This document shows, piece by piece, positions 1 to 64,000 of a stretch of DNA of 64,000 nucleotides (its first letter is position 1; the number at the start of each line of letters is the position of its first letter). The position numbers were made by a program, and so were the translations under genes. Below the pieces are notes generated by a model, which was given only the letters and a program-made list of their open reading frames with translations, searched no databases and was not told the DNA's origin. The DNA comes from Cellulomonas sp. APG4 (lineage in GTDB: Bacteria > Actinomycetota > Actinomycetes > Actinomycetales > Cellulomonadaceae): the NCBI RefSeq assembly GCF_009996735.1, contig NZ_JAACYI010000012.1, positions 1 to 64,000 of the forward strand, written 5' to 3'.

Positions 1-399
1 CGCGGGGTCCCCGGCACGGCGCGGCGCATGACTCGGGGGAAGGGGGCGCGCCGAGGTGCCCGACGCGCGGCTCGTGGTCGTCGGGCGCGCGGGCCGCGTG
101 GCGCGCGAGGTGTCCTCACCCGGGACCGCCCGCTGGACGCGCGTCGAACCCGGGACGTCGTCACGGCGCTGCTGCGTCCGGGCGGGCGGTTGGGAGCCTG
201 CAGGCTGCGGGCTCCGCGACGGCTGGTCGGCCCGCGTCGGTCGGCGGGACGGGGTGCCGACGGTGTCGTCACCGTCGGGGCGGCGCCGGGGACCACCGGT
301 GCGCGCGCCCGGGCCGACGACGATCGGCGCAGCCTCGTCCCCGTCGCCCCCGGGACGCGGGCCCTGCGGCGGGCGGAAGCTGGGCGGGCGCTCAGGCAC
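1..399 (-). CDS. Probable N-terminal part of an unidentified envelope gene, cut by the window edge
   Basis: Reading leftwards from a GTG at 399, the frame stays open to base 1 with no stop and with G or C in nearly all third codon positions, as in real genes here. The predicted product starts MPERPPSFRPPQ and is then a long Pro/Arg/Thr/Ser-rich disordered stretch. The start overlaps the end of the LCP gene by 8 nt, suggesting translational coupling. Proline-rich disordered N-termini of this kind are common on actinobacterial LCP proteins, so a second LCP enzyme is my first guess, but no catalytic domain lies inside the window. No good ribosome binding site is visible. Confidence 0.5.
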   Translation of the reverse strand, partial: MPERPPSFRPPQGPRPGGDGDEAAPIVVGPGARTGGPRRRPDGDDTVGTPSRRPTRADQPSRSPQPAGSQPPARTQQRRDDVPGSTRVQRAVPGEDTSRATRPARPTTTSRASGTSARPLPPSHAPRRAGDPA

Positions 400-1669
400 T
401 GCCGCAGCCGGTGTTGTCTTCGGCGCTGAACGGGTCCACACCGGCCTTCTTCGGCTCGGAGGTCGTGGTCGGCTCGGAGGTCGGCGTGGTGGGCTCCTCG
501 GTGCCTTCGGTCCCCGCACCCTCGGTGCCCTCGCCACCATCGGCCGGATCCGTGACCGCGGGCTCGTCGACCGGGACGATCGGCTCGTCGGCGGCCATGC
601 GCGCCCAGATGTCGTCGGCCTCGTCGGTCCACACGACGCGCGCGGCGTTGCCGGGTGCGGCGCCGAACGGGATCGTCATGAACGTGATGTTGCCACTCGG
701 CACGCTGCGCAGGCTGTAGGCGAGCCCGGCCATGTCGGGGATGTTCGCGAGACTGCTGCTCACGGTGAGCGAGCGCGTCGTCGCGTTGAGGAAGCGGATG
801 AGCTCGGGCACGTCCGTGAGCACGTTCTTCTGCAGCACCGTGCGCGCCGTCGCCGCGAGGAGCTCCTGCTGACGTCCGATGCGGCCGGTGTCCGAGCCGT
901 CGCCCAGGCCCTCGCCCGTCCGGGCACGTGCGAAGGCGAGCGCGGTGCGTCCGTCGAGCACGTGCTCGCCCGCGGTGATGTCGAGCTTGGCCTTGCGCGA
1001 GCGCATGTCCTGCGGGATGCACATGGGCACGCCGCCGATCGCGTCGACCATGTCGATGAAGCCGGACATGTCGACCACCACGAAGTGGTGGATGCGCACG
1101 CCGGTGATCTGCTCGACGGTGCGCTGGGTGCAGGCTGCGGCGTCGGTCACCGAGCCGTTCTGACCACCGGTCTGGAAGGCGGCGTTGAACATCGTGTTCG
1201 GCTGCGGGCCCGACGACGAGCCGTCCGAGCGCTCGCACTCGGGGATGTCGACCAGCGAGTCGCGCGGGATCGAGACGAGCTCGACGCGGCTGCGGTCGGC
1301 CGAGACGTGCATGACGATCGTGGTGTCCGAGCGCTGACCGGCGACCTCGTCGGAGGCCACGGAGTCGTTGCCCTCGCGCGTGTCCGAGCCCATCACGAGG
1401 ATGTTGACCGGGGTACCGGCGTTCGGGTCGTCCGGGTCGGGCGTCGGCTCGGGCGGGCGCTCGGCCCCGAGCAGGTGCTCGACGTCCGCGGACTCGATGT
1501 TCCCCTGCAGGCGTGCGTAGGCGGTCGCGGCGCTCGTGCCGCCGAAGGCGACGACGGCGGTCAGCGCGAGGGCCGCGGTGCGCATCACGGGGTGACGCCG
1601 CGGCGAGTGGGCGTGGCGCGCGGGCGACCGGCGCAGCGCCCGCCGGGAGACGGCATGGCGGGGGCTCAT
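392..1669 (-). CDS. LytR-CpsA-Psr (LCP) family cell-wall glycopolymer transferase
   Basis: 425 residues. LCP enzymes move undecaprenyl-linked glycopolymers onto peptidoglycan outside the membrane. A basic cytoplasmic N-terminus is followed by one membrane segment (about residues 30-50) and the LCP domain with VMGSDTR (92-98), RSDTTIV (113-119) and the arginine motif SIPRDS (133-138), known to contact the lipid pyrophosphate. The C-terminal 50 residues are a Thr/Glu/Pro-rich tail. I chose the ATG at 1669 because a TATGCT -10 element lies 8 nt upstream, giving a leaderless start; a longer frame to 1780 would overlap the divergent gene. Its place next to a polysaccharide exporter suggests that it attaches the polymer made by this locus. 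Confidence 0.9.
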   Translation of the reverse strand: MSPRHAVSRRALRRSPARHAHSPRRHPVMRTAALALTAVVAFGGTSAATAYARLQGNIESADVEHLLGAERPPEPTPDPDDPNAGTPVNILVMGSDTREGNDSVASDEVAGQRSDTTIVMHVSADRSRVELVSIPRDSLVDIPECERSDGSSSGPQPNTMFNAAFQTGGQNGSVTDAAACTQRTVEQITGVRIHHFVVVDMSGFIDMVDAIGGVPMCIPQDMRSRKAKLDITAGEHVLDGRTALAFARARTGEGLGDGSDTGRIGRQQELLAATARTVLQKNVLTDVPELIRFLNATTRSLTVSSSLANIPDMAGLAYSLRSVPSGNITFMTIPFGAAPGNAARVVWTDEADDIWARMAADEPIVPVDEPAVTDPADGGEGTEGAGTEGTEEPTTPTSEPTTTSEPKKAGVDPFSAEDNTGCGSA

Positions 1670-1677
1670 GATCGGCG

Positions 1678-1683
1678 AGCATA
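1678..1683 (-). promoter_or_regulatory. -10 element TATGCT, leaderless start of LCP gene
   Basis: On the minus strand TATGCT is followed by 8 nt and then ATG at 1669, the spacing of leaderless actinobacterial promoters. No Shine-Dalgarno sequence is present. No clear -35 is seen. Confidence 0.5.
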
Positions 1684-1805
1684 TTCGTGCGACGGCCACG
1701 GTTGGCGGAGCCACGGCAGCGGAGCCGTGGAGGACTCGTGCAGGTCGCCGCAGTGGCGCGCCGGTCGGGTCGGGGCCCACGTCCGGACGGCTGCGGACGA
1801 CTGGG

Positions 1806-1811
1806 TACGAT
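1806..1811 (+). promoter_or_regulatory. -10 element TACGAT, leaderless start of GT2 gene
   Basis: TACGAT, then GACCGGG (7 nt), then ATG at 1819. This fixes the start of the glycosyltransferase downstream of an in-frame ATG at 1810 that lies inside the -10 box. Confidence 0.6.
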
Positions 1812-1818
1812 GACCGGG

Positions 1819-2943
1819 ATGTCCGCCCCTCCCGCCGACCGTTCGTCGTCCGCCCGTCCGAGCGACAGGGCCGAGGCTCTCCCGGGCGTCTCCGTGATCC
1901 TGCCGGTGCGCGACGAGGAGAAGCACCTCGCGGCCGCCGTCGGGCAGGTGCTCGCCCAGGACTACGCGGGGCCCTACGAGGTCGTCGTCGCTGTCGGTCC
2001 GAGCGCGGACCGCACGCGCGAGATCGCCGACGCGCTCGCGGCGTCGGACCCCCGGGTCACCGTCGTGGACAACCCGACGGGACGCACGCCTGCGGCCCTC
2101 AACGCCGCGATCGCCGTCGCGCGGCACGACGTCCTCGTCCGGGTCGACGGGCACAGCGAGATCGACGACGACTACGTGACCAGGGCTGTCGACGTGCTGC
2201 GGACGACGGGCGCCGCCAACGTCGGTGGGCGCATGCTGCCCGTGGGCGTGACACCCTTCGAGCAGGCGGTCGCTCGTGCGATGAGCAGCCGCCTCGGCAT
2301 CGGCTCGGAGCGGTTCCACACGGGTGGTCGCGCGGGCCCGGCGGCGACGGTCTACCTCGGCGTCTTCCGACGCGACGCCCTCGAGGGCGTGGGCGGCTTC
2401 GACGAGTCCTACCTGCGCGCCCAGGACTGGGAGCTGAACCACCGCCTGCGGGCGTCCGGCGAGACGGTCTGGTTCGACCCGACGCTCGGTGTGACGTACC
2501 GGCCGCGCGGGTCGTGGCGCGCCCTGGCGCGTCAGTTCCACCGCACCGGCCAGTGGCGTCGGCACGTCGTCAGGACGTATCCCGAGACGGCGAGCCCGCG
2601 CTACCTCGCCCCGCCGCTCGCTGTCGTCGGAGTCGTCGCAGGTGCGGTGATCGCCCTCGTCGGTGCCGCGACCGGCGCACGCGTCGCGCTCGTGGCCGGC
2701 ACCCTGCCGCTCGGTTACGCGGCAGCCGTCGGGATCGGCTCCGTCCCGGTGGGCCGTGGGGCCTCCTGGCGTACGCGCGGATGGCTCCCGCTCGTGATCG
2801 GCACCATGCACATGGCGTGGGGGACGGGTTTCCTGCGCGGGGTCTCCGGGGAGGACGCACGCGTGGCGAGCGCAGGCCACTATCCTGGGTCGGCTCGCGC
2901 CCCGGGCGAGCGAACCCCTACCCGTCCTGCGACGGAGGACTGA
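1819..2943 (+). CDS. Family 2 glycosyltransferase, ExoA-like
   Basis: 374 residues. GT-A fold glycosyltransferase that should transfer a nucleotide-activated sugar to a lipid-linked acceptor at the inner membrane face. The N-terminus has the family 2 opening VSVILPVRDEE (about 24-34), an acidic DGH motif in place of DxD near 110, and QDWELNHRLR near 205, matching the acceptor/base region of the family. Two to three hydrophobic segments follow residue 255, as in succinoglycan ExoA-type enzymes that are tethered to the membrane. It leads a run of five same-strand genes including the ABC exporter, so it probably builds the exported polymer. Substrate unknown. Confidence 0.88.
   Translation: MSAPPADRSSSARPSDRAEALPGVSVILPVRDEEKHLAAAVGQVLAQDYAGPYEVVVAVGPSADRTREIADALAASDPRVTVVDNPTGRTPAALNAAIAVARHDVLVRVDGHSEIDDDYVTRAVDVLRTTGAANVGGRMLPVGVTPFEQAVARAMSSRLGIGSERFHTGGRAGPAATVYLGVFRRDALEGVGGFDESYLRAQDWELNHRLRASGETVWFDPTLGVTYRPRGSWRALARQFHRTGQWRRHVVRTYPETASPRYLAPPLAVVGVVAGAVIALVGAATGARVALVAGTLPLGYAAAVGIGSVPVGRGASWRTRGWLPLVIGTMHMAWGTGFLRGVSGEDARVASAGHYPGSARAPGERTPTRPATED
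2881..2886 (+). promoter_or_regulatory. Possible internal -10 element TATCCT before the ABC exporter
   Basis: TATCCT lies in the 3' end of the GT2 gene, 65 bp before the permease start. It would give a leader of about 58 nt that contains the GGAGG at 2934-2938. No -35 is recognisable, so read-through from the upstream promoter may dominate. Confidence 0.3.
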
Positions 2944-2950
2944 GCACTTC

Positions 2951-3802
2951 ATGGCCCACGACACGACTCCCGACTGGGACGCCGAGCTGCAGGTCTACGA
3001 GCCGCACAAGGCAGGACTGCCGCGGTTCGGGCCCTACTTCCGCGACCTCGTCGACAGGCTGCCGTTCGCGGCCGAGTTCTCCCGGTCCGGCATCCGCGCG
3101 GCGAACACGCAGACGGTGTTCGGCCAGCTGTGGCTCGTGCTGAACCCGCTGCTCCTCGCGTGCGTCTACTACATCCTCGTGGCGATCCTGACGCGCCGCG
3201 GCGGGATGGAGTTCCTCGCGCACATCGTCGGTGGCCTGTTCGTCTACTACTTCGTCTCCAACAGCATCAGCACGGGAGCGTCCTCCGTGACAGGCGGTGG
3301 GCGGCTCATCATGAACATGGCGTTCCCGCGGCTGCTGATGCCGATGGCCGCCGTGCGCACGGCCTTCTTCCGCTTCCTGCCGACCGTGCCGGTCTACCTG
3401 CTCATCCACACGCTGGGTGGTGGCGTCTGGTCGCCGACGATGCTGCTGGGCCTCGTGTTCCTCGGGATGCTGGTGGTGTTCGGGATCGGGATGGCCGCCT
3501 TCGTCGCGGCGCTCCAGGTGTACTTCCGCGACACGTCGAGCTTCCTGCCGTACTTCCTGCGCATCTGGCTCTACCTCTCGCCGGTGCTCTGGTACCCCCA
3601 GGACGCCCCGGAGAGGTTCGCCGACCTCATGGTGCTCAACCCCCTGTACTCGATGATCGGCGGTTGGACCGAGACCACCCTGCAGGGCGTGGTGCCGCCC
3701 GTCGAGATGTGGGTGGCCGGCTCCCTGTGGGCCGTCGTCGCGCTCGTCGCGGGGTCCCTGTTCTTCATGTCGAGGGAGCGTGATTTCGCTGTCCGCCTCT
3801 GA
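2951..3802 (+). CDS. ABC-2 polysaccharide export permease (Wzm/TagG-like)
   Basis: 283 residues. Integral membrane half of a two-component ABC exporter that flips undecaprenyl-linked polysaccharide to the outer face. A cytoplasmic N-terminus of about 50 residues carries the amphipathic gate-helix region, then six hydrophobic segments are visible; LYLSPVLWYP near 213-222 is a typical re-entrant loop of the TagG/RfbA permeases. It starts 7 nt after the GT2 stop, with GGAGG at 2934-2938 as ribosome site, and its last 23 nt overlap the ATPase gene, so both halves should be made together. The family call is strong; the exported polymer is inferred from context. Confidence 0.92.
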   Translation: MAHDTTPDWDAELQVYEPHKAGLPRFGPYFRDLVDRLPFAAEFSRSGIRAANTQTVFGQLWLVLNPLLLACVYYILVAILTRRGGMEFLAHIVGGLFVYYFVSNSISTGASSVTGGGRLIMNMAFPRLLMPMAAVRTAFFRFLPTVPVYLLIHTLGGGVWSPTMLLGLVFLGMLVVFGIGMAAFVAALQVYFRDTSSFLPYFLRIWLYLSPVLWYPQDAPERFADLMVLNPLYSMIGGWTETTLQGVVPPVEMWVAGSLWAVVALVAGSLFFMSRERDFAVRL

Positions 3803-4634
3803 TCCGACCACGACGGCGGGTGCGCCCGCCGGCCCCCGCCGGCCGCAGCAGACCCCGGCGCCGGGTGAGCCGCCGACGGTCAGCGTCCAGGACGTCTCGA
3901 TCGTCTACCGGACGACGTTCGAGAAGGTGCCGACGTTCAAGAGCGCGATCGTCCGGCTGGGCCGCGGCGAGCGCGCTGTGCGCGAGGTCGACGCCCTGCA
4001 GAACGTGTCGTTCGACGTGCCGAGGGGGACGTCCCTGGGGATCATCGGCGCCAACGGTGCCGGCAAGTCGACCCTCATGCGCGCGATCGCCGGAGTGCTC
4101 CCGCCCACCAAGGGGCGCATCGAGGTGCGCGGCAAGATCAGCGCGCTGCTCGCGCTCGGCGTCGGCTTCAACGGCCAGCTCTCGGGCCGCGAGAACGTCG
4201 TCCTCGGCGGGCTCGCCGCCGGGCTCAGCCGGGAGCAGGTCGAGGAGCGTGCCGAGCAGATCGCCGAGTTCGCCGAGATCGGCGAGTTCATGGACCTGCC
4301 GATGCGCACCTACTCCTCCGGGATGTACCAGCGGCTCGCGTTCTCGGTGTCCGTGCACATGGACCCGGACATCCTGCTCATCGACGAGGCGCTCTCGGCG
4401 GGCGATGCCAGCTTCAAGGAGAAGGCGACCGCCAAGATGGACGAGCTCATGGCCTCGGCACGCGCCATGTTCCTCGTGAGCCACTCCCTCGGCAGCATCA
4501 AGTCCTTGTGCGACGACGCGATCTGGATCCACAAGGGCAAGCTGATGATGCACGACACGCCCGAGCGCTGCATCGCGGCGTACACCAAGTTCCTCAAGGT
4601 GGGAGAGAACGCCTTCACCTTCGAGGACCTCTGA
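3780..4634 (+). CDS. ABC polysaccharide export ATPase (Wzt/TagH-like)
   Basis: 284 residues. ATPase partner of the preceding permease. Walker A GANGAGKST (90-98), signature SSGMYQRL (179-186), Walker B ILLIDEA (198-204) and switch His in SHSL (235) are all intact. The GTG start has GAGGGA only 2 nt upstream and overlaps the permease gene by 23 nt. The protein ends soon after the nucleotide-binding domain, so it lacks the C-terminal carbohydrate-binding domain of the O9a-type Wzt proteins. It is therefore of the TagH/short type, which exports without recognising a terminal sugar modification. A Pro/Gly-rich stretch of about 30 residues precedes the ATPase fold. Confidence 0.93.
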   Translation: MISLSASDPTTTAGAPAGPRRPQQTPAPGEPPTVSVQDVSIVYRTTFEKVPTFKSAIVRLGRGERAVREVDALQNVSFDVPRGTSLGIIGANGAGKSTLMRAIAGVLPPTKGRIEVRGKISALLALGVGFNGQLSGRENVVLGGLAAGLSREQVEERAEQIAEFAEIGEFMDLPMRTYSSGMYQRLAFSVSVHMDPDILLIDEALSAGDASFKEKATAKMDELMASARAMFLVSHSLGSIKSLCDDAIWIHKGKLMMHDTPERCIAAYTKFLKVGENAFTFEDL

Positions 4635-4639
4635 GCCGG

Positions 4640-5746
4640 ATGCCGCCCGCCAGGCCTGACGTCAGCATCGTGACGTCGGGGCACGACGTGGCCGACGCAC
4701 GGCTCCATCGGGAGGTCGCCGCGCTGAGGCGTGCCGGGCTCGACGTGGAGGTCCTCGGGCTCGGTGCGGTGGCCGACGGTCCGCCGGGGTCGACGACCCG
4801 CACCTGGCCTCGCGTGCGTGGCCTGGCCAGGGCGAGGCTCGCCCTCACGCTCCCGTGGCGCGCGTGTGGAAAGGTGCTCCTGGCACTCGACCCGGACACC
4901 GCGGTGACCACGCTGCTTCGACGCGGTCCACGAGGGTCGGGGCGCCGGTGCGCTGTAGTGGCCGACGTGCACGAGGACTACGAGCTCGTCCTGCGCGACC
5001 GTGCCTGGGCCGCGGGGCCCCGGGCGCTCGGTGGGCGGCTCTGGGCGCGCCTGGGCTCGGCTGCGGCACGACGAGCCGACCTGCTTGTCGTCGCCGACCA
5101 CCACCTGATGTCGGGTGTCGCCGGGCGGCTGGTCCTCCGCAACGTGCCCGACCTGACGATGCTGCCCGCGCCGGGAGAGCGAGAGCCACGGCCCCGCGCG
5201 GTGTACGTCGGTGACCTCCGTGCGAGTCGTGGGCTCTTCGCGATGCTGGACGCCGTCGCAGCGGCTCCGGACTGGAGCCTGGACCTCGTGGGCCCGGTGG
5301 CGGTCGCCGACGAAGAGGCGTTCGCCGCCAGGCTCGCGTCGCCCGAGCTGCGCGGGCGTGTGCGCATGCACGGTCGCCGGCCTCCGGAGGAGGCCTGGCG
5401 TCTGGCGCGCGGGGCGTGGGTGGGGCTGTTGCTGCTCGACGACACGCCGGCCTTCCGCGAGGCGATGCCCAGCAAGCTGTACGAGTACCTCGCGTGCGGT
5501 CTCGCCGTCGTGACCACCGATCTTCCTCGCCCTGCGGCGCTGGTCCGCGAGTCGGGGGCCGGCGTGGTGGTTCGTGATGCCGCGCACGCGGCCACCGTCC
5601 TGACCGGCTGGTCGGAGGACACCGACGACCTCGTGGCGCGGCGTGACGCGGCTCGTGCGGCCGCTGCCGACCTCACGGCGGGCCAGGACGAGCTCGACAC
5701 CTTCGCGGCGGAGGTCGCGCGCCTCGCGGCACGCGTCCGCGGGTGA
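4640..5746 (+). CDS. Family 4-like glycosyltransferase
   Basis: 368 residues. A GT-B fold glycosyltransferase by pattern: N-terminal VSIVTSGHDVADARLHRE resembles the acceptor-side start of GT4 enzymes, VYVGDLRASRGL near 190 marks the second Rossmann domain, and PSKLYEYLACGLAVVTTD near 276-293 is the donor-binding region around the conserved Glu. It starts 5 nt after the export ATPase stop and is the last gene of this run. The start is placed at the first ATG after that stop; an upstream open stretch in frame lies inside the ATPase gene. Likely adds one sugar of the exported polymer; donor and linkage unknown. Confidence 0.85.
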   Translation: MPPARPDVSIVTSGHDVADARLHREVAALRRAGLDVEVLGLGAVADGPPGSTTRTWPRVRGLARARLALTLPWRACGKVLLALDPDTAVTTLLRRGPRGSGRRCAVVADVHEDYELVLRDRAWAAGPRALGGRLWARLGSAAARRADLLVVADHHLMSGVAGRLVLRNVPDLTMLPAPGEREPRPRAVYVGDLRASRGLFAMLDAVAAAPDWSLDLVGPVAVADEEAFAARLASPELRGRVRMHGRRPPEEAWRLARGAWVGLLLLDDTPAFREAMPSKLYEYLACGLAVVTTDLPRPAALVRESGAGVVVRDAAHAATVLTGWSEDTDDLVARRDAARAAAADLTAGQDELDTFAAEVARLAARVRG

Positions 5747-5755
5747 CGACCGGGA

Positions 5756-6190
5756 TCAGGCGGGGAGGTCCCGGAGCGCCCTGAGCGCCGCGGGCACCCC
5801 GGTCACAGCGGGTGTGCTCGCGGGTAGGCGCCGCGCGGCCCGCCACACGGTCTCGATCGCGGCCGCGTCGCCGGCGACCACGACGGCCGCCGAGTCGAGC
5901 GCGTCGCGTGCCGCCGGGTCGCGCTGGGCGGCACGGGCGAGCGTCGCCGCCGCCGTGCGGCGCAGGGCGATCCGCAGCGCGAGGCGTGCGAGCCGCACGG
6001 GTCGCGGTGCGCTCGACCGCTGCTGGGGCCGGTCGCCGAGCACGTGGACCGGTGCGTGGTCCAGCTCGAGCGGGTCGTGCGTGAGGACCACGACCGAGGC
6101 GCCCGCGGCTTCGAGGCTCGCGACGGACTCGGCGACGTCGGCCGGGTCGGGCGAGGGCCGTCCGAGGACGAGGACGACGGCGCGGCTCAC
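5756..6190 (-). CDS. Small protein of unknown function coupled to a glycosyltransferase
   Basis: 144 residues. I do not recognise the family. It begins with a GTG that overlaps the TGA of the upstream glycosyltransferase gene (GTGA), so translation is coupled. The first half alternates strands and helices (AVVLVLG, then ASVVVLTHD); a basic, helical middle follows, then SAAVVVAGDAAAIETVWRAAR. The same order of elements occurs in the C-terminal extension of the glycosyltransferase at 8920-10716, where LRADLVVAPDDA matches LDSAAVVVAGDAA. It has no signal peptide or membrane segment. A partner or truncated Rossmann-like subunit of the neighbouring transferases is a guess only. Confidence 0.7.
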   Translation of the reverse strand: MSRAVVLVLGRPSPDPADVAESVASLEAAGASVVVLTHDPLELDHAPVHVLGDRPQQRSSAPRPVRLARLALRIALRRTAAATLARAAQRDPAARDALDSAAVVVAGDAAAIETVWRAARRLPASTPAVTGVPAALRALRDLPA

Positions 6191-7518
6191 CGGGCCACCG
6201 CCGTACGGAGCGCGGCGATGCGTGGCGTGAGCTGGCGATCCCTGCGGAACGCCGCGGCGAACTCCAACGCCGCGGTGCGCGACGCGTCGTCGTCGTCCAC
6301 GACGGCTCGTGCGGCCTCGGCGAGCGCGGCGGCCACGTCCTCGGGGGCCAGGCTGCGCGCGGGGAACCACAGGGGGTAGCCCTCGAGCACCTGGCTCGCG
6401 GCGTTCCCGGGGTCGTGCACCGACACGATGGGCCTGCCCGTCGACAGGTACTCGAACACCTTGCCGCTGGTCACGTACCGGCCGGCACCGAGGGCGAGCA
6501 CGAGCGCGTCGACGTGCGCGTAGAACTCGGCGACGGCGGCCTTGCGCACCGGCCCCGCGTAGCTCGCGCCCACGTCGGCCGCGGCCGCGATCGCCTCACG
6601 CATCTCCGGACGAGGCACGGCGAAGTAGCCCAGGTACCCCCCGATCTCGAGGGTCGAGCCCGCGGGGACGGAGCCGTCGGAGACCGCCGCGCGCCATCCC
6701 GCGAGGAGCTCGCTGAGGGGGACCTTCGGGGTCACGGTCCCGAGGTAGCCGAACCGGACGCCCGCTGTGCTCGGCTCGGGCCCCTCGGGGGAGGCCGGCG
6801 CGTGCGCCATCGCGTCGGTCAGGCCGGGATCCCAACCGTTGGCGACGACGTGCATCCGCGACGCCGCGCCGGGGTGCTCCTGCGCGTGCCACTGCCGGAT
6901 CGGCTCGTTGACGAACCACACCTCGCGGGCGTCGGCGACGAGACCACGTTCGGTCCGCGCCTGCCGGCTCCGGGGGCCGTGCAGCCGACGGCCCGAGAAG
7001 ACGTCGAGCACCCAGGCGTCGCGGTAGTCCATCACGTAGGGAACGCCGTGCTCGCGGTGCAGGGCCCGCGCCGCCTCGAAGGTGACGTGCGGGTTCGCCG
7101 TCGAGATCACGAGGTCCACGGGGTCGGTGCGGTGCACCTCGCGGGCGGCACGGACGAGGTCCCGCCGCCACGGCCCGTAGCCCGCCTCGGGGAAGTCGCG
7201 CATGTCCGCCCAACGTCGTAGCCGCCGCCACAGGGGCGGGAGGACGACGCGCAGACGGCTGTAGGTCCGGACGTCGGTCTCCTGCGCGGGCCACGTGAAC
7301 GGCACGCGGTGCACGTCCACCTCGGGGTCGACGAGGTCCTCGAGAGAGTCGTCCGTGCCCGTGTAGCGCTCGTAGGCCTCGCGTGTGGTCGTGAGCACCG
7401 TGACGCGCCAGCCCGCCGCGCGGAACGCGTTCGCGGTCGCCAGTGCGCGGTAGACGCCCGCCGCACGGCAGGGAGGGAAGGCCCAGGCCACGTAGAGCAG
7501 GTGAGGTCGCGTGGTCAT
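6187..7518 (-). CDS. Family 4-like glycosyltransferase
   Basis: 443 residues. GT-B glycosyltransferase. The N-terminus LLYVAWAFPPCRAAGVYRA (about 7-25) is the glycine-rich acceptor-domain loop found in FemA-cluster and WbuB-like enzymes; RFGYLGTV near 259 opens the donor domain and TSGKVFEYLSTGRPIVSV near 351-368 is the donor-binding motif with its conserved Glu. I chose the ATG at 7518, preceded by GAAGGA, over an in-frame ATG 45 nt upstream. The gene is divergent from the one at 7611 and shares its symmetric -10 element. It is followed by a GTGA-overlapped small gene. Confidence 0.87.
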   Translation of the reverse strand: MTTRPHLLYVAWAFPPCRAAGVYRALATANAFRAAGWRVTVLTTTREAYERYTGTDDSLEDLVDPEVDVHRVPFTWPAQETDVRTYSRLRVVLPPLWRRLRRWADMRDFPEAGYGPWRRDLVRAAREVHRTDPVDLVISTANPHVTFEAARALHREHGVPYVMDYRDAWVLDVFSGRRLHGPRSRQARTERGLVADAREVWFVNEPIRQWHAQEHPGAASRMHVVANGWDPGLTDAMAHAPASPEGPEPSTAGVRFGYLGTVTPKVPLSELLAGWRAAVSDGSVPAGSTLEIGGYLGYFAVPRPEMREAIAAAADVGASYAGPVRKAAVAEFYAHVDALVLALGAGRYVTSGKVFEYLSTGRPIVSVHDPGNAASQVLEGYPLWFPARSLAPEDVAAALAEAARAVVDDDDASRTAALEFAAAFRRDRQLTPRIAALRTAVAR

Positions 7519-7570
7519 GGGTCCTTCGCAGGTCGGTGGGGTGGGCCCGCCAAAGGCGCGCACGCCTCAC

Positions 7571-7577
7571 TACGATA
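7571..7577. promoter_or_regulatory. Symmetric divergent -10 element (TACGATA)
   Basis: On the plus strand TACGAT (7571-7576) is a -10 box for the gene at 7611; on the minus strand TATCGT (7577-7572) is a -10 box for the gene starting at 7518. The two overlap by 5 bp, so both transcripts would start about 13-15 bp apart in opposite directions, with leaders of about 28 and 47 nt. Both genes have good ribosome sites (GAGGAGGTG at 7598-7606 and GAAGGA before 7518). Confidence 0.5.
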
Positions 7578-7610
7578 CCGGGGACGAGTCCACGACCGAG
7601 GAGGTGCGCG

Positions 7611-8852
7611 ATGGGTGCGCGAGGACGCGCGCGCACTGCCCTCGGTGCCGTCGTCGGGCCCGCCCTCGACCGGCGACACCTGCTCCCCGAGCCCCTCGAC
7701 CGGGCCGTGGACGCCGTTCGTTGGGCCGGCCCGGTGCGCCACGGCCTGGAGGACCGTGCGCTCCCGTCCGCGACGCGCGGCGACGGCGCCCTGCTCGTGG
7801 CACCCGCGAACTTCGCCGGGCAGGGGTGGGAGTGGGCGCGCGCGTACGAGCGGGCGACCGGCCGGCCCGCTGCCGCCTGGATGATCACCGCCGACCCCGT
7901 GTTCGCCTACCAGGCGGATCACAGCACGGGGCTCGAGGTGCAGCGTGCCTCTCGCGCGTGGCAGCGCCGTCAGCTCGAGCGGGTGCTCTCGACGTTCGAC
8001 GCCGTCGTGCTCGAGGCCGGGCGACCACTCTTCGGGTCCCTGTTCGGGTTCGACGCCCGGCGGGAGGCCGACGCACTGCGTTCCGCAGGCCTCGACGTCG
8101 CCGTCCTCTGGCACGGCACCGACATCCGGCTCCCGAGCGAGCACGCGGCGACGCACCCGCTCTCCCCGTACGGGACAGCGCCCCTGCTCCGACGCAGCCG
8201 GAGGCTCGAGTCCGTCGCGCGGCGCAACCGGCGGCGGATGCGTGGCTTCGCAGGCACCGTGCTCGTCTCGACCCCGGACCTGCTCGCGGCCGTCCCGGGA
8301 TCGCAGTGGTGCCCCGTCGTCGTCGACACGGAGTCGTGGGCCAGCACTGCTCCCGTGCTCGAGCGTGTGCGGCCCGTCGTGGTGCACGTCCCGAGCAACC
8401 CCCTGCTCAAGGGGACCGACCTCGTCCGCCCCCACCTGCAGCGGCTCCACGACGCCGGCGTGGTCGAGTACCGCGAGGCCGCCGGCCTCACGTCGGCCGA
8501 GGTGCGGCAGCTGTACCGGGAGGCGGACGTCGTGCTCGACCAGTTCCGGCTCGGCATCTACGGCGTGGCGGCATGCGAGGCCATGGCGGCGGGCAGGGTC
8601 GTGCTCTCGAGCGTCGACACCTCGGTGCGGGACGAGGTGCACGCCCGCACCGGTCACGAGCTGCCGGTCGTCGAGACGCCGGCGGCGCAGCTGACGGATC
8701 GCCTGACCGAGCTCCTGGCGGACCGCGACGGTGCCCGCCGCCGCGCGGCGGCCGGGGTCGGGTTCGTCGCCGCGGTCCATGACGGCCGACGTTCCGCGGC
8801 CGAGCTCGCCGCCCTCGTCGGGACGGGCCCCACGTCGGCACCACCGAGCTGA
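7611..8852 (+). CDS. Glycosyltransferase, paralogue A of a three-member family
   Basis: 413 residues. A GT-B type enzyme with an uncommon opening, APANFAGQGWEWARA (about 64-78), then WHGTDIRLPS near 169-178, PSNPLLKGTDLV near 262-273 and the donor loop QFRLGIYGVAACEAMAAG near 308-325. The same signposts recur in the products at 13704-14996 and 22901-24184, so the three are paralogues within this locus. The ATG at 7611 is preceded by GAGGAGGTG with 4-nt spacing. The HGTD/HGSD motif and KGT motif are typical of enzymes acting on lipid-linked sugars; the exact donor is unknown. Confidence 0.82.
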   Translation: MGARGRARTALGAVVGPALDRRHLLPEPLDRAVDAVRWAGPVRHGLEDRALPSATRGDGALLVAPANFAGQGWEWARAYERATGRPAAAWMITADPVFAYQADHSTGLEVQRASRAWQRRQLERVLSTFDAVVLEAGRPLFGSLFGFDARREADALRSAGLDVAVLWHGTDIRLPSEHAATHPLSPYGTAPLLRRSRRLESVARRNRRRMRGFAGTVLVSTPDLLAAVPGSQWCPVVVDTESWASTAPVLERVRPVVVHVPSNPLLKGTDLVRPHLQRLHDAGVVEYREAAGLTSAEVRQLYREADVVLDQFRLGIYGVAACEAMAAGRVVLSSVDTSVRDEVHARTGHELPVVETPAAQLTDRLTELLADRDGARRRAAAGVGFVAAVHDGRRSAAELAALVGTGPTSAPPS

Positions 8853-8854
8853 CC

Positions 8855-8860
8855 TAGACT
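8855..8860 (+). promoter_or_regulatory. -10 element TAGACT
   Basis: TAGACT immediately follows the stop of the preceding gene and would give a leader of about 53 nt for the GTG at 8920, which has a strong GAAGGAGG ribosome site at 8908-8915. Confidence 0.4.
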
Positions 8861-8919
8861 CGCCGCGGCGCCGCGCGTCCCGCGTGCGGTCCGCTCCCGA
8901 CCTGTGCGAAGGAGGCGGC

Positions 8920-10716
8920 GTGCCCCAACCCACGCTCGTCGTGGTCACCCCGTGGTACCCCAGCGACGACGCTCCGTACCACGGTGTGTTCGTCCAGGAG
9001 GCGGTCGCGGCGCTGCGCCGGCCGGTCGAGGACGTCCTCGTCGTCCACCTGAACAACGTGGCCCCGGCCGACGCCGGGGCGCCCCGCCGCTTCACGACCG
9101 GCATCGCCGAGGTGCTCCGGATCGACGTGCCCGTGCCGGCCCGCACCTCACGTGCGGACACGGCGCGCGCGCAACGGCGCGCCCTCCTCGAGCACCGGCC
9201 GCGCGAGCTCGACGAGGTCCCGGTGGTGCACGCCCACGTAGGGATGCCGACCGGCTGGGCGGTGGCCGGCGTGCTGCCCGCGTCCACGCGCCTGGTCACG
9301 ACCGAGCACGCCACCTACCTGCCGACGATCCTCCGCACACCCGTCGGCGAACGGATGTACGGCGAGCTCCTCGCCCGGACCGACCGTCTGCTGACGGTGG
9401 GGGAGAAGGAAGCACGCGACCTGCGCACGCAGTTCCCGGCGCACGCCGCGAAGGTCTTCGCCGCGGGCAACCCCGTGGACCAGGACCGGTTCGCGCTGCG
9501 CCCCGCGCCACCCGCGAGGCTCGACCGCTGGGTCTACGTGGGCAACCTGATCCCGCGCAAGGGGGTGGACCGCCTCGTCCGGGCGTTCGCGCTGTGGTCG
9601 GCCGGGAGGGCGACGGACGACGCGACGCTCACGCTCGTCGGCACGGGGCCGCAGGAGGCCGAGCTGCGCGGGCTCGCCGCCGAGGTGGGCGTGGGCGACC
9701 AGGTGCGATGGCCGGGAGCCGTCGCCCCGGACGACCTCCCGGGCGTCTTCGCCGACGCGGACGTGCTGCTGCACCTCTCCTCGCACGAGACGTTCGGGCT
9801 GACCGTCGTGGAGGCCGCGATGACCGGTCTGCCCGTCGTCGTGACACGGTGCGGCGGCCCCACGGAGACGCTCTCCGACGCCGAGCAGCGCGGGTTGGTC
9901 AGGTTCGTGGACGTCGCGCCGGAGCCGGCCGACGTCGTCCGAGCCGTGCGCGAGCTCGAGCGCAGCGCGCCCGGGGCCGACGCGGCGGGGGTCCGCGAGG
10001 TGCTGGTCGCCCGGCACGGAGCTCGTGCGTTCGCCGAGAGGCTCGAGCGCGCCCTCGACGGGCGGCCGCCGTCGGAGCCACCCGCGCCCGGGGCGCGGAC
10101 GGTCGTGGGTGTCGCGCTCTCGCCCTACGCGTCCGCGCGGCTGGTCGGGCTGCTCCAGGAGGTCGTCCGGAGCGGCGGGCGGGCGGTCCTGGTGACGTCC
10201 CAGCGCGGTGACGCCGTCGCGACCGATCGTCGGATCGAGGTCGTGGACCTGGCTCCGCACCTCACGCTGCTGCCGCACCACGCCCTGCCGGACCTGGTGC
10301 TCAGGGTGCTCCCTGCAGCGCTCCTGCGGGCCGCGCGGAGCGTCTGCTCACTCGTCGCGTCGGTGCCCGGGCCCCCGCGCCGGATCGCGACGCGCGGGGT
10401 CCACGCGCTCAGTGCCGTGCTCGCGAAGCATGCGCAGATGTCCAGGGACGTCCACGCCGGCCTCCTGCACCCCGTGCAGGCTCGGATCGATCGGGATCAC
10501 GTGACGCGTCACGCGATGAGAAGGCGAGCAGGTGAGCTCACTGCGCTGAGAGCAGATCTCGTCGTGGCCCCCGACGACGCCTCCCGCGGGCTCGGGTCCC
10601 GGATCGCGCACACGCGGGCCACCGCCAGGCTCGCCCGGACCCCTTCGGACGCCGCGGTGCGGTCGGCCGTCGTACCCGCGGGAGGAGCTCATGCCCGGGG
10701 TGAGGAGCCGGGCTGA
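8920..10716 (+). CDS. Family 4 glycosyltransferase with a C-terminal extension of unknown fold
   Basis: 598 residues, about 200 longer than usual. The first 390 residues form a standard GT4 enzyme: VVTPWYPSDDAPYHGVFV (about 8-25), HAHVGMPTGW near 105, VYVGNLIPRKGVDRLV near 206-221 and HETFGLTVVEAAMTGLPVV near 289-307 with the two conserved Glu residues. From about 395 a second domain begins with TVVGVALSPYASARLV, an R/H-rich helical middle and LRADLVVAPDDAS, which resembles the small protein at 5756-6190. GTG start with GAAGGAGG at 8908-8915. The extension may scaffold or regulate; its function is unknown. Confidence 0.88.
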   Translation: MPQPTLVVVTPWYPSDDAPYHGVFVQEAVAALRRPVEDVLVVHLNNVAPADAGAPRRFTTGIAEVLRIDVPVPARTSRADTARAQRRALLEHRPRELDEVPVVHAHVGMPTGWAVAGVLPASTRLVTTEHATYLPTILRTPVGERMYGELLARTDRLLTVGEKEARDLRTQFPAHAAKVFAAGNPVDQDRFALRPAPPARLDRWVYVGNLIPRKGVDRLVRAFALWSAGRATDDATLTLVGTGPQEAELRGLAAEVGVGDQVRWPGAVAPDDLPGVFADADVLLHLSSHETFGLTVVEAAMTGLPVVVTRCGGPTETLSDAEQRGLVRFVDVAPEPADVVRAVRELERSAPGADAAGVREVLVARHGARAFAERLERALDGRPPSEPPAPGARTVVGVALSPYASARLVGLLQEVVRSGGRAVLVTSQRGDAVATDRRIEVVDLAPHLTLLPHHALPDLVLRVLPAALLRAARSVCSLVASVPGPPRRIATRGVHALSAVLAKHAQMSRDVHAGLLHPVQARIDRDHVTRHAMRRRAGELTALRADLVVAPDDASRGLGSRIAHTRATARLARTPSDAAVRSAVVPAGGAHARGEEPG

Positions 10717-10726
10717 ACGTGCGTCC

Positions 10727-12178
10727 TCACATGTCCGCGTACAGGGCCCGGATCTGCTCGGCCTGGTTCTCCCAGGAGAGCTCGGCGCGGAGGTCGTCGC
10801 GGGCCGCGTTCTTCCGGTAGCGATCCTCGTCCGCCATCACGGCGCGTACGGCCCTGGCGAAGTCCGCCGGGTCCTCGGGCCGGAAGGGCTCGCCCACGCC
10901 GTGGTCGCGGACGAACTGTCCCATCAGGCGAACGTCGCTGACCACGACCGGCAGCCCGGCGAAGAGGTAGTCGAAGAGCTTGTTGGGAAGCGCCATCTCG
11001 TGGTTGGCCAGTCCGCCGATCATCGGATGGACCCCGATGTCCGCCGTCGACAGGAAGCTGATGATCTCGTCCGTCGCGACGGGCTCGACGAGGTGCACGC
11101 GGTCCGCGACCCCGAGCGTCTGGGCGTAGTCGCTCAGGGCGAGAGCCCCGCGGTAGTGGGCGTTCGGGACGCACACCACCGCGAGGTGTGCGTCCGGGAC
11201 GTCGGCGAGGCCTTCGATCGCCGTGCGGATCCCCCGCTTCGCGCTGAGGACTCCCGAGTAGGCGAGGAGGGTCGTCGAGGGGGGAAGCCCGCACGCCGTA
11301 CGGATGTCCGACGCGGCAGGCGCCTGGCCGGAGTTCGTCGGGGTGTTCAGCACGACGGACGGTCGCCGCTCGAGGCCGTAGCGTTGCTGGATCGCATCGG
11401 CGATCGGTTCACTCACGGTGATCACGTCGTCGACGTAGGGCATGAACTCGGCCTCGAGCGCCTTCCACGCGGCCTCGAGCGCGGGCGTCGGGGCCGAGGT
11501 TCCGGCGATGTACTCGTGGGCGTCGTAGACGAGACGGACCCGCTTGCCCTGGCTCAGCAGTCGCTGCTTCGCGAGCGCGCCGGCCTCGAGCAGGTGGACG
11601 TCGTGGATGTGGATCACGTCCGGCTCGGAGCGCCACAGGGGTTTGGTGAACGTGAGGGTCAGGTCTCCGATGTTCGGCAGCGCCCGGCGCCAGTCCACCC
11701 TTCCCCGCTGACGCCCGGCGTGGTCAGCCTGCTGGGCCTGCGTCCTGCGCACGTGCTCGCGGTAGAGGCGCCCCCGCACGCGGGCGAGCATCGCGGACGA
11801 GCGGGCCAGCGCCCGATGCACGGGTGAGCGCCGCGCAGCGCGTTCGCTGCGCAAGGTCGAGCGGAGGAGCGCGGCCTGCATCTCCTTGCGGTCCCGGAAC
11901 CCGATCAGGAACGGCCGGGAGCGACTCCCGTCCTTCCCCCGCCTCGCAGCGTCGTCCCGCAGCAGGTACGGGACGTGCAGCCCGGTGGTCCTGACGGCGC
12001 CGAGGGTCGCATCCCCGGCGTCAGCGGCGTTCAGGCAGCCGAAGACGAGGGTGACGTCGTGCCCCGCATCGGCGACCGCGAGCGCGGTCTTCTTGACCCG
12101 GGCGTCTCGCTCGATCTCGCTGGCGACCGCCATCACCACCCTGTGGCGGGTGACGGGCGTGTGCTCGGCCAAGGTCAT
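10727..12178 (-). CDS. Family 4 glycosyltransferase, paralogue of its upstream neighbour
   Basis: 483 residues. GT-B enzyme: VVMAVASEIERDARVKKTA near the N-terminus, DVIHIHDVHLLEA and RLVYDAHEYIAG in the acceptor domain, VTVSEPIADAI, and NKLFDYLFAGLPVVVSD as donor loop. The DAHEY motif and central 'long basic linker' (about residues 95-165) are shared with the product of 12175-13707, so the two look like a tandem duplication. The ATG overlaps the upstream TGA (ATGA) and has GGAGGA 6 nt before it. A further in-frame ATG upstream lies within the previous gene and was rejected. Third and last gene of a coupled minus-strand operon. Confidence 0.88.
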   Translation of the reverse strand: MTLAEHTPVTRHRVVMAVASEIERDARVKKTALAVADAGHDVTLVFGCLNAADAGDATLGAVRTTGLHVPYLLRDDAARRGKDGSRSRPFLIGFRDRKEMQAALLRSTLRSERAARRSPVHRALARSSAMLARVRGRLYREHVRRTQAQQADHAGRQRGRVDWRRALPNIGDLTLTFTKPLWRSEPDVIHIHDVHLLEAGALAKQRLLSQGKRVRLVYDAHEYIAGTSAPTPALEAAWKALEAEFMPYVDDVITVSEPIADAIQQRYGLERRPSVVLNTPTNSGQAPAASDIRTACGLPPSTTLLAYSGVLSAKRGIRTAIEGLADVPDAHLAVVCVPNAHYRGALALSDYAQTLGVADRVHLVEPVATDEIISFLSTADIGVHPMIGGLANHEMALPNKLFDYLFAGLPVVVSDVRLMGQFVRDHGVGEPFRPEDPADFARAVRAVMADEDRYRKNAARDDLRAELSWENQAEQIRALYADM

Positions 12179-13707
12179 GCGTCCTCCGGGGAGACTCGTC
12201 GGATGTCGAGGGCGTCCGGGCGCCAGGCCTCGGCGGGAAGCTCCCCGAGCAGGTCGGTGTAGAGCGTTCGGATCGTCTCGGCCTGAGCCGACCACGAGAA
12301 CCGGCGTCGAAGGGCGCCGTCCTGGGCGATGCGGGCAGAGAGGCGGGGGTGGTCGGCGAGCACGGACTGCACGGCGCGCGCCAAGGCGTCGGCGTCACCC
12401 GCGGGATAGACCGCCCCGAGGTCGAGCTCGCGCACCAGGTCGGCCTGCGCGGGGGTGTCGCTCGTGACGATCGGGACGCCGGCCGTGAGGTACTCGCAGA
12501 ACTTGTTCGTGACCGCGACGTCGTGGTTGGGCGCGTGCAGCAACGTGGAGAGGCCGAGTGTGACCGTGGAGAAGTAGCGGGTGACGAGCTCGGGCGGCAC
12601 GAACGGCGCGAGGTGGACGCGATCGGCGACCCCCAGGGCCTCGGCCTGGCTGAGGAGCGCCTCGACCACGTGGTTGCGCCGGTGGATGACGACGGCGAGG
12701 TGCACTCCTGGGAGCGCGGGGAGGGCGGCGACGGCCGTGTCCACCCCCCGGGCTGCGTTGACCCCTCCGCCGTACACCATCAGCGGGACGTCGTCGGCGA
12801 GCCCGACGACCTCGCGCACGGTGCGGAAGCCCGGGGGCGGCGCGGCCACCGTCGGTGCGTTGAGCACGACGGTGGGGGACGAGTGCATGTGGTGGTCGGC
12901 CTCCAGGAGCGCGGCGAGGGGCTCCGACACCGTGACCACGCGGTCGACCTCGCCGATGTACTCGCGCTCGATGTCGCAGTAGGCCGCGACGGTGCGGGCC
13001 GGCACGACGGCGAGGCCGGGGATGTACTCGTGCGCGTCGTACACGAGCCGCACCTGGCGCCCGGCGTCCCGAGCGCGGCGCACGGACTCAGCGGCGACCC
13101 CGAGCATGAACACGTCGTGCACGTGGATCACGTCCGGTTCCAGTTCGTCGAGGAGAGCGCCGATCACCCGCTCGTCCTCGGCCACGACGGGGAGCTCCTC
13201 GCGCCAGCGGACGCGGTGGCGAGTGCTGCGGTACCGCGCGATCTCGGCTGCGCGGCGCCTCTCGCCGTCCCCGAGCTCCTCCGGGCGAGGTCGCGGCCGT
13301 CGCTCGACGACGGCGCGGCTCACGCGCAGCCACACGCGCGCGAGCAGGACCGCCGAGCGCAGGGCCGTACGACGGACCCCGCGTCGGCGGGCCGCCGTCG
13401 ACCGCCATCGCCTGACGGTGGCCCGGGCCTCAGCCAGGGCGGTGTCGCTTCCCGGAGCGGCAAGGACCGTGGTCAGCGCACGACGTCGGGCGGGCGACGT
13501 AGGCCGCGCCGGCGGAGTGGGGACGGAGCGAATGAGGACGGTGACCCCGCCGAGGGTGAGGTCACGATCACCGCCCCGACGGGTCACCCCCACGGCGTAG
13601 GTGTCGAGGCCCCACCGGTCCATCGTCGCGAGGTACTTCAGCACGCGGGCGTCGGGGAGGACCTCGTTGCCGGGCACGTGGACGACGCGGGGCCTTGGCG
13701 CGTTCAT
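12175..13707 (-). CDS. Family 4 glycosyltransferase
   Basis: 510 residues. GT-B enzyme with HVPGNEVLPDARVLKYL at the N-terminus, DVIHVHDVFMLG and RLVYDAHEYIPG in the acceptor domain, VTVSEPLAALL, and NKFCEYLTAGVPIVTSD in the donor domain. A highly basic linker of about 80 residues (roughly 75-165) between the first strand block and the HVHD motif is unusual for GT4 enzymes and may contact the membrane. The start codon overlaps the stop of the upstream gene (ATGA) and its own stop overlaps the next start (ATGA), so three transferases are made in a fixed ratio. Acceptor and donor unknown. Confidence 0.88.
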   Translation of the reverse strand: MNAPRPRVVHVPGNEVLPDARVLKYLATMDRWGLDTYAVGVTRRGGDRDLTLGGVTVLIRSVPTPPARPTSPARRRALTTVLAAPGSDTALAEARATVRRWRSTAARRRGVRRTALRSAVLLARVWLRVSRAVVERRPRPRPEELGDGERRRAAEIARYRSTRHRVRWREELPVVAEDERVIGALLDELEPDVIHVHDVFMLGVAAESVRRARDAGRQVRLVYDAHEYIPGLAVVPARTVAAYCDIEREYIGEVDRVVTVSEPLAALLEADHHMHSSPTVVLNAPTVAAPPPGFRTVREVVGLADDVPLMVYGGGVNAARGVDTAVAALPALPGVHLAVVIHRRNHVVEALLSQAEALGVADRVHLAPFVPPELVTRYFSTVTLGLSTLLHAPNHDVAVTNKFCEYLTAGVPIVTSDTPAQADLVRELDLGAVYPAGDADALARAVQSVLADHPRLSARIAQDGALRRRFSWSAQAETIRTLYTDLLGELPAEAWRPDALDIRRVSPEDA

Positions 13708-14996
13708 GCCGCTCCCAGGAAGTCGGCGAGCTGGCGCGCAGCCAGACGCCCGTCATGCACCGATCCGACGAACGCGGGGCCCGAGCGGCCGGACACCCGG
13801 GCGGCCTCACGGTCGGCCAGGAGCCCACGCAGGACGCGCTCGAGGTCGGCCGGTCCCGCCTGTACCACCGGGAGATCGAGTCCCGAGAGCGAGCGGACAC
13901 GCGCGCGCACCTCGTCGGTCACGTTGCCCACCACGACCTTCCCCGCGGCGAGGGCCTCGCACGCGGCCACCCCGTAGCTGCCGAGACCGAACTGGTCGAG
14001 GACGATGTCCGCGGACCGGTAGACCGAGGGCATCTCCTGCGCGAGGACGCCCTCGACGCGTCGGTAGCTGAGGAGCCCCTCTGCCTCGAGCTGCGCGAGC
14101 ACGGGCTCGACGAGCGCAGTCCCCTTGAGCCTCGAGTGGCTCGGCGCGTGGACCACGACAGGGACCTGCCGCTCGAGGAGGGGTGAGGTGTCGTGCCACT
14201 TCGCGAGGTCGACGGTCACGGGACACCACGTCGCGAAAGGGACGTCGTCCAGCAGATCGGGTGTCGAGACGAAGACGGGGCCGTCGAAGGCAGCGAGCCT
14301 GCCGAGGTTGGTCGCCGCCACCGACTCGAGGACGTCGAGCCCTTCCCACGATCTGTCGTTGAACGGCGACCACGTGTGACGCGTCGCGTGGCGGCTCGGC
14401 AGTCGCACGTCGCTCCCGTGGGCGAGCATCGCGACACGGATCCCGCGCTCCGCGAGTGCGCGAGCCTCAAGGAACGGGTCGAGGCCGTGGAGGCGCCCGA
14501 ACAACGGCCGCTCGGCCTCGAACACGACGTGAGTGAACTGCTCGCTGACGAGCTCGAAGAACTCGCGCTGCCAGACGACGTTGTGATGGAAGGCCTGCGG
14601 GGCGACGCGGTAGTCCACGGCGAACCCGAAACCGCGCGTCTCGAGCGCGTAGGACAGCGCGCCGGTGCCGGGCACGTGCTGCTCGACCGCGCGCGCCCAG
14701 TGCCAGCCCTGACCTGCGTAGTTCGTGGGCCCGATCAGGACGCGGCGCTCGCCCGCGGGCGGGACCGGGAGCGCCTGGGGCGGCGGCGGAGGGGGCGGAA
14801 CGCGTCGCGGGCGTCCGACGAGGGCACGGACCCAACGGTCGGGTACCCGACGGCGGAGCCCGTCGAGGAGCCTCACGAGGGGCGTGGGCAGTGCCGTGCG
14901 CCGGGACCACACCCACCGCGCCGGGCGCACGAGAAGTCGACGAGCGACCTTCACCGTGCGGCTGCGTGCGAGCGTGGCCCGAGGCCGCTCAGTCAT
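13704..14996 (-). CDS. Glycosyltransferase, paralogue B of a three-member family
   Basis: 430 residues. Carries the same signposts as the product at 7611: GPTNYAGQGWHWARA, AHGSDVRLPSRH, PSHSRLKGTALV and the donor loop QFGLGSYGVAACEALAAGK. A basic N-terminus with a run of eight prolines (about 64-71) precedes the fold and probably forms a flexible link. The ATG at 14996 has GGAGAAG directly upstream, better than an in-frame ATG at 15059 that lies inside the promoter. First gene of a three-gene minus-strand operon whose members overlap by ATGA. Confidence 0.83.
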   Translation of the reverse strand: MTERPRATLARSRTVKVARRLLVRPARWVWSRRTALPTPLVRLLDGLRRRVPDRWVRALVGRPRRVPPPPPPPQALPVPPAGERRVLIGPTNYAGQGWHWARAVEQHVPGTGALSYALETRGFGFAVDYRVAPQAFHHNVVWQREFFELVSEQFTHVVFEAERPLFGRLHGLDPFLEARALAERGIRVAMLAHGSDVRLPSRHATRHTWSPFNDRSWEGLDVLESVAATNLGRLAAFDGPVFVSTPDLLDDVPFATWCPVTVDLAKWHDTSPLLERQVPVVVHAPSHSRLKGTALVEPVLAQLEAEGLLSYRRVEGVLAQEMPSVYRSADIVLDQFGLGSYGVAACEALAAGKVVVGNVTDEVRARVRSLSGLDLPVVQAGPADLERVLRGLLADREAARVSGRSGPAFVGSVHDGRLAARQLADFLGAA

Positions 14997-15057
14997 CTTC
15001 TCCGGAACCCCTCGTCGTGATCGTGCGAGTGCGGGCAACCGGGGGTGCGCCCCGGTC

Positions 15058-15063
15058 ATCGTA
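15058..15063 (-). promoter_or_regulatory. -10 element TACGAT for the three-transferase operon
   Basis: Minus-strand TACGAT lies 62 bp before the ATG at 14996 and would give a leader of about 55 nt with GGAG next to the start. No clear -35. The facing 190-bp gap to the amidase gene contains TATATC at 15142-15147 on the plus strand, a weak -10 candidate for that gene. Confidence 0.4.
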
Positions 15064-15250
15064 ACGGCGCCACGTCGACTCCCGCCGTGCGGGGGTCCGC
15101 GTCGGCGCCTGGACGCAGGGGACCTGACCGGCTCGCCCCCCTATATCCGTTCTGTGCTCGCCTCGCAAGACGAGAATCGGAGTGGCATGCGGTCGATCGC
15201 GCCCGCATCCCGCATCATGGCTGCGACCCGTGTCTACCACTGGAGCTCCG

Positions 15251-18200
15251 ATGTCCCACATGCGCGCCTGGGCGGCAGCCTCGCTCGCGGCCGTGATGCT
15301 GATCCCTGTCGGGTCGGCGTCCGCGGCCACCGTCACCGACCCGGAGCAGGAGGACAGCAGGCTCGTCGGGGAAGGCGGCGCCGACCCTGCCAGCACCGCG
15401 CCCGGGTCGGAGGGCGACGGGACGGCTGCCTCGCCCGCCCCCGGCACCGCGGGCGGCGCCGCCGACCCGGGCACCGCCCCCGCGGTCCCGTCCGACGAGA
15501 TCTCGACGCCCCCGGTCGACCCACCGGCCGAGGAGGCGCGACCGCCGGCGAGTGGCGCGTCGGGTGAGGTCCGGGGGCCGACCGATGGTGAGCACCTCGA
15601 GCTCCCCCTGACCGGTGTGGCCCCCGATGGCCTCGCCGAGGAAGGGGCGCGTGACCCTGCGACCGGGCCGGAGGCGGAGGCGCTCGCAGCAGCAGTAGAC
15701 CCCCGTGCACCCGCGACGGCGATGCTGAGGAGCTCCGCTCCGACGCTCCTCGCCCTGACGCCCGCTCTGGACACCACTGCGGCCGACGTCACCGTGGTCG
15801 GCGCGAGCTGGACGTCGACCGGGGCGCAGGTGCGCGTGGACGTACGCCAGCTCGGAGAGGACGGTTGGGGGGACTGGGAGGCGCTGGCGGTGGACGACCA
15901 GGTCGAGAACGGTGGCCGCCCCGGCTCCGAGCCCTACGTCGTCGCCGACGGTGCGCAGATCCAGGTGCGGCTGGTGTCGGACGACGGCCTCGTGCCCGAG
16001 GACGCGCGCCTCGACCTCTTCGGCAGCGACGTGGTGGCGGCGGACACCGCGGGCACGGGAGGCTTCGGCTCGACCGTGCCGGCATCAGCGGCGACCGCCG
16101 CCGAACCGAGCCTCGCACAGGAGCCCGTGACGGCGGGGGGCCTGACGAGTGCGGTCTCGGCACCCACGCCGCGCATCTACTCGCGCAGCACCTGGGGGGC
16201 CGCGGCCCCCGCGGGCGGCATGGACATCGGCGAGGTGCGAGGCGTCACCGTCCACCACACGGCCGGGACCAACACGTACTCGTCGTCCCAGGTGCCGGCC
16301 GTGCTGCGCGGGATCCAGAACTTCCACGTCACGGGTCGCGGTTGGTCCGACATCGGGTACAACTTCCTCGTCGACAGGTTCGGGCGTCTGTGGGAGGGCC
16401 GCGCGGGCGGCATCCTCAACACGACGAAGGGGATCCACGCCGCGGCGTTCAACGGTGTCACGTCCGGGATCTCGGTCATGGGCAACTTCGACCAGGTGGG
16501 CGTCTCGTCCACCATCCGGAACTCCTTGGCGCGACTGATCGCCTGGAAGCTCGCCGTCCACGGCGTCGGCGCGAGCGGGACCATGGTGTACAACGGCACC
16601 TCGTACCCGGTGATCGTGGGGCACCGGGACGTCCCGGGCACGTCGACCGCGTGCCCGGGCCGTTATCTCTACTCGGCCCTTCCCACGCTCCGCGCGGCGG
16701 CGGCTCAGCTCCAGAGCTATCCGCGGTCCTCGATCGACCACGACCTGACGGGTGACGGGCGGGCCGACGTGCTCGCGTGGGGCGCGACGTCGGACGTGCT
16801 CACGGCTGATCCCATCCCGGTCGCGAGCGGCAAGCGGATCGGCAACGGCTGGTCGATGATGGACGTCCTCGTGGGGAGCCCGCCCCTGCGCGCGGGTCGG
16901 GCGCCCGACCTGCTGGCGCGCGAGTCGTCGACGGGCCGCATGTGGGTCTACCACGGCGACGGGCGAGGTGGATTCGCCGGGCGGACGGCCTGGGGCAAGG
17001 GCTGGAACGCGATGTCGTCGATCATCGCGCCGGGGGACTGGGACGGGGACGGGCGGGCCGACGTGCTCGCCGTGGAGCGCGCCACCGGACTCCTCTACCT
17101 CTACCGCGGCGATGGGCTCGGCAACGTGCGTGCGCGTGTCCGCATCGGCAACGGGTGGAACACCATCAAGCACTTCGCCGGGGCGCGCGACTTCGACGGG
17201 GACGGCAACGTGGACCTGGTCGCGCTCGTCGAGAACACGGGAGAGCTCCGGCTCTACCCGGGTGACGGTCGCGGCGGATTCGGGCGGATGCACTCGCTGG
17301 GCAACGGCTGGTCCGGCTACGACACGGTGCTCGGCGCCGGTGACGTGACCGGGGACGGGGTCGGCGACCTCGTCCTGCGGAACGCCTCGAACGGCACGAT
17401 GACCACGGCGTCCGGCAAGGGCACGGGGTGGCTCGCGGGGATCCAGCACTGGGGAACGGGATGGAACTCGCGTGACCTCATCAGCATGGGCTGGAACTGG
17501 AACGGCCCCGGGCGGAGCGTGCTGATCGCGTCGGACACGGCCAACGGCCTGCTCTACGGCTACCAGGTGTCCACCGCGAGCCGCTTCAACGTCGTGGGCG
17601 GAGGAGGTCCGGACCTCAGCCGGGCCAAGGACGTCGTCGTCGTCGGAGACGTCACCGGTAGCGGACGGGCGAGCGTCGTGGTGCGAGACACGGCCGGGTA
17701 CCTCAACCTGCACACCCCCTCGGCCGCCGGCGTGCTCGGCGCAGGTACGCGGATCGGGAACGGGTGGGCCGACTGGTCCCAGGTGGCGGCCGCCGGCGAC
17801 TTCGACCACGACGGCACCCCGGACCTCCTCGGCGTCGACTCGGGAGGCCGGGTCTGGGTCTACCCGTTCCGCGCCGACGGCAGCGGGCGACTCCTGAGCT
17901 CGGAGCGCTTCCAGATCGGCAAGGGCTTCGGGAGCTACCGGGTGCTCGGTGTCGGGGGCTGGAAGCGGTGGTCGGGCTCCGACGTCATCGCGGTGCACCG
18001 CCGCACGGGCGAGATGCGCCTGTTCACGGGGCACGCGCGTGGCGGACTCAGTGGTGGGACCTTGATCGGCACGGGTTGGCAAGGGATGTCCGAGATCGTG
18101 GCGCTCGGGGACGCCACAGGTAGCGGGAACACCGACCTCTTCGCGCGCTCCGCGGTCGACGGACGCGCCTGGATCTACCCCGCGGACGGGCTCGGCGGCT

Positions 18201-18262
18201 TCGGCCAGCGTCGCGAGGTCACGGGGATCCCCGTCGCCAGCCTGGGCAAGGGCATGTCGTGA
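15251..18262 (+). CDS. Secreted N-acetylmuramoyl-L-alanine amidase with ten propeller-type repeats
   Basis: 1003 residues. Signal peptide 1-25 (cut near SASA/A), then an Ala/Pro/Glu-rich spacer, a beta-rich region (about 175-260), a zinc amidase of the PGRP/amidase_2 fold (about 307-490) and repeats from 498 to the end. Zinc ligands are visible as H335 (VTVHHTAG), H458 (VGHRD) and C468 (STACPG). The enzyme should cut the bond between muramic acid and the stem peptide. Ten repeats of about 50 residues follow; most carry a DxxGDG calcium loop and end in GxGW. ATG chosen for GGAG at 15242-15245. Its stop overlaps the next start (GTGA), tying it to the SpoIID protein. Confidence 0.93.
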   Translation: MSHMRAWAAASLAAVMLIPVGSASAATVTDPEQEDSRLVGEGGADPASTAPGSEGDGTAASPAPGTAGGAADPGTAPAVPSDEISTPPVDPPAEEARPPASGASGEVRGPTDGEHLELPLTGVAPDGLAEEGARDPATGPEAEALAAAVDPRAPATAMLRSSAPTLLALTPALDTTAADVTVVGASWTSTGAQVRVDVRQLGEDGWGDWEALAVDDQVENGGRPGSEPYVVADGAQIQVRLVSDDGLVPEDARLDLFGSDVVAADTAGTGGFGSTVPASAATAAEPSLAQEPVTAGGLTSAVSAPTPRIYSRSTWGAAAPAGGMDIGEVRGVTVHHTAGTNTYSSSQVPAVLRGIQNFHVTGRGWSDIGYNFLVDRFGRLWEGRAGGILNTTKGIHAAAFNGVTSGISVMGNFDQVGVSSTIRNSLARLIAWKLAVHGVGASGTMVYNGTSYPVIVGHRDVPGTSTACPGRYLYSALPTLRAAAAQLQSYPRSSIDHDLTGDGRADVLAWGATSDVLTADPIPVASGKRIGNGWSMMDVLVGSPPLRAGRAPDLLARESSTGRMWVYHGDGRGGFAGRTAWGKGWNAMSSIIAPGDWDGDGRADVLAVERATGLLYLYRGDGLGNVRARVRIGNGWNTIKHFAGARDFDGDGNVDLVALVENTGELRLYPGDGRGGFGRMHSLGNGWSGYDTVLGAGDVTGDGVGDLVLRNASNGTMTTASGKGTGWLAGIQHWGTGWNSRDLISMGWNWNGPGRSVLIASDTANGLLYGYQVSTASRFNVVGGGGPDLSRAKDVVVVGDVTGSGRASVVVRDTAGYLNLHTPSAAGVLGAGTRIGNGWADWSQVAAAGDFDHDGTPDLLGVDSGGRVWVYPFRADGSGRLLSSERFQIGKGFGSYRVLGVGGWKRWSGSDVIAVHRRTGEMRLFTGHARGGLSGGTLIGTGWQGMSEIVALGDATGSGNTDLFARSAVDGRAWIYPADGLGGFGQRREVTGIPVASLGKGMS
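16742..18259 (+). repeat. Ten ~150-bp coding repeats (two predicted five-bladed propellers)
   Basis: Ten degenerate units of the amidase C-terminus, each 'D-x-x-G-D-G, hydrophobic strand, L-x-L-Y-x-G-D-G, G-x-G-W'. Units 1, 3, 4, 5 and 8 keep most calcium-loop acids; units 6, 7, 9 and 10 have lost some. Ten equals twice the five found in the four sister genes. Confidence 0.8.
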
Positions 18263-20268
18263 GGCTGCGCCGACCGGTACGCGGCCTCCCGCTCGTCCTC
18301 GCCCTCGCCCTCGGGGCCGGCGTCGTCGCGCCCGCGGCGCCAGCGAGCGCGGCTCGGGTCCTCGAGATCGACGGCCGTGGGTACGGGCACGGCCGTGGGA
18401 TGTCCCAGCACGGCGCCCAGGGACGGGCGAAGGCGGGCCTGACGTACACCCAGATCATCGCCGCCTACTACCCGGGGACGAGCCTCGGGACGATCTCGGA
18501 CTCGACGTCGATGCGCGTCTGGATCCAGGGCGACGACGACGGCGTGACGACGGTCCGTGCCGAGAACGGCCTCTCCTTGCGGACCACGGCAGGGACGGTG
18601 GCACTCCCGACGGCGGTCGCCGGTCACGCTCCGTCGACGTGGCGCATCAGGCTCTCGTCGACCACCCTCGTCCTCGAGGCCTACGCCGGGGGCGCGTGGA
18701 GGACCCACGGGACCGCCGCACTCACCGAGGCCCTCGCGGGGCAGTCGGGCGCGACGCTCCAGGCGGCGGACGGCACGCTCGAGCTCCTTCTCGGCTCCAC
18801 GTACCGGGACTACCGCGGGACGGTCTCCGCGACACGCGTGACGAGCGGTGGCGCGACGACGCTGCGCACCGTGGTCACCTCCTCGACCGGCGACTACCTC
18901 CGTTCGGTCGTCCCCGCCGAGATGCCTGCGAGCTGGCATGCGCAGGCGCTCAGGTCACAGGCCGTGGCGGCGCGCACCTACGCGTCGTGGGACCGCGACG
19001 TGAACGTCAACGCGTCGTGGTACGACACGTGCGACACGACGAGCTGCCAGGTCTACAAGGGGAGGGAGGACCGTCGCGAGGACGGCACCCTCATCCGCTC
19101 CTACGAGCAGGCCGCGACGGACGCGGCGGTCGCCGCGACCGCCGGTCGCGTCGTGCTGTCCGGGGGTCGCCCGGCCTTCACGCAGTTCAGCGCGTCCAAC
19201 GGGGGGCACTCCGCCGCCGGCTCCCAGGCGTACCTCGCTGCGGCGCCGGACCCCTACGACGGCTACGCACCCTGGAAGGTCCAGCTCGCCGGGACGACGA
19301 TCTCCGCGCGGTACCCCGCGATCGGCACGTTCACCTCGATCAACGTGCTCGCACGTGACGGAGAGGGCCCGTGGGGAGGGCGTGTCGAGAACGTACGGAT
19401 CAACGGCACACTCGGTTCGGTGACCGTGACCGGGAGCGCCTTCCGGTCCGCCTTCGGTCTCCGGTCGACGCTGTGGGTGGCGAACACCACGACCGGTGCC
19501 GCGGAGGACACCCAGCGGGACTGGACGGGCGACGGCCTGGCCGACCTGATCGGGCGCGGACCGGACGGCAAGCTCTGGCTCTACCGCGGGAAGGGTGACG
19601 GCGGGTTCTGGCAGCGCCTCCAGATCGGCAAGGGCTGGCAGACGATGGACATGATGACCCGGATCCACGGCTTCGGAGGCACCGACGCCCCGGAGATCGT
19701 GACCACCAGCCACGACGGCAGGCTGTACCTGTACCCCGGCGACGGGAAGGGTGGCTTCACCACCCGCGTGCAGCTCGGTCACGGGTGGCACGTCTTCGAC
19801 ACGCTCATCGGGGTCGAGGGGTGGCACCGGGACGGGGCGCCCGGCATCATCGCCCGGGACGCTGCCGGCTCGTTGCTGCTCTACCCCGGAGACGGACGCG
19901 GACGGTTCGAGCCGAAGCGTGTGATCGGTGCACGTTGGGAGTCGATGGACGTGATCCTCTCGGCGGGAGACTGGGACGGGGACGGGGAGCCCGACCTGAT
20001 CACGCGGCACGAGCCGACGGGCGACCTGTACCTCTACCCGGGGACCGGGTCGGGTGGGTTCCGCGCCGCGGCCAGGATCGGCAACGGCTGGGGTGCGATG
20101 GACGCCATCGTGGGCGGGGCCGACTGGGACGGGGACGACAGGTACGACCTGATCGCTCGCGAGGAGGCGACCGGGAAGCTGTGGCTGTACCGCGGCGACG
20201 GGCAGGGCGGCTTCTTCCCGCGGGTGCAGGTCGGGAACGGCTGGACCGGCTTCAGCATCGTCAACTGA
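18259..20268 (+). CDS. Secreted SpoIID/LytB-domain protein with five propeller-type repeats
   Basis: 669 residues. Signal peptide 1-31 (ends PASA/A). SpoIID/LytB domain (about 38-410) with GYGHGRGMSQHGAQG (41-55), a region around YLRSVVPAEMP holding the likely catalytic Glu, QAVAARTYA, a Cys pair in CDTTSCQ and FSASNGGHSA. SpoIID proteins are lytic transglycosylases that act on peptide-stripped glycan; LytB was described as an enhancer of amidase LytC. The GTG start overlaps the amidase stop (GTGA), so the two activities are coupled, which fits that known partnership. Five repeats follow from residue 421. Ends opposite the dehydrogenase gene at a strong hairpin. Confidence 0.93.
   Translation: MRLRRPVRGLPLVLALALGAGVVAPAAPASAARVLEIDGRGYGHGRGMSQHGAQGRAKAGLTYTQIIAAYYPGTSLGTISDSTSMRVWIQGDDDGVTTVRAENGLSLRTTAGTVALPTAVAGHAPSTWRIRLSSTTLVLEAYAGGAWRTHGTAALTEALAGQSGATLQAADGTLELLLGSTYRDYRGTVSATRVTSGGATTLRTVVTSSTGDYLRSVVPAEMPASWHAQALRSQAVAARTYASWDRDVNVNASWYDTCDTTSCQVYKGREDRREDGTLIRSYEQAATDAAVAATAGRVVLSGGRPAFTQFSASNGGHSAAGSQAYLAAAPDPYDGYAPWKVQLAGTTISARYPAIGTFTSINVLARDGEGPWGGRVENVRINGTLGSVTVTGSAFRSAFGLRSTLWVANTTTGAAEDTQRDWTGDGLADLIGRGPDGKLWLYRGKGDGGFWQRLQIGKGWQTMDMMTRIHGFGGTDAPEIVTTSHDGRLYLYPGDGKGGFTTRVQLGHGWHVFDTLIGVEGWHRDGAPGIIARDAAGSLLLYPGDGRGRFEPKRVIGARWESMDVILSAGDWDGDGEPDLITRHEPTGDLYLYPGTGSGGFRAAARIGNGWGAMDAIVGGADWDGDDRYDLIAREEATGKLWLYRGDGQGGFFPRVQVGNGWTGFSIVN
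19519..20265 (+). repeat. Five ~150-bp coding repeats (predicted five-bladed propeller)
   Basis: Five units of the SpoIID protein, starting at the Asp codons of DWTGDG (19519), an eroded second and third unit (GFGGTDAP, GWHRDGAP), then DWDGDG (19969) and DWDGDD (20122). Spacing is 50-51 residues. The last unit ends GNGWTGFSIVN, a few residues longer than in the sister genes. Confidence 0.8.
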
Positions 20269-20295
20269 GCCGTCTGCCCGCCAGGCGGACGGGCA

Positions 20296-20334
20296 CTCGA
20301 GGTGGTGGGCGGTGCCGCCGCCCACCACCTCGAG
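20296..20334. terminator. Bidirectional hairpin terminator
   Basis: Perfect 17-bp inverted repeat (20296-20312 with 20318-20334) around a 5-nt loop TGCCG, placed exactly between the convergent ends of the SpoIID gene (20268) and the dehydrogenase gene (20341). There is no U-tract on either side, as is usual for actinobacterial terminators. Confidence 0.85.
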
Positions 20335-20340
20335 CGGACG

Positions 20341-21636
20341 TCAGTCGGCCTGTCCGATGACGACGCGCGTCACACCGGTCCACCGGGACGGGTCGGTCGC
20401 GTCGCGGCCGTCGACGAGCACGCGGACCCCCGGGAGATCCTGAGGGCTGAGGTCGGCGTACTCCGCGTGGTCGGCCTGGAGGATGGCAGCGTCGACCGGT
20501 GAGCCGGCCTGGTAGGGCGGCAGGCCGAGGTCCTCCAGCTCGGCGTCGCTGTACAGCGGGTCGTGGACGACGGGGAGCGCGCCCGCTGCGCGCAGCGCGG
20601 CGACCGTGGGGAACACCCCGGAGAAGGCCGTCTCCTTGACCCCGCCGCGGTACGCGGCCCCGAGGACCACGACAGTGCGTCCCTCGAGCGAGCCGAGGGA
20701 CGTCGTCAGGAGCGAGACGGCGTACTCGGGCATCGCGGCGTTGGCCTCGCGTGCGGCGCGCACGACCGTGGCTGCAGGGTCGTTGAACAGGTAGAGCCGC
20801 GGGTACACGGGGATGCAGTGGCCGCCGACGGCGATGCCGGGGCGGTGGATGTGGCTGTAGGGCTGCGAGTTCGACGCCTCGATCACGGTGTGGACGTTGA
20901 TGCCGTGCTCGGCCGCGAACCGGCCGAACTGGTTCGCGAGCGCGATGTTGACGTCCCGGTACGTGGTCTCGGCGAGCTTGGCCATCTCGGCGGCCTCCGC
21001 CGAGCCCATGTCCCAGACGCCGTTGCCGCGAGGGAGGTCGGGACGCTCGTCGAAGTCGAGCACCGCCTCGTAGAACTCGATCGCCCGGGCGGTCCCGTCC
21101 GGGGAGAGCCCACCGACCAGCTTGGGGTACCGGCGGAGGTCGGCGAACACCCGCCCGGTGAGAACCCGCTCGGGTGAGAACACGAGGTGGAAGTCACTGC
21201 CCTCGGTCAGGCCGGACAGCTCCTCGATGAGCGGCTTCCAGCGCGTACGCGTCGTCCCGACGGGCAGCGTCGTCTCGTAGGAGATCAAGGTCCCGGGGGT
21301 GAGGTGCTCGGCGAGCGAGCGCGTCGCCGCGTCCATCCAGCCGAAGTCCGGCTGCCAGGTCGCGTCGTCGACGAAGAGCGGGACCACGATCACGACGGCG
21401 TCCGCCCCGGGGACGGCGTCGGCGTAGTCGGTGGTGGCACGCAGACGTCCGGCCGGCACGAGCTCCTCGAGCCTCTCCTGGAGTCCTGCCTCGCCGGGGA
21501 AGGGCTCGGTGGCCCCGTTGACGAGGTCGACCACCGACCGGTTCACGTCGACGCCGACGACCTCATGGCCCTTGGAGGCGAACTGGACGGCGAGCGGGAG
21601 ACCGATCTTTCCCAGGGCGATGACTGCGATCTTCAC
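20341..21636 (-). CDS. UDP-N-acetyl-hexosamine 6-dehydrogenase (WbpA/WecC type)
   Basis: 431 residues. NAD-dependent enzyme that oxidises C6 of UDP-GlcNAc or UDP-ManNAc twice to the uronic acid. N-terminal Rossmann motif is altered to IALGKIGLP (6-14) from the usual GxGxxG. Catalytic centre residues are K220 (EMAKLAETTYRDVN) and C274 in GGHCIPVYP. GTG start with GAGGT upstream, divergent from the 2-epimerase gene and sharing a symmetric -10 element. With the oxidoreductase, aminotransferase and acetyltransferase at 29978-32678 and the epimerase, it completes a WbpA-B-E-D-I set, so I favour UDP-GlcNAc as substrate. If epimerisation comes first it would instead be a WecC making UDP-ManNAcA. Confidence 0.88.
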   Translation of the reverse strand: MKIAVIALGKIGLPLAVQFASKGHEVVGVDVNRSVVDLVNGATEPFPGEAGLQERLEELVPAGRLRATTDYADAVPGADAVVIVVPLFVDDATWQPDFGWMDAATRSLAEHLTPGTLISYETTLPVGTTRTRWKPLIEELSGLTEGSDFHLVFSPERVLTGRVFADLRRYPKLVGGLSPDGTARAIEFYEAVLDFDERPDLPRGNGVWDMGSAEAAEMAKLAETTYRDVNIALANQFGRFAAEHGINVHTVIEASNSQPYSHIHRPGIAVGGHCIPVYPRLYLFNDPAATVVRAAREANAAMPEYAVSLLTTSLGSLEGRTVVVLGAAYRGGVKETAFSGVFPTVAALRAAGALPVVHDPLYSDAELEDLGLPPYQAGSPVDAAILQADHAEYADLSPQDLPGVRVLVDGRDATDPSRWTGVTRVVIGQAD

Positions 21637-21686
21637 GGGGCTACCTCGGGGGTCGTGGACGGCGTGGGGCCGATTCGGGCCGCACC

Positions 21687-21693
21687 TAGACTA
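21687..21693. promoter_or_regulatory. Symmetric divergent -10 element (TAGACTA)
   Basis: Plus-strand TAGACT (21687-21692) faces the epimerase gene at 21748; minus-strand TAGTCT (21693-21688) faces the dehydrogenase gene at 21636. The overlapping boxes would fire leaders of about 50 and 45 nt. Same design as the element at 7571-7577. Confidence 0.5.
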
Positions 21694-21747
21694 TCGGGCG
21701 GCCCGCTTCCCTTCGCGGGCGGAGAGACCCACAGGAAGGAACCGCGC

Positions 21748-22800
21748 GTGCGAGTCCTCAGCGTCGTCGGTGCACGTCCGCAGTTCGTGAAGCTCGCCCC
21801 CGTCGCGGAGGCCTTCGCCGCCGCTGGGGTCGACCACCGCATCGTGCACACCGGCCAGCACTACGACCCGGGGATGTCGGACGTGTTCTTCGCCGACCTC
21901 CGCATCCCGAAGCCCGACGTGAACCTGACGGTGGGATCAGCGAGCCACGGTGTCCAGACGGGGGCCATGCTCGGCGCGCTCGAGGAGGTGATGCTCCGTG
22001 AGCAGCCGGACTGGGTGCTCGTCTACGGGGACACCAACTCCACGCTGGCCGCTGCCCTCGCCGCCGTCAAGATCCACCTCCCCCTCGCACACCTCGAGGC
22101 GGGCCTTCGATCGTTCAACCGCAGGATGCCGGAGGAGCACAACCGGGTCCTCACCGATCACGCCGCCGACCTCCTCCTCGCGCCGACCGCGGTCGCGATG
22201 GACCACCTGGCCGAGGAGGGGCTCGCGCGGCGTTCCGTGCTCGTCGGCGACGTGATGACGGATGTGTGCCTCCGGGTGCGCGACGCCGTCCTCGCGGACC
22301 CACCGCCTCCTCCCGCGGGGCTCGCGCGGGGCGGGTACGTCGTGGCGACCATCCACCGAGCCGAGAACACCGACGACCCTCAGCGCCTCCGGGCAGTCGT
22401 CGCCTCCCTGGCGGGCCTGAGCGTGCCGGTCCTCCTGATGGCCCACCCCCGACTTCGTGCGCGGTGCCAGGAGCAGGGGATCGACCTCGAGAGCGGCTCC
22501 CTCCGCGTCGTCGACCCCCTGCCGTACCCGGGCATGGTCGCAGCGGTCCTGGGCTCGAGCGGTGTGGTGACCGACTCGGGCGGGTTGCAGAAGGAGGCCT
22601 TCCTCCTCCGCAGGCCCTGCACCACCCTGCGGACGGAGACCGAGTGGGTCGAGACGCTCGAGGGGCGGTGGAACGTCCTGGCGCCCGACCTGGTCGGGCT
22701 GGACGCGCTCGCGGCGCGGCCTGCGCCCGCGGAGCCCACGCTGCAGCCCTACGGGTCGGGCGACGCCGCCCGGCAGGTCGTGACAGCGCTCGGCACGTGA
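21748..22800 (+). CDS. Non-hydrolysing UDP-sugar 2-epimerase (WecB/WbpI family)
   Basis: 350 residues. Inverts C2 of a UDP-N-acetylglucosamine-type sugar. Family motifs are complete: VVGARPQFVKLAP (6-18), HTGQHYDPGMSDVFF (35-49), HLEAGLRSF...MPEEHNR near 114-132 and VVTDSGGLQKEAF near 272-284. GTG start with AGGAAGGA at 21733-21740 and 7-nt spacing. Sequence alone does not separate WecB (UDP-GlcNAc to UDP-ManNAc) from WbpI (the 2,3-diacetamido-uronate form). The rest of the Wbp set in this window makes the WbpI role attractive. Either way the product is a mannuronic-type donor for the wall polymer. Confidence 0.9.
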   Translation: MRVLSVVGARPQFVKLAPVAEAFAAAGVDHRIVHTGQHYDPGMSDVFFADLRIPKPDVNLTVGSASHGVQTGAMLGALEEVMLREQPDWVLVYGDTNSTLAAALAAVKIHLPLAHLEAGLRSFNRRMPEEHNRVLTDHAADLLLAPTAVAMDHLAEEGLARRSVLVGDVMTDVCLRVRDAVLADPPPPPAGLARGGYVVATIHRAENTDDPQRLRAVVASLAGLSVPVLLMAHPRLRARCQEQGIDLESGSLRVVDPLPYPGMVAAVLGSSGVVTDSGGLQKEAFLLRRPCTTLRTETEWVETLEGRWNVLAPDLVGLDALAARPAPAEPTLQPYGSGDAARQVVTALGT

Positions 22801-22888
22801 GGAGGTCGGCCTGAACAGGGACGACGACCCGTTCCTGACGCGCTGCGCCGAACGGGTCGGGCGACTGGGAGCGTCATGACGCACGCCC

Positions 22889-22894
22889 TAGGGT
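22889..22894 (+). promoter_or_regulatory. -10 element TAGGGT, leaderless start
   Basis: TAGGGT, 6 nt (GAGGGC), then GTG at 22901. This fixes the start of the glycosyltransferase without a Shine-Dalgarno sequence. Confidence 0.5.
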
Positions 22895-22900
22895 GAGGGC

Positions 22901-24184
22901 GTGCGTATCCTCCAGGCGCCTTCGAACATCGCGAACCAGGCGTGGCTCAATGCCGAGGCGCTCCGGGCGCGCGGCCATGAGGTGCACGTGTGGCAGTTCG
23001 GGCGCACGCGGTTCGCCTACCCCGCCGATCGCGTGTTCGAGGACGTCAGCAAGCCACGGACCATCGTGAACCTGCTCATGGAGGCGATGGCTCTCGAACC
23101 CGACGTCGTGCACTTCCACTACGCGAGGTCCCTCGTGCCGGCGGTGGGCGGGCTGCCGTGGCTCTGGGACCTCCCGGTCTGGAAGGCGCTCGGGGTCAAG
23201 GTCGTCATGTCCTTCCACGGCTCCGAGGTGCGGATCCCGCGGGTCGCGAAGGCGCTGGACCCTTGGAGCGCCTTCCACTTCGCCGACCTCCCCATCGACG
23301 AAGCGGCGATCGAGGACGCGCTGGCGGTGATCCGCACCTACGCGGACGCGACGACGGTGTCGAACGTCGCCAACCTCCCCTACGCGCCCGGGGCCACGTA
23401 CCTCCCCCTCTCGGTGGACCTGACGGCGATCCCTCCCCATCCGCTGGCGGGCGGTGATCGCGTGCGTCCGGTGGTGGCGCACGCACCGAGCGCCCGTGGC
23501 CTCAAGGGGACGGAGTTCGTCCTCGACGCTTTCGACAGGCTGCGTGCTGAAGGGGTCGCTTTCGACATCGACCTCATCGAGGGCGTCACGAACAGCGAGG
23601 TGCTCGAGCGGTACGCGCGTGCCGACATCGTGGTGGAGAAGCTCGTCAACGAGGGCTTCGGTGTAGCGGCGCTCGAGGCCCTTGCCGTCGGACGGCCCGT
23701 CGTCTCGCGCGTGGCCGACGTCGTGCGTGATCGGCACCCGGACCTGCCGATCGTGGACGCGACGCCGGAGACCTTCGAGAAGGTGCTCCGGGGCCTGATC
23801 GTGGACCGTGGGGAGCGTCAGCGCCTCGCGGCGGCGGGTCGCCCGTACGTCGAGGCGAACCACGACATCTCCTTGACGGGCGTTCGGCTCGAGGAGGTCT
23901 ACGCGGGGCCGGGCGTCCCGGCTCCCGTCGTCTTCCCAGGCTGGACGGTCCCGCAGCGGGACCGTGCGCTCGGCCAGGTGCGAGCACAGCTCGACGAGCT
24001 GAGGCTCGCGACGAGCCTGCGCGAGTCCCGTTCCGAGCAGGTGATGCGTGCACTCGAGAGAGAGGTCGGCACCCTCTCCGCGCGGAACCGCGAGCTCGAG
24101 CGTCAGCTCGTGGAAGCACGTCACGGGCTGGCCTACCGAGTCCGGCGCCGCCTGCGGCAGATCGGATCGGCGAGGTCTCGCTGA
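22901..24184 (+). CDS. Glycosyltransferase, paralogue C of a three-member family, with C-terminal coiled coil
   Basis: 427 residues. GT-B enzyme with the signposts of the products at 7611 and 13704: LQAPSNIANQAWLNAEAL at the N-terminus (a variant of the 'NxAGQxW' opening), FHGSEVRIPR, PSARGLKGTEFV and EGFGVAALEALAVGRPVVS. The last 75 residues are heptad-rich and charged (ALEREVGTLSARNRELERQL), predicted to be a coiled coil, and end in a basic tail that may bind the membrane. Leaderless GTG start. It sits next to the 2-epimerase gene, so its donor may be the mannuronic-type sugar, but that is inference. Confidence 0.85.
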   Translation: MRILQAPSNIANQAWLNAEALRARGHEVHVWQFGRTRFAYPADRVFEDVSKPRTIVNLLMEAMALEPDVVHFHYARSLVPAVGGLPWLWDLPVWKALGVKVVMSFHGSEVRIPRVAKALDPWSAFHFADLPIDEAAIEDALAVIRTYADATTVSNVANLPYAPGATYLPLSVDLTAIPPHPLAGGDRVRPVVAHAPSARGLKGTEFVLDAFDRLRAEGVAFDIDLIEGVTNSEVLERYARADIVVEKLVNEGFGVAALEALAVGRPVVSRVADVVRDRHPDLPIVDATPETFEKVLRGLIVDRGERQRLAAAGRPYVEANHDISLTGVRLEEVYAGPGVPAPVVFPGWTVPQRDRALGQVRAQLDELRLATSLRESRSEQVMRALEREVGTLSARNRELERQLVEARHGLAYRVRRRLRQIGSARSR

Positions 24185-24380
24185 TCGCGCAGCGCGAGCA
24201 GGCGCCTGGCGCGTCGCTGCCGGCGCGTACGACCTCGTGCCTGCGGTTCAAGTGGTGCGGCTTCGTGCCGATGACTCAGGGGCGACGCGACCGCACGACC
24301 TCTCCGGGCACAGATGGCCCCGGGCGACATGACGTGGTGCACTCGACCGTCGCTCGACGACACCTCAGGGGGAGGCCACC

Positions 24381-26231
24381 TTGTCCGCAACCGCATCGAG
24401 CCGCCGTACGGTCGGGCTCGTCGTCGTCACCTGTGCACTGCTCACCCTGAGCCCGGGGCCTGCGCTCGCGGCCGCGCCGGAGCCCGTCGACACCGCAGGA
24501 ACCGACGCGGCAGAACACGCGGCTGCGGAAGCCGAGGCAACGGATCTCCCTGCCGCAGCGGCGGATCCGGACGGCGCGTCGGAGCCGACGGCCGCGCCCG
24601 TCCCCCCGGTGCCGGACCCTCAGCCCGAGCCCGAGGACGCGCAGACGCCGGGCGAGATCGTCGCTGATGTCGAGGCGCCGGACGCTGGTCAGCTCGCGAT
24701 GCTGCGGGTGCCGGCCGCGCCCACGAAGGCGCTCCCGAGCATCCTGGACCGCCACCCGGGGATGCAGTACACGGTCTCGTGCGACCCGGTGAACCGCCCC
24801 GGTGTGGTGGCGTTCGCGGGACTGCTGACGACGCACTACGGCAAGACGCGTCACCACATGTCACGTGCGTGCAAGGCGGGGGACCGGAGCCAGCACTACG
24901 ACGGGCGTGCGCTCGACTGGACGCTCAACGCCTACGACGCCGGGGACAAGGCCATCGGGGACTCGGTCAACGCGTGGCTCACGGCGAACAACGGCGCGAT
25001 CGCGAAGCGCTTCGGCCTCATGTACATCATCTGGAACCGCAAGATCTGGTACGTCCACCGGCCCGGCGCGTGGGAGGCCTACAGCGGGCCCAGCCCGCAC
25101 ACGGACCACATCCACTTCAGCTTCACCTGGGACGGTGCGATGAAGCGCACGTCGTGGTGGACCTCGGTTCCCGTGGCGACGCCCGACCAGGGCACGTGCC
25201 GCGTGTACACGGGTCAGTACGCGCCCCGCTACAGCGGGCGTCGTACCTCGCCCTGCCCGACGACGTCGCCGGCCCCGCCCTCTCCCTACCCGGTGTACCT
25301 CCCGGGGGCGGTCCACTCGAACATCGCGACGGCTCAGGCCTCGCTCGGCCTCACCGGCCCTGCCGTGGACGGCGTGTTCGGGTCGGCCACCTTGAGCGCC
25401 CTCCTCGCGCACCAGCGTCGGCTCGGCCTGCCCGTGACCGGCGTGCTCGACAACGCCACGTGGCTGAGCCTCGACGCGGTGAAGCCCAAGCCGCCCTTCG
25501 CGCAGATCGTCGCCAGCCGGGACGTGACGGCCGACGGCCGCGCGGACGTCGTCGCCGTCGACTCGGTGGGCAGGCTGCACGTGTACCCCGGGGCGGGCAA
25601 CGGTGGCTTCTCCCGGGTCCGGCCCTTCGGTCTCGGCTGGCGGGACATGCAGGTGCACGCCCCCGGGGACTGGGACGGCGACAAGGTCTCCGACCTCGTG
25701 GCGGTCGACGCCTCGGGCGTGCTCTGGCTCTACCCCGGCGACGGCAGGGGAGGGTTCGGCGGACGGGAGCGGATCGGTCACGGATGGACCGGCTTCCGCA
25801 TCGTCCCCGCAGGCGACGTCGACGGGAACGGGACCGCTGACCTGCTCGCGATCGACGCCGCCCAGCGGCTGTGGCTCTACCCGGGCGACGGACGTGGTGG
25901 CTTCGGTGCCCGGAGGGCCGCCGGCCACGGCTGGGGCGGGTTCGACCTGTACGCCGCGGGCGACATGAACCGTGACGGCCGCGCGGACATCCTGAGCATC
26001 GACGGCGCCGGCGTGCTCTGGTACTACGCCGGGCGCGGAAATGGCGCATTCTCCCAGCGTGTGCGCGCCGGTCACGGCTGGACCGGATTCACGTTCGCCT
26101 CGGGCGCCGATTTCAACGGTGACCGGCTCAACGACCTGTTGGGGCGCGACGGACGGGGCCGGCTCTGGTTCTACTCGGCTCGTGGGCCTGCCCGGTTTGC
26201 GGCAAAGGTGCAGGTCGGAGCGGGGTGGTGA
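24381..26231 (+). CDS. Secreted M15-like (D-Ala-D-Ala/LAS type) peptidase with PG-binding domain and five repeats
   Basis: 616 residues. TTG start supported by GGGGGAGG at 24368-24375. Signal peptide 1-31, acidic Ala/Pro/Glu linker to about 105, peptidase domain about 118-260, Cys-containing linker, peptidoglycan-binding domain about 305-365, then five repeats of exactly 49 residues. The peptidase has SQHYDGRALD (170-179), which fits the LAS metallopeptidase pattern SxHxxGxAxD (H172, D179), and PHTDHIHF (239-246) with H243/H245. It belongs to the 'ARB-07466-like' actinobacterial group; cleavage of peptidoglycan stem peptides is the expected role but is not proven for that group. Confidence 0.88.
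   Translation: MSATASSRRTVGLVVVTCALLTLSPGPALAAAPEPVDTAGTDAAEHAAAEAEATDLPAAAADPDGASEPTAAPVPPVPDPQPEPEDAQTPGEIVADVEAPDAGQLAMLRVPAAPTKALPSILDRHPGMQYTVSCDPVNRPGVVAFAGLLTTHYGKTRHHMSRACKAGDRSQHYDGRALDWTLNAYDAGDKAIGDSVNAWLTANNGAIAKRFGLMYIIWNRKIWYVHRPGAWEAYSGPSPHTDHIHFSFTWDGAMKRTSWWTSVPVATPDQGTCRVYTGQYAPRYSGRRTSPCPTTSPAPPSPYPVYLPGAVHSNIATAQASLGLTGPAVDGVFGSATLSALLAHQRRLGLPVTGVLDNATWLSLDAVKPKPPFAQIVASRDVTADGRADVVAVDSVGRLHVYPGAGNGGFSRVRPFGLGWRDMQVHAPGDWDGDKVSDLVAVDASGVLWLYPGDGRGGFGGRERIGHGWTGFRIVPAGDVDGNGTADLLAIDAAQRLWLYPGDGRGGFGARRAAGHGWGGFDLYAAGDMNRDGRADILSIDGAGVLWYYAGRGNGAFSQRVRAGHGWTGFTFASGADFNGDRLNDLLGRDGRGRLWFYSARGPARFAAKVQVGAGW
25521..26228 (+). repeat. Five coding repeats, exact 147-bp period
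   Basis: Conserved Asp codons at 25521, 25668, 25815, 25962 and 26109, each 147 bp apart. The protein ends 39 residues after the last Asp, exactly as in the CAP protein and the metalloprotease. Unit pattern: DxDGDGxxDLLAxDxxG, LWLYPGDGRGGF, IGHGW. Confidence 0.9.
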
Positions 26232-26258
26232 CGCTGAGGCGGCGCGCTACGCCACCCG

Positions 26259-26274
26259 TGTGAAATGCGTCACA
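26259..26274. promoter_or_regulatory. Perfect Crp/GlxR-type palindrome
   Basis: TGTGA-AATGCG-TCACA is a full match to the TGTGA-N6-TCACA consensus of the cAMP receptor protein family (Crp in mycobacteria and streptomycetes, GlxR in corynebacteria). It lies in the 139-bp gap between the M15-like peptidase gene and the CAP-protein gene, centred about 104 bp before the predicted leaderless start of the latter. In an otherwise GC-rich gap a chance full match is unlikely. Confidence 0.65.
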
Positions 26275-26356
26275 GACCTGTGGGGCTTTTTATCCCAATT
26301 CGGACATGCGCCGCTTTTCGCTCGTCACCCGTCTAGGTGAAGAATCTCCTGGCTGC

Positions 26357-26362
26357 TACGTT
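26357..26362 (+). promoter_or_regulatory. -10 element TACGTT, leaderless start of CAP gene
   Basis: TACGTT, 8 nt, then ATG at 26371. No Shine-Dalgarno sequence lies before the ATG. Upstream bases 26280-26340 are unusually AT-rich for this window, which fits a promoter region. Confidence 0.5.
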
Positions 26363-26370
26363 CCGGCGGC

Positions 26371-27633
26371 ATGAGACGATTGTCGTTCGCGCTGGCTGTG
26401 GTATTGGGGGCAGGCCTGATGGTGGCCGCGCCGGCCGCACCAGCGCATGCGGCGAGCCTCACCACGTCCCAGTACGAGGCCCAGATCGTGGGGTCCGTGA
26501 ACGCGGCCCGAGAGCGCGCCGGGCTCGCCCCTCTCACCGTCAGCGTCAAGGTGGCGACGGTCGCGCGAGGGTGGTCGCAGACCATGGCGTCGAGCGGCTC
26601 CTTCCGTCACAACCCGTCCTACGCCTCCCAGATGCCCTCGGGCTGGTCGGCTGCGGGGGAGAACGTGGCGTACGGGTACACCACGGTGGGGCAGTACTCG
26701 CCGGCCACGATCCACGAGAACCTCATGGGCTCCTCGGGCCACCGGGCCAACATCCTGAAGAGCTCGTACACCCACCTCGGTGTCGGTGTCGCCTTCGTCG
26801 AGCGGGGAGGGAAGAGCTACGTCTACGTGACCCAGAACTTCGGCGCCTACCCGGCCGCCGCCGCTCCCGACGGGCCGACCGTGAGCGCCTCGACCCCGTT
26901 CGAGCAGGTCGTGCTCACCCCCGACGTCACCGGCGACCCGTACGACGACCTGTTCGCGGTCGACTCGTCGGGGAGGCTGTTCACCTACGCGGGTCGGTCC
27001 GACGGCTCGGTCCGCGCCGTGCGTTCCCTGGGCACAGGATGGTCGGCCTACGACGTCCACGCCCCGGGCGACTGGGACGGTGACGGTCGCGCCGACCTCG
27101 TCGCCGTGGACGGCTCAGGTGTGCTGTGGCTCTACCGCGGTGCGGGCGGCGGCGCGGTCGGCGCCCGGACGAAGATCGGCCACGGCTGGAGCAGCTTCCG
27201 GATCATCCCCGCCGGCGACGTCAACGGTGACCGCGCGGCCGACCTGCTCGCGATCGACTCGGCGGAGCGGCTGTGGCTCTACCCGGGCGACGGTCGTGGC
27301 GGCTTCCGCGCGCGGCTGCAGGTGGGCAACGGCTGGGGCGGGTTCGTGCTGCACGCAGCGGGCGACCTCACGCGTGACGGCCGTGCGGACATCGTCGGCA
27401 TCGACGAGGCCGGGAGGCTGTTCTTCTACGCGGGACGTGGCAAGGGCTACTTCCGCCAGCGTGTCCAGGTCGGTCACGGCTGGAGCGGTTACACGTTCAC
27501 CTCGGGTGGCGACGTCAACGCGGACGGCCTCGGTGACCTCGTCGGGCGCGACCCGCAGGGGCGTCTGTGGTTCTACGCCGGTCGTCAGGGTGGCACCTTC
27601 GCGATGAAGACGCAGATCGGTCGGGGCTGGTAG
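26371..27633 (+). CDS. Secreted CAP (SCP/PR-1) domain protein with five repeats
   Basis: 420 residues. Signal peptide 1-27 (ends AHA/A). CAP domain about 32-160 with the classic features H80 (SFRHN), E97 (AGENVA), H124 (SSGHRANIL) and the closing YVTQNFG. Bacterial CAP proteins are secreted, and some bind or act on the cell envelope, but no general catalytic activity is agreed. The repeat module has exact 49-residue spacing (D185, 234, 283, 332, 381) and runs to the last residue. The ATG appears leaderless, and a perfect Crp/GlxR site lies upstream, so this gene may answer to cAMP. Neighbours before and after carry the same module on different enzymes. Confidence 0.9.
   Translation: MRRLSFALAVVLGAGLMVAAPAAPAHAASLTTSQYEAQIVGSVNAARERAGLAPLTVSVKVATVARGWSQTMASSGSFRHNPSYASQMPSGWSAAGENVAYGYTTVGQYSPATIHENLMGSSGHRANILKSSYTHLGVGVAFVERGGKSYVYVTQNFGAYPAAAAPDGPTVSASTPFEQVVLTPDVTGDPYDDLFAVDSSGRLFTYAGRSDGSVRAVRSLGTGWSAYDVHAPGDWDGDGRADLVAVDGSGVLWLYRGAGGGAVGARTKIGHGWSSFRIIPAGDVNGDRAADLLAIDSAERLWLYPGDGRGGFRARLQVGNGWGGFVLHAAGDLTRDGRADIVGIDEAGRLFFYAGRGKGYFRQRVQVGHGWSGYTFTSGGDVNADGLGDLVGRDPQGRLWFYAGRQGGTFAMKTQIGRGW
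26923..27630 (+). repeat. Five coding repeats, exact 147-bp period
   Basis: Asp codons at 26923, 27070, 27217, 27364 and 27511. Blade-by-blade resemblance to the modules at 25521 and 29211 (third unit DLLAID..RLWLYPGDGRGGF, fifth unit GRLWFYAGR) shows that whole modules were duplicated, not single units. Confidence 0.9.
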
Positions 27634-27737
27634 CGGGACGGCACTCAAGGTGTCGCCCGGGTATGCCGATGACGGGGTGACCACGGCCATCCTGTGGCGC
27701 CCACCGCGGCCCCGCCGCCCGAGAAGAAGGAGCGGGC

Positions 27738-29921
27738 ATGGTGCGTCGCCGCCTCATCGCCGTCCTGTCCACCGCCGTCCTCGCCGCGACCGCCCTGCCG
27801 GGAACCTCTCCCTCGGCGGCTGCGGCAGCCGGAGCCTCCGGGGCGGACCAGGCCGCGACCGTCGTCGGCGAGGTCGAGCGTTTCACGCTCGAGCTGCGCG
27901 ACCGCACGACGCTCGACCTGACCGTCGTGCGCACGGAGGACGGGGGCGCGGTCGCCGTCGACGAAGCGGCTCTCGCCGACGTCGCCTCGGGGACCGTGGT
28001 CGAGGCGGATCTCGTGGACCTCCCCGACCCGGGCGCGGCCGTCACCGACGCCGACGCCGTCGCCCAGGTCGCCGCCGTCGAGGTGGTGGCCACCACGCAC
28101 GCGGCAGGGGCGGCCGCCGACGCAGCGTTCGCCGAGATCCGGACCGCCGACCGCCCGGTCTACATGATGACCTCGCGCATCGGTGCACAGGCGAGTGACG
28201 CCGTGACGCCCTCGGTGCTGCGCACGGAGCTGGTCGAACGCGTGGCGCCCTACTGGGACGACTCGACCGACGGCGCCGTCCGGTTCACCGAGGGTGCCGC
28301 CTTCGAGGCGGACGCGTACACGGGCTGGGGGAGCACGGCGGACTGCGGCCTGGACAAGGTCGTGGCGTTCCTCGACTGGAGCGTCGCGCAGGCGGGTACG
28401 GGTCCGGTGGTGTGGACCGGGCGCCACACGGTCGTGTACACGCCGGCGCTCGCCGCGTGCCCCTTCGAGGGGATCGCGAACGTCGCGGACGGCGGTGCCG
28501 CGTGGATCAACGGTGCGGACGGTGAGTTCCGGTGGTACACGATGGCGCACGAGCTCGGCCACACCCTCACGCTGGGGCACTCGAGCTCACGCGTGCACTG
28601 CGACGGCGGCCGCGCGGACGGGACGGGGCTGCAGTGCGACGGGACGGAGTACGGCGACGCCTACGACGTGATGGGCGTCGCGTACCAGACGGAGCCGACG
28701 CTGAACGCCGGCCCCGTGAGCGGCGCTCATCTCGACACGATGGGGCTCCTCGACACGACGAACACGGCCTTCGCCGCCGCGGGTGCGGTCGTCACCCTCG
28801 CCCCGGTCGGCTCGGGGGCCGGCAAGCGTTTCGTCCGCTTCAGCACCGGGGGCACGACCTACTACGTCGAGTACCGTGCCGCGACCGGCCGGGACGCGGA
28901 CCTTGCGACCTCACGCGCCGGCTGCCCGTTCTCGCCCTGCACCGTGACGCGCTTCGAGCCGGGCGTGGTCGTGCGGCGGGTGGACGAGACCGGCCTCGGG
29001 GCCGACACCTACCTGCTCGACGCGGCCGTCGAGGATCCCGCCTCGAGCCCGACGGACCCCTACTTCGTCGTCGAGCCGGGCCGGAGCTTCGTGACCGCCG
29101 ACGGCAGGATCCGTGTGACGGTGACGTCGGCGAGCGCCTCTGGTGCCACGGTCAACCTCGTCAACGCGCAGGCTCCGACCACGCCCTTCCGCAGCCTGGT
29201 GGCCAGCCCCGACCTCACGGGTGACCGGGTCGGGGACCTGCTCGGTGTCGACGGCGACGGAGTGCTGTTCCTCTACCCGGGCCGCGGAGACGGACGGGTG
29301 GCGTCTCCCACCAAGTTCGGTGGCGGCTGGGACGCCTACGAGGTCCACGCTCCCGGTGACTGGAACGGCGACGGCCGAGGGGACCTCGTCGCCGTCGATG
29401 CCGCAGGGAAGCTCTGGCTGTACCCGGGCAACGGACGAGGAGGCTTCCTCTCCAGGTCCCAGATCGGCAACGGGTGGACGACCTTCCGCATCGTCCCGGC
29501 AGGGGACATGAACGCCGACGGCAGGACGGACCTCCTGGCGATCGACTCGTCGCACCGCCTGTGGCTCTACCCCGGCGACGGGCGAGGTGGGTTCACTCCC
29601 CGCATCCAGGTGGGCAACGGCTGGGACGGGTACGACCTGTACGCCGCTGGCGACGCCAACGGCGACGGCCGCGCGGACATCCTCAGCGTCGATGCCGCGG
29701 GTCAGCTCTTCTACTACGCGGGCAAGGGCGGGGGCTACTTCTACGGTCGGGTGAAGGCCGGGCACGGCTGGACCGGCTACGAGTTCGCGTCGGGCGCGGA
29801 CTTCAACCGGGACGGACGGGCCGACCTCATGGGCCGCGACTCGAACGGCCGCCTGTGGTTCTACGCGGGCCGTGGGCCGGGCAGGTTCGCGATGAAGGTG
29901 CTCGTGGGCCAGGGCTTCTGA
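27738..29921 (+). CDS. Secreted metzincin-type zinc metalloprotease with five repeats
   Basis: 727 residues. Signal peptide about 1-30, a propeptide-like region to about 135, a protease domain about 140-345, a beta-rich domain about 350-475, then five repeats to the C-terminus. Zinc site HELGHTLTLGH (H271, E272, H275, H281) with a Met-turn DVMG (M312) defines a metzincin; the long cysteine-containing loop between them resembles gametolysin-like (M11) enzymes. C203/C241, C288/C300 and C396/C401 could form disulfides. ATG with GAAGGAG upstream. It ends at a strong hairpin. A role in processing surface proteins or in predation or defence is possible; substrates are unknown. Confidence 0.9.
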   Translation: MVRRRLIAVLSTAVLAATALPGTSPSAAAAAGASGADQAATVVGEVERFTLELRDRTTLDLTVVRTEDGGAVAVDEAALADVASGTVVEADLVDLPDPGAAVTDADAVAQVAAVEVVATTHAAGAAADAAFAEIRTADRPVYMMTSRIGAQASDAVTPSVLRTELVERVAPYWDDSTDGAVRFTEGAAFEADAYTGWGSTADCGLDKVVAFLDWSVAQAGTGPVVWTGRHTVVYTPALAACPFEGIANVADGGAAWINGADGEFRWYTMAHELGHTLTLGHSSSRVHCDGGRADGTGLQCDGTEYGDAYDVMGVAYQTEPTLNAGPVSGAHLDTMGLLDTTNTAFAAAGAVVTLAPVGSGAGKRFVRFSTGGTTYYVEYRAATGRDADLATSRAGCPFSPCTVTRFEPGVVVRRVDETGLGADTYLLDAAVEDPASSPTDPYFVVEPGRSFVTADGRIRVTVTSASASGATVNLVNAQAPTTPFRSLVASPDLTGDRVGDLLGVDGDGVLFLYPGRGDGRVASPTKFGGGWDAYEVHAPGDWNGDGRGDLVAVDAAGKLWLYPGNGRGGFLSRSQIGNGWTTFRIVPAGDMNADGRTDLLAIDSSHRLWLYPGDGRGGFTPRIQVGNGWDGYDLYAAGDANGDGRADILSVDAAGQLFYYAGKGGGYFYGRVKAGHGWTGYEFASGADFNRDGRADLMGRDSNGRLWFYAGRGPGRFAMKVLVGQGF
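29211..29918 (+). repeat. Five coding repeats, exact 147-bp period
   Basis: Asp codons at 29211, 29358, 29505, 29652 and 29799. The protein ends 39 residues after the last Asp with GQGF, where the sisters end G-x-GW. Confidence 0.9.
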
Positions 29922-29924
29922 CGA

Positions 29925-29964
29925 CGACGGGGCGGGAGCGGCTCCGGCCGCTCCCGCCCCGTCG
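29925..29964. terminator. Bidirectional hairpin terminator
   Basis: Perfect 18-bp inverted repeat (29925-29942 with 29947-29964) with a 4-nt loop TCCG, 4 bp after the metalloprotease stop and 14 bp before the end of the convergent oxidoreductase gene. No U-tract. Confidence 0.88.
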
Positions 29965-29977
29965 CGCCGTCCCGCGG

Positions 29978-30967
29978 TCAGCCGAGGTTCTGGGTGGCTC
30001 CCGTGCGGGCGGAGGTCAGCACCGCGTCGGCGACGCGGACCGTCGCCAGGCCCTGCTCCATCGTGACGATGTCCGCGTCCTTGCCGAGCACCGCGTCGCG
30101 GAACGCCTCGTGCTCGGTGCGCAGCGGCTCGGGCTTGGGGATCGCGAAGCGCACGATGTCGCCCTCGCTCACGCCGCGGAATCCGGCGAGCGACTCCCAC
30201 GTGGTCTCGACCGTGCCGTTCGCGAAGAACGTCAGGTCCGCCGTGAGGGTGTCCGCGACGAACGCGCCTCGCTCGCCCGTCACGACCGTCATGCGCTCCT
30301 TGAGCGGCGACAGCCAGTTCACCAGGTGGCTCGTGACGGTGTCGTCGGCCAGCTTGCCGACGACGGCCACGAGGTCCTCGTGCTCACGGCCGCTCTTGAG
30401 CGCCGTCTGCGCCGCGACCGACACGAACCTCTGCTGCGTGACCCACGCCGTGAGGTCGATGTCGTGCGTGGCGAGGTCCTTGACCACACCGACGTCCGCG
30501 ATACGGGCCGGGAAGGGACCCTGCCGGCGCGTCACGACCTGGTAGACGTCGCCCAGCTCGCCGGCCGCGAGGCGAGAGCGCAGGCTCTGCAGCGCGGGGT
30601 TGTAGCGCTCGATGTGGCCGACGGCCCCGACGAGGCCCGCCTTCGTGAACGCCTCGGCGACGCGCTCGGCCGACGGGACGTCGGGCGCCAGCGGCTTCTC
30701 GATCATCGCGTGGATGCCGGCCTCGGCGAGCGCGAGACCCACCTGCTCGTGGAACCGCGTGGGGACCGCGACCATCGCGTAGTCGACACCCGCGTCGATC
30801 AGGTGCTGGACGTCGCCGCCCACCTCGAGCGCACCGGCGACGCCGTGCGGGTCGCCGCCCGGGTCCGCGACCGCGACCAGGTCCACGCCCGGCAGCGACT
30901 TGAGGACACGGGCGTGGTGACGCCCCATCATCCCGAGGCCGATGAGGCCTGCGCGCAGGTTCGCCAT
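29978..30967 (-). CDS. Gfo/Idh/MocA oxidoreductase, WbpB/WlbA-like UDP-GlcNAcA 3-dehydrogenase
   Basis: 329 residues. NAD(P)-binding GLIGLGMMGRHHARVL at the N-terminus, EKPLAPD (the Gfo/Idh Lys motif) near 93, and HDIDLTAW in the catalytic region. WbpB-type enzymes oxidise C3 of UDP-N-acetylglucosaminuronic acid to a ketone for transamination. The ATG shares one base with the stop of the aminotransferase gene (TGATG), and it is the last gene of a three-gene operon in the order acetyltransferase, aminotransferase, oxidoreductase. This order and partner set is the hallmark of 2,3-diamino-uronic acid pathways. Sequence alone cannot exclude another sugar. Confidence 0.88.
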   Translation of the reverse strand: MANLRAGLIGLGMMGRHHARVLKSLPGVDLVAVADPGGDPHGVAGALEVGGDVQHLIDAGVDYAMVAVPTRFHEQVGLALAEAGIHAMIEKPLAPDVPSAERVAEAFTKAGLVGAVGHIERYNPALQSLRSRLAAGELGDVYQVVTRRQGPFPARIADVGVVKDLATHDIDLTAWVTQQRFVSVAAQTALKSGREHEDLVAVVGKLADDTVTSHLVNWLSPLKERMTVVTGERGAFVADTLTADLTFFANGTVETTWESLAGFRGVSEGDIVRFAIPKPEPLRTEHEAFRDAVLGKDADIVTMEQGLATVRVADAVLTSARTGATQNLG

Positions 30968-32061
30968 CACGCACCCGCCTTCGCGAGCGTGTTGACCGCG
31001 GCGACGACGCGCTCGAGGTCCTCCTGGCTCAGCGCCGGGTGGACCGGCAGCGACAGCACCTCGGCGCACGCCTTCGCGGTCTCGGGCAGCTCGTACTCGT
31101 AGCCGAACGACGGCAGCTGGTGGTTGGGGATCGGGTAGTAGACGCCCGAGCCGACGCCGTGCTCCGAGGCGAGTGCGGCGGCGAAGCCGTCGCGGTCCTG
31201 CGGGACGCGGATCGTGTACTGGTGGTAGACGTGCGTCGCGCCGTCGGCCACGTGGGGCACGACGACGCCCTCGAGGTTGCCCGAGAGGAACGCGGCGTTC
31301 TGCTGACGCTGCTCCGTCCACGCGGGGAGCTTGGTGAGCTGCACGCGGCCGATGGCGGCGTGCACGTCCGTCATCCGCACGTTGAAGCCCACGACCTCGT
31401 TCTCGTAGCGCTTCTCCATGCCCTGGTTGCGCAGCACCTGGACCTTGCGGACGAGCTCCGGCGTGGCGCACGACACCATGCCGCCCTCACCGGAGGTCAT
31501 GTTCTTGGTCGGGTAGAGGCTGAACATGCCGAACGAGCCGAACGAGCCGACGGGCGCGCCCTGCCACGTGGCGCCGTGCGCCTGCGCGGCGTCCTCGAAC
31601 AGCTGCAGGCCCTTGGCCTCCGCGAGCGCGCCGAGCGCCGTGACGTCGGCCGGGTGGCCGTACAGGTGCACGGGCATGATGCCGACGGTGCGCTCGGTGA
31701 TCGCGGCCTCGACCGACGCGGGGTCAAGGCAGTACGTCGCCGGGTCGATGTCCGCGAACACCGGGGTGGCACCGGTGAGGGCGACCGAGTTGGCGGTCGC
31801 GGCGAAGGTGAACGAGGGGACGATCACCTCGTCGCCCGCGCCCACGCCGGCGGCGAGCAGACCCATGTGCAGGCCCGCGGTGCCCGAGCTGACGGCGACG
31901 CACGCGCGCCCGCCCACCAGCTGCTCGGCGAACTCGCGCTCGAACGCGGCGACCTCGGGGCCCTGGGCGATCATGCCGCTGCGCAGGACGCGGTCGACGG
32001 CCTCGCGCTCCTCGTCGCCGATCAGCGGCTTGGCCGCGGGGATCATGCTCGGGCTGCTCAT
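30967..32061 (-). CDS. DegT/DnrJ/EryC1/StrS aminotransferase, WbpE/WlbC-like
   Basis: 364 residues. PLP-dependent sugar aminotransferase; in the Wbp pathway it aminates C3 of the 3-keto sugar made by the oxidoreductase. PLP lysine is K186 in SLYPTKNMTSGEGG, with D157 (FEDAAQAHG) for the pyridine nitrogen and SSGTAGLHM (58-66) for phosphate binding. Substrate-side motifs VPSFTFAATANSV and GVYYPIPNHQL are typical of WbpE-type enzymes. Start ATG overlaps the acetyltransferase stop (ATGA). Its stop overlaps the oxidoreductase start, so all three are coupled. Confidence 0.92.
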   Translation of the reverse strand: MSSPSMIPAAKPLIGDEEREAVDRVLRSGMIAQGPEVAAFEREFAEQLVGGRACVAVSSGTAGLHMGLLAAGVGAGDEVIVPSFTFAATANSVALTGATPVFADIDPATYCLDPASVEAAITERTVGIMPVHLYGHPADVTALGALAEAKGLQLFEDAAQAHGATWQGAPVGSFGSFGMFSLYPTKNMTSGEGGMVSCATPELVRKVQVLRNQGMEKRYENEVVGFNVRMTDVHAAIGRVQLTKLPAWTEQRQQNAAFLSGNLEGVVVPHVADGATHVYHQYTIRVPQDRDGFAAALASEHGVGSGVYYPIPNHQLPSFGYEYELPETAKACAEVLSLPVHPALSQEDLERVVAAVNTLAKAGA

Positions 32062-32678
32062 GCGTCATCCTCCTCAGCGGTGGCCGGCGCGGTCAGCGCG
32101 AGCACACCCTCGGTCTCCTCGTACAGGTCCCCTGTGGTGGGGCAGCGCCAGGTCCCGGCGCCGAGGTCCTCGAGCGGGACGCCCGCCCGGCCGACCCACT
32201 TGATGCGGCGCGCCGGGACACCCGCCACCAGGGCGAAGTCCGGGACGTCGCGGGTCACCACGGATCCGGCGGCCACCGTGGCCCACCGCCCCACGGTCAC
32301 GGGTGCGACGCACACGGCGCGCGCCCCGATCGACGCACCCTCGCGGATGGTCACCCCCACGGGCTCCCAGTCGTGCGCGCTCTTGAGCGAGCCGTCCGGG
32401 TTCACCGCGCGCGGGAACGTGTCGTTGGTCAGCACCACGGCCGGGCCGATGAAGACGCCGTCGCCCAGCTCGGCCGGCTCGTACACGAGCGCGTAGTTCT
32501 GCACCTTGCAGTTGTCACCCATGCGCACGCCGGTGCCGATGTAGGCGCCGCGGCCCACGATGCAGCCCTCGCCCATCCGGACGTCCTCGCGCACCTGGGC
32601 GAGGTGCCAGACCGAGGAGCCGTCCCCGATCTGCGCGCTCTCGGCGACGTCGGCGGAGTCCACGATTCGTACGGTCAA
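32058..32678 (-). CDS. Left-handed beta-helix N-acetyltransferase, WbpD/WlbB-like
   Basis: 206 residues. Hexapeptide-repeat acyltransferase that would acetylate the 3-amino group of UDP-2-acetamido-3-amino-glucuronic acid with acetyl-CoA. The hexapeptide run starts at IGDGSSVWH and continues through VGRGAYIGTGV and IGPAVVLTNDTFPRA, the last being a WbpD-type signature loop; a tail of about 40 residues after VAGVPARRIKW is longer than usual and includes a Cys. The start is a TTG at 32678 with no strong ribosome site; no ATG or GTG in frame fits better. First gene of the operon. Confidence 0.88.
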   Translation of the reverse strand: MTVRIVDSADVAESAQIGDGSSVWHLAQVREDVRMGEGCIVGRGAYIGTGVRMGDNCKVQNYALVYEPAELGDGVFIGPAVVLTNDTFPRAVNPDGSLKSAHDWEPVGVTIREGASIGARAVCVAPVTVGRWATVAAGSVVTRDVPDFALVAGVPARRIKWVGRAGVPLEDLGAGTWRCPTTGDLYEETEGVLALTAPATAEEDDA

Positions 32679-32705
32679 GTTCTCGCATCCCCTGTCGTGG
32701 TGGGC

Positions 32706-32723
32706 GGTCGGCGGTCGCCGACC
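32706..32723. repeat. Perfect inverted repeat at the predicted start of the wbp-like operon transcript
   Basis: 8-bp arms GGTCGGCG and CGCCGACC around GT. It begins about 7 bp after the -10 box, at the predicted transcription start, so it could be an operator or a 5' hairpin protecting the mRNA. Confidence 0.45.
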
Positions 32724-32729
32724 ACGTGC

Positions 32730-32735
32730 AGCCTA
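32730..32735 (-). promoter_or_regulatory. -10 element TAGGCT for the acetyltransferase-aminotransferase-oxidoreductase operon
   Basis: Minus-strand TAGGCT in the 97-bp gap after the Nudix gene would give a leader of about 45 nt for the TTG at 32678. No clear -35. Confidence 0.45.
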
Positions 32736-32775
32736 CCCAGCACCGGGCACTCGTCCTGGGTCGAAAGGTGCCCGC

Positions 32776-33354
32776 TCACCGCGACGCGCGCCACACCGCG
32801 AGCGCGGCCAGGCTCAGACCGTCCGTGAGCGTCCCCTCGCGCACGAGCTCGTCGAGCTGCGCGACCGGCACCCAGTGCCGCGCATCCACCTCACCGTCGG
32901 CCGACGGTGAGGCGTCGGGCCCGGTGGGCGCGAGGTGCACCTCGACGACGGCGACCGTCCCTGCGAGGAGCCCCGAGTCCGGCCAGACCGTCCCCAGCAC
33001 GCGCGCGGACGCCGTCGGGAGCCCGGTCTCCTCGTGCACCTCGCGAGCCGCGGTCGCGGCGCCGTCCGCGTCACCGGCGTCCGCGAGGCCGCGCGGGAGC
33101 TCCCAGAGCACGCGGCCGACCGCGGGGCGCCACTGGCGGACGAGGAGCACCTGGTCGTCGCGCACCACGACCGCGACGGCGCCCGGCCTGCCGTCGGCGA
33201 GCACGAGGCGGTGCTGGGCCCAGCGACGGCCGCCGCGCTCGACGTCGTCGAGCACGAGCTCGACACGCGGCGGGCCCTCCCAGTGGTAGACGACGCGGCT
33301 CGCGCGCACCCGCCCACCGCCGTCCGTGGGTGTGGTCCCCACGCGTTCAGTCAC
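32776..33354 (-). CDS. Nudix hydrolase, ADP-ribose pyrophosphatase-like
   Basis: 192 residues. Hydrolyses a nucleoside diphosphate linked to another moiety, with ADP-ribose the likeliest substrate by the ELPRG lead-in. The Nudix box (about 87-110) ends normally in REVHEETGL, but its first half, GLADAGDADG, has Asp where the consensus has Glu and is one residue longer than Gx5Ex7RE, so activity should be checked. GTG start overlaps the stop of the upstream gene by 8 nt. The downstream wbp-like operon has its own promoter, so a functional link to sugar synthesis is not implied. Confidence 0.85.
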   Translation of the reverse strand: MTERVGTTPTDGGGRVRASRVVYHWEGPPRVELVLDDVERGGRRWAQHRLVLADGRPGAVAVVVRDDQVLLVRQWRPAVGRVLWELPRGLADAGDADGAATAAREVHEETGLPTASARVLGTVWPDSGLLAGTVAVVEVHLAPTGPDASPSADGEVDARHWVPVAQLDELVREGTLTDGLSLAALAVWRASR

Positions 33355-34744
33355 GACGGAGGCCCGGCACGTGGAGGTAGGCGCGCATGCGCGAGGGGCG
33401 CGTGCGGTGGAGCTCGACGACGTCGACCGCGGGGATCGCGACGAGCACCGTGACCGCCGTCGCCAGGCCGGTCCACAGCCCCGCCCACGAGGTCGCGACG
33501 GTGGAGACGAGGGCCGCGACGACCGCGGGCGCCGCGGCGAGGACGAGACGGCGGTACGCGTCGCGACGATCGCCGTGCAGGTCGAGCTGGTCGTCGGCCG
33601 CGCGGATCGCGTACCCGAGCGCGTCGGCCGTGCGCTGCCCGGGCGCGTGCACCCACGCCGCGACGGCGTCGCGTGCGCGGTGCCTCAAGGTCGCGTAGGC
33701 GGCGCCGGGCATCGCGCCGAGGATCTCCACCGAGCGGCCCTCGAGGCGGATCGCGTCGGCCGGCGTGGGCGCCGCCTCGCCGTCGCCGATCGTGGGCGAC
33801 GCCGGCCCGAGCCTGAGCCACGTCGCCTCGTGCTGCGCGGCGAGCGCGCGGAAGTACGCCTCGACCCACCACTGCTCGACCGCGCGCCGCGCGTCGGGCG
33901 TGAGCCGACCGTCCGTGCGGGTCAGGAGGGCGCGCAGGTCCGAGCGCCGGGTGCAGGCCCGGGCCGCGCCCAGCACGTCGCCGGGCACGGCGGTGGGAGC
34001 CGCACCCGCACCGTCGAGCGCCGCGAGGTGCTCGGGCAGTGCGTAGCGGGCCGGGTCCCACCGGTGCACGGGCACCCGCCCGCGGCGTGCGGCCGAGACC
34101 CATGCGGCCCACGACTCCGCGAGGGCGAGGTGCTCGCCCGACGGGCCGCCCGTGACGGGCCCGCCGTCGGACGCGCCCTCGAGGAGGGCGGCGAGGACGA
34201 ACGGGACGTCGTCGGACGTGCACCGCGCGAGGTCGCCGGGGTCGTGCCCGCGCAGGCTCCCGCCCGGGAGCGGCGCGACGCCGAAGGACGTGAGGCAGGA
34301 CCACTCGAAGCCCGTGAGCAGCCCCGTGCGGCGGTCGAGGGCCATCGCGCGCAGGGCCTCGCCCAGGTCGTCGTCGCGCGCCACGACGTGGAACGGCGCG
34401 CGCTCGATCGAGGCCCGCCCCAGCAGCCGTTCGACGCCGTCCGGTCCCGCGTGCAGCAGCCACGCCCCGTCGAGCACCTGGTTGTCCGTGAGCAGCACGG
34501 TGTCGCTGAACAGGTCGGCGGTCCGCAGCACGCCCGCGAACCAACGGCGGGACGCCGGGTCCACGGCCCCCACGGCGTCGAGGGCGGGCGCCGTCCCGCG
34601 CGAGGGGGCGTCGGGCCCGGGGGCGCCACGCCAGCGGTCCGCCTGGTGGAGCGTGTCGAGGTCGAGCACGAGGGTGCGGCTCGTGGTCGTGCCGGGTCCG
34701 CCCTGCGGCTCGCCGCGCGTCCGCCCGGCCCGCACCGTGCTCAC
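33347..34744 (-). CDS. Protein of unknown function with C-terminal membrane segments
   Basis: 465 residues. I do not recognise a family. The N-terminal 390 residues are soluble and Ala/Arg/Asp-rich, with a run TTTSRTLVLDLDTLHQADRW (about 19-38), FEWSCLTSFGVAPLPGG near 146-162 and a helical stretch around EQWWVEAYFRALAAQHEATW. Two hydrophobic segments lie at about 400-445, followed by a short basic tail. GTG start 4 nt after the stop of the TIGR03089 gene; downstream it overlaps the Nudix gene. It therefore sits in a four-gene minus-strand run from the AI-2E transporter to the Nudix hydrolase. No catalytic motif is evident. Confidence 0.75.
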   Translation of the reverse strand: MSTVRAGRTRGEPQGGPGTTTSRTLVLDLDTLHQADRWRGAPGPDAPSRGTAPALDAVGAVDPASRRWFAGVLRTADLFSDTVLLTDNQVLDGAWLLHAGPDGVERLLGRASIERAPFHVVARDDDLGEALRAMALDRRTGLLTGFEWSCLTSFGVAPLPGGSLRGHDPGDLARCTSDDVPFVLAALLEGASDGGPVTGGPSGEHLALAESWAAWVSAARRGRVPVHRWDPARYALPEHLAALDGAGAAPTAVPGDVLGAARACTRRSDLRALLTRTDGRLTPDARRAVEQWWVEAYFRALAAQHEATWLRLGPASPTIGDGEAAPTPADAIRLEGRSVEILGAMPGAAYATLRHRARDAVAAWVHAPGQRTADALGYAIRAADDQLDLHGDRRDAYRRLVLAAAPAVVAALVSTVATSWAGLWTGLATAVTVLVAIPAVDVVELHRTRPSRMRAYLHVPGLRRD

Positions 34745-34748
34745 GTGC

Positions 34749-35480
34749 TCACGCCGTCGTGCGCTCGGACGCCACGAGACGCTCGCGGCGGGCGGGATCC
34801 GCCGCGAGGCCGGCGCTCACCTCGGGGTCGCACAGCACGAGCGAGCCGTCGGCCGCGTACACCGCCAGGGCGGTCCCGAGCACCGACGCCGCCGACGTGT
34901 CCCCGGTGGTCTCGAGCAGCAGCCGCGAGCCCGGCTCGTCGGTCGGCCGCCCCGCTGTCGCTGTGCCCGCCCAGTCCGGCAGGTCGGCGTGCGGGACGAC
35001 GTCGTCGTCGGTGGCCAGTGCGGGGGCCGCCGGGTCGACCGCCGGGAGCCACGTGAGCGCGTCCGGGTAGGTCATGACGGCCGAGGCGGCGTCGACCGCG
35101 CCGGGGGGCAGGTGACCGTCGAACGCGCGCGCGAGCGCGGGCAGCGCGACCGCGACCACGTCCACGCCCGCCGGGGCGTCGTCAGGTCGGTGCGTGACGA
35201 GCAGGTCGACGTCGTCGGCCGAGCCGAGCACGACGCAACCGCCCGCGCGCCACACCCCGAGCGCCCACACCACGGTGCGCCAGTGCGGTGGGAGGTCGAG
35301 GCGCACGCGCGAGCCGGGGCCCACGTCGTACTCCTCGAGCAGCAGGTTGGTGGTCTTGGTGACCCAGTTGTCGAGCACGTGGCCCGAGAGCTCGATGCGC
35401 TCGCCTGCCGGGCCGTACCAGGTGAGCCGCGGGCGGCCCGGATCGGCGACGAGCAGGGAGAGCAGAGCGGCGACGTCCAT
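34749..35480 (-). CDS. TIGR03089 family protein
   Basis: 243 residues. Matches the actinobacterial TIGR03089 group by its opening VAALLSLLVADPGRPRLTWY, the segment IELSGHVLDNWVTKTTNLL and RVRLDLPPHWRTVVWALG, which resemble the N-terminal part of AMP-binding (acyl-CoA synthetase-like) enzymes. The ATP-binding P-loop and later core motifs of active synthetases are absent, so it is probably not a ligase by itself. Function unknown. ATG start 9 nt after the AI-2E transporter stop. Confidence 0.8.
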   Translation of the reverse strand: MDVAALLSLLVADPGRPRLTWYGPAGERIELSGHVLDNWVTKTTNLLLEEYDVGPGSRVRLDLPPHWRTVVWALGVWRAGGCVVLGSADDVDLLVTHRPDDAPAGVDVVAVALPALARAFDGHLPPGAVDAASAVMTYPDALTWLPAVDPAAPALATDDDVVPHADLPDWAGTATAGRPTDEPGSRLLLETTGDTSAASVLGTALAVYAADGSLVLCDPEVSAGLAADPARRERLVASERTTA

Positions 35481-35489
35481 GGGGCGAGC

Positions 35490-36674
35490 CTAGGCGCGGG
35501 CGTCGGCGCCGGTGTCCACCGTCTCCCGACGCTTCTGCCGGGCGAAGCGCGCCGGCAGGTCGGGGCCGTCCCACACCTGGATCGCGCGCCACACCGACGC
35601 CGCGATCGGCACGGCGAGCACGGCACCCGTGATGCCCGCGAGCACCGTCCCGGCGGTCAGCGCGACGAGGATCACCAGGGGGTGCAGGCGCAGCGCACGG
35701 CCCATGACCACGGGCTGCAGCAGGTCGCCCTCGAGCTGGTTGACCGCGACGACGATCGCGACCACGACGAGCGCCTCGACCGGGCCCACCGCCACGAGCG
35801 CGACGAGGGCGGCGAGGATCCCCGCGAGCGTCGCACCCACCAGCGGGATGAACGCCAGGAGGAACACGAGCGCCGCGAGCGGGATCACCAGCGGCACGCC
35901 GACGATCGCGAGGCCGATGCCGATCGCGACCGCGTCCACCGCGGCCACCACCGCGGTGCCGCGCACGTACCCGCCGAGCGAGTCGATGGTCACGTCGCCC
36001 ACGCGTCGTCCGCGCTCGTAGCCGCGCCCCTCGAACGGGCGCAGCGCGAACTCCCACAGCCGCGGCCCGTCCTTGAGGAAGAAGAACAGGACGACGACCA
36101 TGATGAAGAAGCCCGCGACGAAGTCCGCCGTCTGGGACACCCCCGCGATCGCGCCCGAGCCCACGGCGTCGGACTGCAGCAGGCCGGTGACGGACTCCTG
36201 CACCGACGCGAGCTGCTCCTCCGAGATGTCGAACGGCAGCCCGCGCACGTACTCCTGGAGCTCGGCGAAGCCGTCGAGCGCCTGGTCGCGCAGCTCGTCC
36301 CACTGGTCCGTGACCGCGCGCACCACGAGCCACACCACCGCCGCAAGCACCGCGAGCAGGGTCAGCAGCGCGATCCATGTGGCGAGCAGGGACGGCAGGC
36401 CGCGCCGGCGCAGCGCCGAGACCAGCGGGGAGATGGCGGCCGCGAGCACGAGGGCGATGAGCACCGGGATGACCACGAGCGTGAGCTGCGTCAGCACGAA
36501 CACGGCGACGGCGGCGAGGGCGAGCACCGCGAGCACCTGGACCGAGCGCGTCGCGACCCTGCCGAGGCCGTCGGTCCAGAGGGCGCCCGGGCCCGGGCGT
36601 GCGCCGCGCACCGACGGGGCCGGGGGAGTGGCGCGCCTCGGCGGAGGGCTGGGACGGCGGCGGAACAGGCTCAT
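35490..36674 (-). CDS. AI-2E family transporter (PerM/TqsA-like)
   Basis: 394 residues. Integral membrane protein with about eight hydrophobic segments. The first segment (about 44-66) precedes LVVIPVLIALVLAAAISPLV, a characteristic start of this family; an extracellular amphipathic stretch (about 120-175) and LFFFLKDG near 197 follow, and LEGDLLQPVVMGRAL near 311-325 is the family signature. Members export small signals in some species, or act as pore-forming pumps; the substrate here is unknown. ATG with GGGAGGA upstream. Divergent from whiB. Confidence 0.9.
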   Translation of the reverse strand: MSLFRRRPSPPPRRATPPAPSVRGARPGPGALWTDGLGRVATRSVQVLAVLALAAVAVFVLTQLTLVVIPVLIALVLAAAISPLVSALRRRGLPSLLATWIALLTLLAVLAAVVWLVVRAVTDQWDELRDQALDGFAELQEYVRGLPFDISEEQLASVQESVTGLLQSDAVGSGAIAGVSQTADFVAGFFIMVVVLFFFLKDGPRLWEFALRPFEGRGYERGRRVGDVTIDSLGGYVRGTAVVAAVDAVAIGIGLAIVGVPLVIPLAALVFLLAFIPLVGATLAGILAALVALVAVGPVEALVVVAIVVAVNQLEGDLLQPVVMGRALRLHPLVILVALTAGTVLAGITGAVLAVPIAASVWRAIQVWDGPDLPARFARQKRRETVDTGADARA

Positions 36675-36702
36675 GCGGGTCCTCCCTGCGGTCGTGGGGA
36701 CG

Positions 36703-36708
36703 ACGCTA
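36703..36708 (-). promoter_or_regulatory. -10 element TAGCGT for the AI-2E transporter
   Basis: Minus-strand TAGCGT ends 28 bp before the ATG at 36674, giving a leader of about 22 nt that contains the GGGAGGA ribosome site. Confidence 0.4.
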
Positions 36709-36877
36709 CGGCGAGGGGCCGCACCCCGCGCGTCGCGGTCCTCCGAGCAGGGCCGGCCACGGTTCCGGGCGGGTCGGGACTGCGCCGATCGGGTGACCGC
36801 CGGTGTGGCCAGTGGGACGTGCGTCCGATTTCACCCGATCTCCGCGAGACGGGCACGTCGCTCTAGCACAGGCCCGC

Positions 36878-36906
36878 TTGACGGGGGCGGATGACACGCG
36901 TGTAAT
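36878..36906 (+). promoter_or_regulatory. SigA-type promoter of whiB
   Basis: -35 TTGACG (36878-36883), 17-bp spacer, -10 TGTAAT (36901-36906). It is the best consensus promoter in the window. The predicted start near 36913 leaves a leader of about 110 nt before the ATG at 37024. Confidence 0.75.
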
Positions 36907-37023
36907 TCTTGCCATGCAGTTCCACCGGGACGGGTCCCAAGCCCGCCGCGAACCGGAAGGGACGAGCACGCGCGACACCTGACGGGCCCGCACGGGTACC
37001 CGAGCAGCATGGAGGCTGGCGGA

Positions 37024-37350
37024 ATGTGGAACTTGCTCGACGACGACGCAGCGTTCCCGACCGACGGCGCTCAGCCCGGCGGTGACGGGGCTGCGGTGCT
37101 GCCGCTCTTCGGAACGGCCGAGGACGACGAGGTCATGGGGTGGCAGGAGCGGGCCCTGTGCGCGCAGACCGACCCCGAGGCGTTCTTCCCCGAGAAGGGC
37201 GGCTCGACCCGCGAGGCCAAGAAGGTGTGCCTGGGCTGCGAGGTGCGGGCCGAGTGCCTCGAGTACGCGCTCGCCAACGACGAGCGCTTCGGCATCTGGG
37301 GCGGCCTGTCCGAGCGTGAGCGGCGCAAGCTCAAGAAGCGCGTCGTCTGA
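37024..37350 (+). CDS. whiB: WhiB-family iron-sulfur transcription factor (WhiB/WhmD/WhiB2 type)
   Basis: 108 residues. Binds a [4Fe-4S] cluster through C46, C69, C72 and C78 (pattern C-x22-C-x2-C-x5-C) and DNA through the basic tail RRKLKKR after the GIWGG turn (90-94). In Streptomyces WhiB acts with WhiA in sporulation septation; in mycobacteria WhmD/WhiB2 controls septation. I assign this subtype because the same downstream neighbours accompany whiB/whiB2 there. ATG at 37024 chosen for GGAGG at 37011-37015 with 8-nt spacing, over an ATG at 37009. The acidic first 40 residues are typical of this subtype. Confidence 0.93.
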   Translation: MWNLLDDDAAFPTDGAQPGGDGAAVLPLFGTAEDDEVMGWQERALCAQTDPEAFFPEKGGSTREAKKVCLGCEVRAECLEYALANDERFGIWGGLSERERRKLKKRVV

Positions 37351-37373
37351 CCGCGCCGCACGGCGCACCCCGG

Positions 37374-40300
37374 ATGTCTGACGCCCCCACGAGCACCAAC
37401 GCGCCGCGCGAGGACCGCCCGGTGCGCCGCAGCGCCACCCCGCCCACGGGTGGACGACCGGGCGTGCGTACGCGCGTCGACGTGGTCGCCGTCGTCGTGA
37501 CGCGCGGCGAGAGCGAGTACCTCGCCGAGACCCTCGCAGGCCTCGCGGCGCAGACGAGGCCGCCCGAGCGGGTCGTCGTCGTCGACGCGGGTGAGGGCAC
37601 CCGCCTGCCGCGCACGGTGCCGGCCCCGCACGCCCGGACGTTCGGCGACGCGGTGCGTGCCGGCCTCGCCCATGCGGGCGAGCCACCCACGACCTCGGGC
37701 GGGGCGTGGGTGTGGCTGCTGCACGACGACAGCACGCCCGAGCCCGATGCGCTCGAGGCCCTCCTGGCCGCGGTCGAGCTCGCGCCGTCCGTGGGCGTCG
37801 CGGGGTGCAAGCAGCGCACGTGGTCCGGCCCGGTGCGGGTGCTCGAGGTCGGGTTCACGACGTCGCGCTTCGGCCGGCGCATGACGGGGCTCGACACGCC
37901 CGAGGTGGACCAGGGGCAGCACGACGCGCGTGAGGACGTGCTCGCCGTGGGCCTCGCGGGCGCCCTCGTGCGCCGGGACGTGTGGGACGACCTCGGCGGC
38001 CCGGACCCGGCCCTCGGCCCGTACGGGGACGGGCTCGACCTGTGCAGGCGCGCGAGGCTCGCCGGGCACCGGGTGGTCGTGGTGCCCGGCGCCGTGGTGC
38101 GGCACGCGCAGGCCTCGCTCGCCCGTCCCGTCGCGGGCGCGATCCTCAACCGGCCCGGCTGGGACGCGCGACGTTCGGCCCAGGCCCGCCGCGAGGCGTA
38201 CCTGCACTCCCAGCTCGCCGGGGTACCCCTCGGGCTGGTCCCGCTGGTCGCCGTGCTCGCCGTGGTGAGCTCGCTCGTGCGTGCGATGGCGCGGCTCGTG
38301 CTCAAGGAGCCCCACCTGGTGGTCGCCGAGCTGCTCGCCCCGTGGGCCGTGCTCGCGCGCCCGGGACGGGTGGTGCGCGCCCGACGGCGTGCGTCACGCA
38401 CCCGCCGGATGCGGCGCTCGTCGCTGCGTCCGCTCCAGGCGAGCTGGCGGGACGTGGTGCGCCAGGAACGCGACCGCAGGCTCGCCGCGGCCGAGCTGCG
38501 CCGCGTGCGGACCGCGCCGAGCGAGCTCGAGCTCGCCGAGCTCGCGGCGCTGCGCAGCCGCCGGCGCGCGGGCCTGGCCGCCGTGGGCGTGCTCGCCCTC
38601 GTGCTCACGGCGCTGACCGTGCGACCGCTCGTGGCGGGCGTGCTCGCGGGCGGACGGCTGGTGGGCGGCACCCTCGCCGAGGGTCCGGCGAGCCTGCGCG
38701 CGGTGCTCGCGGGCCTCGGTGACGGGTGGGTCGAGGCGGACCTGGGTCATGCGGCCGCGGCCGACCCCGTGCTCACCGCGCTGCTCCCGCTCACCGCGCT
38801 CACCGGATCGCAGCAGGGTGCCGTGACCGTCGTCGTGCTCGGAGCGCTCGCGCTCGCGGCCCTCGGTGGCTGGTTCGCGGCCGGGGCCGCGACGCGCTCC
38901 GTGGGTCTGCGCCTGTGGGCGGCGCTGACCTGGGTCGCGGCACCCGCGCTGCTGATGTCCCTCGACCAGGCCAGGCTCGGTGGGCTGCTCGCGCACGTGG
39001 CGCTGCCGTGGCTCGTGCTCGCGACGGCGCGCGCGATCGGCACCGCCCGCGTGGACGCGGTGGCCTCCGGCGTGCTGGACGCCCGGCGTGAGGACGACGA
39101 CGCCTCCGCGCCGTCGTCCTCCGGGACCGTCGCGCCCGCCCCCGTGCGGTACGCCGAGCCGTCGCTCGCGGCCGCGGCGGCCGGCGGGCTCGCGCTCGTG
39201 GTCGCGACCGCGGGCTCCCCCGTGCTGCTGCCGGTCGCGCTGCTCGTGCTCGTGGTCGTCGCGGCACTGACGCCGCACCGCCGTCGGTTGCTGTGGGTCG
39301 CGGTTCCCTCGCTCGTGGTGCACGGCCCGCTCGTCGTGGACGCGGTGTCCGGATGGGCGCGCGGGGACTGGCGCGTGCTCCTGACCGACCCGGGCCTGCC
39401 GGCCGCCACGGACCCCGCACCGCTGTGGCAACAGCTGCTGGGTCTGCCCGAGCCCGGGGCTCCCGGGGCGACCGTGCTGGGCGCGGATCTCGCGTGGGGC
39501 GGGCTGGGCGCCGACGTCGTGCCGGCTGCTGTGGGTGCCCTGCTCGTGGTGCCCGCGCTGCTCGCGCTCGTCCGGCACGGGGCCCCGGGGCGCGCCGCAC
39601 GTGCCGGCTGGGTTCTCGTCGCCGCAGGGCTCCTCGCCGGGCTCGTCGCGACCCGGGCGCACACCGCGGTCGCCGAGGACACCTCGACGCTGACCACCTC
39701 GTGGAGCGGGCCGGCCGTGAGCGTGGTGCTCGCGGGCCTCGTGCTCGCGGGCCTCGTGGGTGCCGACGGGCTGCGCGGACGCATGTCGCGCCACACCTTC
39801 GGCTGGCGGCAGGCGACCGCCGGGCTGCTCACCGTGGCCGTGGTCGCGGGGCCGGCCGTGGTGCTCGGGGCATGGGCGTGGGACGCGCGCTCGTGGTCCG
39901 CAGGCGCCGCGGGGGACAGGGTGCTCGACGTGCGCGCGGCACCCGTGGTGCCCGCCGTCGGCCAGCAGATGCAGCAGTCGTCCGAACGCCTGCGCGTGCT
40001 CGCGCTCGAGTCGACCGGCGAGAGCGTCGAGGCCGTGCTGCTGCGCAGCGACGGACGCCGCATGACCGAGGTGTCGCGGGCCGTCACGGGCAGCGGCCTG
40101 CGCGGAGGGCTGGGTGCGGCGACGCCCGCGCCGGCCGACGACGCGACGGCCGAGGTGGCGCGCACGGTGGCCGCGCTCGTGGCGGGCACCTCGGACGACG
40201 TGGGTGCGCGCCTCGCGGAGCTCGGTGTGGGCGCCGTGCTCGCCCCGGCATCCGCGGCCGCTGGGTCCGACGGCGCAGGGCCGGACGCGGAGGCGGCACG

Positions 40301-40781
40301 TGCCGCGGCCGACGCCCGGCGCTCGCTCGTCGCACGCCTCGACGCGACGCTCGGTCTCGAGCGCATGACCGAGACCGAGGCAGGCGTGATCTGGCGTGTC
40401 GCCGCGGCCGAGCTCGGCACGACGAGCGCGTGGGCGCGGCTCGTCCGCGACGTCGACGGTGCCCCGGGCGAGCTGATCGCGCCGGTGCCCGCGCCGGGCG
40501 GACGCATCGAGACCCCCCTCGAGCCGGGCGACGGCCCGCGGCTCCTCGTGCTGGCCGAGCGTGCGGACACCGAGTGGCGCGCGTGGCTCGACGGGCGTCG
40601 TCTGCGGGCCGTGGGCACGGGCTGGCAGCAGGCCTTCGAGGTGCCCCCCGAGGGCGGGCTCCTGGTGGTCGAGCACAGCCCCACCTCACGCACGCCGTGG
40701 CTCGTGGTGCAGGGCGTCGTGCTGCTCGCGACCGTGCTGCTGGCGCTGCCGACACGACGACGTCGGGGAGGACCGCGATGA
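37374..40781 (+). CDS. Large membrane family 2 glycosyltransferase
   Basis: 1135 residues. N-terminal GT-A domain (about 35-250): VVAVVVTRGESEYLAETLAGL opens it, WLLHDDSTPEPDAL carries the DDS (DxD-like) donor motif, and GDGLDLCRRARLAGHRV is the acceptor/base region. About a dozen hydrophobic segments follow between 280 and 860, then a soluble C-terminal domain of about 230 residues and a final membrane segment near 1110-1128. Proteins of this layout follow whiB in many actinomycetes; they are thought to glycosylate envelope components, with substrate unknown. Starts 23 nt after whiB and overlaps the DUF5719 gene by ATGA. Confidence 0.88.
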   Translation: MSDAPTSTNAPREDRPVRRSATPPTGGRPGVRTRVDVVAVVVTRGESEYLAETLAGLAAQTRPPERVVVVDAGEGTRLPRTVPAPHARTFGDAVRAGLAHAGEPPTTSGGAWVWLLHDDSTPEPDALEALLAAVELAPSVGVAGCKQRTWSGPVRVLEVGFTTSRFGRRMTGLDTPEVDQGQHDAREDVLAVGLAGALVRRDVWDDLGGPDPALGPYGDGLDLCRRARLAGHRVVVVPGAVVRHAQASLARPVAGAILNRPGWDARRSAQARREAYLHSQLAGVPLGLVPLVAVLAVVSSLVRAMARLVLKEPHLVVAELLAPWAVLARPGRVVRARRRASRTRRMRRSSLRPLQASWRDVVRQERDRRLAAAELRRVRTAPSELELAELAALRSRRRAGLAAVGVLALVLTALTVRPLVAGVLAGGRLVGGTLAEGPASLRAVLAGLGDGWVEADLGHAAAADPVLTALLPLTALTGSQQGAVTVVVLGALALAALGGWFAAGAATRSVGLRLWAALTWVAAPALLMSLDQARLGGLLAHVALPWLVLATARAIGTARVDAVASGVLDARREDDDASAPSSSGTVAPAPVRYAEPSLAAAAAGGLALVVATAGSPVLLPVALLVLVVVAALTPHRRRLLWVAVPSLVVHGPLVVDAVSGWARGDWRVLLTDPGLPAATDPAPLWQQLLGLPEPGAPGATVLGADLAWGGLGADVVPAAVGALLVVPALLALVRHGAPGRAARAGWVLVAAGLLAGLVATRAHTAVAEDTSTLTTSWSGPAVSVVLAGLVLAGLVGADGLRGRMSRHTFGWRQATAGLLTVAVVAGPAVVLGAWAWDARSWSAGAAGDRVLDVRAAPVVPAVGQQMQQSSERLRVLALESTGESVEAVLLRSDGRRMTEVSRAVTGSGLRGGLGAATPAPADDATAEVARTVAALVAGTSDDVGARLAELGVGAVLAPASAAAGSDGAGPDAEAARAAADARRSLVARLDATLGLERMTETEAGVIWRVAAAELGTTSAWARLVRDVDGAPGELIAPVPAPGGRIETPLEPGDGPRLLVLAERADTEWRAWLDGRRLRAVGTGWQQAFEVPPEGGLLVVEHSPTSRTPWLVVQGVVLLATVLLALPTRRRRGGPR

Positions 40782-42580
40782 GCGACGAGCCCGAGGGACG
40801 GCCCGCCGAGGACGAGGCATCGCAGGCGCGGTCGGCCGAGGCGCAGCCGCCTCAGGACGCGGAATCGGAGGCGGACACCGTCCAGGTGCCCGAAGCGGCA
40901 GGGGCGACCGAGCCGGTGGAGGCCGGCGCGCCCGGGCCGGAGGTCGACGAGCCCGAGGTGGTCGAGCCCCGTGGGGCCGTGCGCGTGCGTCGCGCCGCGC
41001 GTGTGCGCCACGTGCTCGGCCGTGCCGCGAGCACCGTCGTCGTGCTCGCGCTGCCCGCGGGGGTCCTGCTCGCGGGTGAGCGGCTGGCCGCCCCCGCACC
41101 CGCCGCGGCACCGTCGCTCGCCGTCCCCGTCGACGCGACCGCGACGACGCTCGTGTGCCCGGGACCTCTCCGCCTGCCCACCGAGCCCGAGCCCGGTGAG
41201 GACGTCGCGTACGACCCCCAGTTCGACCCGGCCCTCGAGGGGTCGAGCTCGGTGCTCGCCGCGGTCGCACGTGCGGGGACGACGACGGTACTCACCGCGC
41301 TCGGTGCTCCCGACGACGAGCTCGGCGACGGGTCGGGGGACGCGCGCCGCGTGGACGACGCGTCGACGGGCGTCGTCGTGCGGGCCGAGCCGGAGGGGGA
41401 CGTCGCGCCCGAGGCCGCCGCCGCGGTGCTGACGACGACCACGGACGGCGATCTGCGCGGGCTCGCGGCGGCGTCGTGTCGGCCTGCGAGCACCGAGGCG
41501 TGGCTCGTGGGCGGCAGCACGTCCGTGGGCTCGAGCGCGCGCCTCGTGCTGCAGAACCCTGGTCGCACGGCCGCGACGGTCACGGTCGAGCTGTGGGGGG
41601 CCGGCGGGCCGGTCGACCTCGCCGGCGCGCCCACCTACCTGGTGCCGCCGGGGACCGAGCGCGTCGTGCTGCTCGAGGGCGTCGCCGCCGACCAGCGCCG
41701 CGCGGTGGTGCGTGCCACGGCGTCGGGCGGCGCGGTCGCGGCGTACGTGCAGGACAGCGAGCTGCGTGGCCTGACGCCCGCAGGCGTGGACCTCGTGGTG
41801 CCCGGCGCCCGGCCGGCCACGCGGCAGACGGTGCCCGGCGTCGCGCTCCCGGCCTCCGAGCCGGGCGACGTCGACGTGGCGCAGCTGCGGCTGCTCGCGC
41901 CGGGCGACGAGGCCGTGCGGGCCGACGTGACCCTGCTCGGCACGGAGGGTGCCGTGCCGTTGCCCGGTGCGCAGGGTGTGACCCTCGAGCCCGGGGTGGT
42001 GGTCGACGTGCCGCTCGCCGGCGCTCCTGCGGGCGTGCACACGGTGGTGGTCGAGGCCGACGGCGCCGTCCTCGCCGGCGTGCTGCTGAGCCGGCCGGGC
42101 GAGGGCGCGGGGCCTGACGGCCCGCCCGTCGAGCGCGCGTGGCTGCCGAGCCTCACGCCCGGAGGCGTGTCGACGCTCGCGCTCCCGACCGTCGACGGCG
42201 TGCTCGCGCTGGGCGCCGTCGACGACACGGTGGCCGCCGGTGACGCCGCTGAGGTGACCGGCGACGACGTCTCGGTCGAGCTCGAGGTGGTGACCGCCGA
42301 CGGGCGTACCGTGCCCGGCCGGTCGCTCGAGGTGACGGTGGGCTCGACGACGACGGTGCCGCTCGCCGAGCTCGCTCTCGACGCGGGTGAGGACGCCGCC
42401 GGGGAGGCGGAGCCTGCGCCCGGCGACGTGCCCGTGGGCGTCACCGTGGTGACCGACGACCCCCGCCTGGTGTGGGCGGCCGTGCTGCGACGCGACGCGC
42501 CCGACGGGCCGCTCGTCTCGACACTCGTCCCCGTCGCCGCCCCCGACCGTCCCGCGACCGTCGGTGTGCGCGTGCGCTGA
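40778..42580 (+). CDS. DUF5719 family membrane-anchored extracellular protein
   Basis: 600 residues. An acidic cytoplasmic N-terminus (1-70), one membrane segment (about 82-105), and a large Val/Ala/Gly/Thr-rich extracellular part made of beta-sandwich-like stretches; CPGPLRLP near 130 and SCRPASTEAWLVGGST near 236 provide two conserved Cys. Such proteins regularly follow the large glycosyltransferase in actinobacteria, so a joint envelope role is likely, but no biochemical function is known. Start overlaps the glycosyltransferase stop (ATGA), with GGGGAGGA upstream. Confidence 0.85.
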   Translation: MSDEPEGRPAEDEASQARSAEAQPPQDAESEADTVQVPEAAGATEPVEAGAPGPEVDEPEVVEPRGAVRVRRAARVRHVLGRAASTVVVLALPAGVLLAGERLAAPAPAAAPSLAVPVDATATTLVCPGPLRLPTEPEPGEDVAYDPQFDPALEGSSSVLAAVARAGTTTVLTALGAPDDELGDGSGDARRVDDASTGVVVRAEPEGDVAPEAAAAVLTTTTDGDLRGLAAASCRPASTEAWLVGGSTSVGSSARLVLQNPGRTAATVTVELWGAGGPVDLAGAPTYLVPPGTERVVLLEGVAADQRRAVVRATASGGAVAAYVQDSELRGLTPAGVDLVVPGARPATRQTVPGVALPASEPGDVDVAQLRLLAPGDEAVRADVTLLGTEGAVPLPGAQGVTLEPGVVVDVPLAGAPAGVHTVVVEADGAVLAGVLLSRPGEGAGPDGPPVERAWLPSLTPGGVSTLALPTVDGVLALGAVDDTVAAGDAAEVTGDDVSVELEVVTADGRTVPGRSLEVTVGSTTTVPLAELALDAGEDAAGEAEPAPGDVPVGVTVVTDDPRLVWAAVLRRDAPDGPLVSTLVPVAAPDRPATVGVRVR

Positions 42581-42621
42581 GCGACCGTCGGTGGGCGCTC
42601 ACGTGCGTGCGCCGCGCGGCG

Positions 42622-43092
42622 CTACGGGCGGTAGCGCGGGTCGACCTCCTCGGGCGGGCGGGCGAGCAGGTGCGCGACCTGCTCGACCAGCACGTCGCGG
42701 ACCAGCTCCGCCAGGTCGGCGTCGTCGGTCGCACGCGTCTCGACCGGTCGCCGGTAGACGACGATCCGTGCCGGCATCCCGACGTCGGACGGGAAGTACC
42801 TGCCGAGCGGCACCCCGCCGTGCTCCCAGGGTGCGGGCTGCGACGGCGGGACCTCCTCGACCGCGAACTCCGTGCCCTCGAGCTGGCGTCCCCACCGCCG
42901 CTCGAGCGCCTCGACCGCACCCAGCACCGCGTCGTCGAAGCGTTCGGCGCGCGTGCGGTAGCCGGGCAGCGTGTGGGGGACGACGAGCCCCCGCAGGCCT
43001 CGGCCGCGACGGTCCCGCCGGCGAGGGCGGTGTGCGGCCACGGCGGGGCCGGCGGGCGCGACGTCGCCGTCGTGCGGACCGGACGCGCTCAT
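42622..43092 (-). CDS. Metallopeptidase-family (zincin-like) protein without an HExxH motif
   Basis: 156 residues. Matches the small actinobacterial 'metallopeptidase family' proteins by RFDDAVLGAVEALERRW, GTEFAVEEVPP and PARIVVYRRPVE. Where active zincins have HExxH, this protein reads VLVEQVAHLL, so a zinc-dependent peptidase activity is doubtful. ATG at 43092 with GGGGAGG upstream; a TACAGT -10 box lies at 43133-43128. An Arg-rich patch (about 22-29) suggests binding to nucleic acid or acidic polymers. It is convergent with DUF5719 and divergent from DUF3499, an arrangement conserved across the phylum. Confidence 0.82.
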   Translation of the reverse strand: MSASGPHDGDVAPAGPAVAAHRPRRRDRRGRGLRGLVVPHTLPGYRTRAERFDDAVLGAVEALERRWGRQLEGTEFAVEEVPPSQPAPWEHGGVPLGRYFPSDVGMPARIVVYRRPVETRATDDADLAELVRDVLVEQVAHLLARPPEEVDPRYRP

Positions 43093-43127
43093 CCCTGCCT
43101 CCCCGACGTCGTGCGGCTCTGCCGCCC

Positions 43128-43133
43128 ACTGTA
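43128..43133 (-). promoter_or_regulatory. -10 element TACAGT for the peptidase-like gene
   Basis: Minus-strand TACAGT gives a predicted leader of about 29 nt for the ATG at 43092, which has a GGGGAGG ribosome site. Confidence 0.4.
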
Positions 43134-43229
43134 GGCGTGCGCGCGCGCCGTGGCCGGGTGCGGCGCCCGGACACCGGACGTGACGCGGCGCGCCGGGCCC
43201 GGTGCCCGGGCCGTGTCGGGGCGGGAAGG

Positions 43230-43235
43230 TAACCT
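43230..43235 (+). promoter_or_regulatory. -10 element TAACCT, leaderless start of DUF3499 gene
   Basis: TAACCT, 7 nt, then GTG at 43243. It decides the start against an in-frame ATG at 43150. Confidence 0.5.
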
Positions 43236-43242
43236 CCTCGTC

Positions 43243-43605
43243 GTGAGGTCCGGTCGCCAGTGCTCCCGCAGTGCGTGCGGTCGTCCCGCCGTGGCCACGC
43301 TCACGTACGTGTACTCGGACTCGACGGCGGTCCTCGGCCCGCTCGCGCACCTCGCCGAGCCCCACTCGTACGACCTGTGCAGCGAGCACGCGGAGCGCCT
43401 CACGGCGCCGCGGGGGTGGGAGGTCGTCCGCCTCACGCCCGAGTTCGTCCCCGTGGGGCCGAGCCCGGACGACCTGGTCGCACTCGCCGAGGCCGTGCGC
43501 GAGGCCGGGCGACCACCTGAGCCGGCTCACGTACCCGAGCCGAGCGCAACGGGCGAGATCACGCGACGCGGGCACCTGCGGGTGCTGCGCGGGGAGGGGA
43601 CCTGA
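43243..43605 (+). CDS. DUF3499 family protein
   Basis: 120 residues. Begins VRSGRQCSRSACGRPAVATL, the usual start of this actinobacterial family, followed by TYVYSDSTAVLGPL and HSYDLCSEHAERL. Four Cys/His-rich positions (C7, C12, C46, H49) form a probable zinc knuckle. Function unknown. Starting at the leaderless GTG removes 31 poorly conserved Arg/Gly-rich residues. Followed after 3 nt by a small zinc-ribbon gene and then manB, as in other actinobacteria. Confidence 0.88.
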   Translation: MRSGRQCSRSACGRPAVATLTYVYSDSTAVLGPLAHLAEPHSYDLCSEHAERLTAPRGWEVVRLTPEFVPVGPSPDDLVALAEAVREAGRPPEPAHVPEPSATGEITRRGHLRVLRGEGT

Positions 43606-43608
43606 GGC

Positions 43609-43836
43609 ATGTCGACAGGACCGGCAGGGGGCGGCCTGGAGCCGACGGTCTGCTCGTCGTGCGCGAGCCCGCAGCTCACCCGACTCCCGATGGTGCTCAC
43701 CGACGGTACCGAGGTGACGTTCGTCTCGTGCCACGCGTGCGAGCGCCGCGAGTGGTTCACGGTGGGCGAGGACGGCCTCGCCCAGAGCCTGCCGATCGAG
43801 ACCGTGCTCGCGCGGTCGGCCAAGAAGCCGCGCTGA
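43609..43836 (+). CDS. Small zinc-ribbon protein
   Basis: 75 residues. CSSC (15-18) and CHAC (41-44) form a two-knuckle zinc ribbon, followed by ERREWFTVGEDG. Its size and position between DUF3499 and manB are kept in related actinomycetes. Function unknown. It starts 3 nt after DUF3499, with GAGGGGA at the end of that gene serving as ribosome site. Confidence 0.82.
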   Translation: MSTGPAGGGLEPTVCSSCASPQLTRLPMVLTDGTEVTFVSCHACERREWFTVGEDGLAQSLPIETVLARSAKKPR

Positions 43837-43871
43837 CGCTGACGGGTGCGGCAGCGACGCCTGGCGCTCAC

Positions 43872-43877
43872 TAGGCT
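43872..43877 (+). promoter_or_regulatory. -10 element TAGGCT, leaderless start of manB
   Basis: TAGGCT, 6 nt (GCCTGC), then GTG at 43884. Confidence 0.5.
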
Positions 43878-43883
43878 GCCTGC

Positions 43884-45371
43884 GTGACCAGCACCTCCCA
43901 GCCCGACCTGAGCGGCCTCATCAAGGCCTACGACGTCCGGGGCGTCGTCCCCGACCCCTTCAGCCCCGAGGTCGCGCGCGCCATCGGCGCGGCGTTCGCC
44001 GAGGTGGTGGTGCTCGGCGTCGAGCACGCCGAGCGGCCGGGAGTGGTCGTGGGGCGTGACATGCGCGAGACGGGACCGGCGCTGGTCACCGCGTTCGCCG
44101 AGGGCGTCACCTCGCGCGGCGTCGACGTGCAGCTCATCGGCCTGTGCTCGACCGACGGCCTCTACCACGCGTCCGGGAGCCTCGGGCTGCCCGGTGCGAT
44201 GTTCACCGCGAGCCACAACCCCGCGGAGTACAACGGGATCAAGATGTGCCACGCGGGTGCCCGGCCGGTGGGGGAGGGGGCGGGCCTCGACACCGTGCGC
44301 GAGCGCGCCGGCCAGCTGCTCGCCGAGGGCATCGGCGACCCGATGACCTCGCCCGGGCGCGTCACCGAGCACGACACGCTCGCCGAGTACGCGGCGTTCC
44401 TGCGCTCGCTCGTGGACCTCGGTGCGGGACGCGCGCTGCGCGTCGTCGTCGACGCGGGCAACGGGATGGCCGGGCTGACGGTGCCGGCGGTGCTCGGCAC
44501 CGCGGCGGGGCTGCCCGCCCTCCCGCTCGAGATCGTGCCGCTGTACTTCGAGCTCGACGGCAGCTTCCCCAACCACGAGGCGAATCCGCTCGAGCCCGCG
44601 AACCTGCGAGACCTGCAGGCCGCCGTCGTCGAGCACGGGGCAGACCTGGGCCTCGCGTTCGACGGCGACGCCGACAGGTGCTTCGTGGTCGACGAGCGCG
44701 GCGAACCGGTGAGCCCGTCGGCCGTCACCGCCCTCGTCGGCCTGCGCGAGGTGGCACGCGAGCTCGCCGAGGGGCGCGAGCCCACCGTGATCCACAACCT
44801 CATCACCTCACGGGTCGTGCCGGACCTGCTGACGGCCGCGGGGGCCCGCACGGTGCGCACGCGCGTGGGCCACTCGTTCATCAAGGCCGAGATGGCGGCG
44901 AACGACGCGGTGTTCGGTGGTGAGCACAGCGCGCACTACTACTTCCGCGACTTCTTCTTCGCGGACACCGGCATGCTCGCGGCGATGCACGTGATCGCGG
45001 CCCTCACGCAGGCGCGGGCCGCTGACGGCACACCCCTGACGATGAGCCAGCTCGCCGAGGCCTACGAGCCGTACGTCGCGAGCGGCGAGATCAACTCGCG
45101 CGTGGCCGACGTCGCGGCCGCGCGTGAGCGCGTGGTCGAGGCCTACGTCACCCAGCAGGGCGGGGGACCCGTCGAGGTGGACGAGCTCGACGGGCTCACC
45201 GTCTCGCACTGGGACGCCCACCCGCAGTGGTGGTTCAACCTGCGTGCGTCCAACACCGAGCCGCTGCTGCGGCTCAACGTCGAGGCCGCCGACGAGGACA
45301 TCATGATCAAGGTGCGTGACGACGTGCTCTCGCTCGTCCGTGAGGGCACCGGCGAGGAGGAGACCGCATGA
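43884..45371 (+). CDS. manB: Phosphomannomutase/phosphoglucomutase
   Basis: 495 residues, normal length. Interconverts mannose-6-phosphate and mannose-1-phosphate (often glucose phosphates too), feeding GDP-mannose and UDP-glucose synthesis for the envelope. The phosphoserine is S110 in TASHNPAEYNG; metal loop FDGDADR is at 259-265; sugar loop GEHSAHYYFRDF and phosphate loop RASNTEPLLRLN are intact. Leaderless GTG. Its TGA overlaps the ATG of the Trm112-like gene. The synteny matches manB of mycobacteria and streptomycetes. Confidence 0.95.
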   Translation: MTSTSQPDLSGLIKAYDVRGVVPDPFSPEVARAIGAAFAEVVVLGVEHAERPGVVVGRDMRETGPALVTAFAEGVTSRGVDVQLIGLCSTDGLYHASGSLGLPGAMFTASHNPAEYNGIKMCHAGARPVGEGAGLDTVRERAGQLLAEGIGDPMTSPGRVTEHDTLAEYAAFLRSLVDLGAGRALRVVVDAGNGMAGLTVPAVLGTAAGLPALPLEIVPLYFELDGSFPNHEANPLEPANLRDLQAAVVEHGADLGLAFDGDADRCFVVDERGEPVSPSAVTALVGLREVARELAEGREPTVIHNLITSRVVPDLLTAAGARTVRTRVGHSFIKAEMAANDAVFGGEHSAHYYFRDFFFADTGMLAAMHVIAALTQARAADGTPLTMSQLAEAYEPYVASGEINSRVADVAAARERVVEAYVTQQGGGPVEVDELDGLTVSHWDAHPQWWFNLRASNTEPLLRLNVEAADEDIMIKVRDDVLSLVREGTGEEETA

Positions 45372-45562
45372 GCACCGACGGCTGGGTCCGCGACATCCTG
45401 CGCTGCCCCGCGTGCGCCAGCGAGCTGCGCGACGGCACGCGCCCCGACGGCGCCCCCGAGCTCGTGTGCACGGGCGAGGCGTGCGCGCTCGCCTACCCGG
45501 TGCGCGACGGCGTCCCGGTGCTCCTGATCGACGAGGCCTACCCCGCCGCCGGCACCGTCTGA
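45368..45562 (+). CDS. Trm112-like zinc-finger protein
   Basis: 64 residues. ILRCPACASEL (about 10-20) and CTGEACALAYPVRDGVPVLL give the two zinc knuckles and the 'YPVRDGVPVLL' strand of the Trm112/UPF0434 fold, seen in partners of methyltransferases and near LPS/mannose genes in bacteria. Translation is coupled to manB (ATGA). Its partner here is unknown. Confidence 0.88.
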   Translation: MSTDGWVRDILRCPACASELRDGTRPDGAPELVCTGEACALAYPVRDGVPVLLIDEAYPAAGTV

Positions 45563-45584
45563 CCCGCCCCGCGGGCAGGACGGC

Positions 45585-45618
45585 GCGAGCCGGGCCCGCA
45601 GGTGCGGACCCGGCTCGC
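45585..45618. terminator. Bidirectional hairpin terminator
   Basis: 10-bp outer stem (45585-45594 with 45609-45618), one C/A mismatch, then a 5-bp inner stem and small loop. It lies between the convergent ends of the Trm112-like gene and the osmoprotectant-binding protein gene. No U-tract. Confidence 0.7.
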
Positions 45619-45680
45619 GGGTGGCCGACGGCGCCAGGTGCACCCTGACGCCGTCGGGCCGGTGACGTGCTGCGTGGGGC

Positions 45681-46622
45681 TCAGCCCTCGGCGGCCGCCT
45701 TGAGGTCGTCGACGAAGTCGGGGTTCTCCTCGAGCCACTGCTCGACCGAACCCTCGTTGTCCTCGCCCTCGTTCTCGTTGAACATGATGTTCTCGAGCGA
45801 GAACAGCTGGTCACCCGTGAGCGTGAACTCCGCGAGCCACGCGGCGAGCTGCGGGTAGTCCTCGGCGAAGCCCGCGCGGCCCACCGACTCGATGGTCTCG
45901 GCGTCGCCCAGCGTGCCCTCCGGGTCTTCGAGGTCGCGGATCGGGAAGGCGTCGTACGCCCAGTGCGGGCGCCACAGCGTCACGGCGACGTCGCGGCCGT
46001 CGTCGATCGCGCCCGAGAGCTCGGCGAGCATCGCGGGGGTCGACGACTCGACGAACTCCATGCCCTCGAGGCCGTAGGTCGGGATGACCTCGTCCTTGGT
46101 GATGCCGGTCAGACCGGCGCCCGGCTCGATGCCCACGAGGCGGTTGTCGAACGCCTCGGCGTTCTCGGCCAGGTCGGCGAGCGACTCGACCGGGGCGTCC
46201 TCGTTCACGGCGATGGTCAGGCGCGCGTCGTCGTACCACGCGCCCAGGCGCTCCATGTCCTCGCCGTACTGGTCGAAGTAGTCCGCGTGCGTGACGGGCA
46301 GCCACGCGTCGAGGAACAGGTCGTACTCGCCGCCGGCGACGGCGGTGTAGATGACACCCATGTCGCCGCCGGACTCGAGGTTCACCTCGTAGCCCTCGGA
46401 CTCGAGGATGTTCGCCCACAGGTAGCTCGCGGCCTCGCCCTCGGGCCAGCCACCGGGCGGCAGCGCGATGGTGATCTCCTCGAGGTCACCCGTGGTGCTC
46501 TCCGAGGCGTCGTCGGCGGGGGTGTCGGCGTCCTCGGCACCGGTGCTGCAGGCCGCGAGGCCCAGCAGCACGGCGGTGGAGGCGGCGACGGCGGTCAGGC
46601 TGGTCTTCCTGCGATGAGTCAT
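45681..46622 (-). CDS. proX: Glycine betaine/proline ABC transporter substrate-binding lipoprotein
   Basis: 313 residues. Lipoprotein signal with lipobox LAAC (Cys25), acidic linker, then an OpuAC/ProX fold: PGGWPEGEAASYLW, GGEYDLFLDAWLPVTHADYF, GIEPGAGLTGITKD and VTLWRPHWAYDAFPIRDLEDP, whose Trp/Tyr residues build the aromatic cage for quaternary ammonium groups. It captures compatible solutes outside the membrane for the ProW/ProV importer. ATG with AGGAAGGA. The 125-bp gap to proW holds no gene; a G/C-rich imperfect repeat near 46680-46700 might tune expression of proX relative to proW. Confidence 0.92.
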   Translation of the reverse strand: MTHRRKTSLTAVAASTAVLLGLAACSTGAEDADTPADDASESTTGDLEEITIALPPGGWPEGEAASYLWANILESEGYEVNLESGGDMGVIYTAVAGGEYDLFLDAWLPVTHADYFDQYGEDMERLGAWYDDARLTIAVNEDAPVESLADLAENAEAFDNRLVGIEPGAGLTGITKDEVIPTYGLEGMEFVESSTPAMLAELSGAIDDGRDVAVTLWRPHWAYDAFPIRDLEDPEGTLGDAETIESVGRAGFAEDYPQLAAWLAEFTLTGDQLFSLENIMFNENEGEDNEGSVEQWLEENPDFVDDLKAAAEG

Positions 46623-46747
46623 TGCTTCCTTCCTGGACGGCGTGCGCCGCCCGAGTTCCGGCCCGTCTCCGGGTCGAGCCCCCCAGGGGGAGGGGCGAGG
46701 TCAGGTGCCCGACGGCGGGGCATGGGCCCCGAGGTGCCGGGCGGGGG

Positions 46748-47614
46748 TCAGGCCGCGGTGGCCCGCAGCGCCCGAGCGACCGGTGAGCGGTCGCTCAGAC
46801 CGGCGGTCACGCGGTCGAGGTACATGGCGAGGATCACCACGGCGATCCCGGCCTCGAAGCCGAGCGCGACGTCGATACGCCCGAGCGAGCTCACGACGGG
46901 CTGGCCCAGGCCGCGCGCGCCGACGAGGCCCGAGATCACGACCATCGAGAGCGAGAGCATGATCACCTGGTTGACGCCGGCCATGATCGTGGGCATCGCG
47001 AGCGGCACCTGGATCTCGCGGAGGATGCGACGCGGGGGCGAGCCGAACGCGTGCCCCGCCTCGACCACCTCTCGGTCCACCTGCCGGATGCCGAGCTCGG
47101 TGAACCGCACACCGGGGGCGAGCGCGAAGACGATCGTCGCGACGATCCCGGGCACCGGGCCGGTCAGGAAGATCACGACCACAGGGATCAGGTAGACGAA
47201 CGCCGGCATGGTCTGCATGAAGTCGAGCACGGGACGCACGGCGGTCGAGACGCGGTCGCTGCGTGCCGCCCAGATGCCCAGCGGGACACCGATGGCCAGG
47301 GCGATGGTGCTCGCGACCACGACGAGGGCGAGCGTGGCCATGGCGTTGTCCCACTGGTCCACGCCGAGCACGAGGACGAACCCGAGGAGTGCGCCCACCG
47401 CGAGGCGCCAGCCCTTCGCCCACAGCGCGATGCCGCTCAGCACGAGGGCGACGAGCCACCACGGGGGCCCGGCGAACACGAGCTCGACGGCGTCGAAGAG
47501 CGCCAGGAGCACGGTCTTGATCAGGTCGAACACGACCTCGAACGTGTCGGTCAGCCACTCGACGCCGCTCTCGATCCACGTGCCGAGAGGGATGCGGAAG
47601 CTCTCCGGGATCAT
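46748..47614 (-). CDS. proW: Glycine betaine/proline ABC transporter permease
   Basis: 288 residues. About six hydrophobic segments. The N-terminal IPLGTWIESGVEWLTD motif is typical of OpuAB/ProW, and the EAA loop reads EAGHAFGSPPRRILREIQVPLAMPT-like around 190-214, which docks on the ATPase. Start ATG overlaps the proV stop (ATGA). Imports osmoprotectants with proX and proV. Confidence 0.93.
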   Translation of the reverse strand: MIPESFRIPLGTWIESGVEWLTDTFEVVFDLIKTVLLALFDAVELVFAGPPWWLVALVLSGIALWAKGWRLAVGALLGFVLVLGVDQWDNAMATLALVVVASTIALAIGVPLGIWAARSDRVSTAVRPVLDFMQTMPAFVYLIPVVVIFLTGPVPGIVATIVFALAPGVRFTELGIRQVDREVVEAGHAFGSPPRRILREIQVPLAMPTIMAGVNQVIMLSLSMVVISGLVGARGLGQPVVSSLGRIDVALGFEAGIAVVILAMYLDRVTAGLSDRSPVARALRATAA

Positions 47615-48795
47615 GCGTCCACCTCCGTGGGGCTCATGGCCTCGAGCAGGGTCACGCGCGGGATCACACCGACGAGCCGGCCGCGCTCGTCGACCACGGG
47701 GACGGGGAGCGGGCTCTCCGCCGAGGGCGCGAACACGTCCATGAGCGGGGCGTCCACCGCGACGGGCGTGAGCCCGTCCTGCACCAGCGTCGTGAGGTCC
47801 TCGGTGCCCGCCCGCTGCGCCGCGACGACGTCCTCGTCGCGCAGGACGCCACGGAAGCGTCGGTCGCGGTCCACGAGGTACGCCGCAGAGGCCTGGGCCT
47901 CGCGCATCTCTCGCAGGGCCGTGCGCGGGCCCCCGCTCGTGGTGACGAGTGCGGCGGGGCGCACCATGACGGAGGCCGCCGTCAGGACGCGGCTCTTGTC
48001 GACGTCGGCGACGAACTGCGCGACGTAGTCGTTCGCCGGGTCGGACAGGATCTGCTCGGAGGTGCCGATCTGCACGATCCGGCCGTCGCGCATGACGGCG
48101 ATCCGGTCACCCAGGTGCATGGCCTCGTTGAGGTCGTGAGTGATGAAGACGATCGTCTTGCCGAGGGTCTGCTGCAGCTCGAGCAGCTGCTCCTGCATCT
48201 CGCGACGGATGAGCGGGTCGAGCGCCGAGAACGCCTCGTCCATCAGCAGCACGTCCGTGTCCGCGGCGAGCGCACGCGCGAGGCCCACGCGCTGACGCAT
48301 GCCGCCCGACAGCTGCGCGGGCAGGTGGTCCTCCCACCCCGCCAGCCCGACCATCTCGAGGGCCTCGCCGGCCCGACGGCGCCGCTCGGTGCGGTCCACG
48401 TCCTGGAGGGCGAGGGGGTAGGCCGCGTTGTCGATGATCGTGCGGTGCGGGAGCAGCGCGAAGTGCTGGAAGACCATGGAGACGCGGCGACGGCGGATCT
48501 CGCGCAGCTCCCTGGCCGAGACGGTCGAGAGGTCCGCGTCCCCGAGCGTGACGGAGCCCGCCGTCGGTCGCCACAGCCCGTTGAGCATGCGGATGAGGGT
48601 CGACTTGCCCGAGCCGGACAGGCCCATGACGACGAACGTCTCGCCCGGCTGCACCTCGAAGCTCGCGTCGATGACCGCGGCGGTGCCCAGGCCCTTGACG
48701 TCGTCGCGAGTCGCGCCCTCGCGCAGGCGTCGGACGGCCTCGCCCGGTCGCCTGCCGAAGACCTTGTACACGCCGTCGGCGCGGAGTGCTGTCAC
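47611..48795 (-). CDS. proV: Glycine betaine/proline ABC transporter ATPase with CBS domains
   Basis: 394 residues. Walker A GLSGSGKST (58-66), signature LSGGMRQRVG, Walker B VLLMDEAFSALDP, H-loop ITHDLNEA, then two CBS domains (about 275-394) that in OpuA sense ionic strength or c-di-AMP. The N-terminal KVFGRRPGEAVRRL is the usual ProV/OpuAA start. GTG at 48795 with GAGGGACGA just before it; a much longer open frame upstream lacks family similarity. First gene of proV-proW-proX, facing sahH across a 444-bp gap with a GTTAC-N6-GTAAC box. Confidence 0.93.
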   Translation of the reverse strand: MTALRADGVYKVFGRRPGEAVRRLREGATRDDVKGLGTAAVIDASFEVQPGETFVVMGLSGSGKSTLIRMLNGLWRPTAGSVTLGDADLSTVSARELREIRRRRVSMVFQHFALLPHRTIIDNAAYPLALQDVDRTERRRRAGEALEMVGLAGWEDHLPAQLSGGMRQRVGLARALAADTDVLLMDEAFSALDPLIRREMQEQLLELQQTLGKTIVFITHDLNEAMHLGDRIAVMRDGRIVQIGTSEQILSDPANDYVAQFVADVDKSRVLTAASVMVRPAALVTTSGGPRTALREMREAQASAAYLVDRDRRFRGVLRDEDVVAAQRAGTEDLTTLVQDGLTPVAVDAPLMDVFAPSAESPLPVPVVDERGRLVGVIPRVTLLEAMSPTEVDA

Positions 48796-49150
48796 TCGTC
48801 CCTCGTCTCGTCGGCACGCCGGGGCGCGCGTCGTTCGGGCAGGGCGGCCCCGCGCCGCGGCGGCCGGGCCGCAGCGGCAGCACGGGTCGGGATGACCCGT
48901 GACGGGCCGTGCAACGGCGGGAGCCGGCGGTGGGGGATCGCCCCGTCGTTCGCCCTCGGACGTCCGTCGAGCGGGCGTCGCGCCGTCGTCGGACGGGCGT
49001 CGGGCCGCCGGGCAGAAGGGCCCGGCCGGTCCACCACCCTGTCGTGGATGCCGTCGAGCGTCCACCGCGCCCAGGCCCGGTGAGCGGCCGTCGACCCCGC
49101 CGATCGGGTGACCCCGGCGCGCTGACCTGCGCGAACGCTTCGGCCCGATC

Positions 49151-49166
49151 GTTACACCTTCGTAAC
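49151..49166. promoter_or_regulatory. GTTAC-N6-GTAAC box, GlnR/MtrA-type
   Basis: GTTAC-ACCTTC-GTAAC fits the GTNAC half-sites spaced by 6 nt described for actinobacterial OmpR-type regulators GlnR and MtrA; it is also a perfect inverted repeat. It lies 74 bp before the sahH start and about 356 bp before proV. mtrAB are encoded about 8 kb away, and MtrA controls compatible-solute uptake in corynebacteria. Confidence 0.4.
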
Positions 49167-49225
49167 AGTCGCAAGCGCCCGTGCGCCCGGGCCGACCCGC
49201 CCCGGGGCGCGTCGGACCAGCCACG

Positions 49226-49231
49226 TAGGAT
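49226..49231 (+). promoter_or_regulatory. -10 element TAGGAT, leaderless start of sahH
   Basis: TAGGAT, 8 nt, then ATG at 49240, with no Shine-Dalgarno sequence. Confidence 0.5.
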
Positions 49232-49239
49232 GGCCGACC

Positions 49240-50754
<1,515 letters not shown>

Positions 50755-50808
50755 CGCCACCCGTCGGGACGGCGTGCAGCGTCTGCGGGAGCGGGCGGCC
50801 CGTGCTGC

Positions 50809-51627
50809 TCAGTTGCTCGGGTCCGGCACCGCGTGCGGCAGGCGGTGGACCAGTGCGCCCTCGGCCTCGGCGCGACGAGCCTCGACCACCGCGCGTGCGT
50901 ACTCGCGGTCGCGACGTTCGGCGAGCACCGCGGCGAGGAAGAGCTCGGGGTGCGTACCGGGCGGCGGTCCGGGGGCGACGTAGCGCTCGACCTCCGCGGC
51001 GAGCTGCATGCCCAGGCGCGTGCGTGAGGCCGGGTGCAGCGAGCTCGCACGGCCCAGCAGCTGACGCGCGGAGAGTGCGAGGCCGTCGGGCAGGCGGCGG
51101 ATGTCGGCGGACCGTGCCCACGCGGCGAGGTGCGGCGGCATGTGGACGGGCGGCAGTGCGCGCTGGCCGCCACGCACGCGGACCGCGTACGTCCCGGCCA
51201 CGAGGTCGCCCAGGCGCTTGCCCTGCGGGTGGACCAGAGATGTGATCAGGGCGACCGAGCCGAACGTGAACCACAGCTCACCGACGCCCACGAGCGACCG
51301 GATCACGGCGTGGCGGAACCGCACGGGGCCGCCGTCGTCCCGGACGATGCGGATCCCGGCGGCGAGCTTGCCCAGCGATCGCCCGCGCGTGAGCGTCTCG
51401 ACCGTGGTGGGGATGCCGACCAGCACGAGCACGATCATCGCGATCGCCAGGGCCGCGCTCGCGGCAGGGTCGAGCTCGAAGCCCACCAGGCCGGCGAGCG
51501 CCATCAGGACGGTCCCCGCCACACCGAGCACGAGGACGTCCACGAGCGCGCCGAGGAGCCGCGACGCGAACGAGGCCGGACGCGCGTCGAGGACCACGCC
51601 CTCACCGATCAGGATCTCGTCCTGCAC
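50809..51627 (-). CDS. RDD family membrane protein
   Basis: 272 residues. RDD domain (about 8-140) with three to four hydrophobic segments: ARPASFASRLLGALVDVLVL opens it (Arg present, first Asp in ALVD), and RGRSLGKLAAGIRIVRDDG is the second half-motif. The C-terminal 130 residues are soluble and helical. GTG at 51627 chosen for GAGGAGG upstream. RDD proteins may transport ions or small solutes; the role here is unknown. Divergent from the SpoIIM-like gene, a pairing kept in many actinobacteria. Confidence 0.88.
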   Translation of the reverse strand: MQDEILIGEGVVLDARPASFASRLLGALVDVLVLGVAGTVLMALAGLVGFELDPAASAALAIAMIVLVLVGIPTTVETLTRGRSLGKLAAGIRIVRDDGGPVRFRHAVIRSLVGVGELWFTFGSVALITSLVHPQGKRLGDLVAGTYAVRVRGGQRALPPVHMPPHLAAWARSADIRRLPDGLALSARQLLGRASSLHPASRTRLGMQLAAEVERYVAPGPPPGTHPELFLAAVLAERRDREYARAVVEARRAEAEGALVHRLPHAVPDPSN

Positions 51628-51748
51628 CAGGCCTCCTCGTCCACCCGTAGCCCGGTGTTGCCCGGGCCGACCGGCGCCGTCGTCGGCGTCAGCCGCTCGC
51701 AGGTTACCGGCTGGGGGTGGGCGCCGCCGACGACGCCCGGGGGTGTGG

Positions 51749-51754
51749 CAGGCT
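51749..51754 (+). promoter_or_regulatory. Weak -10 element CAGGCT, leaderless start of spoIIM-like gene
   Basis: CAGGCT differs from the -10 pattern in the first base. It is followed by 6 nt and GTG at 51761, the same spacing as before manB. Confidence 0.3.
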
Positions 51755-51760
51755 ACCCGC

Positions 51761-52756
51761 GTGGACCTCGACGCCTTCTCCGCCGTGCACGGACGCACCT
51801 GGGCGAGGCTCGACGAGCTCGCCAGGCGGCGGCGGCTCACGGGGGCGGAGGCCGACGAGCTCGTCCGCCTCTACCAGGAGGCCGCAACCCATCTCTCGGC
51901 CATCCGCTCGGCGGCGCCGGACCCTGCCGCGGTGTCCCACCTCTCGCAGCTGCTCGCGCGCGCCCGCTCGGCGATCGCCGGGGCGCACGAGCCGTCCTGG
52001 CGCGACCTCGCGCGGTTCGTGGTGGTGAGCCTGCCCGCGGCCCTCTACCGGATCCGGTGGTGGACCGTGGCGGTGACCCTCGCGTTCTGCGTGATCGCGG
52101 TGGTCGCGGGTGTCCACGTGTACAGCTCGCCCGAGGCGCAGGCGGCGATGGGGACGCCGAGCCAGCTCGAGCAGTACGCCGAGGAGGAGTTCGCGAACTA
52201 CTACACGAACCATCCCGGCGAGAGCTTCGCGGCCCAGGTGTGGACCAACAACGCGTGGATCGCGGCGCAGTGCGTCGCCTTCGGGATCAGCGGCGTCTGG
52301 CCCGTCTTCGTGCTGCTCCAGAACGCCGTGGGCGTCGGCTCGGCGGGTGGTGTCATGGCGCTGCACGACGGCCTGGGCATCTTCTTCCAGCTGATCCTGC
52401 CGCACGGGCTGATGGAGCTGACGGCGATCTTCGTGGCGGGCGCCGCAGGGCTCAAGATCTTCTGGACGATCATCGACCCGGGTGGCAGGCCACGCGGGCG
52501 CGCCATCGCGGAGGAGGGCCGGGCGCTCATCACCGTGGCGCTCGGCCTCGTGGGGGTGCTCGGCGTCTCGGGCCTCGTCGAGGGGTTCGTGACGCCGTCG
52601 GACCTGCCGTGGTGGCTCAAGATCGCGATCGGTGCCCTGGTGCTCGCGGCCTTCTGGGTCTACGTGCTGGTGCTCGGACGGCGAGCCGTGGCCTCGGGAG
52701 AGACCGGTGACCTGAGGGCGGCCGAGACGGTCGACGTCCTCCCGACGGCGGCGTAG
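51761..52756 (+). CDS. SpoIIM-like (DUF95) membrane protein
   Basis: 331 residues. A helical cytoplasmic N-terminus (1-85, VDLDAFSAVHGRTWARLDEL) is followed by about five to six membrane segments; WTNNAWIAAQCVAFGI and PHGLMELTAIFVAGAAGL are typical of the DUF95/SpoIIM family. In endospore formers SpoIIM anchors the SpoIID-SpoIIP hydrolase complex. Most actinobacterial homologues have no such known role, though this genome does encode a secreted SpoIID-domain protein at 18259-20268. GTG appears leaderless. Confidence 0.88.
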   Translation: MDLDAFSAVHGRTWARLDELARRRRLTGAEADELVRLYQEAATHLSAIRSAAPDPAAVSHLSQLLARARSAIAGAHEPSWRDLARFVVVSLPAALYRIRWWTVAVTLAFCVIAVVAGVHVYSSPEAQAAMGTPSQLEQYAEEEFANYYTNHPGESFAAQVWTNNAWIAAQCVAFGISGVWPVFVLLQNAVGVGSAGGVMALHDGLGIFFQLILPHGLMELTAIFVAGAAGLKIFWTIIDPGGRPRGRAIAEEGRALITVALGLVGVLGVSGLVEGFVTPSDLPWWLKIAIGALVLAAFWVYVLVLGRRAVASGETGDLRAAETVDVLPTAA

Positions 52757-52802
52757 ACGCTTCTGCGCGGTCCGGACCCGCTGGGGTCGGAGAGGCAGGG
52801 CG

Positions 52803-54095
52803 CTACAGGCGCCCGGCCGCCTTGAGGGCGAGGTAGGTGTCTGCGAGGCGCGGGGCGAGGTCGTCCGGGAGCGCGTCGACGACCTCGACGCCGCGCTGGC
52901 GCAGGCGGATCGTGACGGCCGCGCGCTCGAGCTCGGTGCGCTCGGCTGCGGCGGCGTCGAAGACCTCGGCGGTCGTGCCCCGGGCCGACCGCAGCTGGGC
53001 GACCTCGGGGTCCGCGACCGACGCCACGACCACGGTGTGGTCCTTCGCGAGCGGGGCGATCGACGGCAGCAGCCCGGTCTCCACGGCGGCGGGCTCGAGC
53101 GACGTCAGCAGCACCACGAGCGCCCGCTGGGACAGCCGCTGCTGCACCGCGGCGACGGCGCTCGGCCAGTCCGCCTCGACCAGGGCCGGGTCCACCGGCG
53201 CGAGCGCGTCGGCGAGTGCCGGGAGCAGGCGGGGGCCGCCCGTGCCCGCGACCTGCGCGCGCACGCGACGGTCGTAGGCGAGCAGGTCCACCCGGTCACC
53301 CGCGCGCGCGGCGAGCGCCGAGAGCAGCAGCGCGGCCTCCATCGAGGCGTCGATGCGCGGCAGGTCGCCGATCCTCGCCGCCGACGTGCGCGAGGTGTCG
53401 AGCACGATCATGACCCGCCGGTCCCGCTCGGGACGCCACGTGCGGACGACCACCTCGGAGCGTCGCGCGGTCGCGCGCCAGTCGATCGAGCGGACGTCGT
53501 CGCCGATCACGTACTCGCGCAAGGAGTCGAACTCGGTCCCCGCCCCGCGCACCTGGACGGCGGTGCGACCGTCGAGCTCGCGCAGACGCGCGAGCCGGCT
53601 CGGGAGATGGCGGCGTGAGGCGAACTCCGGCAGCACGCGCAACCGGCCCGGGACCTCGAGGGACACCTGTCGCGCCGCGAGGCCCAGCGGCCCGACCGAG
53701 CGGATCGTGACCTTGTCCGCGAGCCTGTCGCCGCGTCGGGTCGGCAGCAGCGCCGTGACCACGCGACGGGACTCGCCGTCCGGCAGGTCCACGCGGTGGC
53801 GGTTGCCGGTGGCACCTGCCGAGGGCTGCCACGCGTCACGCACGAGCGCGCGCAGCCGACGCCCCGACCTGTTGGTCAGCAGCAGCGTCGAGCGGCTCGC
53901 CTCCGTGAGGCGGACCGACACCGGTACGGAGCGGGTGATCTCGACCCGCCGCGGCGAGGCGGCCAGGGCGACGTCGAGAGCGACGAGTGCCACGACGAGC
54001 ACCGCCCAGCCGACGACGACGATGGGGACGGGCAGCACGAGCACCACCACCACGCCGAGCGCGGTGACGGCGACGGCACGCCAGGTGATCGCCAC
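52803..54095 (-). CDS. DUF58 (vWA-like) protein
   Basis: 430 residues. Two membrane segments near the N-terminus (about 7-46), an Ig-like stretch, then the DUF58 signature EFDSLREYVIGDDVRSIDW (about 189-207) and a vWA-type fold with MIVLDTSRTSA as a MIDAS-like site. DUF58 proteins work with MoxR AAA ATPases, probably as metal-dependent assembly partners. GTG start 6 nt after the MoxR stop. Last gene of a five-gene operon. Confidence 0.9.
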   Translation of the reverse strand: MAITWRAVAVTALGVVVVLVLPVPIVVVGWAVLVVALVALDVALAASPRRVEITRSVPVSVRLTEASRSTLLLTNRSGRRLRALVRDAWQPSAGATGNRHRVDLPDGESRRVVTALLPTRRGDRLADKVTIRSVGPLGLAARQVSLEVPGRLRVLPEFASRRHLPSRLARLRELDGRTAVQVRGAGTEFDSLREYVIGDDVRSIDWRATARRSEVVVRTWRPERDRRVMIVLDTSRTSAARIGDLPRIDASMEAALLLSALAARAGDRVDLLAYDRRVRAQVAGTGGPRLLPALADALAPVDPALVEADWPSAVAAVQQRLSQRALVVLLTSLEPAAVETGLLPSIAPLAKDHTVVVASVADPEVAQLRSARGTTAEVFDAAAAERTELERAAVTIRLRQRGVEVVDALPDDLAPRLADTYLALKAAGRL

Positions 54096-54101
54096 GGGGT
54101 C

Positions 54102-55219
<1,118 letters not shown>

Positions 55220-55223
<4 letters not shown>

Positions 55224-56476
55224 GTGCGGTGAACCTCGCTCTCGAGCTCGTCGAGCCGGCGGGTCAGGTCGACCAGCCCTGCGTCGTCGGTGGGTGGTGG
55301 TCCGTAGAGCAGGTCGGCGACCTGCGCGGTGTCGCGTCCGGTGGCGCGGGCGAGTGCCTCGAGCACCTCGGGTGCCCCGGCGGAACGTGGGAGGCCGAGC
55401 CTCGCGGCGGCCCGCCGTGCGGTCCCTGCGCGCAGCGCGGCTGCGGCGTGCCCGCGGGAACGTGAGCGCCGGTACAGGCGACCGCGGCCGACCGTCGCCT
55501 CGGCAGCGCGCACCGTGACGGGCAGCGGCTCGGTGACGACCGGGCCGAGCCTGCGTCCCCGCCACACCGCGAGCACGAGCACGACGACGACCAGCTGCGC
55601 ACCGACGGGCCCTGCCCAGCTCGGCAGGAGGCTGCCGGTGGGCTGGACGCCACCGCCCTCGACGCCCGTGTCCTCGAACGCCGGCACGTACCAGACGAGG
55701 TGGTCGTTGCGGCCGAGGGCCCGCAGGGCGAGGGCCGCGTGGCCCTCGTCCGCGAGGCGTGCGTTCGTCAGGAGGGTCGCGTCGTCGATCGCCGTGATCC
55801 GGCGGGCGTCGTCGTCCCAGACCGCGTAGGCGTACTGGCGTTCGCCGAACGTGTCCGCCTCGGGGTGCGGGAAGCACATCGTCGCGTCCCCGTAGGACGT
55901 GAGCCCCGAGCCGTCGCTGTCGATCCCCTCGGCGGCGCGCGCGTCAGGGTCCGCGCACTCGGGTGCGAGCACGGTGGTGCTCGTGCTGTCCGCCCACCCG
56001 GTGTCGAGCGCACCGTCGGTGAGCGAGTCGAGCGCGGTCCAGTCGGGCTCGGCGAGCACGAGGTCGGCGCCGGTGTCCGCGAGCACGTCGACCTGGTCGG
56101 GCAGGAGGAAGAACGTCGAGGTCACGAGGAGGGTCGTGCCCGGCTCCGCGGCACGCGCGACCTCGGCCGAGGTCCTCACGTGCTCGACCGTGACGCCCTG
56201 ACGCTCGAGCACCTGCGCGAGCGCGCGGCCGCCGTTGGGCTCGGGGTTGTCGGGGGCGAGCGGCGTGCCCGACGTCGCGGGCCGGAGCACGGCGGCGAGC
56301 AAGGCCGCGAGCGCGAGGAGCGCGACGACGACGAGCGGCACCACGGCGCGACGCCACCGGCGCCGCGCACGGCTCGAGGCGGTCGTGCCGTCGCCCATCA
56401 CCGTGGAGGTCGCGCTGACCGTGGACCGCGTGGGCGCGCTCGGTCGCAGCGGGGACGGGGCCGGGGGTGCGGTCAT
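55220..56476 (-). CDS. DUF4350 domain membrane protein
   Basis: 418 residues. One membrane segment near 44-65, an extracellular-type domain with PDNPEPNGGRALAQVLERQGV (the DUF4350 start), LLVTSTFFLLPDQVDVLADTGA and ECADPDARAAEG/MCFPHPEAD providing a Cys pair, a second membrane segment near 290-308, and a helical cytoplasmic tail of about 100 residues. Fixed partner of MoxR-DUF58-DUF4129 operons in actinobacteria; function unknown. ATG overlaps the DUF4129 stop (ATGA). Confidence 0.88.
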
Positions 56477-57195
56477 CGCGGCCGCACCATCCCCGTCGCC
56501 GCGGCGACCTGCGCCGAGACGGGCCGGGTCGCGGTCGCCCGCTGGTCGAGCTCGCGCAGCCACGCGTCGTCGTCGGGCCCGGCCTGGAGCTCGCCGTAGC
56601 AGACGTCGTCGAAGAGGCGACCGGCGCGCACGAGGTCCGCAGCGACGTCGGGGAGGCGTGCCGCGGCTTCGTCGGCGGCCTCGTGCGCGGTGCGGCCGGG
56701 CCGGTCGTCGAGCAGCGCCCTGTCCTCGAGCGAGCGCAGGATCGCGCGGAAGCGGTCGAGGACGGCCTCGGACCAGAGCCCCTGCGCGGCGAGGGCGTCG
56801 GCGCTCGCACGCAGCTGCGCCGTGGTGCGCACGTCGTCCGTGAAGACGGAACGCGACGTGCGGCGAGCGGCGCGTGCGCGGCGGACCGGTCCGGTCACGA
56901 CCAGGGCGATCACCACGCCCACGACGACGAGCCCGACGATCACGACGAGAGCGGTGCGGACGTCGACCCCGGAGGCGGCCTGACCCAGCCGGTCGAGCTG
57001 CTCGAGGACCCACGTCACGAGGCGGTCCAGCAGGCTCTCGGACTCGTGGTAGATCGGGTCGGAGAGCTCCTCCCGGACCCACTGGCGTGCGGTCTCCGCA
57101 TCGGGCTGCACCGGCACCTCGACGGGCACGCGCAGGCGCACGGACGCACCGTGGGGTGCGGACGCGGCGAGCGGGACCGGGACCGGGGCGACCAC
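56473..57195 (-). CDS. DUF4129 domain membrane protein
   Basis: 240 residues. Possible export signal or extracytoplasmic start, AETARQWVREELSDPIYHE near 34-52, one membrane segment (about 82-101), then the helical DUF4129 region with LWSEAVLDRFRAILRSLEDRAL and DRPGRTAHEAADEAA. The GTG directly follows the upstream TAG. The domain also occurs at the C-terminus of transglutaminase-like proteins. Its role with MoxR is unproven. Confidence 0.86.
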   Translation of the reverse strand: MVAPVPVPLAASAPHGASVRLRVPVEVPVQPDAETARQWVREELSDPIYHESESLLDRLVTWVLEQLDRLGQAASGVDVRTALVVIVGLVVVGVVIALVVTGPVRRARAARRTSRSVFTDDVRTTAQLRASADALAAQGLWSEAVLDRFRAILRSLEDRALLDDRPGRTAHEAADEAAARLPDVAADLVRAGRLFDDVCYGELQAGPDDDAWLRELDQRATATRPVSAQVAAATGMVRPR

Positions 57196-58557
57196 CTAGG
57201 CGCGCACCCCGCCCGCCTCGCCGGCGGCCTCCTCGGCCGCACGTGCGAGCTCGACGTCGAGGCCCTCGCGGCGGATGCGCAGGTCGATGTAGAGCAGGGC
57301 GACGACGGCGGCCTGGAAGACGACGGTCAGGACCGTCGCGAGGGCGGTGCCGAGGTTCGTGACGACCAGGGCGGGCGCGAGCGAGCCCGCTCCCGGCGCG
57401 ATGAGCAGGAAGGACGCGATCATCGCGACCGGGAACACCACGATCTGCGCCACGACGCTCACGATGATCGAGGTGAGCAGGTAGATGCCGAGCACCCGCC
57501 AGAAGCTCCCGCGCGTGAGCCTCCACGCGCGCCCCACCGAGCGCCATCCCGTCTGCTCGAGCACCATCGCCGGTGGCACGAGCAGGAGCCGGGTCCCGGC
57601 CCAGACGTAGCCGACGACCAGGAGCAGCGCACCGACGAGCCCGACGAGGAACGTGGTCACGTCGTCGGCGACGGTGCTGAGCCCCACGATGCCTGCGACG
57701 ACGCCCGCGAGCGGTAGGAGGCTCGCGATCGACAGGACGACCGTGTAGCCGACCACCCGCAGGATGTGCGGCCAGCTCGAGGTCCACAGCATGCCGATGC
57801 TGATCCGCTGGCCGATCACGGAGCGGCTCACCGACACGGTCAGGGCTCCGCTGAGTACTGCGGTCGCGATCAGCGTGAACGGGGTCATGACGAGCGAGCT
57901 GAACGAGTAGCCGAGCGAGTCGTCCATGTAGGCGTCGGCCATCATGTCGCCCGTCGACGCCGTGGAGCTCAGCGCCCGCGTGATCTCGGGGAGCACGAGC
58001 CACTGGAACAGCGTTCCGACCACGGTCGCGATCACGACGACGATCGTGCTGAAGCCGAACATCACCTTGGGGTTGTGCCGCACGGCACGGAACGCGCCGT
58101 CGTAGATCTCTCCGAGGCTCAGCGGGCGAAGGGGCACGATCCCGCGCTGGACGGGCGGCGGCCGGTATCCCGGAGGGAGGCCCGGCTGCCCGTACTGGGG
58201 CTGCCCGTACTGGCCCTGCGGCTGGCCGTACTGAGGCTGCCCGTACTGAGGCTGCCCGTACTGGCCCTGCGGCTGGCCGTACGAGGGCGGCTGCCCGTAC
58301 TGAGGCTGCTGCCCGTACTGGCCCTGCGGCTGGCCGTACGGCGGCTGCTGCCCGTACAGGCCCTGCGGCTGGCCGTACGAGGGCTGCTGCCCGTACTGCG
58401 GCTGCTGGCCGTGCTGACCACCCTGCGGCTGGCCCTGACCCGCAGCGGGCGCCCCCTGTCCGTACCCGGGCGGGGACGCGGCCACCTCGCCCCACCCGCT
58501 GGGTGCGGCGGGCGCGGGACGGCCGTCCCCGCGCGTGGGCTCGTCGGGCACGGTCAC
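57196..58557 (-). CDS. Membrane protein with YGQPQG repeats and a GPDPase-type membrane domain
   Basis: 453 residues. Residues about 38-125 are a low-complexity run of Gln-Tyr-Gly-Gln-Pro units; then [21 protein letters not shown], the start of the 'glycerophosphoryl diester phosphodiesterase membrane domain' family, and about six hydrophobic segments. The catalytic phosphodiesterase domain is absent. GTG at 58557 has AGGAGA upstream. First gene of the five-gene operon ending with DUF58. Tyr/Gln/Gly/Pro tails of this kind can drive phase separation or act as flexible spacers; function unknown. Confidence 0.85.
58184..58438. repeat. Tandem coding repeat (YGQPQG low-complexity)
   Basis: Irregular tandem copies of short units such as CTGCCCGTACTG and CCTGCGGCTGGCCGTAC in 12- to 48-bp register, coding for [11 protein letters not shown]-type peptide on the minus strand. 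Repeat number is likely to vary between strains through slippage. Confidence 0.85.
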
Positions 58558-58750
58558 GGCGTCTCCTGCGTCCTGGGCTGCACGGACATCGCGCGGTGCG
58601 TCCGGCTGCTGCCGCACGCGCCTGCGCACCGGTGGCGCCACGTGCGCGGCCCCTCCCCGGCGGGGCCATCGTGCCACGTCACGCCGACGCGCCGCGTCGG
58701 CTCGCCACAGGATGTCCCGGCCCGGGGGTGCGAGGTGACACCATGAGGCC

Positions 58751-59434
58751 ATGAAGGGTCGCATCTTGGTGGTGGACGACGACGTCGCGCTCGCGGAGAT
58801 GATCGGCATCGTGCTGCGCTCGGAGGGCTTCGAGCCCCTGTTCTGCGCGCACGGTGACGAGGCGATCGGGGCGTTCCGCAACGGTCAGCCGGACCTCGTC
58901 CTGCTCGACCTCATGCTCCCCGGCAAGGACGGCACGGAGATCTGCCGCGAGATCCGGGCGGAGTCCGGGGTGCCGGTGGTGATGCTCACCGCCAAGAGCG
59001 ACACGGTCGACGTCGTGCTCGGGCTCGAGTCCGGGGCGGACGACTACATCTCCAAGCCGTTCAAGCCCAAGGAGCTGATCGCGCGCGTCCGCGCCCGGCT
59101 CCGCCGCACCGACGAGCCGACGCCCGAGCACCTCACCATCGGTGACCTCGAGATCGACGTCACGGGTCACCGTGTCACGCGCGCCGGCACGCTCATCCCG
59201 CTCACGCCGCTCGAGTTCGACCTGCTGGTCGCGCTCGCGCGCAAGCCGTGGCAGGTGTTCACGCGCGAGGTGCTGCTCGAGCGCGTGTGGGGCTACCGGC
59301 ACGCGGCCGACACGCGCCTGGTCAACGTCCACGTGCAGCGCCTCCGCTCGAAGATCGAGCACGACCCGGAGAAGCCCGAGATCGTCGTGACGGTGCGCGG
59401 TGTGGGCTACAAGGCGGGCTCCGGCTCGTCGTGA
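58751..59434 (+). CDS. mtrA: Response regulator MtrA
   Basis: 227 residues. OmpR-type regulator: receiver domain with D53 (phosphorylated, LLDLMLPG), acidic pocket D9/D10, T80 and K102; winged-helix C-terminus with [22 protein letters not shown]-like recognition region and [10 protein letters not shown]. MtrA controls cell-wall hydrolases, division and osmotic genes in actinobacteria. The ATG at 58751 may be leaderless: CACCAT lies 6 nt upstream, though this is a weak -10. Followed by mtrB after 10 nt. Confidence 0.96.
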
Positions 59435-59444
59435 GGTCCCTGGC

Positions 59445-61160
59445 GTGAGCTCCCTGCAGCGGCTCCGGCGCGGGCTGAGGCTGGTCCGCCTGCGGGGCGA
59501 GCGCGTGACACGTGTGCTGTGGCACCGCTGGCGCGCCTCCCTCCAGGTGCGCGTGGTGACGTCGACCCTCGTGGTGGGCATCGTGGCGGTGGGCCTGCTC
59601 GGCACGTACCTGTCGGACAGCATCCGCGACGGCCTCGTGGACCAGCGCGTGAGCCAGATCCTCGAGGACAGCGCGCGGTCCACGGAGGAGGCCCAGCGCA
59701 CCCTCGACGCGTCGACGGCCTCGACCGGCGACGACGTGCAGGCCCTGCTCAACAACCTCGTCCCCGCGCTCCAGGTACGCGGCCCCGGCGAGCGCGACGT
59801 GTTCCTGCGCAGGTCACCGGGAGGTGTGCCCTCGCTGTTCGTCACCGATCCCGCGAGCCGCCCCGAGCTCGTCAGCCTCATCAGCCAGCCCGTGCGGGAG
59901 GCCGTGCGCACCTCCGACGTGCAGCGCTGGACCCACGTGGGGATCCCGGCCGACGGCGCCCTCCCGGGCAGCGAGGCCGCCGTGGTGCCGGGCGTGCTCG
60001 TGGGTTCGGTGGTCAACGTGCCCGCCGTCGGGCAGTACGAGCTCTACTACCTGTACGACCTGCAGACCGAGCAGCAGACGTTGTCCTTCGTGCAGCAGGT
60101 GCTCGCGGTCGCGGGTGCGCTCCTCATCGGCCTGCTGGGCGCCATGACCTGGCTCGTCACGCGTCAGGCGGTGCTGCCCGTGCGGATCGCGGCACGGGTC
60201 GCCGAGCGTCTCGCCGACGGCAACCTCACCGAGCGCATGACCGTGCGCGGCGTCGACGAGATGGCCACGCTCGCGCGCTCGTTCAACGAGATGGCCGAGA
60301 GCCTCCAGGACCAGATCCACCGGATGGAGGAGCTGTCGCACATGCAGCGGCGGTTCGTCTCCGACGTGTCCCACGAGCTGCGCACACCGCTGACCACGGT
60401 GCGCATGGCCGCCGAGGTGATCCACGAGTCCCGGGACGAGCTCGACCCGGCCGCACGGCGCTCGGCCGAGCTGCTGACCACGCAGCTCGACCGGTTCGAG
60501 GCCCTGCTCGCGGACCTCCTCGAGATCAGCAGGTTCGACGCCGGCGCGGCGATGCTCGACGCCGAGCACCGCGACGTGCGCGACGTCGTCCTGACCGTGG
60601 TCGAGCAGGCGGCGCCCCTCGCGCAGCGGCGCGGCACGTGGCTCGACGTCGAGGTGCCCGAGACGCGCGTCGGGGCGGACATCGACCCGCGCCGTGTCGA
60701 GCGCGTGCTTCGGAACCTGCTCGTCAACGCGATCGAGCACGGCGAGGGGCGACCGGTGCGTGTGCGGCTCGCGGCCGACGCGACGGCGGTCGCGGTCTCG
60801 GTGCGTGACCACGGCGTGGGCATGACGGCCGAGGAGGTCGAGCACGTCTTCGACCGCTTCTGGCGTGCGGACCCCGCTCGCGCCCGCACGCTGGGCGGCA
60901 CGGGGCTGGGCCTGGCGATTTCGATCGAGGACGCGCGTCTGCACGGAGGGTGGCTCGAGGCGTGGGGGAGGCCCGACGAGGGTGCGTTGTTCCGCCTGAC
61001 GCTCCCGAGGCGCGCGGGCATCGTCCTCGACTCCTCCCCGCTCCCGCTCGCGCCCGACGACCGCGCGGACGCGACGACCTCGACGCCTGCGGCCACGCAC
61101 GCGGTGCCGTCGGGCTCCGACCCGGCAGCCCTGCCCGACCTCGACCGGCTGGAGGCCTGA
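59445..61160 (+). CDS. mtrB: Sensor histidine kinase MtrB
   Basis: 571 residues. Membrane segments at about 37-56 and 218-238 enclose an extracellular sensor of about 160 residues; then HAMP (about 240-290), HisKA with H310 in SHELRTP, and the ATPase domain with N-box LLVNAIEHGEG, DHGVGM and GGTGLGLAI. Phosphorylates MtrA; MtrB is located at septa in mycobacteria. GTG at 59445 chosen for GAGG 9 nt upstream. A Pro/Ala/Thr-rich C-terminal tail of about 60 residues is unusual in length. Its TGA overlaps the lpqB ATG. Confidence 0.95.
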   Translation: MSSLQRLRRGLRLVRLRGERVTRVLWHRWRASLQVRVVTSTLVVGIVAVGLLGTYLSDSIRDGLVDQRVSQILEDSARSTEEAQRTLDASTASTGDDVQALLNNLVPALQVRGPGERDVFLRRSPGGVPSLFVTDPASRPELVSLISQPVREAVRTSDVQRWTHVGIPADGALPGSEAAVVPGVLVGSVVNVPAVGQYELYYLYDLQTEQQTLSFVQQVLAVAGALLIGLLGAMTWLVTRQAVLPVRIAARVAERLADGNLTERMTVRGVDEMATLARSFNEMAESLQDQIHRMEELSHMQRRFVSDVSHELRTPLTTVRMAAEVIHESRDELDPAARRSAELLTTQLDRFEALLADLLEISRFDAGAAMLDAEHRDVRDVVLTVVEQAAPLAQRRGTWLDVEVPETRVGADIDPRRVERVLRNLLVNAIEHGEGRPVRVRLAADATAVAVSVRDHGVGMTAEEVEHVFDRFWRADPARARTLGGTGLGLAISIEDARLHGGWLEAWGRPDEGALFRLTLPRRAGIVLDSSPLPLAPDDRADATTSTPAATHAVPSGSDPAALPDLDRLEA

Positions 61161-62884
61161 TGTCGCGCACCACCCGTCGCAGGACCCGGTCCCGCGCGCT
61201 GGGCGTGCTCGTGCTCGCCGCCGTCGGGCTCGCGGGCTGCGCGGCGATCCCCACGTCGGGCCCCATCAACAGCGGTGAGGTGCCCGTGTCGGAGCCCGCA
61301 CCCGTCATCCCGATCGGCAACGACCCGGTGCCCGACGCCGAGCCCGAGCGCCTCGTCATGGACTTCATCAGCGCGAGCAGCGCGGGCTTCTACGACGACT
61401 TCGAGATCGCGCGCAAGTACCTCACCACGCGGACGGCCGATGCGTGGGACCCGCGCGCGCAGGTGCTGGTCTACCAGGGCGAGGAGCCGACGATCGTCGA
61501 GGGCGACGACGAGCAGACGTTCCTCGTGCGGGTGCCCGTGATCGCGACGGTCGACGCGGGTGGTCGCTACACCGAGACCGTGCCGGGCTCGCTGCCCACC
61601 GAGCTCGTGTTCGAGGTGCGGCAGGAGAACGGCCAGTGGCGCATCTCCGCGCTCGCGGACGGCGTGCTCATGCGTGCGCCGAACTTCTACGACGTCGTGT
61701 TCCGGCGGACCGCGTTGTACTTCGCGACCCCCGACCGCACGCACCTGGTCCCGGACATGCGGTGGTTCCCGTCGCGCAACACCGCGAGCTCGGCGGTCTC
61801 CGAGCTTCTCGCGGGCCCCTCGCCGTGGCTGCGCGACGCCGTCGTCTCGGGCTTCCCGGAGGGCACACGCCTGAGCACGGCGACGGTCCCGGTCACCAAC
61901 GCCGTCGCGACGGTCGACCTGTCCGCCGACGTGCGCGTGGCCGAGCCCGCCGACGCGAGCCTGCTGCGTACCCAGCTCGAGACGACCCTCGGGCGTCTGC
62001 CGGGCACCCTGGTGACCTCGGTCGAGACGCTCGTCGGCGGTCTGCCCTGGGACGTCGGGGAGCCCCTGGAGCTGCGTCGGGACGTCGCGCCCGAGCGCGG
62101 CCCGTTCGTGCTGTCGGACGACCGGCTCGCCGTGGTCGAGGGGCGCGACGAGGTGGTGCCCCTCGACGACGCCGCACCGCTGACGGGGATCGACGCCAAC
62201 AGTCCTGCCCTCAGCCCGGACGAGCAGGTGCGCGTGGTGCGCGACGGCACGACGCGGGTGCTGCTGCTGCCTCTCGACGCGTCGCCGCCCGTCGAGCTGC
62301 TGCGCGGCAGCTCACTCATCGCGCCGACGGTGGACCGGTTCGGCTGGGTGTGGGCGGGTGAGACGTCCTCGGGCGGGACGCTCACGGCGGTCGACGCCGG
62401 GGGGAACCAGGTGGCCGTCGAGGCCGAGTGGCTCGACGCGCGCGTCGTGCGCTCGCTGCGCGTCTCACGCGACGGCGCGCGGATCGCCGTGGTGTCTGCC
62501 AGCGCGGGCGGACGTGACGCGACGATCGAGGTGGCCGGGGTGGTGCGGGACGAGAACGGTGTGCCGCAGCGGGTGACGACGGAGACGGTGCGTGTCGGGT
62601 CGGCGCTCGAGGACGTGACCGAGGTCGCCTGGACGGACGAGGGCATGCTCGCGGTGCTCGGCACGAGCGGGACCCTGAGCACGCCGACGCCCACGATGCA
62701 CCTGGTGCCCATCGGCGGGCCGACGCAGGTGCTCCCGATGGTGCGCGACACCGTGGGCATCGCGTCGAGCCGCGGTGACCGCGGTCTGTACCTCGCGGTC
62801 GAGGGCGGGGTCCTGTACTCGCGGCAGGGCTCGAGCTGGGTGGTCGCCGCGACCGGCGTGCGCGACCCCGTCTTCCCCGGGTAG
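61160..62884 (+). CDS. lpqB: Lipoprotein LpqB
   Basis: 574 residues. Lipobox LAGC (Cys27), then a GerMN-type domain and a C-terminal beta-propeller-like region. Signposts are AAIPTSGPI after the Cys, RWFPSRNTASSAVSELLAGPSPWL in the GerMN region and SLRVSRDGARIAVVS in the propeller. LpqB binds the outer part of MtrB and tunes MtrA phosphorylation in mycobacteria. GGAGG at 61151-61155 lies before the ATG, which shares one base with the mtrB stop (TGATG). Confidence 0.95.
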   Translation: MSRTTRRRTRSRALGVLVLAAVGLAGCAAIPTSGPINSGEVPVSEPAPVIPIGNDPVPDAEPERLVMDFISASSAGFYDDFEIARKYLTTRTADAWDPRAQVLVYQGEEPTIVEGDDEQTFLVRVPVIATVDAGGRYTETVPGSLPTELVFEVRQENGQWRISALADGVLMRAPNFYDVVFRRTALYFATPDRTHLVPDMRWFPSRNTASSAVSELLAGPSPWLRDAVVSGFPEGTRLSTATVPVTNAVATVDLSADVRVAEPADASLLRTQLETTLGRLPGTLVTSVETLVGGLPWDVGEPLELRRDVAPERGPFVLSDDRLAVVEGRDEVVPLDDAAPLTGIDANSPALSPDEQVRVVRDGTTRVLLLPLDASPPVELLRGSSLIAPTVDRFGWVWAGETSSGGTLTAVDAGGNQVAVEAEWLDARVVRSLRVSRDGARIAVVSASAGGRDATIEVAGVVRDENGVPQRVTTETVRVGSALEDVTEVAWTDEGMLAVLGTSGTLSTPTPTMHLVPIGGPTQVLPMVRDTVGIASSRGDRGLYLAVEGGVLYSRQGSSWVVAATGVRDPVFPG

Positions 62885-62951
62885 CCGCGCTCCCGTGGCC
62901 CGGCCTGTGGAGGACGCACCTGCCGACCCTGGGACCGGGCATGGTCGTCGC

Positions 62952-63725
62952 GTGCACCTCACCGCCACCACCGTCGTCGGCGCAGGCCTGCGCGACCTCG
63001 CGCGCCTGGTCGTACCCGTGCGCTGCCCCGGCTGCGGGCTCTGGGACGAGCCCCTGTGCTCGCGCTGCGCGCACTGCTTCGACGGTCCGCCGCAGCGCTG
63101 CGAGGACGACGTCCCGCGTCTGGACCGCGACCCGGCCCGGCTTCGCGGCCTCGACCCGCTCCCCGTCTGGGCCCTCGCGACGTACCAGGGCGAGGCGCGC
63201 GGTGTCGTGGTGGCGTGGAAGGACCGAGGGCGCCGCGACCTGGGGCGTCCCCTCGAGCGAGCGGCCCGGCGTGGCGCCCGGCGCCTCGACGACGTGGTGC
63301 AGGCGGCACGGGGCACCGCGGTGCACGTGGTCGGCGTCCCGACGGGGACCGCCGCCCGGCGCAGGCGCGGTGGTGACCTGGTGGCCGGCCTCGCCTCGGC
63401 CGTGGTGGACGGCCTGGTGCGCGCGGGGGCCGACGCGCGGGCCGCGCCGCTCCTGCGACGGGCGGGTGGGCTCGACCAGGTAGGGCTGGGGGCCCGGGCC
63501 CGCGGACGCAACACGGCTGGTTCGTACGTCCTCGCACGGCGTCCCGCGCCGGGCGCGCTCCATCTGCTGGTCGACGACGTCGTCACCACGGGCAGCACCC
63601 TGGCCGCGTGCGAGGCGCTCGTGTCCGGTTCGGGTGGGCTCGTCCTGGGCGCTCTGGTGCTCGCCGCGACTCCGTCCCCCGGACGGCGCACGTCGAGCGT
63701 GGCGAAAGGGGGGACGGGGGTCTAG
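62952..63725 (+). CDS. comF: ComF-family phosphoribosyltransferase-like protein
   Basis: 257 residues. N-terminal zinc knuckles CPGCG and CSRCAHC, a middle with VWALATYQGEARGVVVAWKDRG, and the PRPP loop LLVDDVVTTGSTLAACE near the C-terminus. ComF proteins act in DNA uptake in competent bacteria; in actinobacteria the conserved position between lpqB and hpf is known but the role is not. The start is uncertain: GTG at 62952 places the first helix where the family starts; GTGs at 62895 or 62907 would add 15-19 residues. No strong ribosome site precedes any of them. Confidence 0.9.
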   Translation: MHLTATTVVGAGLRDLARLVVPVRCPGCGLWDEPLCSRCAHCFDGPPQRCEDDVPRLDRDPARLRGLDPLPVWALATYQGEARGVVVAWKDRGRRDLGRPLERAARRGARRLDDVVQAARGTAVHVVGVPTGTAARRRRGGDLVAGLASAVVDGLVRAGADARAAPLLRRAGGLDQVGLGARARGRNTAGSYVLARRPAPGALHLLVDDVVTTGSTLAACEALVSGSGGLVLGALVLAATPSPGRRTSSVAKGGTGV

Positions 63726-63728
63726 CGT
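63723..63728 (+). promoter_or_regulatory. -10 element TAGCGT upstream of hpf
   Basis: TAGCGT overlaps the comF stop. It is followed by 6 nt and an ATG at 63735, the leaderless layout; it would also give hpf a leader of about 164 nt. Confidence 0.45.
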
Positions 63729-63734
63729 CAGTGC

Positions 63735-63839
63735 ATGGAGCTGTACGTCAGGGCCCGGGAGGGCGAGCCGCGAGGCCGTCGGGCCCGCCCGGTGCAGCGC
63801 GGCCCCGGGAGGGGGTGGTGCGTCTCGTCCGCCCCGTGA
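63735..63839 (+). CDS. Possible 34-codon leaderless ORF in the hpf leader
   Basis: ATG placed 6 nt after TAGCGT, open for 34 codons and ending TGA 59 bp before hpf. The peptide is Arg/Gly-rich and resembles no family I know. The only support is the promoter-to-ATG spacing seen at other leaderless genes here. It could be an upstream regulatory ORF or chance. Confidence 0.3.
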   Translation: MELYVRAREGEPRGRRARPVQRGPGRGWCVSSAP

Positions 63840-63860
63840 GGGTTTCTCTGAAGTCCCCCC

Positions 63861-63880
63861 GGACGGCGTCGTCGCCGTCC
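63861..63880 (+). promoter_or_regulatory. Hairpin just before the hpf ribosome site
   Basis: 8-bp arms GGACGGCG/CGCCGTCC with loop TCGT end 7 bp before the CAGGAGG ribosome site at 63888-63894. It may limit hpf translation. Confidence 0.35.
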
Positions 63881-63898
63881 CACTCCCAGGAGGTCAGC

Positions 63899-64000
63899 AT
63901 GGAGATCGTCGTCGTCGGCCGTCACGTCGAGGTGCCCGACCGGTTCCGCCGCCACGTCCAGGACAAGCTCACCAAGATCACCCAGCTCGCGCCGCGTGCG
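63899..64000 (+). CDS. hpf: Ribosome hibernation promoting factor, N-terminal part
   Basis: First 34 residues only; the window ends inside the gene. MEIVVVGRHVEVPDRFRRHV and KLTKITQLAPRA match the S30AE/HPF fold start (beta strand, then helix), which binds the 30S decoding site and silences ribosomes in stationary phase. ATG with CAGGAGG at 63888-63894. Position after comF matches the actinobacterial gene order, with secA expected next. Confidence 0.92.
   Translation, partial: MEIVVVGRHVEVPDRFRRHVQDKLTKITQLAPRA

What the first reader, a model, noticed from the sequence alone, without database searches (positions are those of the whole stretch)
16742..29921. Five secreted enzymes share a C-terminal module of exactly 5 or 10 repeats: a predicted five-bladed propeller
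The amidase, SpoIID protein, M15-like peptidase, CAP protein and metzincin all end in repeats of about 49 residues with a DxxGDG loop, an L-W-L-Y strand and a G-x-GW ending. Counting units gives 10, 5, 5, 5 and 5. FG-GAP/integrin propellers need seven blades, so five points elsewhere. Tachylectin-2 is a known five-bladed GlcNAc-binding propeller with repeats of about 47 residues and a similar 'IGxGGW' motif. I infer a calcium-bound, tachylectin-like lectin module that targets unrelated catalytic heads to the same wall glycan, encoded inside the glycan's own synthesis locus.
Basis: partly seen in the sequence, partly recalled or inferred. Interest (0 to 1): 0.92.

Follow-up and report, generated by a model that had tools for sequence, protein, structure and literature searches.

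The report
Propeller lectins on cell-wall enzymes
Five secreted enzymes of an actinobacterium end in the same predicted five-bladed, sugar-binding ring, and some relatives carry known wall-anchoring domains on the same enzyme in the same gene neighbourhood, so the ring is probably an unrecognised way of fastening enzymes to the cell's own wall polymer.

Summary
In detail: five genes (15182-29921) end in 10, 5, 5, 5 and 5 units. In 38 related loci 48 of 55 ORFs give 5 or 10, eight of the tens by counting a gap. AlphaFold gives five four-stranded blades (pLDDT 93). The units are FG-GAP_3/VCBS repeats, not tachylectin. The best sequence match of solved structure is the umbrella-toxin lectin UmbA1; the best fold match is UmbA4 bound to teichuronic acid. 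All 23 FG-GAP_3 matches of this genome lie in these genes, among a predicted UDP-ManNAc3NAcA pathway, the uronic sugar of UmbA4's ligand. Near that pathway in relatives the same amidase head ends instead in CWB2 or SLH repeats, known wall-polymer anchors. One such genome has CWB2 on SpoIID too; another has SLH on a metzincin-like protein and a VanY peptidase. I conclude the propeller is a non-covalent anchor to the cell's own wall polymer. Binding, ligand and metal are untested. Propeller and CWB2 coexist in 6 of 11 CWB2 genomes, and only 3 of 18 named loci, mostly other families, show wall-polymer genes nearby.

The parts
15182..18262 (+). Secreted Amidase_2 protein with ten C-terminal blades
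   Evidence: Pfam Amidase_2 E 5.4e-16, FG-GAP_3 E 2.2e-25
16715..17464 (+). Amidase propeller module A (units 1-5)
   Evidence: unit boundaries; pairs with module A of G147
17465..18232 (+). Amidase propeller module B (units 6-10), unit 6 degenerate
   Evidence: unit boundaries; pairs with module B of G147; AF2 model of the ten-unit stretch too poor to use (pLDDT 64.5)
18259..20268 (+). Secreted SpoIID/LytB protein with five C-terminal blades
   Evidence: Pfam SpoIID E 3.1e-23; NCBIfam SpoIID_LytB E 4.8e-48
19501..20244 (+). SpoIID propeller module
   Evidence: unit boundaries; groups with SpoIID modules of G147, G130 and Pseudactinotalea
24381..26231 (+). Secreted M15-like protein with PG_binding_1 and five C-terminal blades
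   Evidence: PG_binding_1 E 1.8e-9, FG-GAP_3 E 3.4e-25; M15 itself not matched by Pfam
25485..26228 (+). Propeller module whose structure was predicted (units from 25503)
   Evidence: AF2 pLDDT 93.0, pTM 0.88, five four-stranded blades
26371..27633 (+). Secreted CAP protein with five C-terminal blades
   Evidence: CAP E 2.5e-17, FG-GAP_3 E 2.2e-27
26905..27630 (+). CAP propeller module
   Evidence: 62% identical to the M15-like protein's module; blade i resembles blade i most
27738..29921 (+). Secreted metzincin-type protein with five C-terminal blades
   Evidence: Peptidase_M11 E 1.2e-4, FG-GAP_3 E 3.6e-28; HELGHTLTLGH in the translation
29193..29918 (+). Metzincin propeller module
   Evidence: 63% identical to the M15-like protein's module
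20341..21636 (-). UDP-ManNAc-type nucleotide-sugar dehydrogenase
   Evidence: NDP-sugDHase E 1.4e-87, over cut-off; UDPMaNacDH E 1.8e-77, below cut-off
21751..22800 (+). Non-hydrolysing UDP-GlcNAc 2-epimerase (WecB/WbpI type)
   Evidence: wecB 241 bits over cut-off 210; homology starts at residue 189 of the 21187 ORF
22901..24184 (+). GT4-type glycosyltransferase
   Evidence: Glycos_transf_1 E 1e-8
29978..30958 (-). UDP-GlcNAc 3-dehydrogenase-like oxidoreductase (WbpB type)
   Evidence: GFO_IDH_MocA E 1e-17; UDP-GlcNAcDh_Arch E 1.9e-56, below cut-off
30967..32061 (-). DegT sugar aminotransferase (WbpE type)
   Evidence: DegT_DnrJ_EryC1 E 1.8e-122
32058..32678 (-). Hexapeptide N-acetyltransferase (WbpD/NeuD type)
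   Evidence: Hexapep E 7.6e-23; NeuD_NnaD E 7.4e-23, below cut-off
392..1780 (-). LCP glycopolymer transferase (attaches polymer to peptidoglycan)
   Evidence: LytR_cpsA_psr E 1.1e-41
3780..4634 (+). TagH-like ABC exporter ATPase
   Evidence: teichoic acid export ATPase E 3.2e-68, below cut-off
6187..15059 (.). Six frames read as glycosyltransferases
   Evidence: Three (8731, 10727, 12175) match Pfam GT4 models over cut-off, two (6187, 7443) below it, 13704-15059 none; ORFs it hits in other loci are also hit by the 22901 glycosyltransferase

Best explanation
The module is a five-bladed VCBS-type (FG-GAP_3) beta-propeller lectin that works as a non-covalent wall anchor. Each enzyme is exported by its signal peptide. 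The C-terminal propeller then binds the secondary wall glycopolymer made by the surrounding genes, most likely a teichuronic-acid-like chain containing ManNAc3NAcA, through the G-x-GW pockets between blades, with the D-rich loops holding a metal ion. This keeps wall-remodelling enzymes (amidase, SpoIID, peptidases, CAP) on the producer's own wall. It works like the CWB2 and SLH anchors that replace it on the same amidase head in relatives. Shown here by computation: predicted fold, unit rule, locus, swap of modules. Inferred: binding, ligand, metal, self-targeting.
For: Fold: AF2 pLDDT 93, pTM 0.88, five blades of four strands. Lectin kind: fold match 1 is UmbA4 bound to teichuronic acid (E 6.8e-12), then GlcNAc-binding fungal lectins; best sequence match among solved structures is the UmbA1 chain of 8w20 (E 1.9e-26). 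Locus: all 23 FG-GAP_3 matches of a 99.98% complete genome lie in these five genes, among the five enzyme types assigned to UDP-ManNAc3NAcA in S. griseus (paper). Swap: of 35 family genomes with WbpB, 14 have an amidase-head match within 30 kb on the same contig; its C-terminus is the propeller in 7, CWB2 in 3, SLH in 1, an unnamed GWAxD repeat in 3. Three of the 7 (G049, G098, G112) also have a CWB2 amidase in the same locus. Other enzymes switch too: G144 amidase and SpoIID both carry CWB2; G143 amidase, metzincin-like protein and, on another contig, a VanY peptidase carry SLH. Precedent: C. difficile CWB2 proteins are encoded beside the locus of PSII, the polymer they bind. Proximity: 10 of 20 module loci of the family hold LCP, GT or Wbp genes at set thresholds, 0 of 20 arbitrary windows.
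Against: No binding data of any kind. The anchor types are not exclusive: 6 of 11 CWB2 genomes also have the propeller. A genome with all five sugar genes uses CWB2 and has no propeller match (G144), so the sugar pathway does not dictate the anchor. 9 of 20 module-positive relatives lack WbpB. In the same genus G147 has propellers on contigs without such genes nearby. Of 18 named loci, mostly other families, only 3 show LCP or GT nearby. Genomes in the counts are related, so p values (0.0008 for module with WbpB) overstate independence.
Confidence: 0.6

Rival explanations
1. The propeller binds peptidoglycan itself (GlcNAc or MurNAc), the substrate of the heads, like LysM or PG_binding domains, and the glycan locus is incidental.
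For: Fold neighbours after UmbA4 are lectins solved with GlcNAc or named GlcNAc-specific. Module proteins with other heads exist away from glycan genes.
Against: Replacement by CWB2 and SLH, which bind secondary polymers, on the same amidase head; clustering with polymer genes in the family; the window's M15-like protein already has a separate PG_binding_1 domain.
Confidence: 0.17
2. The five proteins are weapons: the lectin aims secreted lytic enzymes at competitors bearing a matching wall polymer, as UmbA lectins do for umbrella toxins.
For: Best matches of solved structure are UmbA lectins, which bind other Streptomyces (paper). In S. griseus the sole umbA lies beside the polymer genes.
Against: No UmbA-type protein with this module: all FG-GAP_3 matches of the genome are on these five genes, none with a trypsin head. 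Exchange with CWB2 and SLH on one head fits self-anchoring. No UmbC ALF repeat was found, but no control rang either, so this says nothing.
Confidence: 0.12
3. The propeller is a rigid, metal-stabilised scaffold that binds proteins or environmental polysaccharides, not the wall.
For: VCBS propellers have diverse partners and roles (PMC8023676). Modules occur on haem peroxidase, subtilase and DUF4082 proteins.
Against: The GW motif of sugar-binding VCBS propellers is kept in 25 of 30 units, GF in two more; position in wall-polymer loci and anchor swaps.
Confidence: 0.08
4. One reading: a tachylectin-2 family GlcNAc lectin.
For: Five blades, units of about 49 residues, GW motif; VCBS propellers and tachylectins belong to one supercluster (PMC8023676).
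Against: No tachylectin match in Pfam, PDB sequences or the 50 folds shown; D-rich AB loop in 23 of 30 units here and absent from tachylectin-like propellers.
Confidence: 0.03

Closest known systems
UmbA lectin domains of Streptomyces umbrella toxins (UmbA1 in PDB 8w20; UmbA4 in PDB 9oee)
   Same: Homologous propeller: the 8w20 chain aligns over profile positions 4-238 of 254, five repeats by eye, E 1.9e-26; UmbA4 with teichuronic acid is fold match 1. UmbA4 binds a wall polymer with ManNAc3NAcA; the window encodes the five enzyme types for that sugar.
   Different: [quoted passage not shown] UmbA4 has six blades. Here the heads are wall enzymes and the polymer genes are the cell's own. The PDB names the 8w20 chain 'Secreted esterase'; that it is UmbA1 follows from the paper.
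CWB2 (PF04122) and SLH (PF00395) wall anchors
   Same: C-terminal repeated modules shared by different secreted enzymes near wall-polymer genes; they occupy the same position on the same amidase head in relatives. CWB2-PSII precedent.
   Different: Unrelated folds: CWB2 domains are toprim-like and form a trefoil of three; here a five-bladed propeller.
VCBS actinolectins and the VCBS supercluster (Pereira and Lupas 2021)
   Same: FG-GAP_3 repeats, D-rich AB loop, GW motif in loop DA', secreted, actinobacterial.
   Different: Described as a lone propeller or one after a TIM barrel, function unknown; here on amidase, SpoIID, peptidase and CAP heads in polymer loci. Their sequences were not compared.
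Tachylectin-2
   Same: Five blades, similar repeat length, GW motif.
   Different: No sequence match and not among the 50 folds shown; tachylectin-like propellers lack the D-rich loop.
Integrin-type FG-GAP propeller
   Same: D-rich AB loop; distant profile match to integrin alpha-6 (E 3.6e-4).
   Different: Seven blades against five here.

Membership tests
VCBS / FG-GAP_3 (PF13517) propellers | Match above Pfam's curated cut-off | tested here: met
   79-98 bits per protein against 26.9, five of five proteins
VCBS / FG-GAP_3 (PF13517) propellers | D-rich AB loop and GW motif in loop DA' | tested here: met
   D-rich pattern in 23 of 30 units, G-x-G-W/F ending in 27 of 30; motifs described in PMC8023676
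VCBS / FG-GAP_3 (PF13517) propellers | Propeller of four-stranded blades | tested here: met
   Predicted model of one module, pLDDT 93; 21 listed strands read as 5 x 4 with one split
Five-bladed propeller | Closed ring of exactly five blades | tested here: inconclusive
Tachylectin-2 family | Sequence membership (Pfam or PDB) | tested here: not met
   No match at E<=0.1 in Pfam nor at E<=1 in PDB sequences
Tachylectin-2 family | No D-rich AB loop | tested here: not met
   Loop pattern in 23 of 30 units
Integrin-type FG-GAP | Seven blades | tested here: not met
   Five
UmbA proteins | Trypsin-like N-terminal domain that binds UmbB | tested here: not met
   Heads are amidase, SpoIID, PG_binding, CAP, M11
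UmbA proteins | Lectin propeller homologous to UmbA lectins | tested here: met
   8w20 chain E 1.9e-26
Non-covalent wall-polymer anchors (functional class of CWB2, SLH) | One module type on several unrelated secreted heads | tested here: met
   Five heads in the window; subtilase, DUF4082, peroxidase elsewhere
Non-covalent wall-polymer anchors (functional class of CWB2, SLH) | Interchange with known anchors at one position | tested here: met
   Amidase head with CWB2, SLH or propeller
Non-covalent wall-polymer anchors (functional class of CWB2, SLH) | Binds a secondary wall polymer | not testable with these tools
   Needs protein and wall material
VCBS actinolectins | Membership of that cluster | not tested

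The most novel reading that the evidence does not exclude
Actinobacteria have a further general wall-anchor system beside CWB2 and SLH: five-bladed propeller lectins that read the cell's own teichuronic-acid-like polymer. The lectins of umbrella toxins are such self-anchors turned against competitors that make a matching polymer.
Probability: 0.35. Interest if true: 0.82.

Novelty: new variant of a known kind. Interest (0 to 1): 0.64.

Why it matters
A module like this one occurs in 75 of 394 genomes sampled from the class (some of these are probably UmbA lectins of Streptomyces-sized genomes, not sorted out here). The VCBS actinolectins named in 2021 had no characterised function. If these modules are wall anchors, many unexplained secreted proteins gain a predicted address, and the neighbouring sugar genes give a testable ligand. 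It would also suggest where the lectins of umbrella toxins came from, and offer modules for displaying proteins on actinobacterial cells.

Tried and rejected
Tachylectin-2 as the family: rejected by Pfam, PDB sequence search and the 50 folds shown. Seven-bladed FG-GAP: rejected by count and model. Open solenoid: the model shows blades of four strands with high confidence, and counts come in fives.

Ten-unit stretch as one ten-bladed ring: not settled by structure (pLDDT 64.5 from three rows). The tree favours two modules: nine A modules and nine B modules of other amidases form separate clades, and the window and G147 form an A pair and a B pair of their own. The script split the tens at a GW near the middle, unevenly for L079 and L086.

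One anchor type per genome: not upheld; 6 of 11 CWB2 genomes also carry the propeller. Homogenisation of all modules within a genome: not seen for amidase and SpoIID modules, which follow their heads; only the M15, CAP and metzincin modules form a clade with seven G147 and G130 modules. A test for umbrella-toxin genes by the ALF repeat was uninformative because no control rang.

Literature: full-text searches listed, in the rows shown, no paper whose title or abstract opening describes a propeller as a wall anchor for peptidoglycan enzymes. Only the held open-access library was searched. Read beyond listings: PMC13274773 (passages, and sections 8, 9 and 12), PMC8023676 (parts 1 and 2 of 3), PMC11062931 (passages), PMC5842191 (passages). 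SLH papers were seen as listings with abstract openings only.

Full report
WHAT IS THERE. Five genes between 15182 and 29921 encode proteins with unrelated heads and one kind of C-terminus; signal peptides were read by eye only. By unit endings and spacing they carry 10, 5, 5, 5 and 5 units of 49-54 residues. Pfam names the units FG-GAP_3 (PF13517), 79-98 bits per protein against a cut-off of 26.9. In the whole genome (3.74 Mb, 48 contigs, 99.98% complete) all 23 FG-GAP_3 matches at E<=0.001 lie in these five genes. The genome has no CWB2 or SLH match, and its four LysM matches lie on two frames on other contigs.

THE NUMBER FIVE IS REAL. A one-unit profile from the window's 30 units was run on 38 loci from other genomes and found 55 ORFs with units. 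36 give 5 and 12 give 10, where a gap of about twice the usual spacing counts as one weak unit; eight of the tens rest on such gaps, and the L075 ten includes two overlapping first hits. The other seven are L068 (second ORF, 4), L070 (3 and 2 in two frames), L071 (4), L073 (one ORF, 4), L078 (one ORF, 7, at the contig end) and L089 (4, with a fifth visible in its tail). The loci were found with five-unit queries. In the M15-like, CAP and metzincin modules, units at the same position are 63% identical on average, units at different positions 43%, within or between proteins: the five-unit module was copied as a whole. In a tree of 66 modules, amidase modules A and B form separate clades across genera (with a separate window-G147 pair each), SpoIID modules fall mainly into two SpoIID clades, and the three similar window modules join seven modules of two genomes of the same genus on varied heads. 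The bootstrap of that tree had not fully settled and its deep forks are weak.

FOLD. AlphaFold2 on 25485-26228 with 21 related rows gave pLDDT 93.0, pTM 0.88, and strands that read as five blades of four. The ten-unit amidase model was poor (64.5) and I draw nothing from it. Foldseek against the PDB (50 of 1556 matches shown) ranks first 9oee_A, UmbA4 bound to S. griseus teichuronic acid (E 6.8e-12, TM 0.68 by query length), then fungal GlcNAc lectins (PVL, PAL and an Agrocybe lectin). By sequence, a profile of 22 modules hits the 8w20 chain best (E 1.9e-26), then the Burkholderia lectin BP39L and two of those fungal lectins. The PDB calls the 8w20 chain 'Secreted esterase'; the paper that deposited 8w20 states that UmbA1 was modelled at each spoke. 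Tachylectin-2 appears in neither list.

LITERATURE ON THE FOLD. PMC8023676 (parts 1 and 2 of 3 read) puts VCBS (PF13517), integrin-type and tachylectin propellers in one supercluster. It gives the D-rich AB loop as calcium-binding in PVL and integrin, the GW of loop DA' as part of the sugar pocket in tachylectin-2 and PVL, and names actinobacterial 'VCBS actinolectins' without known function. PMC13274773 (passages and sections 8, 9, 12) shows the six-bladed UmbA4 binding a teichuronic-acid-like polymer of GalNAc and ManNAc3NAcA on wall teichoic acid, and lists 12 families of five-bladed UmbA lectins.

THE LOCUS. An LCP transferase (392-1780), a TagH-like ABC ATPase (3780-4634) and six frames read as glycosyltransferases (6187-15059; three over Pfam cut-off, two below, one without a match) precede the amidase. 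Between the five genes lie a UDP-ManNAc-type dehydrogenase, a UDP-GlcNAc 2-epimerase and a glycosyltransferase (20341-24184), and after them a UDP-GlcNAc 3-dehydrogenase-like oxidoreductase, a DegT aminotransferase and a hexapeptide acetyltransferase (29978-32678). These are the five enzyme types that PMC13274773 assigns to UDP-ManNAc3NAcA in S. griseus. Several NCBIfam matches are below their cut-offs, so the exact sugar is a prediction.

RELATIVES. In the family sample (150 genomes, this one included) the module occurs in 21 and the WbpB-type gene in 35. Without the window's genome, 11 of 20 module genomes have WbpB against 34 of 149 overall (Fisher p 0.0008; genomes are related, so this is generous). 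In 7 of those 11 module and WbpB lie within about 3 kb; in G138 and G043 they are on separate contigs, in G016 and G050 80-90 kb apart. The amidase with ten units beside a SpoIID with five, next to WbpB, E and D, recurs in L079, L080, L081, L084, L086 and L143; in L079, L080, L086 and L143 an LCP gene matches strongly, in L081 and L084 weakly at the locus edge. L083 and L085 have LCP but no WbpB or D. In G112, G049 and G098 one stretch of about 30 kb holds LCP, WbpD-E-B, propeller amidase, propeller SpoIID, glycosyltransferases, 2-epimerase, a CWB2 amidase and the dehydrogenase. Of 20 module loci from 15 of the 20 module-positive relatives, 10 contain LCP, glycosyltransferase or Wbp homologues at set thresholds (E<=1e-20; Wbp at 55% identity); some loci are only 3-10 kb long. 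Of 20 arbitrary 20-kb windows from four module-positive genomes, none does; of 18 named loci, mostly Micrococcaceae and Microbacteriaceae, 3 do. Two module loci fetched later: L139 (G054) had none, L143 (G098) has the full set; G050, G068 and G109 were not fetched. So the link is clear in this family and weak elsewhere.

THE SWAP. The amidase head is common (123 of 150 family genomes at E<=1e-15), so I asked what it carries near WbpB. On the same contig within 30 kb, 14 of 35 WbpB genomes have it. Seven carry the propeller (the window, G059, G085, G142, G049, G112, G098). Three carry CWB2 (G144, G051, G106), one SLH (G143), and three an unnamed repeat with GWAxD motifs (G009, G139, G016). G049, G112 and G098 have a second, CWB2 amidase 19-25 kb from WbpB (Pfam check for G112 and G049, frame check for G098). 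In G144 SpoIID also carries CWB2; in G143 a protein whose head is 35% identical to the metzincin over 173 residues also carries SLH, as does a VanY peptidase on another contig. Amidases fetched elsewhere, often beside LCP genes, end in ChW repeats (L101) or in no Pfam domain (L103). CWB2 binds the polymer PSII in C. difficile, and the two loci are neighbours (PMC5842191, passages); SLH domains bind secondary wall polymers (PMC6081394, abstract opening). The simplest reading is that propeller, CWB2 and SLH do the same job: hold wall enzymes on the producer's secondary polymer.

WHAT IS NOT SHOWN. No tool here tests binding. The ligand rests on the neighbouring genes and on a six-bladed relative with its own specificity. 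CWB2 appears, without the propeller, in a genome with all five sugar genes (G144), and CWB2 and propeller coexist in six genomes, so the anchor does not follow simply from the sugar. The weapon reading, modelled on UmbA, is less likely but not excluded.

VERDICT.

Noticed in passing
L093:6817-9420, L096:11870-14155, L111:5884-9174: The same amidase head ends in another repeat of about 90 residues with GWAxD and VYVDG-like motifs; Pfam finds nothing over its cut-off there. All three are near WbpB genes. Possibly a further undescribed wall anchor.
   Followed up: partly
L110:8026-10233: An amidase ending in five units (by eye) of a different GDWDGDG repeat that Pfam does not match at E<=0.01; another frame of that locus (2781-4349) has five units by the unit profile.
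   Followed up: no
L097:9206-15407 and L141:8857-11268 (genome G143): Amidase, metzincin-like protein and VanY peptidase of one genome all carry SLH repeats, the first two beside an LCP gene.
   Followed up: partly
L073:7466-8887 (genome G147): A frame with five units near its start followed by a peptidase-like stretch with HEVGHYLGLGH: the module seems N-terminal here.
   Followed up: no
L054:5012-10732 and L066:4919-10774: Very large Arthrobacter proteins with an animal-type haem peroxidase, RTX repeats, fn3 domains and the same five-unit module at the C-terminus.
   Followed up: no
window 25485-26228 against L057-L059, L061, L063-L065: The ring may close differently: window modules of the M15-like, CAP and metzincin type end at the last GxGW, while these Arthrobacter and Paenarthrobacter modules go on for six residues (such as AMTALV) that could supply a strand. 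Their residues before the first matched unit were not inspected.
   Followed up: no
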